Assembly: GCA_946800325.1 (NCBI GenBank)
Contig: OX326957.1
Span: forward strand, 64,113,570 to 64,177,569
DNA: 64,000 nucleotides
Source: Luzula sylvatica
Lineage: Eukaryota > Streptophyta > Magnoliopsida > Poales > Juncaceae
Reading direction: 5' to 3'
The notes under the pieces were generated by a model. The model was not told the DNA's origin and ran no database searches. It saw only the letters and a list, made by a program, of their open reading frames with translations. Both the position numbers and the translations under genes were made by a program. Below, piece by piece: positions 1 to 64,000 of this stretch (its first letter is position 1; each line of letters opens with the position of its first letter).

Positions 1-3000
1 GTAACCAAAGCAAAATACTCAATTTTCGTGTCACACTCAAAATACTGCTTAATTGAAGACTAACATACATAAATTTCAATTTTTTCAAAAATTTCTTAAA
101 AAAGCAAAAACTGAAGTTTAACACCTTCAAAAAATTCAATAAAAATATTATTATAAAAAATGTTAAATTGAAGTGTAACACAAGCATAATACTCAATTTT
201 AATGTCATACTCAAAATACTCCCTAATTGAATACTAACTAACACAAATTTCATTTTTTTCAAAAATTACTTAAAAATGCAAAAGTGAAGTCTTACCACCT
301 TCAAATAATTCAATGAAGATATTTTTTCAAAAAAATGTTAAAATTGAAGTGTAACAACAAAAAAATACTCAATTTTCATGGCGTACTCAAAATACTCCTT
401 AATTGAAGACTAACATACATAAATTTCAATTTTTTCAAAAATTTCTTAAAAATGCAAAAACTAAAGTTTAACACCTTCAAAAAATTCAATAAAAATATTT
501 TTCAAAAAAATGTTAAATTTGAAGTGTGACAGTGTGACACAAGCAAAGTACTCAATTTTCATGTCCGGCTCAAAATACTCCATAATTGAAGACTAACACA
601 CACACAAATTGCTATTTTGTCAAAACTTTATTAAAAATGCAAAAAACAGAAGACTAACACAGTACAAATATTCAATTATGATATTTTTTTTTTTAAATGT
701 TAAAATTGAAGTGTAATACAATCAAAATACTCAATTTTCATGTCGTACTCAAAATACTCCGTAATTGAAGACTGACACACACAAATTTCAATTTTTCAAA
801 ACTTTCTTCAAAATGCAAAAACTGAAGTCCACCTTCAAATAATTCAATGAAAATATGTTTTCAAAAAAATGTTAAAATTGAAGTGTAACACAAGAAAAAT
901 ACTCAATTTTCATGTCTTGCTCAAAATACTTTTTAATTGAATACTAACACATATAAATTTCAATTTTTTAAAAAATTTATTAAAAATGCAAAAACTGAAG
1001 TTTAACACCTTCAAAAAATTCAGTAAAAATATTTTTCAAAAGAATGTTAAAATTGAAGTATAACACAAGAGAAATACTCAATTACCATGTCGTACTCAAA
1101 ATACTCCATAATTGAAGACTACCACTCACAAATTTCAATTTTTCGAAACATTTCTCAAAAATGCAAAAACTGAAGTTAACACCTTCAAAAAATTCAATAG
1201 AAATATTTTTCATAAAAATGTTAAAATTGAATTGTAATATGATCAAAATAGTCAATTTGCATGTCGTACTCAAATTACTCCGTAATTGAAGATTAACACA
1301 ATCAAATTTCAATTTTTTCAAAAATTACTTAAAAATGCAAAAACTGAAGTCCAACACCTTCAAAAAATTCAATGAAGATATTTTTTTCAAAATAAATGTT
1401 AAAATTGAAGTGTAACACAAGCAAAATACTCAATTTTCATATCGTACTCAAAATACTCCGTAATTGAATACTAACCAACACAAATTTCAATTTTTTCAAA
1501 AATTACTTAAAGATACAAAAGTGAAGTCTAACACCTTCAAATAATTCAATAAATATATTTTTCAAAAAAATGTTAAAATTGAAGTGTAACACAATCAAAA
1601 TACTCAATTTTCATGTCGTACTCAAAATACTCCGTAATTGAAGACTAACACACATTAATTTTAATTTTTTCAAAAATTTCTTAAAGATGCAAAAACTGAA
1701 GTTTAACACCTTCAAAAAATTCAATAAAAATATTTTTCAAAAAAATGTTAAAATTGAAGTGCAATACGATCAAAATACTTCATTTGCATGCCGTACTCAA
1801 AATACTCCGTAATTGAAGACTAACACACACAAATTTCAATTTTTTTTAAAAATTTATTAAAAATGCAAAAACTCAAGTTTAACACCTTCAAAAAATTCAG
1901 TAAAAATATTTTTCAAAACAATTTTAAAATTGAAGTATAACACAAGCGAAATACTCAATTATCATGGCATACTCAAAATATTCCGTAATTGAAGACTGAC
2001 ACACACAAATTTCCATTTTTTGAAACATTTCTTAAAAATGCAAAAACTAAAGTTTAACACCTTCAAAAAATTCAATAAAACTATTTTTCAAAAAAATGTT
2101 AAAATTGAAGTGTAATACGATCAAAATACTCAATTTGCATGTCGTACACAAAATATCCCGTAATTGAAGATTAGCACAATCAAATTTCAATTTTTTCAAA
2201 CATTACTTAAAATTACAAAAACTGAAGTCTAACACCTTCAAATAATTCAATGAAGATATTTTTTTCAAAAGAAATGTGAAAATTGAAGTGTAACACAATA
2301 AAAATACTCAATTTTCATGTCGTACTCAAAATACTCCTTAATTGAAGACTAACACTCACAAATTTCAATTTTGTAAAACATTTCATGGAAATGCAAAAAC
2401 TGAAGTTTAATACCTTCAAAAAATTCAATAAAAATATTTTTCAAAAAAATGTTGAAATTGAAGTGTAACACAACCAAAATACTCAATTTTGATGTCGTAC
2501 TCAAAATACTCCTTAATTGAAGACTAACACACACAAATTTCAATTTTTCAAAATTTCTTAAAAATGCAAAAACTGAAGTCTAACACCTTCAAATAATTCA
2601 ATGAAGATATTTTTTCAAAAAAATGTTAAAATTGAAGTGTAACACAAGAAAAATACTCAATTTTCTTGTCGTACTCAAAATACTCCTTAATTGAAGACTC
2701 ACACACACACAAATTTCAATTTTTTTAAAAATGTATTAAAAATGCAAATACTGAAGTTTAACACCTTAAAAAAATTCAATAAAAATATTTTTCAAAAAAA
2801 TGTTAAATTGAAGTATGACACAAACAAAATAATGAATTTTCATGTCGTACTCAAAATACTCCGTAATTGAAGACTAACACACACACACAAATTTCTATTT
2901 TGTCAAAAATTTCTTAAAAATGCAAAAACAGATGACTAACACCTTCAAAAAATTCAATTATGATATTTTTATAAAAAAATGTTAAAATTGAAGTGTAATA

Positions 3001-4137
3001 CAATCAAAATACTCAATTTTCATGTCGTACTCAAAATACTCCGTATTTGAAGACTAACACACACAAATTTCAATTTTTTCAAAAATTTCTTGAAAATGCA
3101 AAAACTGAAGCCATAACACCTTCAAATAATTCAATGAAGATATTTTTTCAAAAAAAATGTTAAAATTGAAGTGTAACACAATATAAATACTCAATTTTCA
3201 TGTCGTACTCAAAATACTCCTTAATTGAAGACTAACAGGCATAAATTTCAATTTTTTCAAAAATTTCTTAAAAATGCAAAAACTGAAGTTTAACACCATC
3301 AAAAAATTCAATAAAAATATTTTTATAAAAAATGTTAAAATTGAAGTGTAGCACAAGCAGAATACTCAATTTTAATGTCATACTGAAAACACTCCGTAAT
3401 TGAATACTAACTAACACAAATTTCATTTTTTTCAAAAATTACTTAAAAATGCAAAAGTGAAGTCTTAACACCTTCAAATAATTCCATGAAAATATTTTTC
3501 AAAAAAATGTTAAAACTGAAGTGTAATACGATCAAAATACTTCATTTGCATGTCGTACTCAAAATACTCCTTAATTGAAGACTAACACACACAAATTTCA
3601 ATTTTTTTCAAACATTTCTTAAAAATGCAAAAACTGAAGTTTAACACCTTCAAAAAATTCAATAAAAATGTTTTTCAAAAAAATGTTAAAATTGAAGTGT
3701 AACACAATCAAAATACTCAATTTTCATTTCGTACTCAAAATACTTCATAATTGAAGACTAACACACACAAATTTAATTTTTTTTCAAAAGCACCTTAAAA
3801 ATGGAAAAATTGAAGTCTAACACCTTATAAAAATTCAATTAAGATATTTTTCTTAAAAATGTTAAAATTGAAGTGTAACACAATCAAAATACTCAATTTT
3901 CATTTCGTACTCAAAATACTCCGTAATTGAAGACAAACACACACAAATTTCAATTTTTTCAAAATTTTCTTAAAATTGCAAAAACTGAAATCTAACAATT
4001 TTAAAAAATTCAATTAAGATATTTGTTTCAAAAATGTTAAACTTTAAGTGTAACACAAACAAAATACTCATTTTTCTTTTTCTACTCAAAATACTCCGTA
4101 ATTCAAGACTAAAGCACACAAATTTCCATTTTTTTAA
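1..4137. repeat. AT-rich tandem satellite, ~170-180 bp monomer, first orientation
   Basis: Direct reading shows the same unit again and again: an 'aatactcaatttt(c)atgtc' box, a 'ctcaaaatactccgtaattgaag' box, a 'cacaaatttcaattttttc' box, an 'aaaatgcaaaaactgaag' box, then 'acaccttcaaaaaattcaat' and 'aaaaatgttaaaattgaagtg'. Box starts near 13, 187, 364, 547 and 726 give a period of about 174-182 bp. Copies differ by scattered substitutions and small indels. Short open frames inside are by-products of the repeat and no gene is supported. Whether this is centromeric, subtelomeric or interstitial cannot be decided here. Confidence 0.93.
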
Positions 4138-4655
4138 GGTGTTAGACTTCACCTTTTTGTATTTTGAAGAAAGTTTTGATAAAACAGAAATTAGTGTGTA
4201 TTAGTCTTCTATTTCGGAGTTTTTTTAGGACAATATGAAAATTGAGTATTTCGCTCGTGGTATACTTGAATTTTGATATTTTCAAGAATATATGATAATT
4301 TATTTGTTTCGAATGTGTTAGACTTCACTTTTTCATTTTACAGTATTTTTGGCGAAAAAACAGAAGTTTGTGTGTGTTAGTGTTCTATTTCGGAGTATCT
4401 CGAGGACAACATGAAAATTGAGTATTTTGCGAGTGTTATACTTGAATTTTGCCATTTCCAGGAATATATGATAATTGATTTGTTTTGAATGTGTGCGACT
4501 TCACTTTTTTCATTTAAAATAAATATTTGAAAAAACTGAAATTTTTTTGTGTTAGTATTCTATTACGGAGTATTTCGAGGACGACATGAAAATTGAGTAT
4601 TTTCCTCGAGTTATACATCAATTTTGACATTCTTTAGAAAATGTGATAATTCATT
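4138..4655. repeat. Same satellite, inverted orientation (proximal part)
   Basis: From about 4138 the monomer is read as its reverse complement ('aggtgttagacttcac', 'cttctatttcggagta', 'gaaaattgagtatttt'). The change of orientation follows a truncated forward unit ending 'aaatttccattttttt'. The block is cut at 4655 by copia element A, whose TCATT target duplication occupies 4651-4655. Confidence 0.88.
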
Positions 4656-5618
4656 TGTTGGGTATCGGTGTCACTACCGAGCCCCGCGCAGCGGATTATG
4701 AGGCCCGGTCCGACCCGATCCCGAGGACCACGTCAACGACCCGAAAGTACGAATCATGAAATGCATCTAACCTATGAAATTAACTCTTAATTCATAGAGA
4801 ATCATACCGCGTGAAATTGATCACGGAGACGGGTTGACTCTATTAGCTGCTGCTTGCTTCGATTCCGGCGACACGCACGTCCCACGCCCGCGCGATTCGA
4901 CACCTAATGCGAAGCTCCGATTTGTCGTATACAACCGGAATTTATCCGGTTCGTCTCCGACCTTGCTCGTCCTTGCTCTCGATTGATCACAGTCGAAGAT
5001 CTTAACTTAGATCTCTCTACTCGTATCCACCTCGAGCTAACGTCTCTCGGTTGCGGCGAATTCCCCTAAAATTCCCGCAAGCTTGCTCAAATCTTTAATC
5101 CCTTTTCTCCAACTTGTCCAACAAGTTTTTCTCTCTTCTCTAGATCTAGATTACTGGCTTCAGCATCAGAAGGGAGAAGAGAGAGAGAAAGGTTACAGAG
5201 ATTATATAATCAATCTCTGAATTAATGAGTATTAATGAGTATCAAAAACTGCTAATCCAGAATTCGGATCACTGTCCGTCATGACGCACGATATGGTGCG
5301 TCATGACGCACAAGTCACATTTACTTGGATATAGCCGTTATACAGTGTACCGTCATGACGTAGGATAACGTCCGTCATGACGCACCACCGTCATGACGCA
5401 CAACTTGGTGCGTCGTGACGGTATACTCACAGATTGGCTTTTCTCAGAATTACTCTACTGTGCGTCATGACGCACAATATGGTGCGTCATGACGCACCAT
5501 GTAATTTCTGCCAGATTTGCATAATCTTATTATGCATCCAATCGTTCCGACGAACACGTATGTTTGTCTACACTCATTTGTACATTCAACTAGTTGATCT
5601 GTAACTGTATTTCCTTCA
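4656..5618 (-). repeat. LTR of element A (3' LTR in element sense)
   Basis: 963 bp, plus-strand start 'tgttgggtatcgg' and end 'gtatttccttca', repeated at 11379-12341 with no difference seen. In element sense it begins TGAAGGAAATACAG and ends CCCAACA, the same termini as element B. It holds eight palindromic CGTCATGACG-type sites at 5277-5494. Confidence 0.95.
5277..5494. repeat. Palindrome array in element A LTR (CGTCATGACG type)
   Basis: Sites start at 5277, 5299, 5351, 5373, 5389, 5411 (variant CGTCGTGACG), 5463 and 5485. Starts are 22 bp apart within the pairs 5277/5299, 5351/5373, 5389/5411 and 5463/5485. The longest copies extend to a 16-bp perfect palindrome, GTGCGTCATGACGCAC. Two such copies flanking AATATG (5461-5498) can form a 16-bp stem with a 6-base loop. 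The array recurs at 12000-12217 in the other LTR. Confidence 0.93.
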
Positions 5619-5631
5619 GTCTCCCACTCAG
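5619..5631 (-). other. Polypurine tract of element A
   Basis: The reverse complement of 5619-5631 reads ctgagtgggagac and lies directly against the 3' LTR, where the plus-strand primer is expected. Element B has the same gagtgggagac before its 3' LTR. Confidence 0.8.
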
Positions 5632-8600
5632 TTCAAGATCCAACTAAATAAAGTACTAGTGTACATCTCATGTACACATAACCTTAGAGATTGAAATTTA
5701 AGCCCGAAATAAGACAGCTCTATGTGTGACCGCGTAGGTTCGTATCAAGCAATGGTAGTGAACTTATGCCTAAGCTCACGGGCTAATGAGAGGGATCTAG
5801 GAAGAAATCCATCATAGCTTTCCCACGTTGAAAACGAAAATGATTGTGATCATTTATACCCATCTCGAACGGTGGTGTTTAGTTCTCTTGTTCACGATAT
5901 CCGTCAATCAAAAGGCACGGTAATAGTCATCCTTATAATTTGATTGACTAAACTTATTGTCTCGATACCGAATTGAATCAACAAACACAATCGATATTAA
6001 CAATTTAATATCATTGACTCTGGCCAGAGATTTCGTTGATCAATTCATCGATAGGCCTAAGGGATATCTCTTTCTCTCGAAAGGAACAATTTCTATCTTG
6101 ATGACTCACATCAAATTCCGTGTTTCAGATAATACCCGATCATAATCCCATGACCATCCTGTTACAGATGGTGGAAGATTATATCTAAGCATTATGTTAC
6201 GCACGAAAAAATGATCCATGATCATCTCAAGTGTGAAGAACTAAGACCCCATTCGTTACGATTCCATCTACAATGACTAAACCATGTCATGGTATCGCAC
6301 TTTTGGTCAAGTCACAATATGCATAACCTAATGCATATCCATATTCCCGATTTGACAAACTCTTTGTCCTATGATTAGCAAAACATAATCATCACCTCGG
6401 CGAATATGCTAGTGTACATGTTAGTCTATTATCTTATAATAGATATACTTATCACATAAGTATCCTAATCATGACTAGGGACGTTTTTGAAATATAACTT
6501 TTGAAATGTGACGGTTTTACTTAGCATGATCACGTATCACGTAGACGCTCACACAAGTCATAAATCAAGGTTCGTGTAATCAAATTACACAACCACGCAC
6601 AAGTTTTCATATAAGTATAAATGCAAGTAAAATTTTTGAATTTTTGAAATGCACTAATATAGAGTAAGTATTGGTTGATACAGCGTTTACACCTATAATC
6701 TCTGCTAGGATTATAATCTGCGATGACTATCGGTATTAGATAACTATACCTCAAATCTATTCCTCCTCTAGGTATCTCTATACCTATAGTCTTCGCATGA
6801 CATTCATGCTTAACTAGGAAGAAAACAGTTTTTGTAAACGGTTCCGCTACGTTCCCGTTAGTGTCAATTTTTTGTTAGGTATCTAATACCTATTTAAATA
6901 TAAGTTTGAGGGGTTATGTTATTTCAGTTTCTTTTGGTTTATTTTATTTCGACCATCGAAATAGATAACCAAAGAATCCTATTACTTGGGTCAATACCAA
7001 GTATGATCAACACCTTGATCCATAACGTTTCCATTTCGGCTTCGTAAGCCGCATTGAAATCAAATTCCATCGTAGAATTTTCATTTTTTTAGTTGTTGTG
7101 AAACTTTTCCATACAACTTCAATTTAATTTAAGCAAAATATGTACACATTTCGTAAATGTGTTGTATTTTTGGAGAAATGCTATCGGTATAATCCTTTCT
7201 AAAAGGATATTGTTTATTAATTTCAATATGAATCCGAGTTTTTAAATGTTGCATAACTATTATGCATATGTAAAGTATAACCATTATACAACCATATTAA
7301 ATTGTTTTCGTTCGAACCAACCATATGAAGTATTCGAAACGAAATATTCTCTGGATTCGATTGATAATTACGACACTTAATATGAACAATATTTAAAGAT
7401 TAGTACATATCATGGCGTATTTGGAATATTCTATTGTCGAAACATAAAATATCCAATTTTCTACTTTTCTTTAATTCGATGTCGTACATCGATCCTCAGA
7501 AAAACTTCGCCATTCGACATTTGGAAGAAATCCGATATTGGATTTATGTACTGAAAACCATTTTCAGTGTTTTGTCGATGTACATACTTCAATTCAGATC
7601 GAGAAATTTTAAATCTATCTTATAGATTTTTATGCTTATCTAATAAGTTGTCTCGTCTGAATTTTCATAGCGAAACGACAATCGTTTCCTACGAATAATA
7701 TATCGTTCATATATTTTAATATAAGAAATGTATGTGGATCCCACTAACCTTCACATCTACACAAAGCTTTTCTTTTGCTCTTGATAATATTATAACTAAT
7801 TATAATTTTATCAGAATAAAATTCCAATTTCATGAATTATTCTTCAATCCATCATATGAATCGTTGAAATTTGTATACTTTTCTTTTGATTCTTACGAAT
7901 TCCTCCTTGAATCATGAGGACATCCCTAGCAACTCTTGCTTTGAGTTCCCCTTTAATGCCTTAAGCATCTTCGATTCAAAGCTTTTAAGCATCCCTATGA
8001 AGCTCGGGAATCGTCATGTTCATCGAATGCATGTGATATTTCATCACGAAAGTGGAAAAAATCGGTGACAATGCACACAAGATCAAATCTTGTTGCATTA
8101 TTGGTGACAGATTTTCTCCCAATTTCTCGAGACGATCAATCTACATTTGTACCTTTAACACGTGAGTACTAACCAAAGATCCGTTAGGCATCTTACAGTT
8201 AACCAACTCCTTTAATGTATTGAACCTTTCAATACACTCTTGCTCTTGGAACATTTCCTTGAGCGCCGCGTTAATCTTGTACGCATCCGAATGAATCAAG
8301 CTTGATTATTTGTGAAACCTTTTCTTCATGATCATATCATGAATTCTCGAATCTCATAAACATTCTTGCTTTGTAAGTATATATATTCCAATCCACGTTA
8401 GCTTTCACTTTGAAAACTCACTTACATCATATGGGTCATACCCTAAGGAATGTTTAAACCAAGTTCTAAACTTGATGACATGCATGGATTGAATCATGAA
8501 TTCCATGGCACTATGCCATGTGAAATTTTTATACTTTATAGCATCATTTTAGTCCATCGACTCATCATGTATGAGATCGATTCGTTTGTCACATTCTTTG

Positions 8601-10538
8601 ATAAATTCACAATTTATCGATTCGTGACGTGTCTAAATTGATCTATAAAATCGCTTTGTGACCTTGACTTGGATTCATCAACTTTTGATGAAATTCCAAT
8701 CATATTCATCGGTTCAAATGTCCCGTTTCGAGTCTCGAACCTTTCGAGATCGATTCATCTCCCACTAGTCCGCATAGATATACGTGACATTAAGTTCCAA
8801 ACTTATGCACATTAAGTCCTCCTCTAAGAAGGTATCTTTTCGAACTATGAAAATCTTATTTTCATTGGGATATGAAAAATTTGGCATTCTTTAATTTATT
8901 CAAGAATACTCAATAAATGAACATATTAAATTTGAGATTTAATTTATCCAAAACCAGTTTTCGGATTAAATCTTCAAATCTTACAAAAGATAATCATCGG
9001 AAGTTTTTATTAACATTGAACTATTAACGTGCCCGACTTTGGCCTGAAACCACGTTAATCCTCAATTTAATTTCTTTCCGATCCATATCACATATGGGGT
9101 CTTTTGCACCGACTTAGAAGGTATGTGATTAACCTTTGTCTTAAGGGTAAATTTCCAAATCTTATTTGAAAAATTAATTTTGATTTATCATCTATCAAAC
9201 AATGTCCAACAAAGTTTGATTCCTCTTTTCGAACACATTAATCTACATTGATGTTCCGAATTAATATAACTTATGAAACTTTTCCATAAATTTTCAAGAT
9301 GATTATCATACTCATAGCTTAAAATGTTCGTCTCTTCGATCTTATCGAAAGACTTTGATTTTCTCGCTTAGCTGACTTCGTATTTCATTTCGAAACGTTT
9401 TTGAACCATTCAAAATTATGTTTCAAACGCATTAAATAGATATCTTTATATCTACAATAATCGTTAGTAAATATAATGAAATATTTGTAGCCTCCTCTTG
9501 CCTCCGAACTTACTTATTTACCTACATTCAAAATGTTTGGTTTTTGATAAGTCTTTGACCGTTTTTCCAACCTTTGGAATGACACTTTTATCATCTTGAT
9601 TAATTAACAAGTCTTGTACTTGTCATGCGAATCTTATTCGAATAAAACTAGTATTCCATCCAATGGATTCTAGAAATGTATATCTCATACACATTTTCAA
9701 GATGATAATGTCAAAAGAAGCTATTTCTATCAACTTTTGGATTAATCACCCTTAGACTCTTGTTTCTTATAAATCTTCAAACTCTTTTGAAGGTTCGTGT
9801 CTATGTATGTCAACATTTGATATACAATATTATTTGACTTCTTCTCAAGTTTGTCAGATTTTTGCTTAAATTATTATTCTACATGAATTATGACATTGAC
9901 AACTAACCGTGCGTACTTATTCTATATGCTTATATGATATGAAATATGTTATTTTTATCAAATCAATAACCCTAATATTGATTCGGGATTCTTAATCCAA
10001 TAGCACTTCAAGACCCATATTTCATGATCCTCCCATAAGTGACTTTGGCCGACAAATGGGATCTCACTATTTAGGTAGGATAAATCCAATCACATCCAAT
10101 GTGACTCTTGACCCATTATAGGATTTAGGTATCAAACCATATCATATATGATTCGAATTCCGTTTGTGCATCCTAACTATGCCCCGAACCCCAATCGGAT
10201 TGGCTTGGACGGTTAAGTCACAACCATATTCACGTATCGTTCAATTGAGCTACAAATGCGCCCGACTTTGGCCTGAACCCGCATTTGTCCCCAATCAACG
10301 CTTGCCTCTCACGTTGATACATACAACAATGCACGCCCGACTTTGGCCTGAAACCGTACAAGGTGTGATGACCAACCTCGGAGGTTGTGAACATGGAAGG
10401 CATTTTATGACTTAAATATTATGCAGGGATTTATGTGATATAATCTAATTATATCATTGAGCAAGTATATCATGATGAATGAACATAATTAATAATTATT
10501 AGAACCAAAATAAATAAATCAGAAAAAATTACATGGTG
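5632..10538 (-). pseudogene. Decayed interior of element A (gag-pol remnants and 3' untranslated region)
   Basis: No open frame longer than about 80 codons on either strand. Homology is by comparison with element B: 8760-8850 matches B's integrase-end region in reverse complement, and 10020-10150 matches B's 57490-57620. The 18-mer gcccgactttggcctgaa occurs three times (9032, 10259, 10334), and B has three related motifs in its own interior. No intact retrotransposon protein can be read. Confidence 0.7.
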
Positions 10539-11137
10539 CGTCATGACGCAACATAACGTCCGTCATGACGCACAGTACTAAATTGGATTTTCTTTGACTT
10601 CCGTCATGACGCACAACTTGGTGCGTCACGACGGACCTCACTCGTTCGTCATGACGCCATAGAGTGCGTCATGACGGACAATACAAAACAATTTTGTTGT
10701 CCAATCCAGAGAGTTTTTCAGGTCCGTCCGTCATGACGGTTGGTTACTACCGTCACGGCGGACTGTGACTGACCGTCATGACGCCAGACGGTGCGTCATG
10801 ACGCACTGTACAAAATAATTTTGTCCAGTTTGCCAGAAACTTTTCAAGTTCTTCCGTCATGACGGTTGGTTATACCGTCACGACGGACTGTTCTGGTCCG
10901 TCATGACGCCAGAGGTTGCGTCATGACGCACTGAACAAAACCATTTTGTTCGGTTTGCCAGAGAGTTTTTGGGCTTCTACCGTCACGACGCACCAAACGG
11001 TCCGTCATGATGGTACGAACTTACACAGTGCGTCGTGACGCACAACTTGGTGCGTCATGACGGACTGAGTAACGCCTCAGATCCAACTCTTGGATTTCCC
11101 GTGTGCGTCATGACGCACCAAATCGTGCGTCATGACG
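10539..11137. repeat. Palindrome array in element A leader
   Basis: About 20 copies of CGTCATGACG or one- to two-base variants (CGTCACGACG, CGTCGTGACG, CGTCACGGCG, CGTCATGATG), arranged as about ten pairs. Starts within a pair are 20-22 bp apart, most often 22 (10539/10561, 10602/10624, 11106/11128). The block lies between the primer-binding site and the gag region in element sense. The bases just inside and outside a pair tend to be complementary between its two members, which lengthens the possible stem. Confidence 0.92.
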
Positions 11138-11365
11138 CACCAGACCTGAATTTCATATTTACTTCTGATTTTCGATCGTTTCCAAAACGATCAATCATGA
11201 ACAATTCATGATTACTTCTAGATTCTTTTGATCATCTTATGATCAAATACTAGCAAGTTTTCTATGGTCCTAATTTTACAACTACATGATTATGTCCTAA
11301 AATTCTACATGAAATTCCGAATAACACTTATTCGAAATCGATTCGACGATCGAATCGTGACGATC

Positions 11366-11377
11366 GCTCTGATACCA
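11366..11377 (-). other. Primer-binding site of element A
   Basis: The reverse complement reads tggtatcagagc, the standard plant LTR-retrotransposon primer-binding site complementary to the 3' end of initiator tRNA-Met. It sits one base from the 5' LTR end at 11379. Confidence 0.9.
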
Positions 11378-11378
11378 C

Positions 11379-12341
11379 TGTTGGGTATCGGTGTCACTAC
11401 CGAGCCCCGCGCAGCGGATTATGAGGCCCGGTCCGACCCGATCCCGAGGACCACGTCAACGACCCGAAAGTACGAATCATGAAATGCATCTAACCTATGA
11501 AATTAACTCTTAATTCATAGAGAATCATACCGCGTGAAATTGATCACGGAGACGGGTTGACTCTATTAGCTGCTGCTTGCTTCGATTCCGGCGACACGCA
11601 CGTCCCACGCCCGCGCGATTCGACACCTAATGCGAAGCTCCGATTTGTCGTATACAACCGGAATTTATCCGGTTCGTCTCCGACCTTGCTCGTCCTTGCT
11701 CTCGATTGATCACAGTCGAAGATCTTAACTTAGATCTCTCTACTCGTATCCACCTCGAGCTAACGTCTCTCGGTTGCGGCGAATTCCCCTAAAATTCCCG
11801 CAAGCTTGCTCAAATCTTTAATCCCTTTTCTCCAACTTGTCCAACAAGTTTTTCTCTCTTCTCTAGATCTAGATTACTGGCTTCAGCATCAGAAGGGAGA
11901 AGAGAGAGAGAAAGGTTACAGAGATTATATAATCAATCTCTGAATTAATGAGTATTAATGAGTATCAAAAACTGCTAATCCAGAATTCGGATCACTGTCC
12001 GTCATGACGCACGATATGGTGCGTCATGACGCACAAGTCACATTTACTTGGATATAGCCGTTATACAGTGTACCGTCATGACGTAGGATAACGTCCGTCA
12101 TGACGCACCACCGTCATGACGCACAACTTGGTGCGTCGTGACGGTATACTCACAGATTGGCTTTTCTCAGAATTACTCTACTGTGCGTCATGACGCACAA
12201 TATGGTGCGTCATGACGCACCATGTAATTTCTGCCAGATTTGCATAATCTTATTATGCATCCAATCGTTCCGACGAACACGTATGTTTGTCTACACTCAT
12301 TTGTACATTCAACTAGTTGATCTGTAACTGTATTTCCTTCA
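11379..12341 (-). repeat. LTR of element A (5' LTR in element sense)
   Basis: 963 bp copy of 4656-5618 with no difference seen by eye, followed by target duplication TCATT at 12342-12346. It carries the same eight palindrome sites (12000-12217). Confidence 0.95.
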
Positions 12342-14778
12342 TCATTTGTGTACAAGGTGTGAGACTTCACTTTTTTATTTTAAATAAATATATCAAAAAG
12401 CAGATATTTGTGTGTGTTAGTCTTCTATTTCGGAGTATTTTGAGGACAATATGAAAATTTAGTATTTTTCTCATGTTATACGTCAATTTTGATATTTTAT
12501 CGAAAATACGATAATTCATTTGTTTTGAACGACTTCACTTTTTTCATTTTGAAGAAATGTTTGAAAAAAAATAGAAATTTGTGTGTGTTAGTAATCCATT
12601 TCACAATATTTTTAGGGAAACATTAAAATATAGTATTTTGCTCGTGTTATGCTTCAGTTTTGACATTTGCTAGAAATTATGATAATTGATTTGTTTTGCA
12701 GGTGTGAGACTTCACTTTTTGCATTTTCAAGAAAATTTTGAAAAAAAACTGATATTTGTGTATGTTAGTCTTCTATTTTGGAGTATTTCGAGGATAACAT
12801 GAAAATTGAGTATTTTTCTCGTGTTATACTTCAATTTTTATTTTTATTTTGAACTATGATAATTCAATTGTTTTGAAGGTGTTAGAATTCACCTTTTTTA
12901 TTTTGAAGAAATTTTTGAAAAAATAGAAATTTGTGTGCGTTAGTCTTCTATTTTGAAGTATTTTTAGGACAATAGGAAAATTGAATATTTTGCTCGTGTT
13001 ATACTTGAATTTTGACATTTTTAAGAATATATGAAAAATTATTTGTTTTGAATGTGTTAGACTTCACTTTTTAATTTTAAAGATATTTTTGCGAAAAAAC
13101 ATAAATTTGTGTGTGTTAGTGTTCTATTTCGGAGTATCTCGAGGACAACCTGAAAATTGACTATTTTGCTAGTTTTATACTTGAATTTTGATATTTTTAA
13201 GAATATATGATAATGTATTTATTTTCATTGTGTTAGACTTCACTTTTCCATTTTAAAGAAATATTTGAAAAAAAAAACTGAAAATTTTGTGTGTTAGTCT
13301 TCTATATGGGAGCATTTCAAGGATGACATGGAAATTGCATATTTTGCTCGTGTTATACTTACATTTTGACATTTTTGAGAAAATCTGATAATTCATTTGT
13401 TTACAAGGTGTAAGACTTCATTTTTTTCATATTAAAGAAATATTTCAAAAACCGGATATTTGTGTGTGTTAGTCTTCTATTTCGGAGTATTTTGACGACA
13501 ATATGAAAATTTAGTATTTTTCTCATTTTGTACGTCAATTTTGATATTTTTTTTCGAAAATATGATAATTCATTGGTTTTGAACGACTTCACTTTTTGCA
13601 TTTTGATGAAATGTTTGAAAAAAATAGAAATTTGTGTGTGTTAGTAATCCATTTTGGGGTATTTAGTGGACAACATGAAAATTGAGTATTTTGGTCTTGT
13701 TATACTTCAAAGTTGACATTTTTTTAGAAATTATGATAATTTATTTATTTTGCAGGTGTTATACTTAACTTTTTGCATTTTGAAGAAAATTTTGAAAAAA
13801 ACTGAACTTTGTGTGTGTTAATCTTCTATATCGGAGTATTTCGAGGATAACATGAAAATTGAGTATTTTTCTCGTGTTAGACTTCAATTTTTAATTTTTT
13901 TAGAAACTATGACAATTCATTTGTTTTGAAGGTGTTAGACTTCACTTTTTGTACTTTGAAGAGATTTTTTTAAAAACAGAAATTTGTGTGTTAGTCTTTT
14001 ATTTCGGAGTATTTTTAGGACAATATGAAAATTGAGTATTTTGCTCGTGTTATACTTGAATTTTGACATTTTTAAGAATATACGAAAATTTATTTATTTT
14101 GAATGTGTTAGACTTCACTTTTTTCAATTAAAAAAAATATTTGGAAAAAACTGAAATTTTTGTGTGTGTCATCTATTTCGGAGTATTTCGAGGACAACAT
14201 GAAAATTGATTATTTTGCTCGTATTATAATTCAATTTTGACGTTTTTTTAGAAAATGTGATAATTCAGTTGTACAGAAGGTGTGAGGCTTCACATTTTTC
14301 ATTTCAAAGTAATATTTCAAAAAACAGATATTTGTGTGTATTAGTCTTCTATTTCGGAGAATTTTGAGGACAATATGAAAATTTAGTATATTTCTCATGT
14401 TATACGTCAATTTCGATATTTTTTTCGAAAACATTATAATTCATTTGTTTTGAAGGTGTCAAGACTTCACTTTTTGCATTTTGAAGAAAATTTTGAAAAA
14501 AAAAACTTAAATTTGTGTGTGTTAGTCTTCTATTTCGGGATATTTCGAGGATAACATGAAAATTGAGTATTTTAATCGTGTTATACTTCAATTTTGAAAT
14601 ATTTCAGAAACTATTATATTCATTTGTTTTGAAGGTGTTAGACTTCACTTTTTGTATTTTGAAGAAATTTCGAAAAAACATAAATTTGTGAGTGTTAGTC
14701 TTCTATTTCGGAATATTTTTAGGACAATATCAAAACTGAGTATATCGCTCGTGTTACACTTGAATTTTGACATTTTTT
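12342..14778. repeat. Same satellite, inverted orientation (distal part)
   Basis: Continues the inverted satellite interrupted at 4655; the monomer box 'ggtgttagacttcacttttt' recurs roughly every 170-175 bp (13930, 14105, 14280, 14455, 14635). The array ends at about 14778 inside a unit, where the sequence changes to unrelated DNA ('ggtacgaccatgcaaccatc'). Confidence 0.9.
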
Positions 14779-16529
14779 AGGGTACGACCATGCAACCATC
14801 AGGATTCGGGAGCGGTGAACGATTTTGTGGGGAAAACGGAGGCCGATAATCTCAATGTGGTTGGGGGTGAGCTTTTTTATGTGTGGCATATTTTTGTGTG
14901 GTTTTATTTATGTGTATATTTGTGTATGTATTGTTGGTACGTATTATTTGTATCTATTATAATTAATTAAAATATTAATTAAATGTAAAATTAATATTTT
15001 AATTAAATATATAGTTAGTATTTTTAATTAAATATATAAAATAATATATTTAATTAAGATAAATATATAATTAATTAATAATACATTTCATATAATTAAT
15101 ATATTTAATTAAATATATAATTAATATAAAAATAATCTAAAGCAATAAATTAACTTTGACATGGTGATGCAAAAATTAAATAATAAATGCACGCCATGTC
15201 AAATTTTAATAAATAATAATGGTATTATATTTTTAAATAATTACTTGCATTGTACATTTTTGAGGTTATTTTAAAGTAACATATTATTTTGTTATAATTC
15301 GTTTTGTTGTGGAGCAAGAATTAAATAATAAATATATGTGTTGTCAAATTTTAATAAATACATTGTACTTTTAGATAAATATTGTATTTTTTTTTACTCA
15401 ACAAAGCAAGAAAATCAATGCATTCCAATTAGATCGAGACAACATATAATTTGAGTCAAATGTTTCATTATCATCTAAATGATTGTGAAAATTGTTTCAC
15501 AACTAACTTCATTTGGAACATCTCAATAGAATGATGTGTCTAGAAGGTGAATCGAATATTGGATATTGTTCAATCAAGATGAGTCAATTTGATATACTCA
15601 AATCATTTTAGGAATTTTTATTTCCATATTGTCAGTCTTGATGTTATATTATGTATCGGTTCCTGATAATCTTGTTTGTTTAACTTTCATGGTTGGAGAG
15701 GTAATTCCAATTATTTGATTGGAAATCTTGTTCTATAGCATTGCAATATTGTATCTATCCAGTTTTCTTGAGGGTTATTATTTTTTATAGGGACAAATTC
15801 AGATGTTAAGTAGTTAGTTAACTGTAAGGCTCGATTTCATTCCAAATGTATCCATTATAAATTTGAATCTGATGAATTATATTATTTTTTTTGAAGAAAA
15901 TATATTGAATCATATGCATAATATAGTCATATTCTTGCTCCAGTAAATACTGGTTGAATGAATTTTGCTTCATTAATAATTTCAAATATCCTGACCACCC
16001 ATCCATGGAGAGTATGAACAGAAAAGGGGACAGTGCATCCAGTTATGCCTTTGCTTCTCCTTCATTTTAGGTAAACTTGGACACGTGTCACGTCCTCATG
16101 CATTCAAAAAAATTTAATACTATAGTATAAATAATATAAATATAAATAATTATTTCGTAAAAAGATGATATCGTAGTGATACGAACTCGTGTCTTCACTA
16201 ATCAACCCATCAATTCAAATCACCGGGCTAAAACTTCAGATTTGATTATATTTGTTTTTACGGATATAAATACTTATTGCTTATTTACATATTATTTTTG
16301 AAAAATTGTTGTTTTCGTGACTCAAACTCATGTCGTCACTGCAGTACCCAACAGTTTGAACCATCCGGCCTAAACTTGAGATGTGAACTATTATTAAATA
16401 TTAAGTATATGGATTCTTTGTTGGTGGACATGTGTTAGAGAGATTTCATTAAACTTTAAAGTATGTAATAATTAATAATGCAAAAATTTAGTATAAATAA
16501 ATATTATAAAAATTTATTTAATATAATAT
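14779..16529. other. AT-rich intergenic DNA
   Basis: No gene supported. 14950-15150 is made of 'aattaaatatat'-type low-complexity sequence. 16170-16380 contains two short stretches ('cgaactcgtgtcttcac', 'caaactcatgtcgtcac') that resemble each other and look like eroded repeat pieces. Nothing else was recognised. Confidence 0.6.
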
Positions 16530-16945
16530 ATATTAATATTAAAAAATACAAAATCGATATACCACTGATACGGTCCGATATAAATCCAATATATCGGTCA
16601 TATCGCTTATATGTCGCCGACCGATCTGTAAGCAATATGCGATATCTATAACATTGCTTATAGGTTTAGCAATTTATTTACACACTACACGTGTGGGTAT
16701 GCATATGGATTGGATTTTTGTTTTTTTTTTATTTGGCTAGGCCATATATTTAATATTAAAAAATACAAAACCGGTATACCATCGATATGTTCCGATATAT
16801 CGGTCATATCGCTTATTGGTCGCCGACCGATCTGTAAGCGATATTCCATATCAATAACATTTTTTATAGTTTTAACAATTTATTTACACACTACACGTGT
16901 GAGTACACATTTGGGTATGCATATGGGTTGGATTTTTTTTTTTTC
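16530..16945 (+). repeat. Two-copy direct repeat of ~210 bp
   Basis: 16530-16735 and 16745-16945 align along their length. Shared stretches include 'atatcggtcatatcgctta', 'tcgccgaccgatctgtaagc' and 'atttacacactacacgtgtg', each ending in 'ggattggattttt' or a close variant. The core with ATCGCTTA and CCGACCGATC resembles ends of non-autonomous DNA transposons, but no target duplication was found. Confidence 0.75.
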
Positions 16946-17050
16946 CTTCTTTACGATTTGGGTTGGGCTTTCTTTTTCTTTTTTATTGGCACGTGTCAAC
17001 ATTACACCATCTCATTAAACATTAATATATAGTATAGTATATATATATAT

Positions 17051-17311
17051 GGGGGTTTCTATCATACACCCATTTCATTATCATATATCCATTTTCAAGG
17101 GTATTTGGAGTAATTATCCATTTATGAATATTTAAGGTAAGATATCAAATATATTTATCAATTAATATTTAACTAAATTGGAATTTTTTTTTGTTCATTT
17201 AAACAAAAATGTCCATAAAAAATAAATTTTATGATACACCCTTTTGCAAATATAATTAATTGCTAAAATACCCAAAATACCCTTGTAAAAGGGTGTACGA
17301 TAGAACTCCCC
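17051..17311. mobile_element. MITE-like element with terminal inverted repeats
   Basis: Left end gggggtttctatcatacacc and the reverse complement of the right end, ggggagttctatcgtacacc, form about 20-bp inverted repeats around 261 bp of AT-rich sequence. A related copy with ends ggggagttct and agaactcctc is at 48072-48290. No clear target duplication was identified, so the superfamily is left open. Confidence 0.6.
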
Positions 17312-17426
17312 TTAGCAGGGAACAAGCATAAACTGAATAATAATCCAAAAAACATACAGTTATGATTGTAAATTCTAGATTTTATATTGATCCAAATTAC
17401 ATGTTAAACTTTAGTATTAGGCCTGT

Positions 17427-18098
17427 CTACAATGGCCAATTTCTATACCATCCAGCCCAAGCAGAAACAAGCCCACTTATCCCCAACGTAACAGCATGAT
17501 TACAAAACGGATTAGGCTCAATATCCGCCAAAGCAATGATCAGATCGGCTACATTGGCAGAAACACCCATCAACCGCATTATCCTATCACCTCTTATCTT
17601 CTTCACCTCCTCCTTCCCCTCCTTGCTACTCTCATCTGTCTTTCTCTCATCTTCCAACCCCTTCTTGATCATCATATAATCCATGATTATGAAAAACACA
17701 TAACCGAATGATTCGCCGAATGCAGATACGAAGCTCATCTTTCTCGCCAGAGATGCATCGAGTACCCCAATCCGTGAAACCCAAAGGAAGTGATCGAAGA
17801 ACCAATACACCATTTCTCCCGCATTCGCGAACACAGCGAGTGCACGGAGAGCAGGTGTCGAGCCTGGAGACCTTCGCAACGCATTGAATCCGGTGAGAAA
17901 ACGACCAGTACGAAAAGCTTTGCGACTCAGCCCCGATGCCACCTCCCAATTCTTGGCTCGTTTTGCAAGATCCGGATGTGTAGGTTCCACGTGCCAGTGA
18001 GCGAGTTTCGACACGTATTGGAAGGTTTTGACTAGCTTATCTATGCCGTCTCGTTTGGCGAGGAAGATGACGAGCTTGTCCACCGTGTCATTGCTCAT
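17427..18098 (-). CDS. PEX11B: Peroxisomal membrane protein PEX11 (PEX11B-like)
   Basis: An intact single-exon frame of 223 residues. PEX11 proteins sit in the peroxisomal membrane, where they elongate it and promote division. The whole protein matches the plant PEX11 family: the N-terminal DTVDKLVIFLAKRDGIDKLV block, the SGLSRKAFRTGRFLTGFNAL amphipathic region, the GEMVYWFFDHFLWVSRIG segment, KMSFVSAFGESFGY, and the highly conserved C-terminal NPFCNHAVTLGISGLVSAWA followed by GWYRNWPL. Length fits the family (about 220-250 residues). A basic-acidic linker near residues 148-168 is the usual variable loop. From memory of the Arabidopsis set, the N-terminus is closest to PEX11B rather than PEX11A or the C/D/E group; the subfamily call is less certain than the family. 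It is divergent from the membrane-protein gene at 18738. Confidence 0.95.
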   Translation of the reverse strand: MSNDTVDKLVIFLAKRDGIDKLVKTFQYVSKLAHWHVEPTHPDLAKRAKNWEVASGLSRKAFRTGRFLTGFNALRRSPGSTPALRALAVFANAGEMVYWFFDHFLWVSRIGVLDASLARKMSFVSAFGESFGYVFFIIMDYMMIKKGLEDERKTDESSKEGKEEVKKIRGDRIMRLMGVSANVADLIIALADIEPNPFCNHAVTLGISGLVSAWAGWYRNWPL

Positions 18099-18548
18099 CG
18101 TTGGATTGGATTAGAAAGGAGAAGAAACTTTGTGGAGTGAAGGAAAGTGAGGGAGGATTTGGAGAAGGCATTGAGTTTCAGGATTTTAGTGAGAGCCACT
18201 AGAGTTTTGGGTGGTTCTAAATAACGGGAATTTGGCAGTTTTTGTTACCGTGTTATCCTTGATAATTGATAATGATCGATCATGGGCCTAAAACAGAATT
18301 TGAGTTCCCAAGAAATATCCAGGCCCTTTAAATTCCAAAAGTTCGGCCCAAATTTGGAAACCGACAGCCCGGTTTCTAGTAACCAGGAACGGAAATTACA
18401 GATTTTTTTTTTTGTAGAGCTCTTTCGAGTTCATTCGATCATTGATTCTCCTGCTTCCGGTGAGAACTGAGCGACTTACAAATCGAGGGCCTTTTGCATC
18501 TCTAGAGGAGCTCGGAGGTACGAGAAGCAACAAAAACCTTTGGTACAG
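18099..18548. promoter_or_regulatory. Shared intergenic region between divergent genes
   Basis: Only about 640 bp separate the two start codons and part of that is 5' UTR and intron of the right-hand gene. The start codons face away from each other, so promoters for both genes must lie here. A C/T-rich and GA-rich stretch near 18410-18540 is typical of 5' leader sequence. No convincing TATA box was assigned. Confidence 0.5.
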
Positions 18549-18717
18549 GTGATTATTTTCTTTTTGATTTCCTTATGGTTTATGATTTTCGGGGATTTTT
18601 GTGCCTGAAATTGGGATTTCTTCTACTTTTAATTTCTGGCAAAATTGAAGTAAAAGAGGGATCATTTTTTTTTACTGTGCTGCAAGATTAATTGCTTTTG
18701 TTCTTTTAATGCTACAG
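18549..18717 (+). other. Probable 5' UTR intron of the plastid membrane-protein gene
   Basis: Donor ggtacag|gtgatt at 18548/18549 and acceptor gctacag|gattt at 18717/18718, T-rich in between. The splice leaves the ATG at 18738 about 20 bases into the second exon. Inferred from splice signals only. Confidence 0.6.
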
Positions 18718-18737
18718 GATTTCTCTATCTTACAACA

Positions 18738-19754
18738 ATGTCTGTACTCGTCTTTTCACGCCTGAATATATCAACCTCGTTCCGCAAAACAAATCGCATT
18801 ATTTCCAAACCAACAAAAACACCCTTTTGCAGTAACACAAATCCTTCATTCCAGAGAATCAATTTTAAAAAATTCCCTTCATTATGCGCCAAAAGTATTC
18901 CATGGGAAGAATCTTCCCTCCAATTAACTCAATCCGAAGAAAACAACACTTCAATTTTCCAACAAGGCAGCCCAATTGATCCAATCGACTCAGAAGAACC
19001 GCCCGAAATCCCATATCTAAACTCCCAATCAGACCAAAACATAATTGAACTAAACGACCCCAAATCCGAACCCATTTCAATTAAAAAGCAGCCAATTTTC
19101 AATTTGAAATCTCCAATGTGGATTTTCGGTCCACTTGTGCTACTAATAACTGGAATTGTGCCAACTTTATGGTTACCTTTATCCTCTGTTTTCGTCGGTC
19201 CCACTATAGCAGGCCTTCTCTCTCTCATCGGCCTCGATTGTGTATTCAACATGGGCGCAATGATATTCCTCCTAATGGCTGACTCGTGTGCTCGTCCAAA
19301 CGAATCCTCTTTTGATCAAATCGTAAAGCAAATTGCACCCAATTACAGAGCATGGAATTTCGGAGCAAGCATTGTTGGGTTTATTCTCCCATTTATTCTA
19401 CTCTCTTTCTCTAGTAAAGGCATTGCTCTTCTTCAGCCAAAACTGAGCTTCATTTCGTTCTTGGTCCTGGTTGGGCCGTACTTGCTATTGCTAGCCATTC
19501 AAATGCTGACGGAGATGCTGACATGGCACTGGAGATCTCCAGTTTGGTTGGTTACCCCGGTGGTTTATGAGGGTTATAGGGTTTTGCAATTGATGAGAGG
19601 GATTAGTTTGGCCGGGGAGATCGGTTCGCCGGTTTGGATGGTTCAGACCTTGCGCGGATTGGTTTCGTGGTGGATTTTGGTGCTTGGGATTCAACTGATG
19701 AGAGTTTCATGGTTTGTGGGGTCTACTTGTCAGCCCAAATCTGAACTAGAGTGA
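18738..19754 (+). CDS. Plastid-targeted multi-pass membrane protein, function unknown
   Basis: An intact frame of 338 residues. Residues 1-50 are rich in Ser, Thr, Arg, Lys and Asn with almost no acidic residues, as in a chloroplast transit peptide, with a plausible cleavage near SLCA-K (residues 48-52). Residues 53-120 are an acidic, low-complexity stroma- or lumen-facing stretch. From residue 127 come hydrophobic segments at roughly 128-150, 152-182, 207-232, 236-258 and 308-326, joined by short loops with conserved-looking motifs such as LTWHWRSPVWLVTPVVYEGYR. I do not recognise a named family. Codon use and intact frame indicate a real gene. The start was chosen as the first ATG after the 5' UTR intron. 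It shares an intergenic region with PEX11. Confidence 0.85.
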   Translation: MSVLVFSRLNISTSFRKTNRIISKPTKTPFCSNTNPSFQRINFKKFPSLCAKSIPWEESSLQLTQSEENNTSIFQQGSPIDPIDSEEPPEIPYLNSQSDQNIIELNDPKSEPISIKKQPIFNLKSPMWIFGPLVLLITGIVPTLWLPLSSVFVGPTIAGLLSLIGLDCVFNMGAMIFLLMADSCARPNESSFDQIVKQIAPNYRAWNFGASIVGFILPFILLSFSSKGIALLQPKLSFISFLVLVGPYLLLLAIQMLTEMLTWHWRSPVWLVTPVVYEGYRVLQLMRGISLAGEIGSPVWMVQTLRGLVSWWILVLGIQLMRVSWFVGSTCQPKSELE

Positions 19755-20024
19755 AATTTTAGGACTTTTGATTTGTTATAGAACTATAGAAGGAACAAAA
19801 ACACGTTATATAATGGAAAATGATGTTAGAATTCGAATATAATCAAACTGTAATAAGTGTATATTCTGTTATATACAAGATACTATTCAAAAAATTTAAT
19901 TTTTCGAAGTAATATTTTGTTCATAACAGGATATGCACTTTTAGATGTAGAAAACGAATTAGTAATTAGTAATAGTACTAATCGAGTTGATTGGGCCGAA
20001 CGCTCCTGCTTCCACGTCGTCTTA
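19755..20024. other. 3' flank of plastid membrane-protein gene
   Basis: Presumed 3' UTR (aatgg/aataa-like A-rich sequence near 19800-19870) passing into the left part of the candidate Helitron. The 5' terminus of that Helitron was not located. No gene seen. Confidence 0.4.
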
Positions 20025-20240
20025 AAATGGCTCTTCGTTCTTCGCTCTTTCCTTGTCTTAAAATACATACCACGCTGTTCCTCTCTTCGCCGTCCGATTG
20101 CTTTCTTTGCTGAGTTTTCTCAGCCATCCGATACGGAAACTCAAACACATGCCCCTCCCTACCCCGCTCGCTACTCTCATCACAAGAAGCGCAAAGCTCT
20201 GGCGGCTGCAACCTCACCCCACGAGAAGAAAGCGTGATTT
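20025..20240 (+). pseudogene. Gene-fragment with mitochondrial presequence-like start (frame broken)
   Basis: An ATG at about 20028 opens a Ser/Leu/Arg-rich start (MALRSSLFPCL) that looks like an organelle-targeting presequence. The likely continuation (PIAFFAEFSQPSDTETQTHA, then PYPARYSHHKKRKALAAATS) is in a different frame, so a shift lies near 20080-20095. It ends at a stop at about 20235. The parent gene was not recognised. It sits inside the candidate gene-carrying Helitron, and capture from a host gene is the simplest explanation. Confidence 0.4.
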
Positions 20241-22547
20241 CGTCAGCGATTTGCATGGTCGGGTCAGAAAAAACCTAGCCCCATCGTCGTAAGGCCTTGA
20301 GCAACGCCGTTCCGTCCGGTTGGTGGCCAACTCGCAAGAGGAAGAGGCCGCGCGTCCTAGCCGCCTAGCTCGAGGTCTCTTCCTTCGTTTTTTGTTTGTT
20401 CCGTTTATGCTACGGAGAAAAACATATCTTTGGACAAGGATTTCAGCTCGGGTCAAGGTAATCCTTCTTTGGTTCAATTTCTCCGCTTGAGTTTGTTGTG
20501 GTGTTAGTTTTTTCTTTGATTCGTGCATTGAATGCATTTTGCAGGTTATTTTTTACTTCCTCTCCATATTTCGTTTCTGAAATTTGGGGTTCAGACAATT
20601 CGATACATAATTGTACCTGTTCTTGAGCCAATTTCATCATCTCCAGGTGATGGTGATTTTAAATTTGTTTTTGAAAATCGTTTATTTCAAATTTACAATT
20701 TAATTAGAACATAATGGTTTTTTAAATTTTTATCTCAAATTTCAGATTTTACCGATATCGGTCGACTGCTACAATTTTCGAATGGTTTAAGTTCCTTCAA
20801 GATCTGTTGCAATCCCCACATTTGTCGATTTTCTGGGCTGAAGTGATGGAGTCGGGTTGTCGGAGACTCGGAAGACGAGGAGGTAGCTAACTCGATATTT
20901 TCAAAATTTAGATTTTAATAGTTTTTCATATTGTAGAGGGTCATATTAGATGCTTTCAAAATTTAGATTTTTTTATTTTCACATTTTACAAGGGTATATT
21001 GGATTTTTTTCGGGTTTTATATGGGTATAAATAATTTTACAGGGGTATATTTGATTTATTTTTGGGCTTTAGAAGGGTATTTGATTTCTCCGGTTTTATA
21101 AGGGTATAAATGATTTTAAAGGGATATATTTTATTTTTTTCAGGTTTTATAAGGATATATATGATTTTTTTCAGATTCTGAATGTTTTTTTTTTAATTTT
21201 CACATTGTAGAGGGTTATATTTGATTTTTTTTTGGGGTTTTATAATGATATATTTGGGGGCATATTTCATACTTTCATATTTTGCAAGGGTAAATTCAAT
21301 CTTTTTGGATTATACAAATATCATTTTGATATTTTTGAATTTTAGAGCAGTATATTTTTAATTTTCAAACTTTACAAAAAGGGCATTATTAGAATTTTCA
21401 GATTTTTTATGGGCCTATTTATTTTTATCTTTTCAGACTTCTGAAGGATCCCCTTTTCAAAATTAAATTAATCAATAGAAACATTTATTGACAAAGTCAG
21501 TGGTTCTTTTTATTAAATTTTTGATAATCTATTTATTCACTTAATTTTGATTAAGAAAAATACGAACCAAGTTAATAATTTTGAAAAACATTTGGGGGAT
21601 TTATTGTGGTATTTACGATATGAGCTCTGACGGTGAACTCGATTCAAAGAAACCTAAAAAGGTTTCTTATTTTTAGTACTTTAAAAATATATTTTCCTTA
21701 TCGTACTTTATGTACTTTTTTATTTGTAGGAGAATACTTCTAAAGTTTGTATGTAATATTATTTTCTCTAATAATTTGTTCAAAAATCTAGGATTCCAAT
21801 CTAGGGTTTCAAATTTTATTATTTTGTCTAAATATATTAAATTGACAAATTTATGGATTTTTAACTGAACCGTGCCAGTATTTAAGAGGAGCTAAGCGCA
21901 GTCCTGAACCATTAAAGGTACTCTTTTTTTAAGTATATAATTTTTCCTTTTTTTGTTATTAACAAGAAAAATTGCAAAACAGTCCCTGTTTTTTCTTAAA
22001 ATTAAATTTTTTATTTTCAAACCAATTAAAAATGTACAAGACTATTATTACAATTATTTTTTGTAATTTTAAGTAATTCTTTCTTAAATTTAAATTTATC
22101 GTTGGAGTCTGAACCTGACGCAAATTCTGGTATCGATCAAGGCTGCGAGAGGTTAATTTAACTATTTTCTATTTAATAAAAATTTGTAATTCTACTTTTT
22201 TCTGATTTTTTTATAATTTTGTCAGCATGAGGGATGAAAATAGAAATATAATTGAGTATATACACATGTTAGAGATTTTGTTTATTTTTTTGTACTTTTC
22301 TTCTTAGTATTTTGTTTATATTGGCCTATTGGTTGTCCGTGCGGGCCCCAGAGACGAGTTGCTTCTTCATGAGGAAATATATGCGAGTGCAAAGTTTCAT
22401 TTACCAAATTTTCATCTATATTTCTAACTTCTAATTTTGGAAAATTGGAGATTAATTTTGTAAATTCCAAATCAAATACGGCTCATTGATTTGCAAATTC
22501 CAAATCAAATTTTGTAAACTTCTGAAAATTTGAGGTTAATTTTGTAG
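20241..22547 (+). other. Interior of candidate Helitron: exon-like scraps and degenerate AT repeats
   Basis: Short stretches ending in GT donors look like captured exons: around 20860-20880 (...DSEDEE), 21617-21660 (MSSDGELDSKKPKK), 21880-21920 (RGAKRSPEPLK) and 22105-22150 (SEPDANSGIDQGCER). They do not assemble into a gene I recognise. 20930-21420 is a degenerate ~35-bp repeat of the form 'aagggtatatttgattttttcgggtttta'. No functional gene is claimed. Confidence 0.4.
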
Positions 22548-24061
22548 ATTTCCTACTGTGCAAGGCATCGTTAGAAGGGGAGTCAAGATCAAAGCTCTGA
22601 TCCAGTTCATTCTCGAACAGGTTTCCCTATTTTCTTCTTCATTTATTTTACGAGGGTAAATTTGATATTTTGAAGTTTCGTAAATAGGGTGCATCGAAGA
22701 ATCCAAATGTAATGGAGTGGGATGAGTTGTGGACAATAAACAAGAAATTAATCGACTCGGTCTGTCCTTGCCGCACGGCGATCCTGGCCCTCGATCGAGT
22801 CCCGCTCACCATCACGAACGGCCCGGCTTCGCCCGTGGTCGAGATCATTCCGCCGCACAAGAATCACCCGCAAGCGGGCAACAAAGCGACGACGTTCCCG
22901 AGCAAAATCTGGCTAAAGCACGTCCATGCGAGCATTGTTAATGTCGGCGAAGAAGTCACTTTGATGGATTGGGAAAATGCGATTATTAAAGAGATTGTTA
23001 GGGATCCAAATGAAAAGAACGGGAAGAATTTAGGGTGATTGGTGAACTACATTTGGAAGGGAGCATTAAGAGTATAAAATTGAAGCTCACTTGGTTATGT
23101 GATATCGACAATTTAGTGAACGTTACTCTCTTCGAGTTTTATTATTTGATCAAGAAGAAAAAGGTTAGAAATTTTCCTTAATTGTTTTAATTTGTGATTA
23201 TTGTTTTTTAATTGTTTTGAGTAATTTTTGGAGTAGTTGGAGGAGGAAGATGATTTCTTGGATAATTTCAACGCGATTACGAGAAAGGAGACGGCTGCGT
23301 TGGGGGATGCGAATATCAGGAACTTGAAGAATGGAGAGGTCGTGCAACTGGAGAGGAAGGGGTGTTGGAACATTATTCCAACATTGGACTTATATGTAAA
23401 ATATTATGTGTTGTAATATTGTCATTTGAATGCTTACAATTTAGTGATCAATTTTAGTTAATAAATTAAGCATTAAATGTGTCAATTAAGTTGTGGGCCT
23501 TTTGATGTGTAGAATATTGTGGGTGGTGATTCTATTTTCTATGATGGGCTGAATTAGAAGATCCACATTATGAGCCCAAAAGGCATGTCTTTGTGAAAAG
23601 ATGTCTTGTGGCTATATAAGCAATTTGGTCCCAAGTACATATGATGATGAAAATCCATTCTTAAATCTGCCCCATTAAGATTAGAGAAAGAGATCCATTA
23701 GAGAAAAACAAAAGGACTCTAAATTGGACATCATAAAGTACTTGGAATTCCATTCTTGCAACTAAGGCTTCATGGACGCAACGACAATGATGGCGCGACA
23801 TCAATTCGGACGAATTTCATACGCTTCCGCATACGGTTAAGGTACGGTTTTATTTTAAGATTATTCGGTAGAATTCACATAGTTAGTACGGTCCGTTTGT
23901 ACGGGCAAAATTAATTTATTAATTTATTCACGGACGGTGCCGGATCGTCGACGCCCTAACAAGGGGTATTATTGCGTGACATGCCGTTTGCCCGTAGTTC
24001 GAAAACGATTGTACTGTTTGCGATTCCTGATGCAAGGCAGCAGGCTTCTCTCAATAACTAA
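22548..24061 (+). pseudogene. Truncated cytosolic glutamyl-tRNA synthetase, 3' part only, interrupted
   Basis: Matches the anticodon-binding C-terminal region of eukaryotic cytosolic GluRS, the enzyme that charges tRNA-Glu. Exons: 22548-22620 (FPTVQGIVRRGVKIKALIQF), 22688-23163 (MEWDELWTINKKLIDSVCP, then KATTFPSKIWL and GEEVTLMDWENAIIKEI) and 23237 onward (KETAALGDANIRNLKNGEVV, QLERKG). The frame shifts near 23036, where an in-frame TGA appears. The last exon is split at QLERKG by a solo LTR (23363-23961), resumes at 23967 with another shift near 23975, and reads PFARSSKTIVLFAIPDARQQ to a stop at 24059-24061. The N-terminal GST-like and catalytic (HIGH, KMSKS) regions are absent. Introns are kept, so the piece was copied at DNA level, as in Helitron gene capture. 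Confidence 0.88.
23363..23961 (+). mobile_element. Solo LTR inserted in the GluRS fragment
   Basis: 599 bp beginning TGTTGGAACATT and ending GCCCTAACA, flanked by 5-bp target duplications AGGGG (23358-23362 and 23962-23966). No internal domain or second LTR is present. A TATA-like ctatataagc lies at about 23612. The left end is itself an inverted repeat (tgttggaa...ttccaaca). Orientation is assumed from the TATA-like box. Confidence 0.88.
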
Positions 24062-24574
24062 CTAATAAATTTGTTTTTTATATTTTGTATTTTTTTAATG
24101 TTTATGTGATATTTACGAGTTTTTGGTTTGTATTGTGTGGAGATTTTGTTTATGTTTATGTTTGTGCAATTTTTTGTCGCAATTTTCGGATTTGTCTTCT
24201 TTGGTATGTAGGATATTTTGGAAATCTCTATCGTAATTCGGTTGATATGTTTTATAAGATAAATTACTATAAATATCACTTTTTGAGAACAACAAAAACA
24301 AAAAGATCAAGGGTTCAATTTTCAGAATCTCAAACGTATTTCAATTTATCTAAAAGAGCAAGCTTTGAGGTTAAAGATTGAAAATACGAATTTTTTAATT
24401 TCTCAAAATCATTAGTAGGACGGTAAATCTAAAAAGACTAAATTTTTATTTATTTTGTCGATACCACAATAATTTGAGGGGCTAATCATGCAGTAATAAA
24501 GCGTATTTTTATAAAATTAATATCATTAAAATAATCATTTTTTTCATTTTTTTGGAAACTCTGGAAAACAAAAA
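24062..24574. other. AT-rich sequence before Helitron terminus
   Basis: No gene supported; overlapping frames on both strands here reflect AT-rich composition. Right part of the candidate Helitron. Confidence 0.5.
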
Positions 24575-24606
24575 CAACCCGCGCAATTGCACGAGTACAA
24601 CGCTAG
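24575..24606 (+). mobile_element. Helitron-like 3' terminus
   Basis: Reads cccgcgcaattgcacgag then tacaacgCTAG, followed by host T at 24607. Plant Helitrons end in a short GC-rich hairpin about 10 bases before CTRR and insert between A and T; the gcgcaattgcac dyad and CTAG^T fit. The element presumably includes the gene fragments at 20.0-24.1 kb. Its 5' TC end was not found. Confidence 0.6.
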
Positions 24607-25468
24607 TTTATTTTAATTTGATTGATGCTATCCGAAAAAGTTACTTTTGGACCACATGTGTTGTTCGCATGTGTATGTAGAAAGGCCTTTTATTATTAAA
24701 ATGAGCTTTGTATAGTGGATGTAAACTTCTATTATTTCAACTTTAATAGCCTGTAAAGCCTGTCTGAATTTCATTGGAATCAATACAAAGGAATAACTGT
24801 TGGCCAGATCCTCTCGAGAAATGCATAATATAAAGTCTATTTTTGAAGTCCCAATTTCAAATTTATTTTTTGAATATAAAGTCTCTATTTTTCAAAATTG
24901 GAAGGTACACAAATTCAATTTGTTTTATTATCTTAATGACAGAACCATCTACCATATTAATGAAATTTTATTCGATTCAAACTTCACCAACCACAACATT
25001 ATTTTTCTTCGTCTAGACAACCTTCTCATCTCAACTTGTACAGACCAATACACAAAAAACAACACAGCAAGATAAAGTATTCACTAAGCCAAAAATATTA
25101 GTCTCCTTTGTGTCTCTTAATTAGACAAATATCAAAAAAAAAAAAAATTAGACAAATATACTGAGATAAATGATTTATTATTACATTAATTGCACGCTCT
25201 CTCGTTGATTTGATTGCGTAATTTAATTACGTAAATAAATAAAGATTAGCCACTAATTAAGTTAATTAGCGAGAATAAATAACCTCTTTCGTCTCTTCAC
25301 TTTCGCTTTCCACGTGCCCACTTCCCTTTATCCAGTCTCCACCACCTCTTCTCCTCTTCTCCATTACGGGCAATTGGAAAACGACCACCCAACTAGCAGG
25401 GGTTCTAGGTTATCTTGTCTTTTCAGTTTCCTCTTTTGTTGTTGAAATTCGATTTGGAGTTTACCCAA
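24607..25468. other. Intergenic region and VAP27 5' region
   Basis: 24607-25200 is AT-rich with no gene seen. 25290-25400 is C/T-rich (ccaccacctcttctcctctt), typical of a plant 5' UTR, followed by the VAP27 start at 25469. Confidence 0.5.
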
Positions 25469-26833
25469 ATGGCGAGTGTGAAGGAAATGCTTGAAGTGGA
25501 GCCTGTAGAGCTCAAATTCCCTTGTAAGTTTCTTGGTTTCTTCGTATTTTTGCCAGTTAACTAGAGAGATTTCATACTTTTATTTCTTCTTCTTTTTGGG
25601 TTCTGATCCTTTTTAATTTTTGTGTATTTGATTTGAAACTGAGAAGTCGAATTAAGGAAGCAGATATCATGCTCGATTCAACTGACAAACAAGACTGATC
25701 AACCTGTTGCCTTCAAGGTACACTTATTGTCCTTCTCTTTTAGTAAGGATCTTCTTACTAAAAGAAATTTGTTGTTTATTCATTCATTTATATATCTTTT
25801 AGATCAAAACGACAAGCCCAAAGAAGTATTGCGTTAGGCCCAATTCAGGGATTGTTCTCCCAGAATCTACCAGCGATGTTGTTGGTAATTTGTGCTTCAA
25901 TTTCATAAGATTTTTATTTTCTCTCGAATTCGTATGTCTTTTTATATTCTCAGTACTTAAGTATCTATAATTTTGCTTTTATTTTCCAGTCACCATGCAA
26001 GCTCAGAGAGAGGCCCCTCCAGATATGCATTGCAAGGATAAATTTCTCGTACAGAGTGTTGTTGTACCAGTAGAGTTCACTCTAAAGGACATAACTGCCG
26101 AAATGGTACTTGTATTCCTTTTTTTCACCATTTCTAATAGTTGTGTACTATTCGAAAAATAACTTTGAAATCGAAATTTGAATTCTTGTTTTTGATTTTA
26201 CCATAGTTTTCGAAAGATTCGGGAAATACTGTGGATGAAGTGAAACTGAGGGTTGCTTATGTGGCGCCACCTCAGCCTCTGGATCATCTGCCTGAGGAGT
26301 CTGACGAGGCATCAATTTCTGAAAATGAAAACTTTAGTGCCTCTCAATTATATGAATCGGTATAATTAATTTCTTTTTTGTTTTTGAGAAATCTCAATAC
26401 TTTTAAAAAGCTCAAAATCTTTTTTATAAACAAATTATAATCATGAAAATTTTGCAGGAGAATTCTTATGTTGAACCCGAAGATGAGGTATGTTCTATTT
26501 TTTATTATTTTTCTTGTAATTATTAGAATTAACGAATAAATATTTGTTTATCTGTTTATACCTTTTTTATAATCCAGTCTGATGCGCTGATATCAAAATT
26601 GACCGAGGAGAAGAATTTAGCTATTCAGCAAAATAACAAGCTTAGACAAGAAATGGTTAGTACATATAGTACGATTTTTTTGTAGATATTTTCTTTTAAT
26701 TGGTTTGGTGGATTTCGAAATGCAGGAAATGGTGAGGCGAGAAGTGAGCAAGCAGAGAAATGGTTTCTCGCTTGCGCTCGTTATTGGTATCGCCCTGTTG
26801 GGCCTCATCGTAGGATATATTGTGAAGAAATGA
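25469..26833 (+). CDS. VAP27-type vesicle-associated protein (ER membrane, MSP domain)
   Basis: Eight exons with consistent GT-AG sites: 25469-25523, 25647-25717, 25803-25884, 25990-26105, 26207-26359, 26458-26487, 26578-26655 and 26726-26833. Together they make 693 bases, 230 residues plus stop, in one uninterrupted frame. Residues ~8-130 form a major-sperm-protein domain with the VAP signature (NKTDQPVAFKIKTTSPKKYC, VRPNSGIVLP) that binds FFAT-type motifs. An acidic linker follows, then a coiled coil (~170-205, KLTEEKNLAIQQNNKLRQEM), and a C-terminal transmembrane anchor (~210-227, LALVIGIALLGLIVGYIV) ending KK. This is the architecture of VAP27/PVA proteins at ER-plasma membrane contact sites. 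Intact, with a 3' UTR after 26833. The exact paralogue is not assigned. Confidence 0.95.
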
Positions 26834-27489
26834 AATTATTTAATGATTGCTTCACTTCATGATTGGTCAATTAGTTGTTTGTAAAACTGGAAACTTGGGT
26901 TATATTTTTACTTGTGTTTTCCTAAATAGATCAATGGTCAATGATTGGTCTAAATACACGTTAGATGTATCGCAATGTGTGACGTAGTATTAGTATTTTT
27001 ACGAGTGTTTTTTTTTTTTTGGTTTTTTTTTTTTTTTGAAAAGAGCAAGGAGCACGAAACGTGCTCTTTTAAGCTCAGTTGGTTTTTTTTTGGTACTTCA
27101 TAGTCCATCAATGATAGGCTTGCTAGTCATCAAGTACATCTCATAGAAACCATCCAAACAAAGAAATGCAAAATTATAATGAAGACCGCAAGCTAATAAG
27201 AAATTTACCTCGATGTGCACTCCTCTACCTCTCTCGCTTCTCTCTTGCTTGGCTGCCTCCACCTTCCATCGCGAGGTGTTTCGAGTTCTCTAAGGGCTTC
27301 CTTCAGCCACGTCTCGAAGGAAGAAGACGGTTCTCGCTCTTCCTTCAGACACACTTTCCATTTTACCTACTGCGATGGAAGAAGGCGGTAATCATTCTCT
27401 CTACGGTCACCATTTCTCTTGCTTGGTCGTATCCTTGAAGGGTGAAGCCGATTTTCATTCTCTTCAGTGTTGTAGAACAAGAGTTAGCA

Positions 27490-27534
<45 letters not shown>

Positions 27535-28129
27535 TGGTGTTCTTGATTGTACAACAAACTTTCTCTTTTCAGTTACTTCGGATTTGTGAGAAAGATATGT
27601 GACAGATTTGATAATCAAAACAGTTTGGCAATAAAGAATTAAGAATGTACGATTACTGAAAAATGAATTATGCTCGAATTTAACCATACTTAATTCTTTT
27701 CACAAATAATTGTTATTTCGTGCCATTATTTGTTAAATTATAAAGTTGTATTTTGTATTAATTAAGTTTATTATGTGTGTATGCGTAAAAGATCATGTTC
27801 ATGAATGTTCTGGACACTTGTGAAAGGTTATGTTCACATTAATGAAGAGTCATATTGATGAATAATAGACACTAGTGAAGAGTCATGTTCGATTATTTTT
27901 CTTGACGTCCTAGCAAGCTCCTAAAGTTTGATTATTTTTCTTGACGTCAACTTATTATTCAGAAAACTACCCACTATCAAAATGAAAGATAATCTAGAAT
28001 CTACTCAAGAAGATATAGAGTCCCACGTAAAAAAAAGGGTCAAAAAGAAAGTGAAACCTGTTGATCCAAATATCCTAAGGTTTGATTATCTCAAAAACAC
28101 TGTCAATACTAACGGTTTCAGTTAAGACC
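26834..28129. other. Intergenic: VAP27 3' UTR, poly(T), hairpin and (CT)n tract
   Basis: 27010-27040 contains two long T runs followed by the stem-loop gagcacgaaacgtgctc (27049-27065). 27225-27480 is C/T-rich, with short frames that I do not regard as genes. 27496-27530 is a (CT)n microsatellite. A 65-codon frame at 27928-28125 with a Lys-rich stretch (KKRVKKKVKPVDP) has no recognised homologue. The poly(T) plus hairpin may be the tail of a poly(A) retroposon in minus orientation. Confidence 0.4.
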
Positions 28130-28385
28130 AACTTGTAGGAGAAATAGGTACAACGGACTAAGGATGATCAAAAGAGATGATTGAAGAAGTCAAGACGAAG
28201 ATCATTCGTGAAAGGAAAGGTGTCAAGACATTGAAGAATTCAAGACGTCCAAGCTTTCCGTGAGTTGGGATCATCAAAATAAACCCTAGGTATTCCAAAG
28301 AACTTATCATACGTATCAAGGTCAAAAGATAAATTCGAAACACGATGAAATGAAAAATGGAAAATCACCATACCAGATTATGGTT

Positions 28386-28862
28386 CGTTCGAACGAACAA
28401 CTCAGTGCGTTCGAACGAATAGTCAGTTCGAACTGATAAACACCATCCGTTCGAACGAACCAAGATCTGGCATTGTGAGAAAATAGACAACACTAGACAC
28501 AATTAATTTTCGTTCGAACGAACCAATATATTCGTTCGAACGAACCGTCATGGTTCGTTCCATCATAGAACGAACTATAAATCACCTCACGTTCGTTCGA
28601 ACGGATACTACTGTTCGTTCGAACGAACCAAGATCTGGTGTTGTTGGAAAATATACCAAAACTAGACACAATTAATATTCGTTCGAACGAACTTATTTGG
28701 TCGTTCGAACGAACCTTCATGGTTCGTTCCAAGATTCATAGAACGAACTATGAATTAATCCTTGTCCGTTCGAACGAACCTATGGGTCCGTTCGAACGAA
28801 CCTATCGTGTTTATGAATATTTCATTTGAAACGGCTAGTTCAAATTGCAGTTAGTTCGAACG
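28386..28862. repeat. Palindrome array in element C LTR (CGTTCGAACG type)
   Basis: Ten CGTTCGAACG copies form five pairs exactly 22 bp apart: 28386/28408, 28511/28533, 28594/28616, 28680/28702 and 28767/28789. Single or variant sites lie near 28425 (AGTTCGAACT), 28448 and 28853. The fullest copies are 16-bp perfect palindromes, GTTCGTTCGAACGAAC. Two further stem-loops have the same arms with the centre opened: ggttcgttc...gaacgaact near 28552 and 28730. Part of the array is a ~170-bp tandem duplication (28458-28540 against 28629-28710). Confidence 0.93.
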
Positions 28863-28886
28863 AACTATGTAATTTTTACACAGTTT

Positions 28887-29451
28887 GAGTGGGTTCTATG
28901 AGTCATATAAATAGAATCACTCATACCTTTCTCTCTCCAACCTTTTACAAAAACTTATTCTACATCCAAAAGAGAGAAAGACTTCAAGCCGTGATTTCCC
29001 TAATCTCTTGATAATGTGATTCAACCTTCTAGATCCAAGATATATCTTCGAATCTTCTCTTCTATACGATTCCCAACTCACGTGACCGATCACGTTGTAG
29101 TTCGTATTAGAAACGTGTAATAGGCTAATTCTTGAATTGTAAAGCCCGCCATAGATCGATACAAAACGTGTAAATCGATCTAGGCAAAACCTTGTACGAG
29201 TGAGTTGGAATTCAATCGAACGCCGAAACGGCACAAGGCCTTCCCGGAGACGTAGGTACTTGCCACTAATCGAATCGGTCGATTAAGCAAGTAACGGGTG
29301 AGTTAAAACTACAAAGCAACCAGCTACCGAACTCCGTAACAAACATCGTGTGTTCATCTCTTCGGTATTTGCATTATATTAATTCTATCATTTTAAGCTT
29401 CTGCAAAATTGAGAATTGGTACACCTTAATCGAAAATTGTAGATTAGGAAT
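28887..29451 (+). repeat. Element C left LTR, right-hand part
   Basis: 565-bp segment repeated at 34019-34583, beginning gagtgggttctatgagtca with a TATA-like catataaatagaa. About eight single-base differences (roughly 1.4%) suggest an older insertion than elements A and B. Confidence 0.88.
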
Positions 29452-29786
29452 TGGAATATTTGGAAAAGGTGCATGCTTAATGTATTCACCATCCAAGGGC
29501 TAAGATCGGTTGTTGAAATTGGTTTCACAATCATAACAACTACCGATGCTGGCGGTAAGGATGTATTAACATCCGAGTCTTCGTTAAACGAAACCTCGGA
29601 TATTTACGCTCAAAATCTAATTCTTACTAACATGGTAGGATCACTATCGGTCCTAGTAGACGGATGTGACACATCTTTTAAAATGTGGCGCGCTCTCCTA
29701 AATCGTTTTGAAGGAAACGATCAAATGAAGAGAACCAATCTAATGGGACTCGAGCAACAATTTGATAGTTTCCGGATGATCGAAGG
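29452..29786 (+). pseudogene. Element C gag, first part
   Basis: An in-frame segment beginning WNIWKRCMLNVFTIQGL, the usual 'W..W...M...L..QGLW.VVE.G' start region of copia gag, through DIYAQNLILTNMVGSL and FKMWRALLNRFEGNDQ to FDSFRMIEG. It lacks the true N-terminus, which a deletion removed with the leader. It is cut after MIEG by the hAT insertion. No start codon of its own is expected; the ATG at 29473 is internal. Confidence 0.8.
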
Positions 29787-30626
29787 TAGGGATGTCAACG
29801 GGGCGGGTCGGGTTCGGGTAAGCCTTCCCCATACCCGAACCCGAATTTTCGGGTATTACCCGAACCCGAACCCAAAATACCCGCGGGTAAAATTTCATAC
29901 CCGAACCCGCGGGTAAATTCGTACCCGCGGGTATTACCCGTTACCCGAAATTATATATTTTTTTTTTTTTGAATGATTAAATTTTCTGATTCTTTTTGAG
30001 ATAATTTTTGTCCAAAATCAAATAATGTCTAAATATTCACAGTGAGTCAGTGACATAAATACTCACCAATTAAAATCAAATACATAAAGATCCAAGCAAT
30101 TTAAATAAATTAAAATATCCAAAATCAAATAAATTAAAATATCCAAGCAATTTAAATTGTCCAAAACAATCCAACAATAACTTGAAATACATAAAGATCC
30201 AACATTACAATAATTAAATATTAAATATCCCAAATGTTCAAATATCAAATCGCATCTCTAACTAATTGGTCCTCCACGAATACTTGTTTCCGCATGCGAC
30301 TCGATCTATAAAAAATTCCAATATATTATGATGGATAAACGAACATAACTTATAAATAATATAAAAAAGGGCCAATTTCATATGTATCCCTACTTAACAT
30401 CAAAATAACATATTTATCCCTTTAAAACAAATAATAACATATTTATCCTTCCAAAACTCAATTTGTATCAAATTTATCCACATACAATTTAGAAAATATC
30501 AAATTTATCCGAACGGTTAAGTCACTGTTAAATTAACCATAATTTAAATTTGAAATCTAATTAAATCAACTTAATATAAAATTAAATGACCAAACTACCC
30601 CCTTCACTCGAATCATCTCTAACCAT

Positions 30627-30664
<38 letters not shown>

Positions 30665-31781
30665 GACTTGGTCTCTCCTCTCGATTCACAGCATAAATCT
30701 TGAACTACTGTATGAATTTCTAATTAGCCTTTCCTAATTTTAAACCAATTAGATTTCTCTTCTATCAAAAACTTGAACTAGTGTATGAATGAAATGTCCA
30801 ATTTTAACAGAATAATCCAATTGACTGTTAATTTGATACTAAGTGAGTTTAGGAGGGATAAATATGTCATTAACAGTTTTTGAAGGATAAATATGTCATT
30901 TTGATGTTAAAGAGGGATATATTAGTAATTCTCCCTATAAAAAATTACCTCGTCATCTTCCTCCGCGCCGTCCGAAAATGGATGACATTGCGAATAATCT
31001 ATTTGCGTGCTCTCCGCTTGACAAGCACCTAAAAAATTCGAAATAAATTAAATTCGCAAAAATAAATTATTTATAATTAAAAGAAAAAATAATATTTCAC
31101 TTACCATTCCAATCGATGATTGATTTTGCGTGCTCGATTGTGGGGTTAACTCGACCGGAGAAGAATCAATTGTATTTGCACGCTCGATTTGGGGATTATT
31201 ACTACTACTATCTCCGGTTTCCAAATTCATCGCAATTTAATACTACAATTTGAGATAAAAATACAAATAACAAATCAAAAAATACTTTGTTTGTTTTACT
31301 TAAAATCAGAAACTTTTGACAGGGAATTTACAGAAATATAGCTAGATTCATATATGATTCAAGAAAAAGCATAAAATGTACAGAAAAAACTGAGTTAAAC
31401 TGAGTTATTTGAAAGGGACCTGACTGAGAAGCAGGCGCGGGCGTGGGCAGGGCGACGGGCGTGGGTCGAAGCGGGCGTGGGCGTGGGTTGAATCGTTGAA
31501 GGAGCTAAACTGAGCCGATCCGATCGCCAGTGTGAGCCTGACTGAGCGGGGCTGCGTCGGTTGAAGTTGAGATTTCTCCTCTCTCTTGAGTCTGAGTCTC
31601 TGGCGGCTAACTCCTAAGAATAATAAGATAAAGAGTACGAGTCTAAGAAGACCTAAAAAAGGACCCGCGGGTATTTGTTTCGGGTAATACCCGCCCCGTT
31701 CGGGTCGGATACCCGCGGGTTTCGGGTTTTACCCGACCCATTGACATCCCGAACATTCGGGTTCGGGTATGGGGTCGGGTA
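29787..31781 (-). mobile_element. hAT-type deletion derivative inserted in element C gag
   Basis: Left end TAGGGATGTCAACGGGGCGG; right end region, reverse complement, gggatgtcaatgggtcgggt. Two more elements with the same ends are at 40950 and 43566, one with an 8-bp target duplication, so hAT is the best assignment. On the minus strand a Ser/Pro/Glu-rich start codon frame at 31230 (MNLETGDSSSNNPQIE...) ends near a gtaagt donor at about 31100. A second acidic exon-like piece (QAESTQIDYSQCHPFSDGAE) sits near 30950-31030. They resemble the N-terminal part of a hAT transposase gene, with the catalytic part gone. (CT)n at 30631-30661. The right boundary is blurred by an extra gttcgggtatggggtcggg stretch. 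Confidence 0.7.
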
Positions 31782-32540
31782 GATGATATGTATACTCGTA
31801 TGAATCATATCAAAAACGGATTCACCGCTCTTGGAGAGTCCCTAACAAACTCTCGAGTTGTAGGTAAATTGATTCGAGCAATGCCAACGAGTTGGGAAAC
31901 CCTAAGGGTGGCATTGAAAACAATGATGGCTACACAAGACATGTCTCCCGAAGATTTGGTAAGTTACTTCCGAAACTTCGAAGCACGGCTCAAGCAACTA
32001 AATCAAGAGAATGCCTCAACACCTCGCCCCAAAGTCATTGCTCTACCCGCCGTGGATGCTAGCGACGATGAGAGTGAAATAGCACTTTTGGTAAGAAAAT
32101 TTAGGGATTTTAGGACTCATGAAAGACGGTTCAACGACAACCGCAAGCGACAAAACTTGAAGCCATATTGCTTTGAGTGCAACAAGAAGGGCCACACAAT
32201 CGAGACATGTTGGACTCTTCATCCCGAACATGCTCCGTGGAACAAAAAGGATGACGAGCGAAAAGATCGGGAAAGACGTGAACCTCGACGCGAAAGACGA
32301 CACGACGACAAAGGTCGAGAAGAACGACGCAAGGATAAAGGTAAATATTTCAAAAATAAAAAGGCTTACAAAGCTCATGTAGGAAGATGGGGAGAGTCAG
32401 ATGTCTCAAGTACATCATCCGAGTCGGAGTGCAACTCGGATCGAGAAACCGCGAACTTGGCACTTATGGCGACGATCACTCCTTCGGTGGACGATGTAGT
32501 GGAGAAAGCAATTCAAGCCATGCTTCTACAAAGAGTGTAA
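31782..32540 (+). pseudogene. Element C gag, second part with zinc knuckle
   Basis: Resumes gag after the hAT insert: DDMYTRMNHIKNGFTALGES, RVVGKLIRAMPTSWETL and the LVSYFRNFEARL region. Next comes a CCHC zinc knuckle (CFECNKKGHTIETC, C-x2-C-x4-H-x4-C near 32169-32210) that would bind retroelement RNA, and then a very basic Arg/Lys/Asp region. The ANLALMATITPS motif seen after the knuckle in SIRE-type gag follows. A TAA at 32538-32540 interrupts the frame. Confidence 0.85.
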
Positions 32541-33107
32541 ATACCAGAACCTCTCACGCCTCACTCTCCGAGTGTTTCTTCACCCGTTTCTACGTCAAGC
32601 TCAACACATGACCTAGGTCATGAGGTATATCTCACACCCGTAATTAAGTTTATTAAGCCAACCTCAAATGCATGTTCCTTATCTAAACTAAATTCGGACC
32701 TAGAACTTGAATCTCTCGACGCACTTTTAAGAGACGTTGATTTTCCTCATCAAAGTGAGGGTAAGGCCGAGAGCACGATAGCGGCTCTCGAGGCTAAGGT
32801 AGTATCTTTAGAATTATCCGTTGAGTCTTATAAATCACAACTTAACGAATTGAAATGTTTTTCAAAATGTGAATGTCAAACCCTAAAAGGCGAGATTTCA
32901 CATCTAAAAGTTGAACTTCAAAATTTAAAAGTTGAAAATACATCCTTGAAGAAAGCTTGTGCAAACAAAGCATCTAGCTCTCCTTCGTTGGATGACGTTT
33001 TAAAGGGGTCATTAAAAGGACAAAAACCTAATGACAAATCGGGTCTAGGGTTCAAGAAGGATATCGGTCATAAATCCGGTCCTTCCAAATCCAAAGATCA
33101 AAAATAA
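32541..33107 (+). pseudogene. Element C gag, coiled-coil part after in-frame stop
   Basis: The same frame continues past the stop at 32540 without further stops to 33105-33107. It includes a leucine-heptad segment (EISHLKVELQNLKVENTSLK). This matches the coiled coil that follows the knuckle in SIRE-like copia polyproteins, so the stop at 32540 is a mutation, not a natural end. Confidence 0.75.
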
Positions 33108-33148
33108 AATGGGAGAACAATCGAATCAATAGTCACGGAAATGCTTTC

Positions 33149-33658
33149 ATGTACCGTGACTATAATCAGGATAAAAGTGGTAAAATGGAACAACCTAAAA
33201 ATGTTAGGGTTAATAATAGGAATAATCATTTTACACATACTTCATCTTATAGACGTACCAATTTGGGACGAACTGATTGCTTGTTCAAACGGGGACCAAA
33301 TGGGTATTTCTATGAGGTGAAGCAAAACACCGACGCTTCGTATCAAACAAGGGCTCCCAAACATTTCACTAACACACAAAAACATTTTTCAACGAGAAAC
33401 TATTGTGAAAAATTGACCAAACCGAAAATTCAAAAGAACAACTACCCAAACCAACTCTCGAGTCATTTCGTCAAGAGTTCCGAGACTCTCAACAAACCTA
33501 CAATTGCATTTTGCAATTATTGTTGTAAATTAGGGCACATCTCCACTAGTTGCAATCTTCGCAATCCTAAAAATAACTCTCATGTCATGTGGATGCGTAA
33601 AGATAGACACACCATGGGTCCCTCCACCTCAAAGGGTGTTGGACCATCAAGGAAGTAA
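33149..33658 (+). pseudogene. Element C gag-pol linker with second CCHC knuckle
   Basis: A frame of 169 codons, shifted relative to the upstream one. It carries a second knuckle CNYCCKLGHISTSC (C-x2-C-x4-H-x4-C) and ends with a WMRKDRHTMGPSTSKGV linker, as found before the protease in SIRE-type copia elements. Confidence 0.75.
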
Positions 33659-33771
33659 GTCAAGTGTGACTTCGTACTCCCTCACCCTACTACCATAAGC
33701 CAAATATTGAGGGGGAGTATTAGTATAAGAATTCATATTAGATTAATTTTTGTTATGAATATTCAACTAAT

Positions 33772-34018
33772 ATGGATTTCTTATATATGTGCCTAAGTTC
33801 CTCAAATAAGTCATCGAAATGGTGTCTAGACAGTGGGTGTTCTAGACACATGACTTGGAACCGAGACATGTTCAAATCTCTCAAACCTTTCAAAGGAGGA
33901 GACGTTACCTTCGGAGGAAACCAAAAAGGTAAAATTGTCGGTATCGGCTCTATAGGAACCACCAATTGGATCTTTGAAAATGTGTACCTAGTTGTAGGGT
34001 TAAAGCATAACCTAATTA
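33772..34018 (+). pseudogene. Element C protease fragment
   Basis: Reads KWCLDSGCSRHMTWNRDMF, with the DSG active-site triad of retropepsins, then VTFGGNQKGKIVGIG and VYLVVGLKHNL. The text then passes into LTR sequence at 34019, so all of pol downstream of protease is missing. Confidence 0.85.
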
Positions 34019-34583
34019 GAGTGGGTTCTATGAGTCATATAAATAGAATCACTCATACCTTTCTCTCTCCAACCTTTTACAAAAACTTATTCTACATCCA
34101 AAAGAGAGAAAGACTTCAAGCCGTGATTTCCCTAATCTCTTGATAATGTGATTCAACCTTCTAGATCCAAGATATATCTTCGAATATTCTCTTCTATACG
34201 ATTCCCAACTCACGTGACCGATCACGTTGTAGTTCGTATTAGAAACGTGTAATAGGCTAATTCTTGAATTGTAAAGCCCGCCATAGATCGATACAAAACG
34301 TGTAAATCGATCTAGGCAAAACCTTGTACGAGTGAGTTGGAATTCAATCGAACGCCGAAACGGCACAAGGCCTTCCTGGAGACGTAGGTGCTTGCCACTA
34401 ATCGAATCGGTCGATTAATCAAGTAACGGGTGAGTTAAAGCTACAAAGCAACCACCTACCGAACTCCGTAACAAACATCGTGTGTTCATCTCTTCGGTAT
34501 TTGCATTATATTAATTATATCATTTTAAGCTTCCGCAAAATTGAGAATTGGTACACCTTAATCGAAAATTGTAGATTAGGAAT
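34019..34583 (+). repeat. Element C right LTR, truncated on its left
   Basis: Copy of 28887-29451. It continues to the right with 'tacctattcacccccctcta', a stretch commonly seen near the ends of copia LTRs; the left LTR lacks it because of a deletion there. The palindrome array is absent from this copy because the pol-LTR deletion removed that part. Confidence 0.85.
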
Positions 34584-34603
34584 ACCTATTCACCCCCCTC
34601 TAT

Positions 34604-36796
34604 GTTAGAATTAACCAAGAAAATCAAGTAACATTGCAAAGGCATAATGATAAACAAATCCACTTTGAAGTTGACTTATTCGCTCGGCCAATCGTCGGAA
34701 AATCTAATCATTTTCAGCCAATATAAATAATTCAATTCTCCATAATAATACACACACATATATATATCACATATATATTATATGTATTCATTTATTTTGA
34801 ATTATCATATACATATTTTTGATCTTTCCAATATGTATATCGTATACGCATATTATTTAGAGAATATCGATTCGTCCAACAAGACTAACACATTGGTGTG
34901 ACCTAGTAGGTTCGATTAATTGGTAACGAACCAAACTTAGTTCGTAAATCATTACCCAAATTAAAACGAATGATCCGTGATCATTTTCCTAGCAAGATAG
35001 TTATGTGACTTGATCCTTTTGTTCTACAATACTTGCTAATCACAAGACAGGGCTATCATATCAACCTTGATTTGATTAGCGTACTTTTCTCGATCGAGAA
35101 TTGAATTGACAAAAGACAAAATGATATTATCAAAAAATAGCATTGCCATGCATTTCCTCAGTTTCAATTCAACGGATGGACAAAGATATCTAAAGAGGCG
35201 AAGAAATCCACTTTTGGTTGCTCACATTCCTCGTCGTGTTTCGCTTCATACCCTACACCATCCTATCAGTCATTGATCAAGACGACATATAAATGTATCA
35301 AAGCATGAAGTTCCACACATAGTAATCCATGACAACCTCAGGTCGTAGGACTAATCAAACTATATGTCATGGGAAGCGTTGATGACAATAACCATGCATC
35401 AGCCAATGTGGTAGTCATTCCATTATGTAATCTCTATTACATATATATGCTCCAAACTTGATAACCAGTATTCATGGTTCGCAAAATGTAACCATCAATT
35501 TGCAAACACACTAGTGTGAGTACATAGTTTTCCTAGTTAAGTTTCACTATCAAAGTCTCTACAAATGTCTTATGTACTACTAGGAATTACTTTTAGAATT
35601 ACATTTTCTTTGATTCATAGTTTCACAATCATAGTCACGTACTTTGATGATATGATCGATATTGTCATTCAAGGTTTATTCTTTTAAGATTAAAATCAAA
35701 ACCAAATACACTTAACAATATTAATAATAAGAAATTTTTATTAAATAAATAATGTTGCATTACATAATCATTCGTAACTATTACATTGGCCTAGGACACT
35801 ACACCTTCAGAACATAATTAATGTTTTGTTTACAAGGTATGTGTTTCATTCAAAACGTAACTAATTGTACCACCTTCAAAACTGGATCGGACCTTCCACT
35901 ACACCTTCAAAACGTAATTAGTCTTTGTCGACTTTCATAATAAACAATATTAGTGTTTTGTTGAAGTTGTTTGGATTTAGTTTGTTCTGGTTAGTGTTTG
36001 TTTTGTTTGATGCTAGTTGTTGTATTTCATTTCATGTTGAAGTCGGTTATGTATTGGTCTTATGTTCAAGTATTGTATCATGATTTTTTTCATATTTCTT
36101 GTGTTGTAATCAAAAATCAATTTAAAACCATGACAGAAATTCCAAGATGTACCAAGATACACTAAATAGAAAAAATCAAAAATACCCCCTAAATAATATC
36201 ATGCCAGAAATTCCATGATATCTACAATCGACATCAAATATTACATCACCAAGACAACCGAACATTAAAAGGTCTTTTTCTTTTATGCCATTGGAACGTA
36301 CAATTTTTTCGCATCATGTTAGCACAAAATCCTCACCAATATGCACGCCTTAGAGTTTCCATTGTACATCGCAATGATCTTTGAGTTTAGATACACAGAC
36401 TCCAAAAGTCCAATTATTGGGAAAGATTTCCATAATTAAGGACTGTTCAAATAAAATGAAGAAAAAACAAATATTATAAATTATACTACTTAAATTACTC
36501 CAAAAATAAACTTACCACAAGTTCCATGAGGTCATGATTCATTTCTATGGAAAATATATCAAGGTCAAAGTCTATACTCGCACGGCAAGAAAAATCCATT
36601 TCATCCATTACACTACACGATTGTTTTGGGAGGAGCAAACGATATATTTTACATTGTTGTACTAATAAAATACACCGGATCACTATATATATACACTGTT
36701 CAGCGAAAATCTTGGAGGGACAATCGCCCCTCTTGCCCCTACTAAGATTCGTCCCTGTACTCGTGTCATACACCGTGAATCAGTGTTCCCTACACC
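34604..36796. other. Repeat-derived intergenic DNA, no gene
   Basis: 34860-35720 contains noncoding sequence of the style seen in copia 3' untranslated regions (compare element A 5640-6480) and may be an eroded minus-oriented fragment, but this is weak. 35790-35940 has three short 'accttcaaaacgtaat'-like repeats. 36690-36770 carries 'ggacaatcgcccctcttgcc', a transposon-like remnant. Frames here are short and unsupported. Confidence 0.35.
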
Positions 36797-37282
36797 CGAT
36801 GTTACATAAATCGATAGGCGCTAGTCGGGCGGACGGACACCGTCTAGCGCCTAGAGGGATTAATCGGGGATTAATCGGAGATTAATCGATTCTAGGCGGA
36901 TTTGTAATTTTACATAGTTTTTGTCATATTTTTTAATTTCTATATATTATAATTTGTGCTACAAATTTTTATACTAAAAATAATGTACATGAATTTTATT
37001 TTAGACAACATCCAAACAAATCATAACATGAAATCTACAACATAACATTAACACAAATTCAAATAAACCACAAAATAAAGTTACTGACATATCAACACAT
37101 TCTAACTGGTATCATAATATTTTCCATCCTCCTAGAACGGGTTGTGGGCCTAAAAAAATGCACAAACAGAAAGAAACTAAACATTAAAAAAAAGTGGGTT
37201 GTAGGCCTAAAAAAAATAGAAGTGAAAAAAAAACATAAATTTAAGTGGGCTGGGCCTAGACGGAATTATTCGGTATTTAGGC

Positions 37283-38102
37283 CATGGTTCTGAATATCGG
37301 GCTCGGTCGGTTTTGGCGACTCGGGACTCGGTCGACTCGGACCAAACTCCGACGAGTCAAAAAATAAATCGGACGGTTAGTACAAAAATCGGAAAAAAAT
37401 TAAAAAATAAATCAATAAAATTTAAAAATATATAAACATTCATAAACATGATACACACTAATTCAACTCATAAAACCCAAATTACTACGTTAAAAAAAAT
37501 ACATTACATAACCAATATTACATAACAAAATTACTACATTAAAAACTTCTACTGCCAAAAATTGTGACGAGCGAATTACCTTGTGAAATATTCTTCCTTG
37601 ATAGCAAATAAAACTTGATCTAAAGATTGATAGATCTCATTTAAAACAAAATTTATCTCCTCCTTGAAATGGTATGCCACTCCAATTTGTACCGGTGTAT
37701 CGCCGAGCTCCAACTTCTCTCTTGGCCCTTCTTCCTTGTGTATTTTCTTCTTGATTTCACCGATCAAGCTTGACAGTCTCACTTTGTTCTCCTTGTATAC
37801 AAAATTGACCCCATTTTTTCACCGATGAAGCTTGACAGTCTCTTGGCCCATTGTTCTCCTTGTATTACAAAAGAGTGCAACTCTTTGTAATTTTTTTCGA
37901 AGTTAAAAAAATGAGAGTAAGAAATGGGAACATACAGCATAATATTCATAATATTCATAAGATTCATATAGTGTATTCTTAAAAAAAAAAAAAAATCGGT
38001 GACTCAGATCCGGTTTTATCGGGCAAAATCGGCTCGGTGGCGACCGAGTCCGAGATACTCGGCCGAGTTTTTTTTTTATCTCGGCCGATATTACGAACCA
38101 TG
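37283..38102. mobile_element. Gene-fragment-carrying hAT element nested in another hAT element
   Basis: 820 bp with inverted ends CATGGTTCTGAATATCGG and CATGGTTCGTAATATCGG, and a perfect 8-bp target duplication ATTTAGGC (37275-37282 and 38103-38110). Subterminal 'ctcggtcgg'/'actcggccgag' repeats occur at both ends. The middle carries a terpene-synthase fragment on the minus strand. This is the pattern of a Pack-type hAT element. Confidence 0.82.
37576..37782 (-). pseudogene. Captured terpene-synthase N-terminal fragment
   Basis: A 68-residue frame reads REKLELGDTPVQIGVAYHFK then EEINFVLNEIY, which matches the plant terpene-synthase N-terminal segment 'E.LELID.IQRLGV.YHFE.EI...L..IY'. Substitutions such as GDTPVQIG for IDTIQRLG are consistent with decay. 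The frame runs into a gtaatt donor-like site near 37568, as expected for an intron-bearing source gene. A partial duplicate of its start (EQWAKRLSSFIGE) lies just upstream in the minus sense (37800-37860). The catalytic DDxxD region is absent, so no enzyme is made. Confidence 0.65.
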
Positions 38103-38462
38103 ATTTAGGCAGGCTTAGACGAAATTCAGCCTAGACAGAAACTAATCGGGCAGACCTGGACGTTTGGACAGCGCCTAACGCCTAGGCGGCCGCCTAGAGC
38201 GATTTTTACAACCATGCCTACATCATGTCTTAGCACTCATTGTGTCGAGCTTCTTCATAAAACGGATTACTTGCCTATATCAAAAATGATGTTGTATATA
38301 TTTAAAAATATGTATTGATATTCAAGTACCGAAAACTTGAATTATTGTGGTTGCTGGAAATTTCAGATCAATATATCAATAAGGTTGCCAATATTGCTGG
38401 GCCATATATTAGTCACGAGTAAAACTGTTGTCGGAATACAAAAAAATATTAGTGCATTGTAA

Positions 38463-39338
38463 ATTACATGCATACCGAGGCGAGCAAACGGCGCGGCGAA
38501 TGGCGCGGCGACCGAGGCCACAGCGGCGACGGAGACAAACCGAGGCGAGCGGCGACGAACGGCGCGACGGAGGCAAGGACTGGCAGGGAGGAAAGGGCTG
38601 GCAGGGACTGGCAACCGAGGCCACCGAGGCGAAAGGCGCGACTGGCGACTTCCGTATCGAAACCCTAAACGTATTCTGGACACCCAGACTCGAGGAAAGG
38701 GAGGAAATGGACTGGCGACGGGCGACTGGCAAGGACTGGCAGGGACTGGCGAAGACTGGAAAGGGAGGAAAGGGCAACAGCGACTGGCGACTGGCGCCAG
38801 CAGGAAAGGGCTGGAAAGGGGCGATTTCGTGGCGATTTCGTGGCGATTTCGGGGTGGAGGCAAACCTTGACGGAGATCCGAGGCTGAGATCCGACATCCG
38901 ACGGCGACAACGACAGCGACGGCGAGGGCGAGGCGGAGATCCGACAGCGACAGCGAGGCGGAGATCCGACAGCGACAGCGACAGCGGCAGCCAGGCGGAG
39001 ATCAGAGGGCAACAGCGACAGCGGCAGCCAGGCGGAGATCAGAGGGCAACAGCGGCGGGCGAGTCGGGGTGAGTCTGGGGGCAGTGAAAGGAAAAAGCGG
39101 GAAAGGAAAAAATACGAGATTTGAGCTCGCGTGGAGACGAACCGTTCGTCCAAGGATGGCCGAAAACATCATTTCTCGGCTTGTATCTTACTTTTGCAAT
39201 TGTAATTTACTTTTGCGTTAAACTACTTTTTTACATTTATCATGTAAAATCGCATCAATGTATTAAACTTTGCTTTAATATATTAAAAGAGGCTTCGCCT
39301 CTTTAGTTTTTCAAAAAAAAAAAAAAAAAAAAAAAAAG
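38463..39338 (+). mobile_element. Poly(A)-tailed GC-rich insertion
   Basis: Absent from the paralogous segment, where 'gcactataaacaaatcaacc' is continuous (44431-44450). It is GC-rich with irregular 'gcgacagcgac'/'ggcagggactggc' repeats, which keep several frames open on both strands. It ends in stem-loop aaagaggcttcgcctcttt (39286-39304) and a 26-base A run (39313-39338). A poly(A) tail suggests target-primed retroposition. No clear target duplication or coding domain was found. Confidence 0.55.
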
Positions 39339-39414
39339 ATCAACCAAAAAACTTGCATATGTTTTGTTTAGTTTAGATTGGACCAAGAAAGTTTGGTATA
39401 ATTTAGTTTAGATT

Positions 39415-39540
39415 GATAATGAACTCATAACCCAGTTGGTTAGGTGTGAGACATAAAATATCATATGTTGTGAAACATTGTGGGTTCAAATTTCATTGAC
39501 ACCAATGGATGGAGGACTACCGAACCTTCTCCATGTCATC
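39415..39540 (+). mobile_element. SINE-like insertion
   Basis: 126 bp between 14-bp direct repeats atttagtttagatt (39401-39414 and 39541-39554), absent from the paralogous segment. It contains pol III-like boxes: A-box-like aacccagttggttaggtg and B-box-like gggttcaaatttc. A second member of the family is at 48625-48793, sharing 'ttcatattgacaccaa'-like sequence. It has no poly(A), so it may be 3'-truncated or end differently. Confidence 0.6.
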
Positions 39541-40240
39541 ATTTAGTTTAGATTAGTTTAGTTTAATTTTGATTGAAGTAAAGGAAGTTTGAGCAAGTTC
39601 AAGTCTCATTCGGATATTTTTTTTGTAAAAACAGAATGTTTTAATTATGATAGAGAATAGTCATAATTATAATTAGTATTTTCATTATAAGTAAGTTTAT
39701 TATCATAACTAATCGAGCTTAGAAATATTCAGTGTTATCTACAAAATTTATGTAAGTATGATCTGGTAATTATTTATATGAAAGTTTCACAGTTGATTGG
39801 CAGATTTTGAATACCTGAAAATGCCGAGGCGCGACGTAAAGAAACAGAAAACTCTATCTTGTAAAAAAAAAACACTAAGCAATTTATCAAGTTGAAATGA
39901 TTGGTTTAGTGACTCCTTAGGACATGAATTACGAGTTATATTTTTGTGATTCCAATTCTTTGTTGTGAGAAATATATCAAAGGTCACTTGTCAGTAAATG
40001 ATTAAAATACAAATTAGTGTCATTTCTCAGTGTTAAGGTTTGATTCTGGTACTTGGTATTCGATAAATGATTAATTTTAGGCTAATGACTAGTCGAGTAT
40101 ATCTGTCAAGAGTTTATCATAATAAAAGAAAGAAAAAAACAGACAATATAAATCAAACACTCAAAATATACACAAATAACTACAAGTCATAAATAGAAGA
40201 AAATTGATAGAAAATAAAATAAAAAAACCAACTAACTATT

Positions 40241-41020
40241 GATAAGTCCAAGCACGAATTAATAATTATCAAGTTTAATTAGTTCAAATAATTTTAGGAA
40301 AAATTTTATTTTAAGAAAAGTAATTTAGAAAATAATTTTAGGATAAATTTTATTATAAGAAAAATAATTTAGGAAATAATTTTAGGACAAGTTTTTTAGT
40401 ACCTTGTTTTCAAGTTCATTGAGCATATAAATATTTCTTAGATGTTTAGCAATTCATCAATTCAGAAAATATACAAAAAAAACTTGTAAGAATCTCCCCT
40501 CCCATTAAATTTTGGATACAAAGAATATGGCGAGGCCACATCATCAGTTACTGTTCACCCAGCACTGTTCAACCTTGTGCTGTTCATCCGGCTTACTGTT
40601 CATCGTTTTTTATTTTTTTTTTTTTTTTTTGGAATTTTATTTTATTCGACATATGTCTTGTGTTCTAAATAAAATATTTGAATTTTTCATCGTATTAATA
40701 AATATAATTGACATATGTCTTGTGTTCTAAATAAAATATTTGAATGTTTCATCGTATTAATAAATATCATTTGTATACTACAATTTTACTGTTAATAAAA
40801 TACTATTCACACAAATACTTTTTGTTAGCCTGAGCTGGTATTATTTTTTTTTTTATGCTTATTATAACATTTATGAAGATTATTTTTGTTTTTAAATTAA
40901 CATTTATGCTTATTTTTTTAGGAAGAAAAAAGTTTGCATTTATTGCATATAGGGATGTCAACGGGGCGGGTCGGGGTCGGGTAAGCCTTCCCCATATCCG
41001 AACCCGAAATTTCGGGTACT
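40241..41020. other. Insert in proximal duplicate, left part
   Basis: Not present in the distal copy. Repetitive 'ataattttaggaaaaatttta' units at 40290-40400, then a TATA-like catataaatatt. A 63-bp tandem duplication (40646-40708 and 40709-40771, 'gacatatgtcttgtgttcta') is present. No gene seen. The hAT element at 40950 overlaps its end. Confidence 0.45.
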
Positions 41021-41739
41021 ACCCGAACCCGAACTCAAAATACCCGCGGGTAAAAATCTGTACCCGAACCCGCGGGTAAATTTCTACCCGCGGGTATTAC
41101 CCGTTACCCGAAAATTTATCTTTCTTTTTTATTTCTGCGACCTTTCTCTCTCTCTTTCCGCGACGCGACCCCTCTCTCTCTTTCCGCGACCTCTCTCTCT
41201 CTCTCTTTCAGCGATTGGGGTGGCGATTGGGGTGGCGATTGGGCTTGGAGTTGGCGACTCTCGACCGCGACGCGACCCTGGCGACGTGGCGACCTGGTTT
41301 GCCTCTAGCGACGCTGGCAACGTGGCGACGTGGTGACGTGGCGACACTGGAGGAGAAAGAGCGAGAAGTAGATGACTCAGACGACTCAGGCGACGTGGCG
41401 ACCTGGTTTGCCTCACGGCTCATTGAAGGTGGAGAAGGAGACGACTCAGACGTGTAGGGTTTCTGGCGGCTGTAGATGTGTAGGGTTTTATTTTATTTTA
41501 GGGTTTGAAGGGTAAATTTGCAAGGGTAAACACTTCGGGTATGTTCGGGTAATTTTCGGGTACGGGTTCGGGTTACCCGCGGGGCGGGTAGTACTCCGCC
41601 CGAACCCGACCCGAACCCGGACCGGGTATTTTGTTTTCGGGTAATACCCGACCCGCGGGTATTTTTTTCGGGTAATACCCGTCCCGTTTGGGTTTTATCC
41701 GTTCGGGTTCGGGTTTTACCCGACCCATTGACATCCCTA
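40950..41739. mobile_element. Non-autonomous hAT element (TAGGGATGTCAAC family)
   Basis: 790 bp. Starts TAGGGATGTCAACGGGGCGG and ends acccattgacatcccta, with a perfect 8-bp target duplication ATTGCATA at 40942-40949 and 41740-41747. Subterminal arrays of 'cgggtattacccg' and 'acccgaacccg' occur at both ends. The middle has (CT)n and 'gtggcgacgtggcgac' low-complexity sequence and no transposase. Same family as 29787 and 43566. Confidence 0.9.
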
Positions 41740-41879
41740 ATTGCATAATACTTGTGAGACTATTTAATATCAGCCTTTTTTTTTTAATTAACATTTATGA
41801 AGATTAATTTTGTTTTGCACTTGTAACGTTTTAGATAAAATTATTATTTTATGATCATAAAAAATTTTGAAAAATCGCA

Positions 41880-42021
41880 GCGAAACGCAAGAAATATTTC
41901 TATTTTCTTATCAAATAATATATCCCGCAGCGAAATAATATATAAAATTATTACTTTTGCTTATTATATTATTTCTTATCAAATAATATATCGCGCAGCG
42001 AAGCGCGGGCTATTTTCCTAG
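41880..42021 (+). mobile_element. Helitron-like 3' terminus
   Basis: cgcgcagcgaagcgcg (hairpin, stem cgcgc/gcgcg) followed by ggctattttcCTAG and host T at 42022. An earlier partial repeat of the hairpin, 'tatcccgcagcgaaat', lies at about 41925. The 5' end was not located; the body would contain the hAT element at 40950. Confidence 0.55.
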
Positions 42022-42144
42022 TTTATTATAATATTAGAGAATTTTGATTATTTGAGTGCTATTAGAAATTCTATTTGAATTGTTATTTGAATCTAGGAAA
42101 ATGTTGTACCTCCCCCTTGTACTCCCCCCCCCCCAAACTCTTGA

Positions 42145-42303
42145 TGTGGTCATCATAAGGATTAACACCATCAAAATTTAACATCTTAATTATGATTTAA
42201 CATCTTAAGTTATGGTTTAACATTGATGTTAAACCATAACTTAAGATGTTAAATCATAATTAAGATGTTAAATTTGATGGTGTTAATTCTTATGATGACC
42301 ACA
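42145..42303. repeat. Foldback element, near-perfect ~79-bp inverted arms
   Basis: The sequence reads into its own reverse complement around a centre at 42224 (tttaacattgatgttaaa). Outer ends are tgtggtcatcata and tatgatgaccaca, with one mismatch and one one-base gap seen in the arms. It lies immediately beside the acidic exon of the duplicated gene and is absent from the distal copy. Probably a foldback MITE. Confidence 0.85.
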
Positions 42304-42605
42304 CTAACAACAAAGAGAATAGAAAATGCAAAGAAAGCCGTATCCTCCTCCTCCTCCTCCCCCTCCAAGAACTCCTGCACCTCCTCCTCTAAGAACTCGT
42401 CCACCTCAAAAAACTCCTCCTCCACCACCTCAAAAGAGTCATCCTCCTCTAAGAACTCGTCCACCCGCCTCCACCTCTTCCTAAAAGCTTCTCCTCTTCC
42501 TCCTCCTCTAAGAACTCGTTCACCACCTCCTCCTCCTCCACCTCAAAAAAGTCCTCCTCCTCCTCCTCCTCCTCCTCCTCTGAGAACTCGCCCACCACCT
42601 CGACC
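42304..42605 (-). pseudogene. Decayed proximal copy of the acidic last exon
   Basis: On the minus strand an acidic Glu/Asp-rich frame (FEVVEEEFFEVDEFLEEEVQ, EEEEEDTAFFAFS) matches the last exon at 45029-45202. Triplet cct/gag expansion has lengthened it. Its stop region was replaced by the foldback element, so the frame runs on into it. A diverged trace of the preceding exon is at about 43200-43260. The open Ser/Pro-rich frame on the plus strand is its antisense shadow. Confidence 0.55.
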
Positions 42606-43565
42606 TCCTGCGCATTTAATTAAAAATCATGAAATTTAATGTTTGTTCTTTCCGGTCAAAAACAGTTATGCCGTAGATTCTTTTTTTGTAACATGAGGAC
42701 CAGAGTTTGAAAAATTAGTGTGCATATATTTAGTTTGAACAAACAAGATTGGAATCTCAAAACTCAAATACAGTCCTTTTCAAATGCGAAATTTATTTTA
42801 CCCATACTATTCAGATGTGCAAATTAAATAAATAAATTAACCAATTTCGAATATATCAAAAATTGTGAATCTATTTGTAAGTATAAGATTCACAATTTGA
42901 ACAAAGAACACAATAAAATGTGATAATAACAATCGTAAGAAAATTTGTCCGAAATCACTTTTTTTTTTTTTTTTGAAACATTGATTGTTCCGAATGGTAT
43001 TTTGTAGAGGCAATTTAAATAATTCAACTGTGGAAGGGTAATCTAAATCTTTGCAAGGAAAAAATACAAACTATTTCAAATTATTTTTTAAGCAAAACGA
43101 AAAGAAATAAAAATCGAACTTTGAAAATCAAGTCTCGAAAAGACACCAAATCGAAAAATGTGGAAGAACTGAATCCTAAAATAAAGCAGCTGGTCAAGAA
43201 AAGAATTACTTGGCCGGTCTATTGATCGCCCGATTGCTCAAACGATTCATGGATCGACATATCGAGATGTACCTCGTATATGATTTCTCTAATATCTAAA
43301 ATTTATTTTCATGAATGCATGTCAGAATTTGAAAACATTTTGTATCTTAGCAAAGGAACTCACTATTCCTTAACCAACATAATTTTTGTTTTATAATATA
43401 CATCTCATGAATAACTCGTTCATTACCTAATACCTAATAGTCTAATTATGTGAAGACTTCACTCGTGTTGTATGATTCACTTTTATCGTATGATTACAAA
43501 TCACAGGCTTGCAATGCTCAACTCTTCTATTTCAATTTAACATAAGAGCACCAAGCGGCAACATG
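42606..43565. other. Remainder of proximal duplicate and flank
   Basis: AT-rich sequence with T(14) at 42960-42974. 43180-43260 resembles exon 2 of the distal gene but is heavily diverged. No intact gene. Confidence 0.45.
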
Positions 43566-44013
43566 TAGGAATGTCATTGGGGTGGATATAAAATATGTAC
43601 TCTTGGGTACCCGATCCGACGGGACGGGTGATATCCGAAAAATTTTACCCGCACGATTACGGGTACGGGGTAGTGGTACCCGTCCCGCGGATACCCGTTA
43701 TCCGTATCCGTTTTACCCGAATTATAATACATCAATTTATCCTCGTTTGTTTAGCAATTTACTGATATCCGTACCAGATTTTCAAATTTTCGATTTTTTT
43801 AGGTTTGAATCATCTCCAAATTCGATAATTTTACTAAATTATGAATTTTTACTGAAACGGGTATACGAACGTGTACGGATTTTACTCGCGGCTTCGGGTA
43901 CGGGAGAAAAAAATTACCCGTGAATATTCCGGGAATCCGGGCACGGGTACGGATAATACCCAAAAATATGGGGGAGGCTTATCCATATCCGATTCGCCCC
44001 GTTGACATTTCTA
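43566..44013. mobile_element. Older, short hAT element of the same family
   Basis: 448 bp starting TAGGAATGTCATTGGGGTGG and ending cgccccgttgacatttcta. Degraded 8-bp flanks gcaacatg and accgcatg agree at five of eight bases. 'cgggtaccc/acccgtatccg' subterminal repeats as in 40950. No coding region. Confidence 0.75.
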
Positions 44014-44349
44014 ACCGCATGTAGGGGTCTAATTAATGGGTCCGGTTCAAGCGCAAAGGACTCGAGACAAGAACATGTCCAAAACCCTTCATATTTACCA
44101 TATTTTTATATGATTTTAACTGATCTTTTATCATATTTCTAAAACACAAGACATAAATACATGGATTATCTATTTTTCATAAAACAATTGTACAGTTTAA
44201 TAAATTATTATTAATATAAATATTTTTTGTATTTTTAAAATAATATAAGAATTTAGGTGTAAATTTGTATTGTATTTGTAATAATTATTAATCAACGGAT
44301 AAAATCGTATGGATGTGAAAATACTGTGGACAAGTTCACCCTCTTCGTT

Positions 44350-45640
44350 CCAATCAATATATCACAACAAGGTTGCCAATTTTGCTGGCCCATTTATTAG
44401 TCACGAGTTAAAATGTGTACAATACTGATGCACTATAAACAAATCAACCAAAAACTTGCATAAGCTTTGTTTAGTTTAGATTAGTTTAGTTTAATTTTGA
44501 TTGAAGTAAATGAAATTTGAACAAGTCCAAGTCTCGTTTGTAAAAACAAAATATTTTAATTATGGTAGAGAATAAAATCATAATCAGAGTTAGGAATTTC
44601 ATTATAAGTAAGTTTATTATCATAACTAATCGTACTTAGAAGTATTCAATCTTCAATCCTATCTACAAAACTCATGTAAGTATGATTTTGTAACTATTTA
44701 TATGAAAGTCTCAGTAATTACGAGTTATTTTTTTGTTACTCCAATTCTTAGTTGTGAGAATTATATAAAAGGTCACTTGGCAGTAAATGATCAAAATACA
44801 AATTAGTGCCATTTCTCAGTGTTTAAGTTTGATTCTGGTACTTGGTATTGGATGAATGATTAATTTTAGGCGAGTGATTAGTCTAAGTATATCTGTCAAT
44901 AGTTTATCATAATAAAAGAAAGAAAAAAAACATAGAATATATATATAAAATCAAACAATCAAAATGTACACAAATAACTACAAGTCACAAATCGAAGAAA
45001 AATGATAGAATAGAAAATAAAATAAAAACTAACAAGTAACAACAAAGAAAATAGAAATCACAAAGAAAGCCGTATCCTCCTCCTCATCCTCCTCTAAGAA
45101 CTCGTCCACTTCCGCCTCCTCCTCCTCCACCTCAAAAAAGTCCTCCTCCTCCTCCTCTGAGAAAACCTCCCTCGCCTCTAGATAGATCTCCTCCTCGTCC
45201 TCCTGCGAATTTAATAAAAAATCATGAAATTTAATATAAAAACAGTTATGCAGTAGAGTTTGAAAATTATATTTTTATTAGTATTCATACGGTTAGTTGG
45301 AACTCAAATCCAAAACTTAATTTACCCATACTTTCAGAAGTCCAAATTAAATAAATAAATAGCTGATTTCACATATATCAAATATTGTGAATCTATTTGT
45401 AGTAAGTATTAGTTTTACCATTTGTTCACGAGGGTATTTTCGCAGGGGCAATTTAAAAAATTTGACTTTGGAAGGGTAATGAAAAATTTTACAAGGAAAA
45501 GAAATACAAACTCTTTCGAATTATTTCTTATGCTCAACAAAAAGAATAAAAAAACAAACGATCAAAATTCAAGAACAGGAGTCTAAAATAAAGTAGCTGG
45601 TAAAAAAAGAATTACCATAACTGGCGGGTCGAGTAATCCC
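44350..45640. repeat. Distal copy of the tandem segmental duplication
   Basis: Matches the proximal copy (38361-43260) in separate colinear blocks and lacks three insertions found there. It contains the last two exons of the acidic gene on the minus strand. 44014-44349 between the copies is AT-rich with nothing recognised. Confidence 0.75.
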
Positions 45641-46026
45641 CCAACTGTATCCCGGATCAGCATGTCCATCTCGACCTGATCAAACCAGCGCCTAAGCCGG
45701 ACCGTCATGTCCAGCACAGCAGATCGAATCAATCCGATCTGCTGGCTGTCCTCGCCCAACGCCTCGGCAGCCTGAATCCCACTGGACTGTCTCCTTGCCT
45801 CTTCTTCTTGTCTCCTCCCTCTCCCCTAAACACCAATTCATAAATATTAGACTCCACAAACACATTTTGAATCAACAACGATGTGAAGATTAATCATTAT
45901 TTTACAGAAATGATTTACCCCTCGGAGAAATCTGGAGAAGAATCTTCGCGCCCGGTTTCGTGCCCGGTCTCGGCGTGGCTCCGCCTCCTCCTGAACAGGA
46001 GCCCAGCAAGCAGAAAAACAGTTCAT
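45029..46026 (-). CDS. Unrecognised three-exon gene, Arg-rich start and acidic C-terminus
   Basis: Minus-strand exons 45919-46026, 45616-45825 and 45029-45202 have good donors (gtaaat, gtaatt) and acceptors (tttag, tcgcag). All junctions are phase 0, giving 163 residues. Exon 1 encodes MNCFSACWAPVQEEAEPRRD then an Arg-rich helix-like stretch. Exon 2 is Gln/Glu/Arg-rich, then VLDMTVRLRRWFDQVEMDML. Exon 3 is very acidic (EEEEEDFFEVEEEEAEVDEF) with a short hydrophobic end (FFVISIFFVVTC). I do not recognise the family. Support comes from consistent splicing and higher GC than the flanks. An upstream in-frame extension has no ATG, so the start at 46026 is preferred. A decayed duplicate lies at 42304-43260. 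Confidence 0.45.
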
Positions 46027-47109
46027 TGTTAGCAAATGATTCAAAGAATTCGTGATTGAAAAAAGAAGTGCTAATGTAGAGTGAAATGAATGTTCTTGTA
46101 GGTAAGATTTATACTGAGAAGAAGCCAACTAAATTTAGCATGAAATTGTCCCATCAAATTTCCTCCATTCTTTTCTCTCGCATGCATCCATTTCTCTCTT
46201 GAATGGCTATATTTAGCCATTATAGCCATTCAAGGTTTACAGCACAAACCTGACCCCTAAAATCCGTATCAAGTACAAAAGAAAACAAAAATAAAAAATT
46301 CGGACAAAGATAAAGAGTATAACAGTAAGCCTCAGTGAAGTGATACGGTATCGAAATGGAAACCATATTAACAAATTTTTCTGTAATTTATTCTACTTTA
46401 CCTTCACTTAGGTAATCGGAGCTTCGCAATCACTAAACAATGCATCTGAATCTCCGTTCATTCAAGACGTCCTTCACTTACGTAATCGGAGCTTCGCAAT
46501 CACTAAACAATGCATCTGAATCTCCGTTCATTCAAGACGTGTTTCCCTTTTCCTAGATCGCCAGAAACGCTCTTCGAGCACCACTTCTTCATCGGATAAT
46601 CGGCGCTCGTCTTCACCGCCCCACCCCCCCCCCCCCCCCCCCTCTTCGTTTCCCCCGCTCCCCTTTGAAATTGAACCGGTCGTGATCCCGATCTGGGATT
46701 TGGAATCTAGGATTTTGAACTAATACGTGACATGGAGTTTGGACCTTTACCATAATTCAAGATTTCATATCGGGATTGTTGTGTAATATCCAGAACTTAT
46801 AATTTCATTTCGGATTAAAATCCAAGACTTGAAATACCAGATTGTATTACACAGAATATTCCAGAAATCACCCCTAATTTCAATAGTAAAGATGCAACAA
46901 TAATTAATTGGTTAGCCTAACATAAATCACATGCATTCATTTTCAGGATACTGATTCTTCAGTTCTTATTAGTTATATTATGTATCTACGAATTAATTTC
47001 ATTTAATACATACATTCCTTTCTTTTACCTCTCTATATATATATAGCCAATTCCCCTCTTCATATTCATTTTCGGCGCCCTCTGCAATATTAGCGAAAAA
47101 TACAACAAC
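46027..47109. other. Intergenic with a 70-bp tandem duplication and poly(C)
   Basis: 46401-46470 is repeated at 46471-46540 (ccttcacttacgtaatcgga...) with one difference seen. A run of 19 C lies at 46624-46642. 46900-47109 matches the upstream region of the second defensin gene (51170-51383), with shared TATA-like tctatatatatata near 47030. Confidence 0.7.
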
Positions 47110-47562
47110 ATGAGGCAATTCTCCAAGAAAACAACATTGTTTTCCTTTTTTTTAGTTCTACTTTTATTGATTTTCAGTAAGAATTAAAAACTCCAATTAA
47201 TAACTAGTCGATATTATTTTTTTTTTGGAAAAATAACTAGTCGATATTAGTAGTTACATTTGTTTCTGATTGGTAAATTGTAAACTGATCTCATTTACGA
47301 AATGCTAGGAGTGGAAGGACAAGGAAGAGCAACATGCCCTCGCAGGAGTGTGTACTTCACGGGACGATGTATGTCGAATACTAATTGTGCGCGTGTTTGT
47401 GTTTCGGAAGGTGCCAGAGGAGGATATTGCAAAGGAACTATTAGAAGAAGGTGTTATTGTCTGTTTGATTGTGGGCCATTGCCCGTTCAACCGCGTGCAC
47501 CGCCTTATGATGCACCCCGCAGTGACAACATCGATGATACTCTACCTCGACCTAGGGCGTAG
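47110..47562 (+). CDS. Plant defensin with acidic/proline C-terminal tail (copy 1)
   Basis: Exons 47110-47176 and 47309-47562 encode 106 residues. Exon 1 is a signal peptide (MRQFSKKTTLFSFFLVLLLL) and the intron interrupts its end, the usual defensin gene structure. The mature domain has eight cysteines spaced C-x10-C-x5-C-x3-C-x9-C-x6-C-x1-C-x3-C, the CS-alpha-beta defensin pattern, with the GRC and YCLFDC ends. A tail of about 30 residues follows (PRAPPYDAPRSDNIDDTLPR). Secreted antimicrobial or signalling roles are typical of the family; the role here is not known. Its acceptor lies 12 bases downstream of the one used in copy 2. TATA-like element at about 47030. Confidence 0.88.
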
Positions 47563-48071
47563 ATCATGCATTGCAGTGGAAATATTGGTGTTGATCATGA
47601 ATAGAAATTAGAATAATAAGTTGGGAAGTGATATTGTATCTCGCGTAAATATATTTATATTAAGAACTTCTATATCGATTGCTCTCGAAAGCTTAATTTG
47701 TCTATTTTGTAGTTTTTTATGTCAAATTTCATTATTGTCATTAAAACTAATGGCAAAGCTATTCGATGAGTTATAGATGTTTTTAAATCTTTTGGATAGG
47801 CCAGGCTTTTCCTTTTGGGTAGTTCTACCATGCTCCATTATTTTCTTGTCATATTCTCTATATCACCTGTTGTCATTAACAGTTAATTGTTATTGATATT
47901 TATTAACATAATTATTAATTAAATGTCAATGAAGTATATTTTTGTTAATTAGTTGGATAATTAATCGTTATTTGATTATATAGAGGATGTAGTGACAATA
48001 AATGGCCTTTTTCTTTTTCCCACCAACTAGTATTATTTTAGATTTAAAATCTAGGAGTCTATTTATTTATT
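47563..48071. other. 3' flank of defensin copy 1
   Basis: 3' UTR-like sequence shared with copy 2 up to about 47660 ('ttgtatctcgcgtaaatata'). Then AT-rich DNA with no gene. Confidence 0.5.
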
Positions 48072-48290
48072 GGGGAGTTCTTTTTCTTTTATGACAGATC
48101 ATTTTCCAAAAAGTATTTAAAGATATTTTAGGTATTTATCGATTAATTATACATAATTTTTATTTTGCATAGTATTAAATGATAAATATACACTTAAATC
48201 TTACAAAAAAAAAAAATATTGGACAAATATTTAAAATTTTTTTTTGAAAAAATGTCCATCATAAAAAATGAGTCTATCATAGAACTCCTC
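48072..48290. mobile_element. MITE-like element related to that at 17051
   Basis: Ends ggggagttct and agaactcctc with inner matches 'atgacaga'/'tctatcat'. AT-rich interior with an A-run. Assigned by similarity of ends to 17051-17311; no target duplication identified. Confidence 0.45.
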
Positions 48291-48624
48291 GTGTATGTCA
48301 AATTTAACACAAAGTTTATAGAAACTCGAAATAAAAAAAATATCAATGTGTCACGATCAGTGATGCACTTCTATCATCTGAATATCGCGAGGCTCAACAT
48401 TGATTACGTCTCGACCTTGACAATGAGTATGAAAATGATTCAAGACATGATGAGAAATTGAACTTGTCCAGATGAGGATACATCAACAGCAGGGAGAGAT
48501 GATGTTAATTTTTACATTAACAAAGGGTCAAATTCGATGGATTTAGCGTCACATGATTATAATGATTTATGATTTAGTGTATGTCTTAGTTTGATTGTTC
48601 ATTTTGATGATATATTTATGTCAT

Positions 48625-48793
48625 GTTTTTTTTTTTTGAAAGAGAATCGTAAATAACGAATCGTGTTCATTTTTGAATTTTTATATTTATAGTTTATATT
48701 GGTGTCAATGAGAATCGAATCCACAACTTATAACAACATATGATTCTTGTATCCAAGCAAGCACATAATCGTCCAAGCTATGAGACCATTGGT
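48625..48793 (-). mobile_element. SINE with poly(A) tail
   Basis: 169 bp between perfect 12-bp target duplications tatttatgtcat (48613-48624 and 48794-48805). A T-run at the left end is the poly(A) tail in minus orientation. On the minus strand the head reads ccaatggtctcatagcttgg (A-box-like) and later gtggattcgattctcattga (B-box-like), the layout of a tRNA-derived SINE. Same family as 39415-39540. Confidence 0.8.
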
Positions 48794-48893
48794 TATTTAT
48801 GTCATATTTTGGATGTTCGTTTATTATGTTTTATTTTGATTTTGTATGCAATGTTTGTTTATATTTTGATGCTTTGGTGTATTATGTATTAGA

Positions 48894-48925
48894 CTAGGAG
48901 AATATTCGCGCTACGCAGCGAGTAT
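48894..48925 (-). mobile_element. Helitron-like 3' terminus (minus strand)
   Basis: In minus sense it reads tcgctgcgtagcgcgaatat then tctcCTAG, followed by T (host A at 48893). The short hairpin before CTAG fits a Helitron end. The body would extend to the right into AT-rich DNA between the two defensin genes. The other end was not located. Confidence 0.55.
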
Positions 48926-51383
48926 GTTAATTATGTTTTTCATTGTAATACAAATTATACATGTGTGTGATAATGTTAATAACGTCATTTTTAAATTAAA
49001 ATTATTTGAACTCCTTTAAATATGATTGTGCATATGTCTTAAAATTATTTTACATTATGATAACAAAAACTCTCATTTTTTAACCAAATAATAACACTTA
49101 TATTAATGTCATTATATAATAATATATGAGATACTATACAATTTTACGAAAAAACATAACAACAAATATTATATCATTGTTCACAATATTTCATACAATA
49201 TCAAATATACAATAATGAATCGCACGACATGTGTAGTAAGTAGTAACACATCATTAATTATATAGTACAAATAACTTTTTATTGATTCAAAATACAATGA
49301 AAATTATAAATAATATCAATCTTAACAATGGAAGTAATTTAATAAATAATATCATATGATTTATTTTAAAATTTATATTTTTTAGAATAACAATACTATG
49401 TGATAGATGTTTATAAATTTAAGAAGTTATTTAGATGGATAAACTATTTTTTTAATTCTATTAGTTTTTTAAAAAATTAATATTAATTTTGTTTGGTTAA
49501 AAACACAAATATAATCTATTTAGTATTATATGTGATTCTTATAGTTATTTTTTTTTAAAATAAATAATAATACTTATAATTCTCTTATGTAAATAAAATA
49601 CTTAAAAATTCTATTAATGTAAAAATGTATTTTTTTTTTTGCATTGTATTTTCTTGCATAATATCTTTACAAATTCAAATTATGAAAAAGGTATGCATTA
49701 ACTATGTTAATATGGATGTCATAATAAAAAATAAATTAAAATGAAGATAGTTGATGAATTTTTAAAATTAATTTTTTTTAAATAATACTAATATTTGTTG
49801 TATGTTTTATAATATTACAAATTAAGTTATTAGCATTTCATATATAAACTTTTCATTTTCCATTGCGCTAACACTTGATCATGTAATCTTATGTGAAATA
49901 TTAAAACAATTGAATATAGTTAGTCAAATGTGAACTTAGGGCCAATAATAATAGTTCAGGTCATTAATGTAGAATAATGTGATTTTATAAGGATGTTTAA
50001 AACATGGTGTAAAATAATGACACATAAATTACTACAAAAAATATGATCTTCAAAAAATTTAACAAAAAAATAATGATTGAGATCAAACAACATCACCACA
50101 TATAATATAATGGTTCAAATTATTACTTAAAAATGGTCATATAAAAAACATGACTTAAATTATCTAATATAATATTAATGTATATGATAAAGCCACATCA
50201 CAAAATTCAGTGGTCAATAATCATGGATAATCCTGATGATGTGGTTTCATGAGGAAGCTCAAAGATAGGTGCAAAAATAAGGAGATGAGTAAATTTTCAT
50301 ATGAAATTTAACATTTATTTGAACTGAAAATTTTCAATTATAGTTATTATTATTTCAAAAAATATATAATATGATATATGACAAATTATTTCCGATTAGG
50401 ATGATCTTTTTTATCATTATTTAACGGATTAATCATTGCTAATCAATAAACTACTTTAACATTATTACAATATTGGTTACAATGTATGACATGTCATATT
50501 TTCGACAATTTATCTGTTCCAGTCACCTATAATGGCAGTGAGAAATTACTCGTAGGAAATGGTCAAGGTTTACATGTTCCTTGAAAAAAATATTTCTGGC
50601 TCCGAACCACTCACAAATTTCCAAAAAAGAATTAATATGATTAATCAGCTAATCAATTTGATCAGTCATGTAATTAATATTGGTTTATCATTTATCATGA
50701 TTTTTCACCTCATATAATGTATTTATTATCTCGTATCAATACGTGAGGAGATATAAAATATTAAAATGTGATTGATACACAAACTTTTCTAATACGAATC
50801 TCGAAAGTATTGGCAAAATATAGGAAAATTATACTATGTCCTCAAACCTTCCCTCAACTATAATTTCATAATTAATTTGGGGTTGTTTAACACTTCAATT
50901 AATCATTAACTAAATTGTATCATCCAATTAACAGTTAATTAGTATAAGTTAATTAGTATACGTTAATTAACGTACATGTTAATTAATAATTAATTCACTG
51001 TTACATAGTAATTATTAATGGGAATGTTTATTATTCAATTAACCACTTTTGAAATTCGCATCAAATATATTTGGATAAGTTTGGGATGTTGGAGTGAATA
51101 TATCACAGATCTCTCCTAACTGTGAAGATGCATCCAGTGAATCGGCTAGCATAATAACATAATCACATGCATTTATTTTTATAATTGGTTAGCATGACAC
51201 CAATTACATGCATTTAATTTGAGGATATTGATTCTTCAGTTCTCAGTAATATTGTGTATCTAAAAATTAATATTATTTCAATACATATGCCTTTCTCTTA
51301 CCTCTATATATAGTCTATTAATAACCTCTCCTCTTCATATTCATCCCCCAGCCCCTCTATAATATTAGTGAGAAAAGTAAAAC
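48926..51383. other. AT-rich spacer between defensin copies
   Basis: 48926-50900 has no gene and is probably largely Helitron body. 50930-51100 ('agtataagttaattaacgta', 'cttttgaaattcgcatcaaa') is repeated at 52210-52370, marking the tandem unit that carries the defensin gene. 51170-51383 is the conserved promoter and leader of defensin copy 2, with TATA-like ctctatatatag near 51303. Confidence 0.55.
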
Positions 51384-51827
51384 ATGGGGCACTGCTCCAA
51401 GAAGATAACATTGTTTTCCTTCTCCTTGGTTCTATTTTTGTTGATTTTCAGTAAGGATTAAAAACTCCACTTGACTAATCCATTTTAGTAGTTCCATTTT
51501 TTTCTGATTGGTAAATTGTAAACTAATCTCGCAGACGGAATGCCAGGAGCGGAAGGAGCACTATGCCCTCGCAAGAGTGCCTACTTCAGCGGAAGATGTA
51601 TGTCGAATATGACTTGTGCGAACGTTTGTCTTTCAGAAGGTGCTCGAGGAGGATATTGCAAAGGAATTGTTTTTAGTAATTGTTATTGTCAGTTTGATTG
51701 TGGGCCATCACGTCCACCAAGTCCGCCAATTCCACCAATTCTCCCGAGTCCACCACCGCCTCAAAGAGTTTACGATGCATCCGGTAGTGACAACGTGGAC
51801 GATACACTACCTCAACCTAGGCCATAG
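51384..51827 (+). CDS. Plant defensin with proline-rich C-terminal tail (copy 2)
   Basis: Exons 51384-51450 and 51535-51827 encode 119 residues. Signal peptide MGHCSKKITLFSFSLVLFLL, then a short pro-segment (GMPGAEGAL) and a CS-alpha-beta domain with the same eight-cysteine spacing as copy 1 (GRC, GGYC, CYCQFDC). The tail is longer and rich in proline (RPPSPPIPPILPSPPPPQRV), ending in YDASGSDNVDDTLPQPRP. The ending SDN(I/V)DDTLP(R/Q)PR is shared by both copies. A defensin joined to a polyproline tail recalls the pollen proteins Art v 1 and Amb a 4. Frame and splice sites are intact; function is inferred only at family level. Confidence 0.9.
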
Positions 51828-52645
<818 letters not shown>

Positions 52646-52720
52646 GATACACCATTCTCGTCTTCTCCCCTAATCTTTCATTTGCAACCCTCTTCCTCCA
52701 CATCTGACACTCGAACAATC

Positions 52721-55006
52721 ATGGACATCAACCACCCATGGCCTCCTGAACCATTACCAATGCAATATGCCACGTTGAGCAAGACAGAAGAACATTCAAA
52801 GATTGAAAACGCCCTGGATAGAACAGTTTTTTTGCAATCGATGATACACAATTACATCTCGCCTCCCCATCTCATTACAGAGGCCTTTATCACACAATAC
52901 GGTGGTCTCAATAGTAACTACACAATCTCATCTTATGAGGGGAACTCATGCTTGTGTAAGCTCCCAGAATGGGTTACGGTGGACGAGGTTATCAGAGACT
53001 CCATGTTCTTCCACGATCAACACCAGTTTATCCCTTTCCCGTGGCAAACGGCTATGGCAACCTTTCCCGTTCAACGTTTCTTTAGGGTTAATCTCAGGAT
53101 GACCAACTTTCCATTAAATTTCTGGCACTACGAAAATTTCAAACAAGCAATTGTGCCTATGGGAAGGATTCTCGCAGTAGCACGGGATAATCTCACCGGA
53201 GTAAACAAGTCAGCACTCCGAATCTCTATAATCACCCAATCACCTAACCTTATACCGCCAATTCTGCGCCTAACACATGGTAAGGAATGGGGTGATGTGC
53301 ACATTCAACGCGATGATGAATTTGTGGTGGATGAGTATGGTCACCCTCTACCTCCAGGAGACCAAGCTATCGAGATCAATGAGAGAGGTAACGACGGTGA
53401 AAATCCCCCTTTTCTGGAAGAGGAGATAACCTTTCATGAAATTGAAGCAGTGAGATCCGGTCAGGAAAACAGGCGTGTTAGGAATAATACTTCAATGAGA
53501 ACCAATGATCTCACAGCCAGGACTGGCACAAGAGACACATCCGTCACCGCAGTAGTTCAAACAGGTGCAGTAACCCTAATTTCCAAGTTTGACACACACA
53601 TAGCCACACAATCGGGGATGGTATGTGACACAGAGAAGGTGGCAAACAAAAAACTGACAACCTGCTCACTGCTGGAAATTACAACCAATACAGAGGTACT
53701 AGGCACTATAGTAAACAGTGTGGATGGGGGCCCACCCAAGAATAAGGCCAAGAATAATATGGATACAAAGCATACGTGCCCTAAAACGAATGGGATATCC
53801 TTGCCAAAAATATCTATTCTGGGGCCTGGGCCAAATAAGACGAAGGCAGCTCATCGTGTAGGTTTCTCTCACCTCCAACTTAATAGCACTCACAGATCCC
53901 TAAATTCTAGCACTTCTCTCTCACTCTCTTCTCACAAATTTCAAAACCTCTCTCTACCACCTCGAAATTTCCAAATGGCACACCGTAACCATGTCCACCA
54001 ACCCCCCAGCCCTGAAGATGAACTGATTAATAGATTGGCTCAGATTCATATGCCTCAACTCGGTGAAAAGCAAGCTGTGAGACTATCACAAGATGCTATG
54101 GCTAAGAGAAACTGGGCCAAGTCCATTTTAGTAAAGCTCATCACGAAAAAACCGGTTTTCGAAGTCACCTTTACTGCTGCTATGATACGTGCATGGAATG
54201 TGGATCCATCGTGCGAGTTCGTAGACATGGGAGACAATAGATTCCTCGTAGAACTAGGAGATGAAGAGGAAAGAGACCGGATCCTAGACAAAGGTCCATG
54301 GTCTTATCGGCAAGAAGTAGTTATAACAAAGAGAGTTCATAGTGAAAAGGAAATGGAGGAATCGGATTTTTCTGAATTAGAAGGATGGATTCAGTTGCAT
54401 TGCTCTAAGTTTGAAGCGTTAACGAGTCTAGGCATTAAAGAAATAGCTTCGTTGATCGGGCCGGTTTTATCCGAGCCGGTCCAGGGTTTTATTAATGGTA
54501 AGAAGTTCTTTAAGGTGCGAGTCAAGGTGCCTACGTGCAAGGCACTTAAAGATAGAATCGAAGCTGAACTGGCACCGGGGGAAAAGTTTATAGTCTATCT
54601 CGTTTATGAAAGAATTAATAGGATATGTAATTTCTGTGGGATTATAGGACACGAAGTGACTCAATGCCGAGATCATAAGCGGGTTCTCGAGCTATATAAT
54701 ACCCAGAAACCAGCCTCTCCACTCATTCAGCAGCTCATCACCAAGCGACTGGGTAAATGGATGACTGAGCCGATCTTAGTACCGCGACCTTTTGTTAAAA
54801 AGACAGTAGAATTGAGACAGAACACTGGAGGTAGTAAGAGGCATGGTAGAAATGGTCCAGAAGAGACACATAACATGTATGATATAGAAATGGAAGGTGT
54901 GCATGCCCAGTCAAGGAGTGAAACACAAGAGTCTATGTCACCGCATTCGAATGCACCAAAGAGGATAAAGGCGGCGGGTTCCACTGTGGAACCGCCGCTA
55001 CATTAA
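52721..55006 (+). CDS. L1-type LINE ORF1 protein with unusually long N-terminal part
   Basis: The first ATG in a long open frame is at 52721 (MDINHPWPPEP), giving 761 residues. Upstream codons in frame lack ATG. The C-terminal part, from an internal Met at 53975 (MAHRNHVHQPPSPEDELINR), is a standard plant L1 ORF1. It has a DUF4283-like region (NRFLVELGDEEERDRILDKG, PWSYRQEVVI) and then a CCHC knuckle, CNFCGIIGHEVTQC, for RNA binding. The preceding ~418 residues contain a second DUF4283-like stretch (RFFRVNLRMTNFPLNFWHYE, VPMGRILAVARDNLTG) and then a low-complexity linker. The stop TAATG at 55004-55008 overlaps the ORF2 start by one base. Confidence 0.82.
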   Translation: MDINHPWPPEPLPMQYATLSKTEEHSKIENALDRTVFLQSMIHNYISPPHLITEAFITQYGGLNSNYTISSYEGNSCLCKLPEWVTVDEVIRDSMFFHDQHQFIPFPWQTAMATFPVQRFFRVNLRMTNFPLNFWHYENFKQAIVPMGRILAVARDNLTGVNKSALRISIITQSPNLIPPILRLTHGKEWGDVHIQRDDEFVVDEYGHPLPPGDQAIEINERGNDGENPPFLEEEITFHEIEAVRSGQENRRVRNNTSMRTNDLTARTGTRDTSVTAVVQTGAVTLISKFDTHIATQSGMVCDTEKVANKKLTTCSLLEITTNTEVLGTIVNSVDGGPPKNKAKNNMDTKHTCPKTNGISLPKISILGPGPNKTKAAHRVGFSHLQLNSTHRSLNSSTSLSLSSHKFQNLSLPPRNFQMAHRNHVHQPPSPEDELINRLAQIHMPQLGEKQAVRLSQDAMAKRNWAKSILVKLITKKPVFEVTFTAAMIRAWNVDPSCEFVDMGDNRFLVELGDEEERDRILDKGPWSYRQEVVITKRVHSEKEMEESDFSELEGWIQLHCSKFEALTSLGIKEIASLIGPVLSEPVQGFINGKKFFKVRVKVPTCKALKDRIEAELAPGEKFIVYLVYERINRICNFCGIIGHEVTQCRDHKRVLELYNTQKPASPLIQQLITKRLGKWMTEPILVPRPFVKKTVELRQNTGGSKRHGRNGPEETHNMYDIEMEGVHAQSRSETQESMSPHSNAPKRIKAAGSTVEPPLH

Positions 55007-55184
55007 TGCATATCCTGTCTTGGAACGGCCGGGGCTGTGGAGGCCCGGCAACTATTCGTTCCATCAAACGTTACCTCCACAGCGCTTGTATCGACCTTTC
55101 GTTCATTTTCGATACAAGATGCTCCATATCCAAATCCGCCCACCTCCTTCGATCCATCCCTTTAGAACAGTCTCATGTGGTACC

Positions 55185-56185
55185 TGAAGGAAATACAGTT
55201 TCAGGATCAACCGTAAAAGTGTACACAAGGATAAACGAATGTAGTCGTACATTCGTAGCCATATCTTTCAGTAGGAAAATCCGATTTGAATGGTTCAAAT
55301 TGGGTAAGATAGATAATTAGATTATCTATAACCTTCATGTAGAAATATATTTCATATGAACGAAGTATAAGTGTCGTTTCTGTGAAATACCGAAAGGGTG
55401 CAACAGTATGACATACAGTTAGTAAAACAGTCATAACTTTTGCATACGAACTCCAATTGGGCTGGGCCAAATTGGGTCGAGTAGATAATGAGATTATCTA
55501 CAACTTTCGTGTTGGTTGATTTTCTGTCAGAGAAATTTATCAATTTCGTCTGGACAGAATACTGACCAGGTTCATGCAGTTTTCTGTGTGAGAGGGTGTA
55601 TATTGGATATACATGCCTTTTGGCTAATCCTGATCCTATTGTATATAAATAGGATTTTCTCTCTCATCTTAAAAAAAAGCAATTCATTCAGAATTATCCA
55701 GAAAATTGTGAGACAAATTTCTAGAGAGTGAAAAGATGTAAAAGAGAGAAACCGTGAAAAGGTGTTTTACGGTTTAGAGAATCAATTCGATTAAGCAAGT
55801 TCACCGGTGCATCGTCTAGGCAGGTGCATCCGTGACCGACGTCTTGCGATTCAAGGTGGATACACGTAGAGGAGCAACAACTGAGGCTCTCACGATTGTG
55901 ATCGATTCGGACGAGTAGATTGAGTCGGAGACGAAATCAAGCGAATCGGCGAAGTCAACGAGCGGTGAAAGACGCGTGGTGTGGGACGCGCGTATTGTCA
56001 CCAACGTGACAGGAGAAAGAAGGCAGCGATCAACCCTTCGTGTGCAATCAATTTTGCACCGGTAAAGATCTAACCTTCTATTTGCATCGTACCCTCGAAG
56101 TCGTGGCGTGATCTCGGGAATCGGGGAACCGGACCGGGCCTACATATCCGCTGCGCGGGCCCGGGGCCGGGGATATTCCCCAACA
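55185..56185 (+). repeat. 5' LTR of element B
   Basis: 1001 bp, TGAAGGAAATACAG...ATTCCCCAACA. TATA-like tgtatataaatagga at about 55640. A GC-rich part follows near 55800-56000 and 56100-56180. Confidence 0.95.
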
Positions 56186-56186
56186 G

Positions 56187-56198
56187 TGGTATCAGAGC
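56187..56198 (+). other. Primer-binding site of element B
   Basis: tggtatcagagc, complementary to initiator tRNA-Met, one base after the 5' LTR. Same site and spacing as in element A. Confidence 0.92.
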
Positions 56199-56442
56199 GA
56201 TCGCCATCGATTCGAGGGTCGAATCATAGTCGTATATTAGATATACGCACGGGTTATCAAAGTTCGTACCCGTTTGCATGATGTTACATATTTAGAATGT
56301 CAAATTCCATTAAAATCACAAGTGAAATTCGCTAGAGATCGATCAATAGTTGATTGAGAGTATCTAGGAATAATCGTGAAAAGGTTTCATGATTGATCGT
56401 TTTGAAAACGAGCGAAAACAGCAGTTCAAAAATCGCATAGTC

Positions 56443-56951
56443 CGTCGCAACGGACACTGTAGCAGATACAGGAAATTGAGAATTTTTCGAAAAAACACAT
56501 ATTCCGTTGTAACGGACTTGGAGTCCGTTGCAACGGACCCTGTATAGGATGCGGGGGTGTGAAGAGAACTGTGAAAAACGCATATTCCGTTGCAACGGAC
56601 TTGGAGTCCGTTGTAACGGAACCTGTATCAGATACGAGGTTGCGGGGATGCCAGTGGTGTCTATTGGAGTCCGTGGTAACGGACTGGGTCCGTTATAACG
56701 GATGTCTACGCAGTTTTGTCCGTTGCAACGGACTATATGTTGCGTTGTAACGGACAGGTTTCTGGAAATTTGGACAAAGGTTTGCAGAAAATAGCGTTGT
56801 AACGGACCAAGGTTGCGTTGCAACGGACATGTTTCTGGCAATTTTGGCCAAACTCCGGAATAAATAGCGTTGTAACGGACTGGTATTCCGTTGTAACGGA
56901 GTGCCAAGTATACAGGAGGTCCGTTGCAACGGACTATGTTGCGTTGCAACG
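56443..56951. repeat. Palindrome array in element B leader (CGTTGCAACG type)
   Basis: About 15 sites of CGTTGCAACG or CGTTGTAACG and variants, often within TCCGTTGCAACGGA, a 14-bp perfect palindrome. Many are paired 19-22 bp apart: 56505/56526 and 56588/56609 (21), 56922/56942 (20). Pairs such as tccgttgtaacggact-tgg-agtccgttgcaacgga fold into a 16-bp stem, and the variant C/T in the centre leaves a G-U pair. The array lies between the primer-binding site and the gag remnant, the same place as in element A. Confidence 0.92.
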
Positions 56952-58440
56952 GACTGGTTTCTGGTTGCTGATTATGTTTTCGTGATAACTTTGGCTACAC
57001 AACTTGGAATTTTGAGTTCTTTATATCGATTTGATCGGCATCAATCGTACTAGCATATAATTAGATAATTATTTAGAATAATTAGACTCCCAAATAAATA
57101 CATATGCATTTATGAAATTCTTGTGATAGTGATATAATTGGATTATGTCACGGATTTAGAAACATGCAATGGCATGATCCCTCATAATATTTAAGTCATG
57201 GAAATGCCTTCCATATTCACAACCACTATGATCGGTACTACGTCTCACATGGGTTAAGGCCAAAGCCGACATGGGTTATTGTAGTCATCGACGGGGTGGC
57301 AAGCGTTAAATAGGGACTGATAAGGGTTAAGGCCAAAGCCGACTTATTAGTAGTTTATTTGAACGATACGCTGAGTATGGTTGTGACTTAACCGTTCAAG
57401 CCAGTAAGGGTTGAGGCCAAAGCCGACTTGATTGGAAGTTCGGGGCATAGATAGGATGCACACACGGAACTGGGATTGTATTGGATACGATTCATCACCG
57501 AAATCCTATAAAGGTTCAAGAGTCGCATTGGATGCGATTGGATATAATCCTACCTAAATAGCGAGATCCCATTCGTCTGCCAAAGCAACTTATGGGAGGA
57601 TCGTGATATATGGATCTTGAGTGTTATGGACTTGGAGTCCCGTATCGGTATGAGGGTTATCGATTCGATAAAATAACACTATCATATAATTATCATATAA
57701 GCATATAGATTAAGTACGCACGGTTAGGAATTAATCTTCATCATCCGTTTAGAATTATGTTTTCAAGCAACACCAAATATATCGATTAGATCGATATGAT
57801 AGATGGCTTTTGGGTCGGAATTACCGTTATTAACCTTGATAGTCAAAGAATAGTTCTTAGACTTAAAGGAACGTGTTGGATACGGAAATGGTAGATTCGG
57901 GGCTCGAGGCTTTGGCTTTAGAGAAAGCCGGGTTCGATAAACTTAAGAAGGAATCGAACAATATTACGTGCCTTGTGGTGGCATGTATAGACGCAAATTT
58001 CTCAAAATTGTTTTGAGAATTCGGGTGTATATGAAAGTAAAACACAACGCTCATGAAATAGTTTCAAGAGCTAGAGCGCGTTGAATGACTCAATGCGGCT
58101 CAAAGAGTAGGTTAATTTTGAGACGCCTTATGGATCTTTGATTAACACTCGTGTGTTGATGGTACGAGATTTGATGTTCGTGACCGAATATCATATGCAT
58201 TCGATAGATAAGTCGATCCCGAAATTGCATATGATGCGATTTAAATTTGAATTGGAGATGCTCAGAGTTTCCGAGGAATCCAATGCATATAGATGCGTGG
58301 ATGTCCTTGTAATTCAAAAGCGGGATCGAAAGAAATGTATGTCTAAGGGTATTTTGGGAAAATGTTTTCCAAAATGGAAAGTTCGGACAAGGAGTTGTCC
58401 AAACTAGTGACTCAAAGAATGGTGAAATCCGAGGAGGATT
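56952..58440 (+). pseudogene. Element B spacer and decayed gag
   Basis: 57251, 57324 and 57408 start three copies of gggttaaggccaaagccgac or a one-base variant. 57960-58310 reads, across frameshifts, as copia gag-like pieces (for example a fragment TRVLMVRDLMFVTEYHMHSI at 58138 onward). No intact gag. Confidence 0.6.
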
Positions 58441-61400
58441 AAACCTAGAAGTTGATTGCTTCTTTTGGCATTGCCGTCTTGGCCATATAAACGAGATACG
58501 CGTATCTAGATTCCATGTGATGGAATGCTAGAATCATTCGAATTAGATTTGATTGATTAATGCAATACTTATTTATTAGGCAAAACGACAAATGGCATCA
58601 TTCTCCAAAGTATTGGAGAAAGATCCAGCGAATTATTGGAAATTATATTTACATATGATGTTCCGATAAGTTCCGAGGCAAGAGGAGGCTATCGGTATTT
58701 TGTTAAGTTTATGGACGGTTAAAGTAGATATGAAAATATCTATTTAATGCCTGCCGAAACAGAGACTTTTGAAAGATTCAAAGAGTTTCAAAAACGAAAT
58801 ACGAAATCAACTAAGCAAGAAAATCAAAGCTTTTCGATAGGATCGAGAAGACGAGTATTTGAGCTAGACCTTTCGATAGGATCGAAGATGCGATATTTGA
58901 GTTATGAATATTGATGATCATTTATGATTGTGGAATCGTTTCACGATTGTCTTCATTTGGAACATTGAGATGTGTCCGAAAAGAGGAAATGAACGCATGT
59001 TGGACATGGTTCGATAAATGATAAGCCAATAGGATCTCCCAAAAATGTTTTGGGGATACGCCCTTGAGACAGCGGCACTAATGAATGGTTGCATATAAGA
59101 TATGGACCATAAACCTTCTAATCGGTACAAAAACGCCATATGAGATATGGATCGGAATGGTTCCGAAGTTGTCATTTGTACATATTTGAGGATGTGAGTA
59201 TATTTCGAAATTTGTTTCGGTTAAACTCAATCCCAAATCTGGAAATTGTTCGTTTATCCTTAAGGAAACTAAAGGGTATTAGTTCTAACGTCCCTATGAA
59301 AATGAGATTTTCGTGGCTCGAAGAGATGCCTTCTTGAAGGAGGACTAGATGAGCACAAGTTTGGAACTTGGTGTCATTTATCTCTATGCGGGCTAGTGGG
59401 AGTAGAATAAATCTCGAAAGAGTTCGAGATCTGAAAATGAACATTGTACCGATGAAAGTTGACATGGCTTCATCAAGAATTGATGAACGCAAGTCGAACA
59501 CACAAAGGAATTTTTCGTAGATCAAGTAGGCTATATCATAAGCCGGTAAATACGGATTTATCGTGGTTAATGATGATAGATTGAAATCATATGATGATTC
59601 GATATCCTACAAGGATGCTATGAAAAGTTGATTCCACATGACATGGTGTCATGAAATCTGAGATTCGATCCATGTGAATTATCAAGTTTAGAACTTGATT
59701 TCATTACTTTCTAGGTTAGACCCGTGAAATGTGAGTGGGTTTTTCAAGATGAAGAACCGACATGGATAGGAATACGCATATATGTAAAGCGAGGCTTTTT
59801 GCGAAAAGTTTCATGCAATTCATAGTCGGACTATGAAGAAACGTTTTCGCTTGTTGCCATGCTTTCCCATTCTCGAAATTCTGCTTGCCATGGTCGCGTA
59901 TTATGACTATGTGATGTGGCCAAATGGATGTCAAAACCGAATTTCTTGACAGAAATTTTATGAAAGGATGTGTACTTGACACAACCTTATGGTTTTGTCG
60001 ATTCATAAGAATCGGGGATAAGATATGCACGCTTTAACGATCCATATGATGGATTAGAGAAAGCTTCTCAGAATTGGAATATTCGTTTTGACAAAATTAT
60101 AAACTGTTATAAAATTGTCGAAACGAATGGAAACTTTGTGTACACATGAAGGTTAGTGGGAGCTGCGTTATATTTCTTGTAACGACAAAAGATTTAGACG
60201 AGACCGCTTATGAATTAAGCGTGAAGATCTATAGGATAGATCTAAAAAGTTCCTCGTTCTATGTTATAGCACATATATCGACATATTGTTGAAAATGGTT
60301 TTCAACATGTAAACTCCTTGGAGGAGATAAATCGAAATGTCGAATGGCAGAAATTTTCAACGGCTCTATGTGAGACATCAAGCAGCGCGAAAAGTAATAA
60401 TATGATGCCTTACATTTGATGTTAGGATCTATTATATCTGTCATGATATGTATGTGGCTATCTGTCATACAAATAAAGCGTCTAGTTCACCGTCAATAAA
60501 ATTCATGGGAATCACATGAGTTTGACTGTAATTCGATTACATGAGACTAACTCTTGTGATTGTATAATGGTTATACAAATATATACATAATGGTTATGTA
60601 TATTTAAAACCCATCGGGATTTGTATTGATAGAGGTGAAGTTTATCCTTGAATACTTTGCGAAAGAATTCAGGATTTATTATCTATAATGGTGTGGAGGA
60701 CGTGTTGGTTATAAAGAGTTATAACAAACAACAGTTTCCAAAGATGAAGCACGTCCAAATATGTAGCACGACTTTCGATCACAAAGTGTGTACATGTTTT
60801 GCTTAAATGAAAACACGGTTATGTGGAAAGGTTCCACAAGACCAATAGTTTATGATTCTATATACGGTGGCGAGTATATTGCGGTTATTAATCGCAAAAG
60901 GAAGTGGTATGGATCAAGGATACATGACCAAACTCTAGTAGTCACGAGTTATCGGATTTATGGTTGTTTATTGCGTGAGACGCAATAGTACAAGCCAAAA
61001 ATGCCGAGGTCACAACCACTTCTAGCCAATACTCAGAAAATTTCATTTGATCCATGAAATTTTGTGAAAAGATGTGATCGTAGGTATTGGAAATGTTCCA
61101 ATCCTGATGATGATTAACACTAGCGGGAACGTGCGGACCCGTTTACAAAACCGCTTTCTCTAGTCGCGCGTGACTGTCATGCGATGACTATGGGTATGGC
61201 GATACCTAGAGGAGGAAGAAGAGAGTAGAGTGTAGTTATCTAATACGATAGTCCTCGCAGGTTATGGGTATGGAGATACCCATAGGTAAACGTTGTATCA
61301 CCCAAATACTTAGTCCATATGAATGCATCCCTTTTAAAATTTTGTTTACTTAAATTAATATGCATTCACCTTATATGAAAACTGTGTGCTGGGTTGTGTA

Positions 61401-62390
61401 ATATGATTGTTACATGAACCTTGATTTGAACTTGTGTGGACGTCGACATGGTTGAGGACCATGTGCAGCGAAACCGTCACACTTAAAGTGTCATTTCTAA
61501 ACATCCCTAGTCGCGGGTCAGTTTGCTTAAGAGAGAAGCATTACTATTACAAGGGAATAGACTGAACGCGTACACTAGTACGTTTGCCGAGGAGATGATT
61601 ATGTTTTGCTAATCATGGGACAAAGGAGTTTGTCGAATCGGGAACGTAGATATATGTTAGGTTACATGTATTGGATATGACCGAAGCCGCGAGACCATGA
61701 CATGGTTTAGTCATTATAGATGGACTTGCGACGGATGGGGTTTTAGATTCTTCAAACTTGAGGGGATCATTGATTGCGTTTCGTGCGTAACACAATGCTT
61801 TGATATGATCTTACGCTCACCGTAACAGGGAGTTAAAAGGGTCATCATTGGGTATTGTCCGAAACACGGAATTCAATGTGAGTCTCCAAGATAGGAATTG
61901 TTTATTCCGAAAGGAAGAGATATCTCTTAGGCGCCGCTCGATGAGTCGATTAACGAAACCTGCGGCCGCAGTCAATGATATTAATGGTTAATATCGATTG
62001 AAATTTGTTAACTCAACTCGGAATCGGGGAATAAGTGTAGTTAATCAAATTATAAGGATGACTATTACCATGCCTTTTGATTAACGGATATCATTAACAA
62101 GAGAACTAGTAACCGCTATTCGAGATAGGCACAATGATCACAATCATTATTCGTTTAACATGGGTAGCTATGATGGAGTGACTAGATCCCGCTCATGAGC
62201 TTGTAGGTATTGGAAACAACCTACTGCCATCGTTAAGTCGAACCTACATGGTCACACAACGAGTCGTACTAAGTCGGGCTTGATCATAAAATTGGCACAT
62301 AGGATGTGCATAGCTTGGTATTTGATACGCGAGCTATATTCTCTAAAATCGTGCGTATTGGATATGCATGAGTACCTTTTAGGTAGATCT
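58441..62390 (+). pseudogene. Element B decayed pol (pre-integrase, integrase, reverse transcriptase, RNase H) and 3' UTR
   Basis: 58455-58490 reads DCFFWHCRLGHINE, the GAG-pre-integrase motif. 59270-59400 is the integrase end. 59720-59990 contains, with shifts, a CEWVFQDEE piece, YEETFSLVAML and QMDVKTEFLD, the reverse-transcriptase N-terminal motifs. 60785-60900 reads VYMFCLNENTVMWKGSTR and GGEYIAV, the RNase H region. Stops occur throughout. Integrase before reverse transcriptase identifies the copia superfamily. About 61100-62390 is noncoding 3' sequence. Confidence 0.8.
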
Positions 62391-62396
62391 GAAATT

Positions 62397-62407
62397 GAGT
62401 GGGAGAC
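62397..62407 (+). other. Polypurine tract of element B
   Basis: gagtgggagac directly before the 3' LTR at 62408, identical to the tract of element A. Confidence 0.85.
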
Positions 62408-63408
62408 TGAAGGAAATACAGTTTCAGGATCAACCGTAAAAGTGTACACAAGGATAAACGAATGTAGTCGTACATTCGTAGCCATATCTTTCAGTAGGAA
62501 AATCCGATTTGAATGGTTCAAATTGGGTAAGATAGATAATTAGATTATCTATAACCTTCATGTAGAAATATATTTCATATGAACGAAGTATAAGTGTCGT
62601 TTCTGTGAAATACCGAAAGGGTGCAACAGTATGACATACAGTTAGTAAAACAGTCATAACTTTTGCATACGAACTCTAATTGGGCTGGGCCAAATTGGGT
62701 CGAGTAGATAATGAGATTATCTACAACTTTCGTGTTGGTTGATTTTCTGTCAGAGAAATTTATCAATTTCGTCTGGACAGAATACTGACCAGGTTCATGC
62801 AGTTTTCTGTGTGAGAGGGTGTATATTGGATATACATGCCTTTTGGCTAATCCTGATCCTATTGTATATAAATAGGATTTTCTCTCTCATCTTAAAAAAA
62901 AGCAATTCATTCAGAATTATCCAGAAAATTGTGAGACAAATTTCTAGAGAGTGAAAAGATGTAAAAGAGAGAAACCGTGAAAAGGTGTTTTACGGTTTAG
63001 AGAATCAATTCGATTAAGCAAGTTCACCGGTGCATCGTCTAGGCAGGTGCATCCGTGACCGACGTCTTGCGATTCAAGGTGGATACACGTAGAGGAGCAA
63101 CAACTGAGGCTCTCACGATTGTGATCGATTCGGACGAGTAGATTGAGTCGGAGACGAAATCAAGCGAATCGGCGAAGTCAACGAGCGGTGAAAGACGCGT
63201 GGTGTGGGACGCGCGTATTGTCACCAACGTGACAGGAGAAAGAAGGCAGCGATCAACCCTTCGTGTGCAATCAATTTTGCACCGGTAAAGATCTAACCTT
63301 CTATTTGCATCGTACCCTCGAAGTCGTGGCGTGATCTCGGGAATCGGGGAACCGGACCGGGCCTACATATCCGCTGCGCGGGCCCGGGGCCGGGGATATT
63401 CCCCAACA
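62408..63408 (+). repeat. 3' LTR of element B
   Basis: 1001-bp copy of 55185-56185 with a single difference seen (T at 62677 for C at 55454), followed by target duplication GTACC at 63409-63413. Confidence 0.95.
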
Positions 63409-64000
63409 GTACCCTCAATTGGTAATTCAGGAGGGTTATGGTTAATGTGGAAGAATTCAATCAGAGTCACAATCGTGCAGCAAGACAGATACTTTATAGT
63501 GGCAAATGTACAAGGACCGGTAGATCATACTCCATGGACCCTATTTGCTGTGTATGGAGACCCTCATCACAGCAATAACCCAAAGATATGGGAGGATATC
63601 ATCTCCTGGAGTAATAACTCTGGTAGTGAGTTGCTGGTAATCGGAGATTTTAACGCGATATCGAGCGCGTCTGAGAAGTGGGGAGGTCGACAAAACATGC
63701 AGCAAAATAATACTAGAGGTTTCAACGAGATGATCTACAACGCCGGTCTTGTTGATCTCGGGTTTAAGGGTCCAGCATATACATGGACAAATAGGCAATT
63801 TGGTCCTGATTTAGTGATGAAAAGACTTGACCGAGCCATGGCAAACCAAGCATGGTTGAACCGATTCCAGAATGTCAAAGTCATGCATTTACCACAATTA
63901 ACGAGTGACCATAATCCGTTACTGGTCAAGCTCGTTACAAGAATTCATAATCCACAACGAAAATTCAGGCTTGAAAACTGGTGGTTCCAATCGCAGGACT

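Follow-up and report, generated by a model that had tools for sequence, protein, structure and literature searches.

Arrays of CGT-NNNN-ACG near-palindromes in retrotransposons of Luzula sylvatica as candidate protein-binding cassettes

Three LTR elements, termed A, B and C, are found in a 64-kb stretch of Luzula sylvatica DNA (the whole stretch analysed, here called the window), and each carries arrays of short near-palindromes that have the form CGT-NNNN-ACG. With modest confidence, we favour the view that these arrays are cis-regulatory cassettes of Copia-type retrotransposons, which a dimeric protein is predicted to bind and which recombination would swap between elements. One group of plant retrotransposons is already known to have a comparable pattern. 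The phasing of sites and the exchange of cassettes described below are unmentioned in the available text of the account of that group (Bousios et al., 2010; PMC2829016).

Arrays in the window

The arrays are real, as the original prediction had it. The motif CGTNNNNACG has 68 matches in the window, compared with a mean of 6.6 and a maximum of 13 in 100 dinucleotide shuffles, and 62 of the 68 are in the arrays. Sites per array number 9–18, but shuffled array sequence yields 0.26–0.64 (500 shuffles). A chance origin is thus ruled out by both kinds of shuffle. Array sequences do include tandem units; however, in hand-chosen repeat units the cores are 87–100% identical and the spacers 49–79%, and a single microsatellite-like expansion is therefore not the explanation.

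The predicted common layout of the three arrays is borne out as well, and the constant frame proves longer than CGT-nnnn-ACG: it reads GT-n-CGT-nnnn-ACG-n-AC, about GTnCGTnnnnACGnAC. At its first place T is as frequent as G in 40 sampled leaders, mostly B-type. The centres were thought to be always self-complementary, which is wrong. Only seven of the 15 B sites have such a centre (TGCA 6, TATA 1) and six have TGTA, the commonest B-type centre, with 165 of 291 sites in the 40 leaders; CACG or CGTG is present at 6 of 28 A sites. All 13 C sites are of the CGT-TCGA-ACG type, with an arm base changed in two. Start-to-start steps within pairs are mostly 22 bp in C and 19–22 bp in B, as proposed; those of A range from 20 to 23 bp, and steps of 16–17, 28–41, 52–53 and 61–65 bp also occur in the window arrays.

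Adjacent CGT-ACG pairs 19–24 bp apart number 40, 30 in the window and 10 in two of seven other genome regions (70 kb in all, chosen by round coordinates). The same search of the window and the 70 kb gave no CGA-TCG, CGC-GCG or CGG-CCG pairs. Rfam had no matches at gathering scores. Scans of IMG/VR with 10-mer pairs returned only 3, 8 and 4 stretches, each with at most four palindromic sites and a GC content of 0.43–0.73; these were taken as chance or phage repeats, and viral relatives were rejected. A literature search on CGTTCGAACG gave, among the matches listed, no title on retrotransposons.

Table 1. Positions of the elements and their arrays in the window
Feature	Position	Strand	Remarks
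Element A	4656..12341	-	LTR element, non-autonomous, probably Copia-type; TSD TCATT
A 5' LTR	11379..12341	-	U3 array 12000-12217, TATATAA at 11931
A 3' LTR	4656..5618	-	U3 array 5277-5494, identical to that of 5' LTR
A leader array	10539..11137	-	20 sites, 18 exact CGT....ACG, mostly CATG; shortly after PBS
C 5' LTR	28134..29451	+	start inferred from TGTAGGAG; 3' end truncated
C U3 array	28386..28862	+	13 sites, centre TCGA, 11 exact CGT....ACG
C TATA box TATAAATAG	28906..28914	+	43 bp past last array site
C internal remnant	29443..34143	+	gag with insertion, and protease; deletion-joined to 3' LTR
C 3' LTR remnant	34016..34610	+	C-rich at 34593 (CCCCCC); LTR end inferred
Element B	55185..63408	+	relative of A; TSD GTACC; broken coding
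B leader array	56443..56951	+	15 sites, centres TGCA and TGTA

Elements A and B

A and B are relatives that no longer code for proteins; they are not Sireviruses and probably belong to the Copia type. Element A sits inside a satellite array with a unit of ~175 bp, and its PBS (at 11377) and the PPT-like AGTGGGAG (at 5628) are on the minus strand. The LTR pairs show 0/963 mismatches in A (100% identical) and 1/1001 in B (99.9%). Internal blocks of the two are 70–79% identical, and the window therefore holds only two independent lineages. Their interiors have only short open pieces (in B on the sense strand); as recent full-length copies whose coding frame does not work, both count as large non-autonomous (LARD-like) elements. 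In B a gag_pre-integrs piece (E 2.5e-4) and in A a Retrotran_gag_2 piece (2.2e-3) stay below the Pfam cut-offs, but a relative of the B leader, L045, scores above them (Pol_BBD 2.2e-15, gag_pre-integrs 5.8e-10). Two Sirevirus signals are absent from A and B: the PPT octamer AGGGGGAG, in place of which both have AGTGGGAG, and the C-rich LTR signal, there being no run of five C in the LTRs. The U3 array of A has eight sites with centre CATG, one being CGTG. No CGT-ACG sites are present in the B LTR, and the B array is confined to the leader.

Element C and the Sireviruses

Positions 28884–29451 and 34016–34583, from the two LTRs of C, differ at 9 of 568 places; most of U3 is missing from the 3' LTR. 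The internal region encodes Retrotran_gag_2 (E 1.3e-7 and 2e-7) and Pol_BBD (1.4e-18). This copy is without coding DNA beyond the protease and hence has no reverse transcriptase by which to group it, and a protein search with the C gag gave three proteins, none indicative of lineage. The proposal that C belongs to a lineage different from A and B is supported. Spacer homology has p values of 0.004 for A-B, 0.06 for A-C and 0.80 for B-C, and it is thus not demonstrated that the C array descends from the same source as the A and B arrays.

Sirevirus LTRs have repeated motifs (RM) in 8–32 near-palindromic copies per element, CpG-rich, with a family-specific centre and a constant outer CG triplet; they cluster in U3, with a conserved TATA box downstream, and sometimes form a second cluster inside the element, before env (Bousios et al., 2010; PMC2829016). 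The signature is CGG-CCG, Tnd-1 excepted. The motifs are described there as Sirevirus-specific and absent from classic Copia elements, and that study found no single binding factor for the palindromes.

C resembles this description in the place of its array, its TATA box and its CpG density. Sirevirus arrays have at least eight near-palindromic U3 copies that start 200–400 bp into the LTR, and the 13 C sites begin ~252 bp past the inferred LTR start. The Sirevirus TATA box averages 37 bp past the CpG island; that of C follows the last site by 43 bp, and in three related genome copies (L021, L022 and L025) the distance is 34 bp. The C-rich run near the end of the 3' LTR fits the integrase signal as the paper describes it. 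C differs in having CGT-ACG instead of CGG-CCG, the published exception being Tnd-1. Of the Sirevirus PBS junction CA-ATTGG-TATCAGAGC, no TATCAGAGC was found in the C region 27000–36000, where the junction appears to be deleted. With A and B, near-palindrome arrays are found also in non-Sirevirus elements, and here the second cluster lies in the 5' leader.

Half-sites and spacing

Whole-genome counts cover the A 16-mer, the C 16-mer and one PBS junction. The A 16-mer occurs at 3,253 places in the 445-Mb host genome (reversed control 0) and the C 16-mer at 3,017 (control 1). Thirteen genome stretches were chosen by the presence of the A-type 16-mer, and because of this the CATG centre in their A-group LTRs is partly built in. 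The 40 leaders, with 291 sites, were chosen solely by the PBS junction.

The half-site is well conserved in both samples. Among 302 array sites from the 13 stretches, -3 is G in 216, -2 is T in 263, +2 is A in 252 and +3 is C in 210; 290 sites have C, G or T at -1. The leader sites have T at -2 in 252, A at +2 in 284 and C at +3 in 240, with G (145) or T (136) at -3. Within a site, -1 and +1 do not covary in A (14 matches versus 12.8 expected, p 0.40), nor in B or C, which fits separate half-sites.

Spacings fall near multiples of 10.5 bp, clearly so to about eight turns. In 72 spacer clusters from the 13 stretches and the window, the maximum within the 8–14 bp range is at 10.5 bp (R 0.50, Rayleigh p ~2e-8), and for 35 clusters from the 40 leaders, examined in steps of 0.5 bp, the best period is again 10.5 (R 0.62, p ~1e-6); these p values are optimistic, since clusters share ancestry, some long gaps sum over decayed sites, and a period of 14 bp does almost as well (0.66 versus 0.70) when only the window is considered. 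Sixty long-gap clusters peak at 10.75 and exceed 5000 of 5000 jittered sets. Out-of-phase gaps of 16–17, 28–38 and 58–59 bp also occur, and the three-turn class is nearly empty. Such spacing favours recognition of double-stranded DNA, and with it the earlier suggestion of a dimeric protein bound two helical turns apart.

Leader cassettes

What occupies the leader slot varies in modular fashion: leaders almost identical to one another have a B-type array, another inverted-repeat cassette, or neither. The CGT array is missing in 17 of the 40 leaders; these 17 are nevertheless 89–99% identical to B across the first ~234 bp, and in 14 of them TTAGATAAT-type inverted repeats replace it. Where an array is present (32 leaders), the distance from the PBS to its first site is 230–275 bp in 28, and at 13 of 15 B-type site places one centre predominates across related leaders. 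The TCGA centre of C also appears in an A-like mosaic element and in a B-like LTR. Mosaics and cassette changes point to the exchange of whole modules, and therefore the concept of a fast-evolving centre is too simple.

Interpretation

We infer that each site consists of two facing half-sites, GTnCGTnn, to which a DNA-binding protein would attach as a dimer; which protein binds would depend on the centre and on the -1 base. Successive dimers would share one face of the helix and would probably cooperate as an enhancer, or else in anti-silencing or as a boundary, the U3 arrays close to the promoter and the leader arrays just within the transcript. Elements may acquire, drop or exchange the array as a cassette through recombination with relatives, whereby a new centre would arrive at all sites at once. 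The position of the A and C U3 arrays upstream of the TATA box is consistent with protein binding, as is the conservation of cores over spacers. It should be pointed out that B has no U3 array and that the CGT array is lacking from 17 of the 40 leaders; thus an array is not required at one place in every family.

A transcript-sense bias of the centres in the 40 leaders (TGTA 165 versus TACA 12, CGTG 17 versus CACG 1) argues against a symmetric DNA dimer, from which it is not expected; it is expected of G-U pairing in RNA. Hairpins formed by adjacent palindromes in the genomic RNA, as dimerisation or packaging signals mainly of the leader, are a serious rival, albeit one we consider unlikely. 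The sense-strand variants preserve G-U pairs, in the window clearly only for B, and leader arrays lie between the PBS and the coding remnant, where the alternative TTAGATAAT-type cassette is an inverted repeat too. RNA fold z scores are -17.1 in the A leader and -15.1 in the B leader, and for the U3 arrays -9.2 (A) and -13.9 (C), although strong folding is expected of any palindrome array and the scores are not independent evidence. Inner flanks of paired A sites match in 13 of 18 cases (8.2 expected, p 0.018), but not in B or C, and the self-dyad covariation is absent from all three. The strand bias may descend from few ancestral sites, given the mostly single-centre B-type places. RNA pairing also leaves the DNA-type spacing unexplained, and arrays upstream of the TATA box point toward transcription.

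Less probable still is neutral or selfish turnover, in which functionless hairpin-prone repeats expand and homogenise via template switching and unequal exchange. The tandem units, the one mosaic element and the dispensability of the CGT array in leaders would fit. The greater identity of cores than of spacers, the identical half-site frame in two lineages and a spacing pattern that holds across dissimilar spacers speak against it. We give least credence to the arrays being silencing targets whose hairpin RNA feeds small RNAs and whose centres shift for escape: maize Sirevirus palindromes are small-RNA hotspots (Bousios et al., 2016, as reported in PMC5311732 and PMC10760457), but few centre words that recur in different families are not an escape pattern, and the stable CATG of A-group LTRs counts little here, the stretches having been selected by a CATG 16-mer.

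Comparison with other systems

Several known elements partially resemble the protein-bound arrays proposed here. The maize Sirevirus LTRs likewise have a palindrome-rich U3 with strong RNA structure (Bousios et al., 2016, via PMC5311732 and PMC10760457). Presumed cis-regulatory repeat arrays, sometimes palindromic, are cited for several other element families (in PMC10760457), and the novelty of the present arrays may therefore be partly covered already. The anti-silencing targets of VANDAL/VANC are also short repeated motifs in non-coding plant-element DNA that vary among related families (PMC5735166); as described there, however, they are not palindromes, and the protein that reads them is encoded by the element. 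A and B have only short broken coding pieces. The Drosophila gypsy element, also an LTR element, has a protein site repeated 12 times in its 5' leader (Su(Hw) sites with AT-rich spacers between them), but these are zinc-finger sites of another design in an animal element (PMC2374998). The Copia element, whose 5'UTR activator with symmetry is named in PMC2829016, provides a symmetric regulatory leader motif; an array of the present design is not described in that mention.

Significance

Spacing close to whole helical turns, together with a half-site frame that stays constant across two lineages, makes a protein reader testable, and the sites, which number thousands in a single genome of 445 Mb, supply natural variants. 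Perhaps, although we hold this as tentative and rather doubtful, the centre words CATG, TGYA and TCGA, set in the frame GTnCGTnnnnACGnAC on one helical face in exchangeable cassettes of two lineages, form an address code by which a predicted small family of paralogous dimeric proteins chooses the elements to be jointly transcribed or unsilenced. Leaders that are near-identical but differ in their cassette offer a controlled setting in which to compare transcription and methylation; this would tell whether the arrays serve the element (as enhancer or in anti-silencing) or the host (in silencing).

Elements and arrays in the window

The window holds 68 matches to the pattern CGTNNNNACG, whereas 100 dinucleotide-preserving shuffles give 6.6 on average and 13 at most. 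Five stretches hold 62 of these sites, and each array has 20-44 times its shuffled count. Locations are listed below.

Features of the window (unprefixed positions) and of stretches outside it
Feature	Position	Strand	Remarks
Element A	4656-12341	minus	TSD TCATT; LTR differences 0/963
A array stretches	5277-5552, 10539-11137, 12000-12275		
Satellite array, ~175 bp	11-4659, 12342-14780		on both sides of A, which is inserted into it
PEX11 (peroxisomal) frame	17427-18098	minus	E 7e-60
338-aa frame	18738-19754		weak DUF7733 match, below cut-off
C array stretch	28386-28798		
Insertion breaking C gag	29787 to about 31740		CCCGCGGG-type ends; presumably resembles a non-autonomous DNA transposon
Sirevirus PPT octamer AGGGGGAG	33710		odd location, between C gag and protease
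Piece 91% similar to the insertion in C gag	40950-41133		
774-aa frame, DUF4283 and zinc knuckle	52682-55006		directly upstream of B; presumably LINE-like
Element B	55185-63408	plus	TSD GTACC; LTR differences 1/1001
B array stretch	56443-56951		
L023 element (host genome)		minus	sequence after leader array 87-91% to A; LTR R-U5 82%; first leader part 70%
L020 repeat (host genome)	L020 642-10000		5.16-kb unit x2, 99.98% identical over 4.2 kb; mixed TCGA/TGGA/TGCA array and A-like LTR with CATG
Viral contig L013 (IMG/VR)	L013 418-491		CGTTCGAACG x4, 21-22 bp apart

Elements A and B share the PBS TGGTATCAGAGC, the PPT-like AGTGGGAG and the LTR termini TGAAGG...CCAACA. Their internal blocks are 70-79% identical, with one 38-bp block at 89% and two blocks reordered, and both have only short open pieces. 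The array has the same position in both leaders (the 5′ regions after the PBS), with alignable flanks (76% on each side); the arrays themselves are not alignable except for one spacer word (p 0.004). C is probably a Sirevirus-like copy with a deletion, judging from its gag pieces (E 1.3e-7 and 2e-7), its protease (E 1.4e-18), a C-rich LTR run, and TATAAATAG 43 bp past the last palindrome. It retains a single array because its 3′ LTR is without that part of U3.

The original prediction held the central four bases to be always self-complementary, which fails at many sites of A and B. Centre tallies, which take in some sites with an altered arm base, are CATG 22, CACG 4 and CGTG 2 in A (n=28; leader and one U3), TGCA 6, TGTA 6 and one each of TATA, CGCA and GGTA in B (n=15), and TCGA in 13 of 13 in C. 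The invariant part is broader than CGT...ACG and approximates GT-n-CGT-nnnn-ACG-n-AC. Simple expansion can be dismissed as the source of the arrays, as cores are kept far better than spacers: between aligned tandem units, picked by hand, the 10-bp core is 97% identical in A, 87 and 93% in B and 100% in C, and the spacers 59, 49 and 79%, respectively.

The half-site frame in the host genome

The frame recurs outside the window. In 13 genome stretches picked for the A 16-mer, 302 array sites have G at -3 in 216, T at -2 in 263, A at +2 in 252 and C at +3 in 210, counting outward from the arms; the -1 base varies (G 132, C 99, T 59, A 12). Forty leaders picked by PBS junction only (291 sites, mostly B-type) show T at -2 in 252, A at +2 in 284 and C at +3 in 240. 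There -3 is near-evenly G (145) or T (136), and is therefore the least fixed frame position.

Since A and B are related, the window gives one comparison only, C against A/B. By simple reckoning, the chance of a shared frame is about 1/64 (three further half-site positions matching, the CG dyad given). The common frame may come from shared ancestry, exchange or convergence.

The host genome comprises 445 Mb in 37 contigs. The A 16-mer GTGCGTCATGACGCAC has 3,253 places in it, whereas its reversed control has 0 and window composition predicts about 0.01; the C 16-mer GTTCGTTCGAACGAAC has 3,017 (control 1). The window and seven 10-kb regions selected by round coordinates contain 40 adjacent CGT-ACG pairs at a distance of 19-24 bp, of which 30 lie in the window and the other 10 in L037 and L039; CGA-TCG, CGC-GCG and CGG-CCG pairs at that distance number 0 each. 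Grouped sites occur in three of the seven regions, L033 being a remnant of three sites only. Three centre groups cover 86 of the 94 grouped sites (CATG/CACG/CGTG 42; TGCA/TGTA/TACA/TATA/CGCA 28; TCGA 16), with other centres at 8. In addition, host stretch L034 has a ~363-bp satellite containing CGTCGAGACG.

Centres among relatives

A-group LTRs of the 13 stretches (~76 to 98% identity), preselected by the CATG 16-mer, keep CATG in U3 at nearly constant places. CATG/CACG/CGTG are also found in two A-like copies from unselected regions (L033, L039; 71-73%), and C-type LTR copies in L021, L022 and L025 (74-76% identity) keep TCGA beside the TATA box.

Two exceptions point to exchange. In the A-like element of L023, U3 and the leader together contain 12 exact CGT....ACG sites; nine are TCGA, one each TTTA, TCTA and TTGA, and none CATG, which makes the element a mosaic. 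L031 has a B-like LTR (76% over R-U5) with eight TCGA sites in U3, whereas B has a U3 without sites.

Leader cassettes

The PBS junction GTGGTATCAGAGCGATC has 982 + 986 genome matches (control 0). The 40 leaders are the first 44 among 100 matches listed, contig 1 only, minus four already sampled. With a threshold of at least three sites, 18 are TGYA (B-type), four CATG, one TCGA, and 17 have no array. Across their first ~234 bp, all 17 array-less leaders match B at 89-99% identity. Inverted repeats TTAGATAAT-nnn-ATTATCTA are found in 14 of them by a loose rule, at about 339, 511 and 728; a stricter rule keeps one to three of these repeats. This cassette (L040, L046, L059 and others) has constant arms and a variable centre, and occupies the slot of the CGT array. 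The other three are L045, L066 and L062. L045 (sense) has a 250-bp B-type leader followed by an open protease/pre-integrase frame, pointing to the existence of coding relatives of B; in L066 the greater part of the array has apparently been lost.

In a tree of 49 leaders, built on their first 225 bp, TGYA and TTAGATAAT types are interspersed, with five changes each, two of which are forced by starred branches. All leader labels together need 10 changes, against 24.1 when shuffled. The tree comes from a short alignment, 27 of its 38 inner branches are open, and two TCGA leaders lie on long branches.

Spacing, and recognition as DNA or RNA

Gaps between sites in the 13 stretches, preselected for the A 16-mer, peak at 20-23 bp (74 of 165, exact duplicates removed), 41-45 (9), 50-53 (22), 58-64 (20), 71-75 (17) and 82-87 (8), with few beyond; gaps of about three turns are almost absent. 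Spacers were clustered at 65% identity before the period test. For the 72 clusters from the 13 stretches and the window, R is highest at 10.5 bp (0.50) within the range 8-14, and the 60 clusters with gaps >26 bp peak at 10.75 (0.54), above 5,000 of 5,000 jittered sets. For the 35 clusters of the 40 PBS-chosen leaders, a 0.5-bp grid puts the peak at 10.5 (R 0.62). In the window by itself, a 14-bp period does nearly as well (0.66 vs 0.70, all gaps). The phasing p-values are optimistic, because the sets have families in common and a number of the long gaps are sums.

Whole DNA turns favour a protein reader, since binding on one face needs them and nothing in single-stranded RNA would call for them. 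Recognition as DNA is ranked ahead of an RNA reading, and has in our judgement a slightly better than even chance, because of the spacing, the U3 location, and the independent variation of -1 and +1. An RNA-level role via folding draws on fold z values of -17.1 for the A leader (20 shuffles), -9.2 for A U3 (200), -15.1 for B (100) and -13.9 for C (100), as well as on inner-flank matching in A (p 0.018), although such matching is absent from B and C. It draws also on a sense-strand bias that keeps G-U pairs in the 40 leaders (TGTA 165 vs TACA 12; CGTG 17 vs CACG 1). However, within the window this bias is clear in B only, and it represents few independent events because the copies are related.

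Relation to Sirevirus motifs

Family-specific palindromic motifs have been reported in 13 Sireviruses, at 8-32 copies (Bousios et al., 2010; PMC2829016). According to the parts of that paper available, 12 of the 13 elements have a constant CGG-CCG; the motifs precede the TATA box within U3 and are also found near env, and classic elements lack them (PMC2829016). The Vitis Sirevirus motif CGGTCGACCG, as given in the available text, differs from the C motif CGTTCGAACG by one base per arm. Small-RNA hotspots at Sirevirus palindromes are credited to Bousios 2016 in the accessible portions of two papers (PMC5311732, PMC10760457). In what was available of the open-licence papers listed, no description was seen of such leader arrays, the CGT-ACG frame or the phasing; this silence is weak evidence of novelty, because most subscription journals lie outside the searched literature. 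From the comparison with the Sirevirus motifs, C would add a motif of Sirevirus type with another signature, and A and B would carry this type of motif into a non-Sirevirus lineage and into the 5′ leader.
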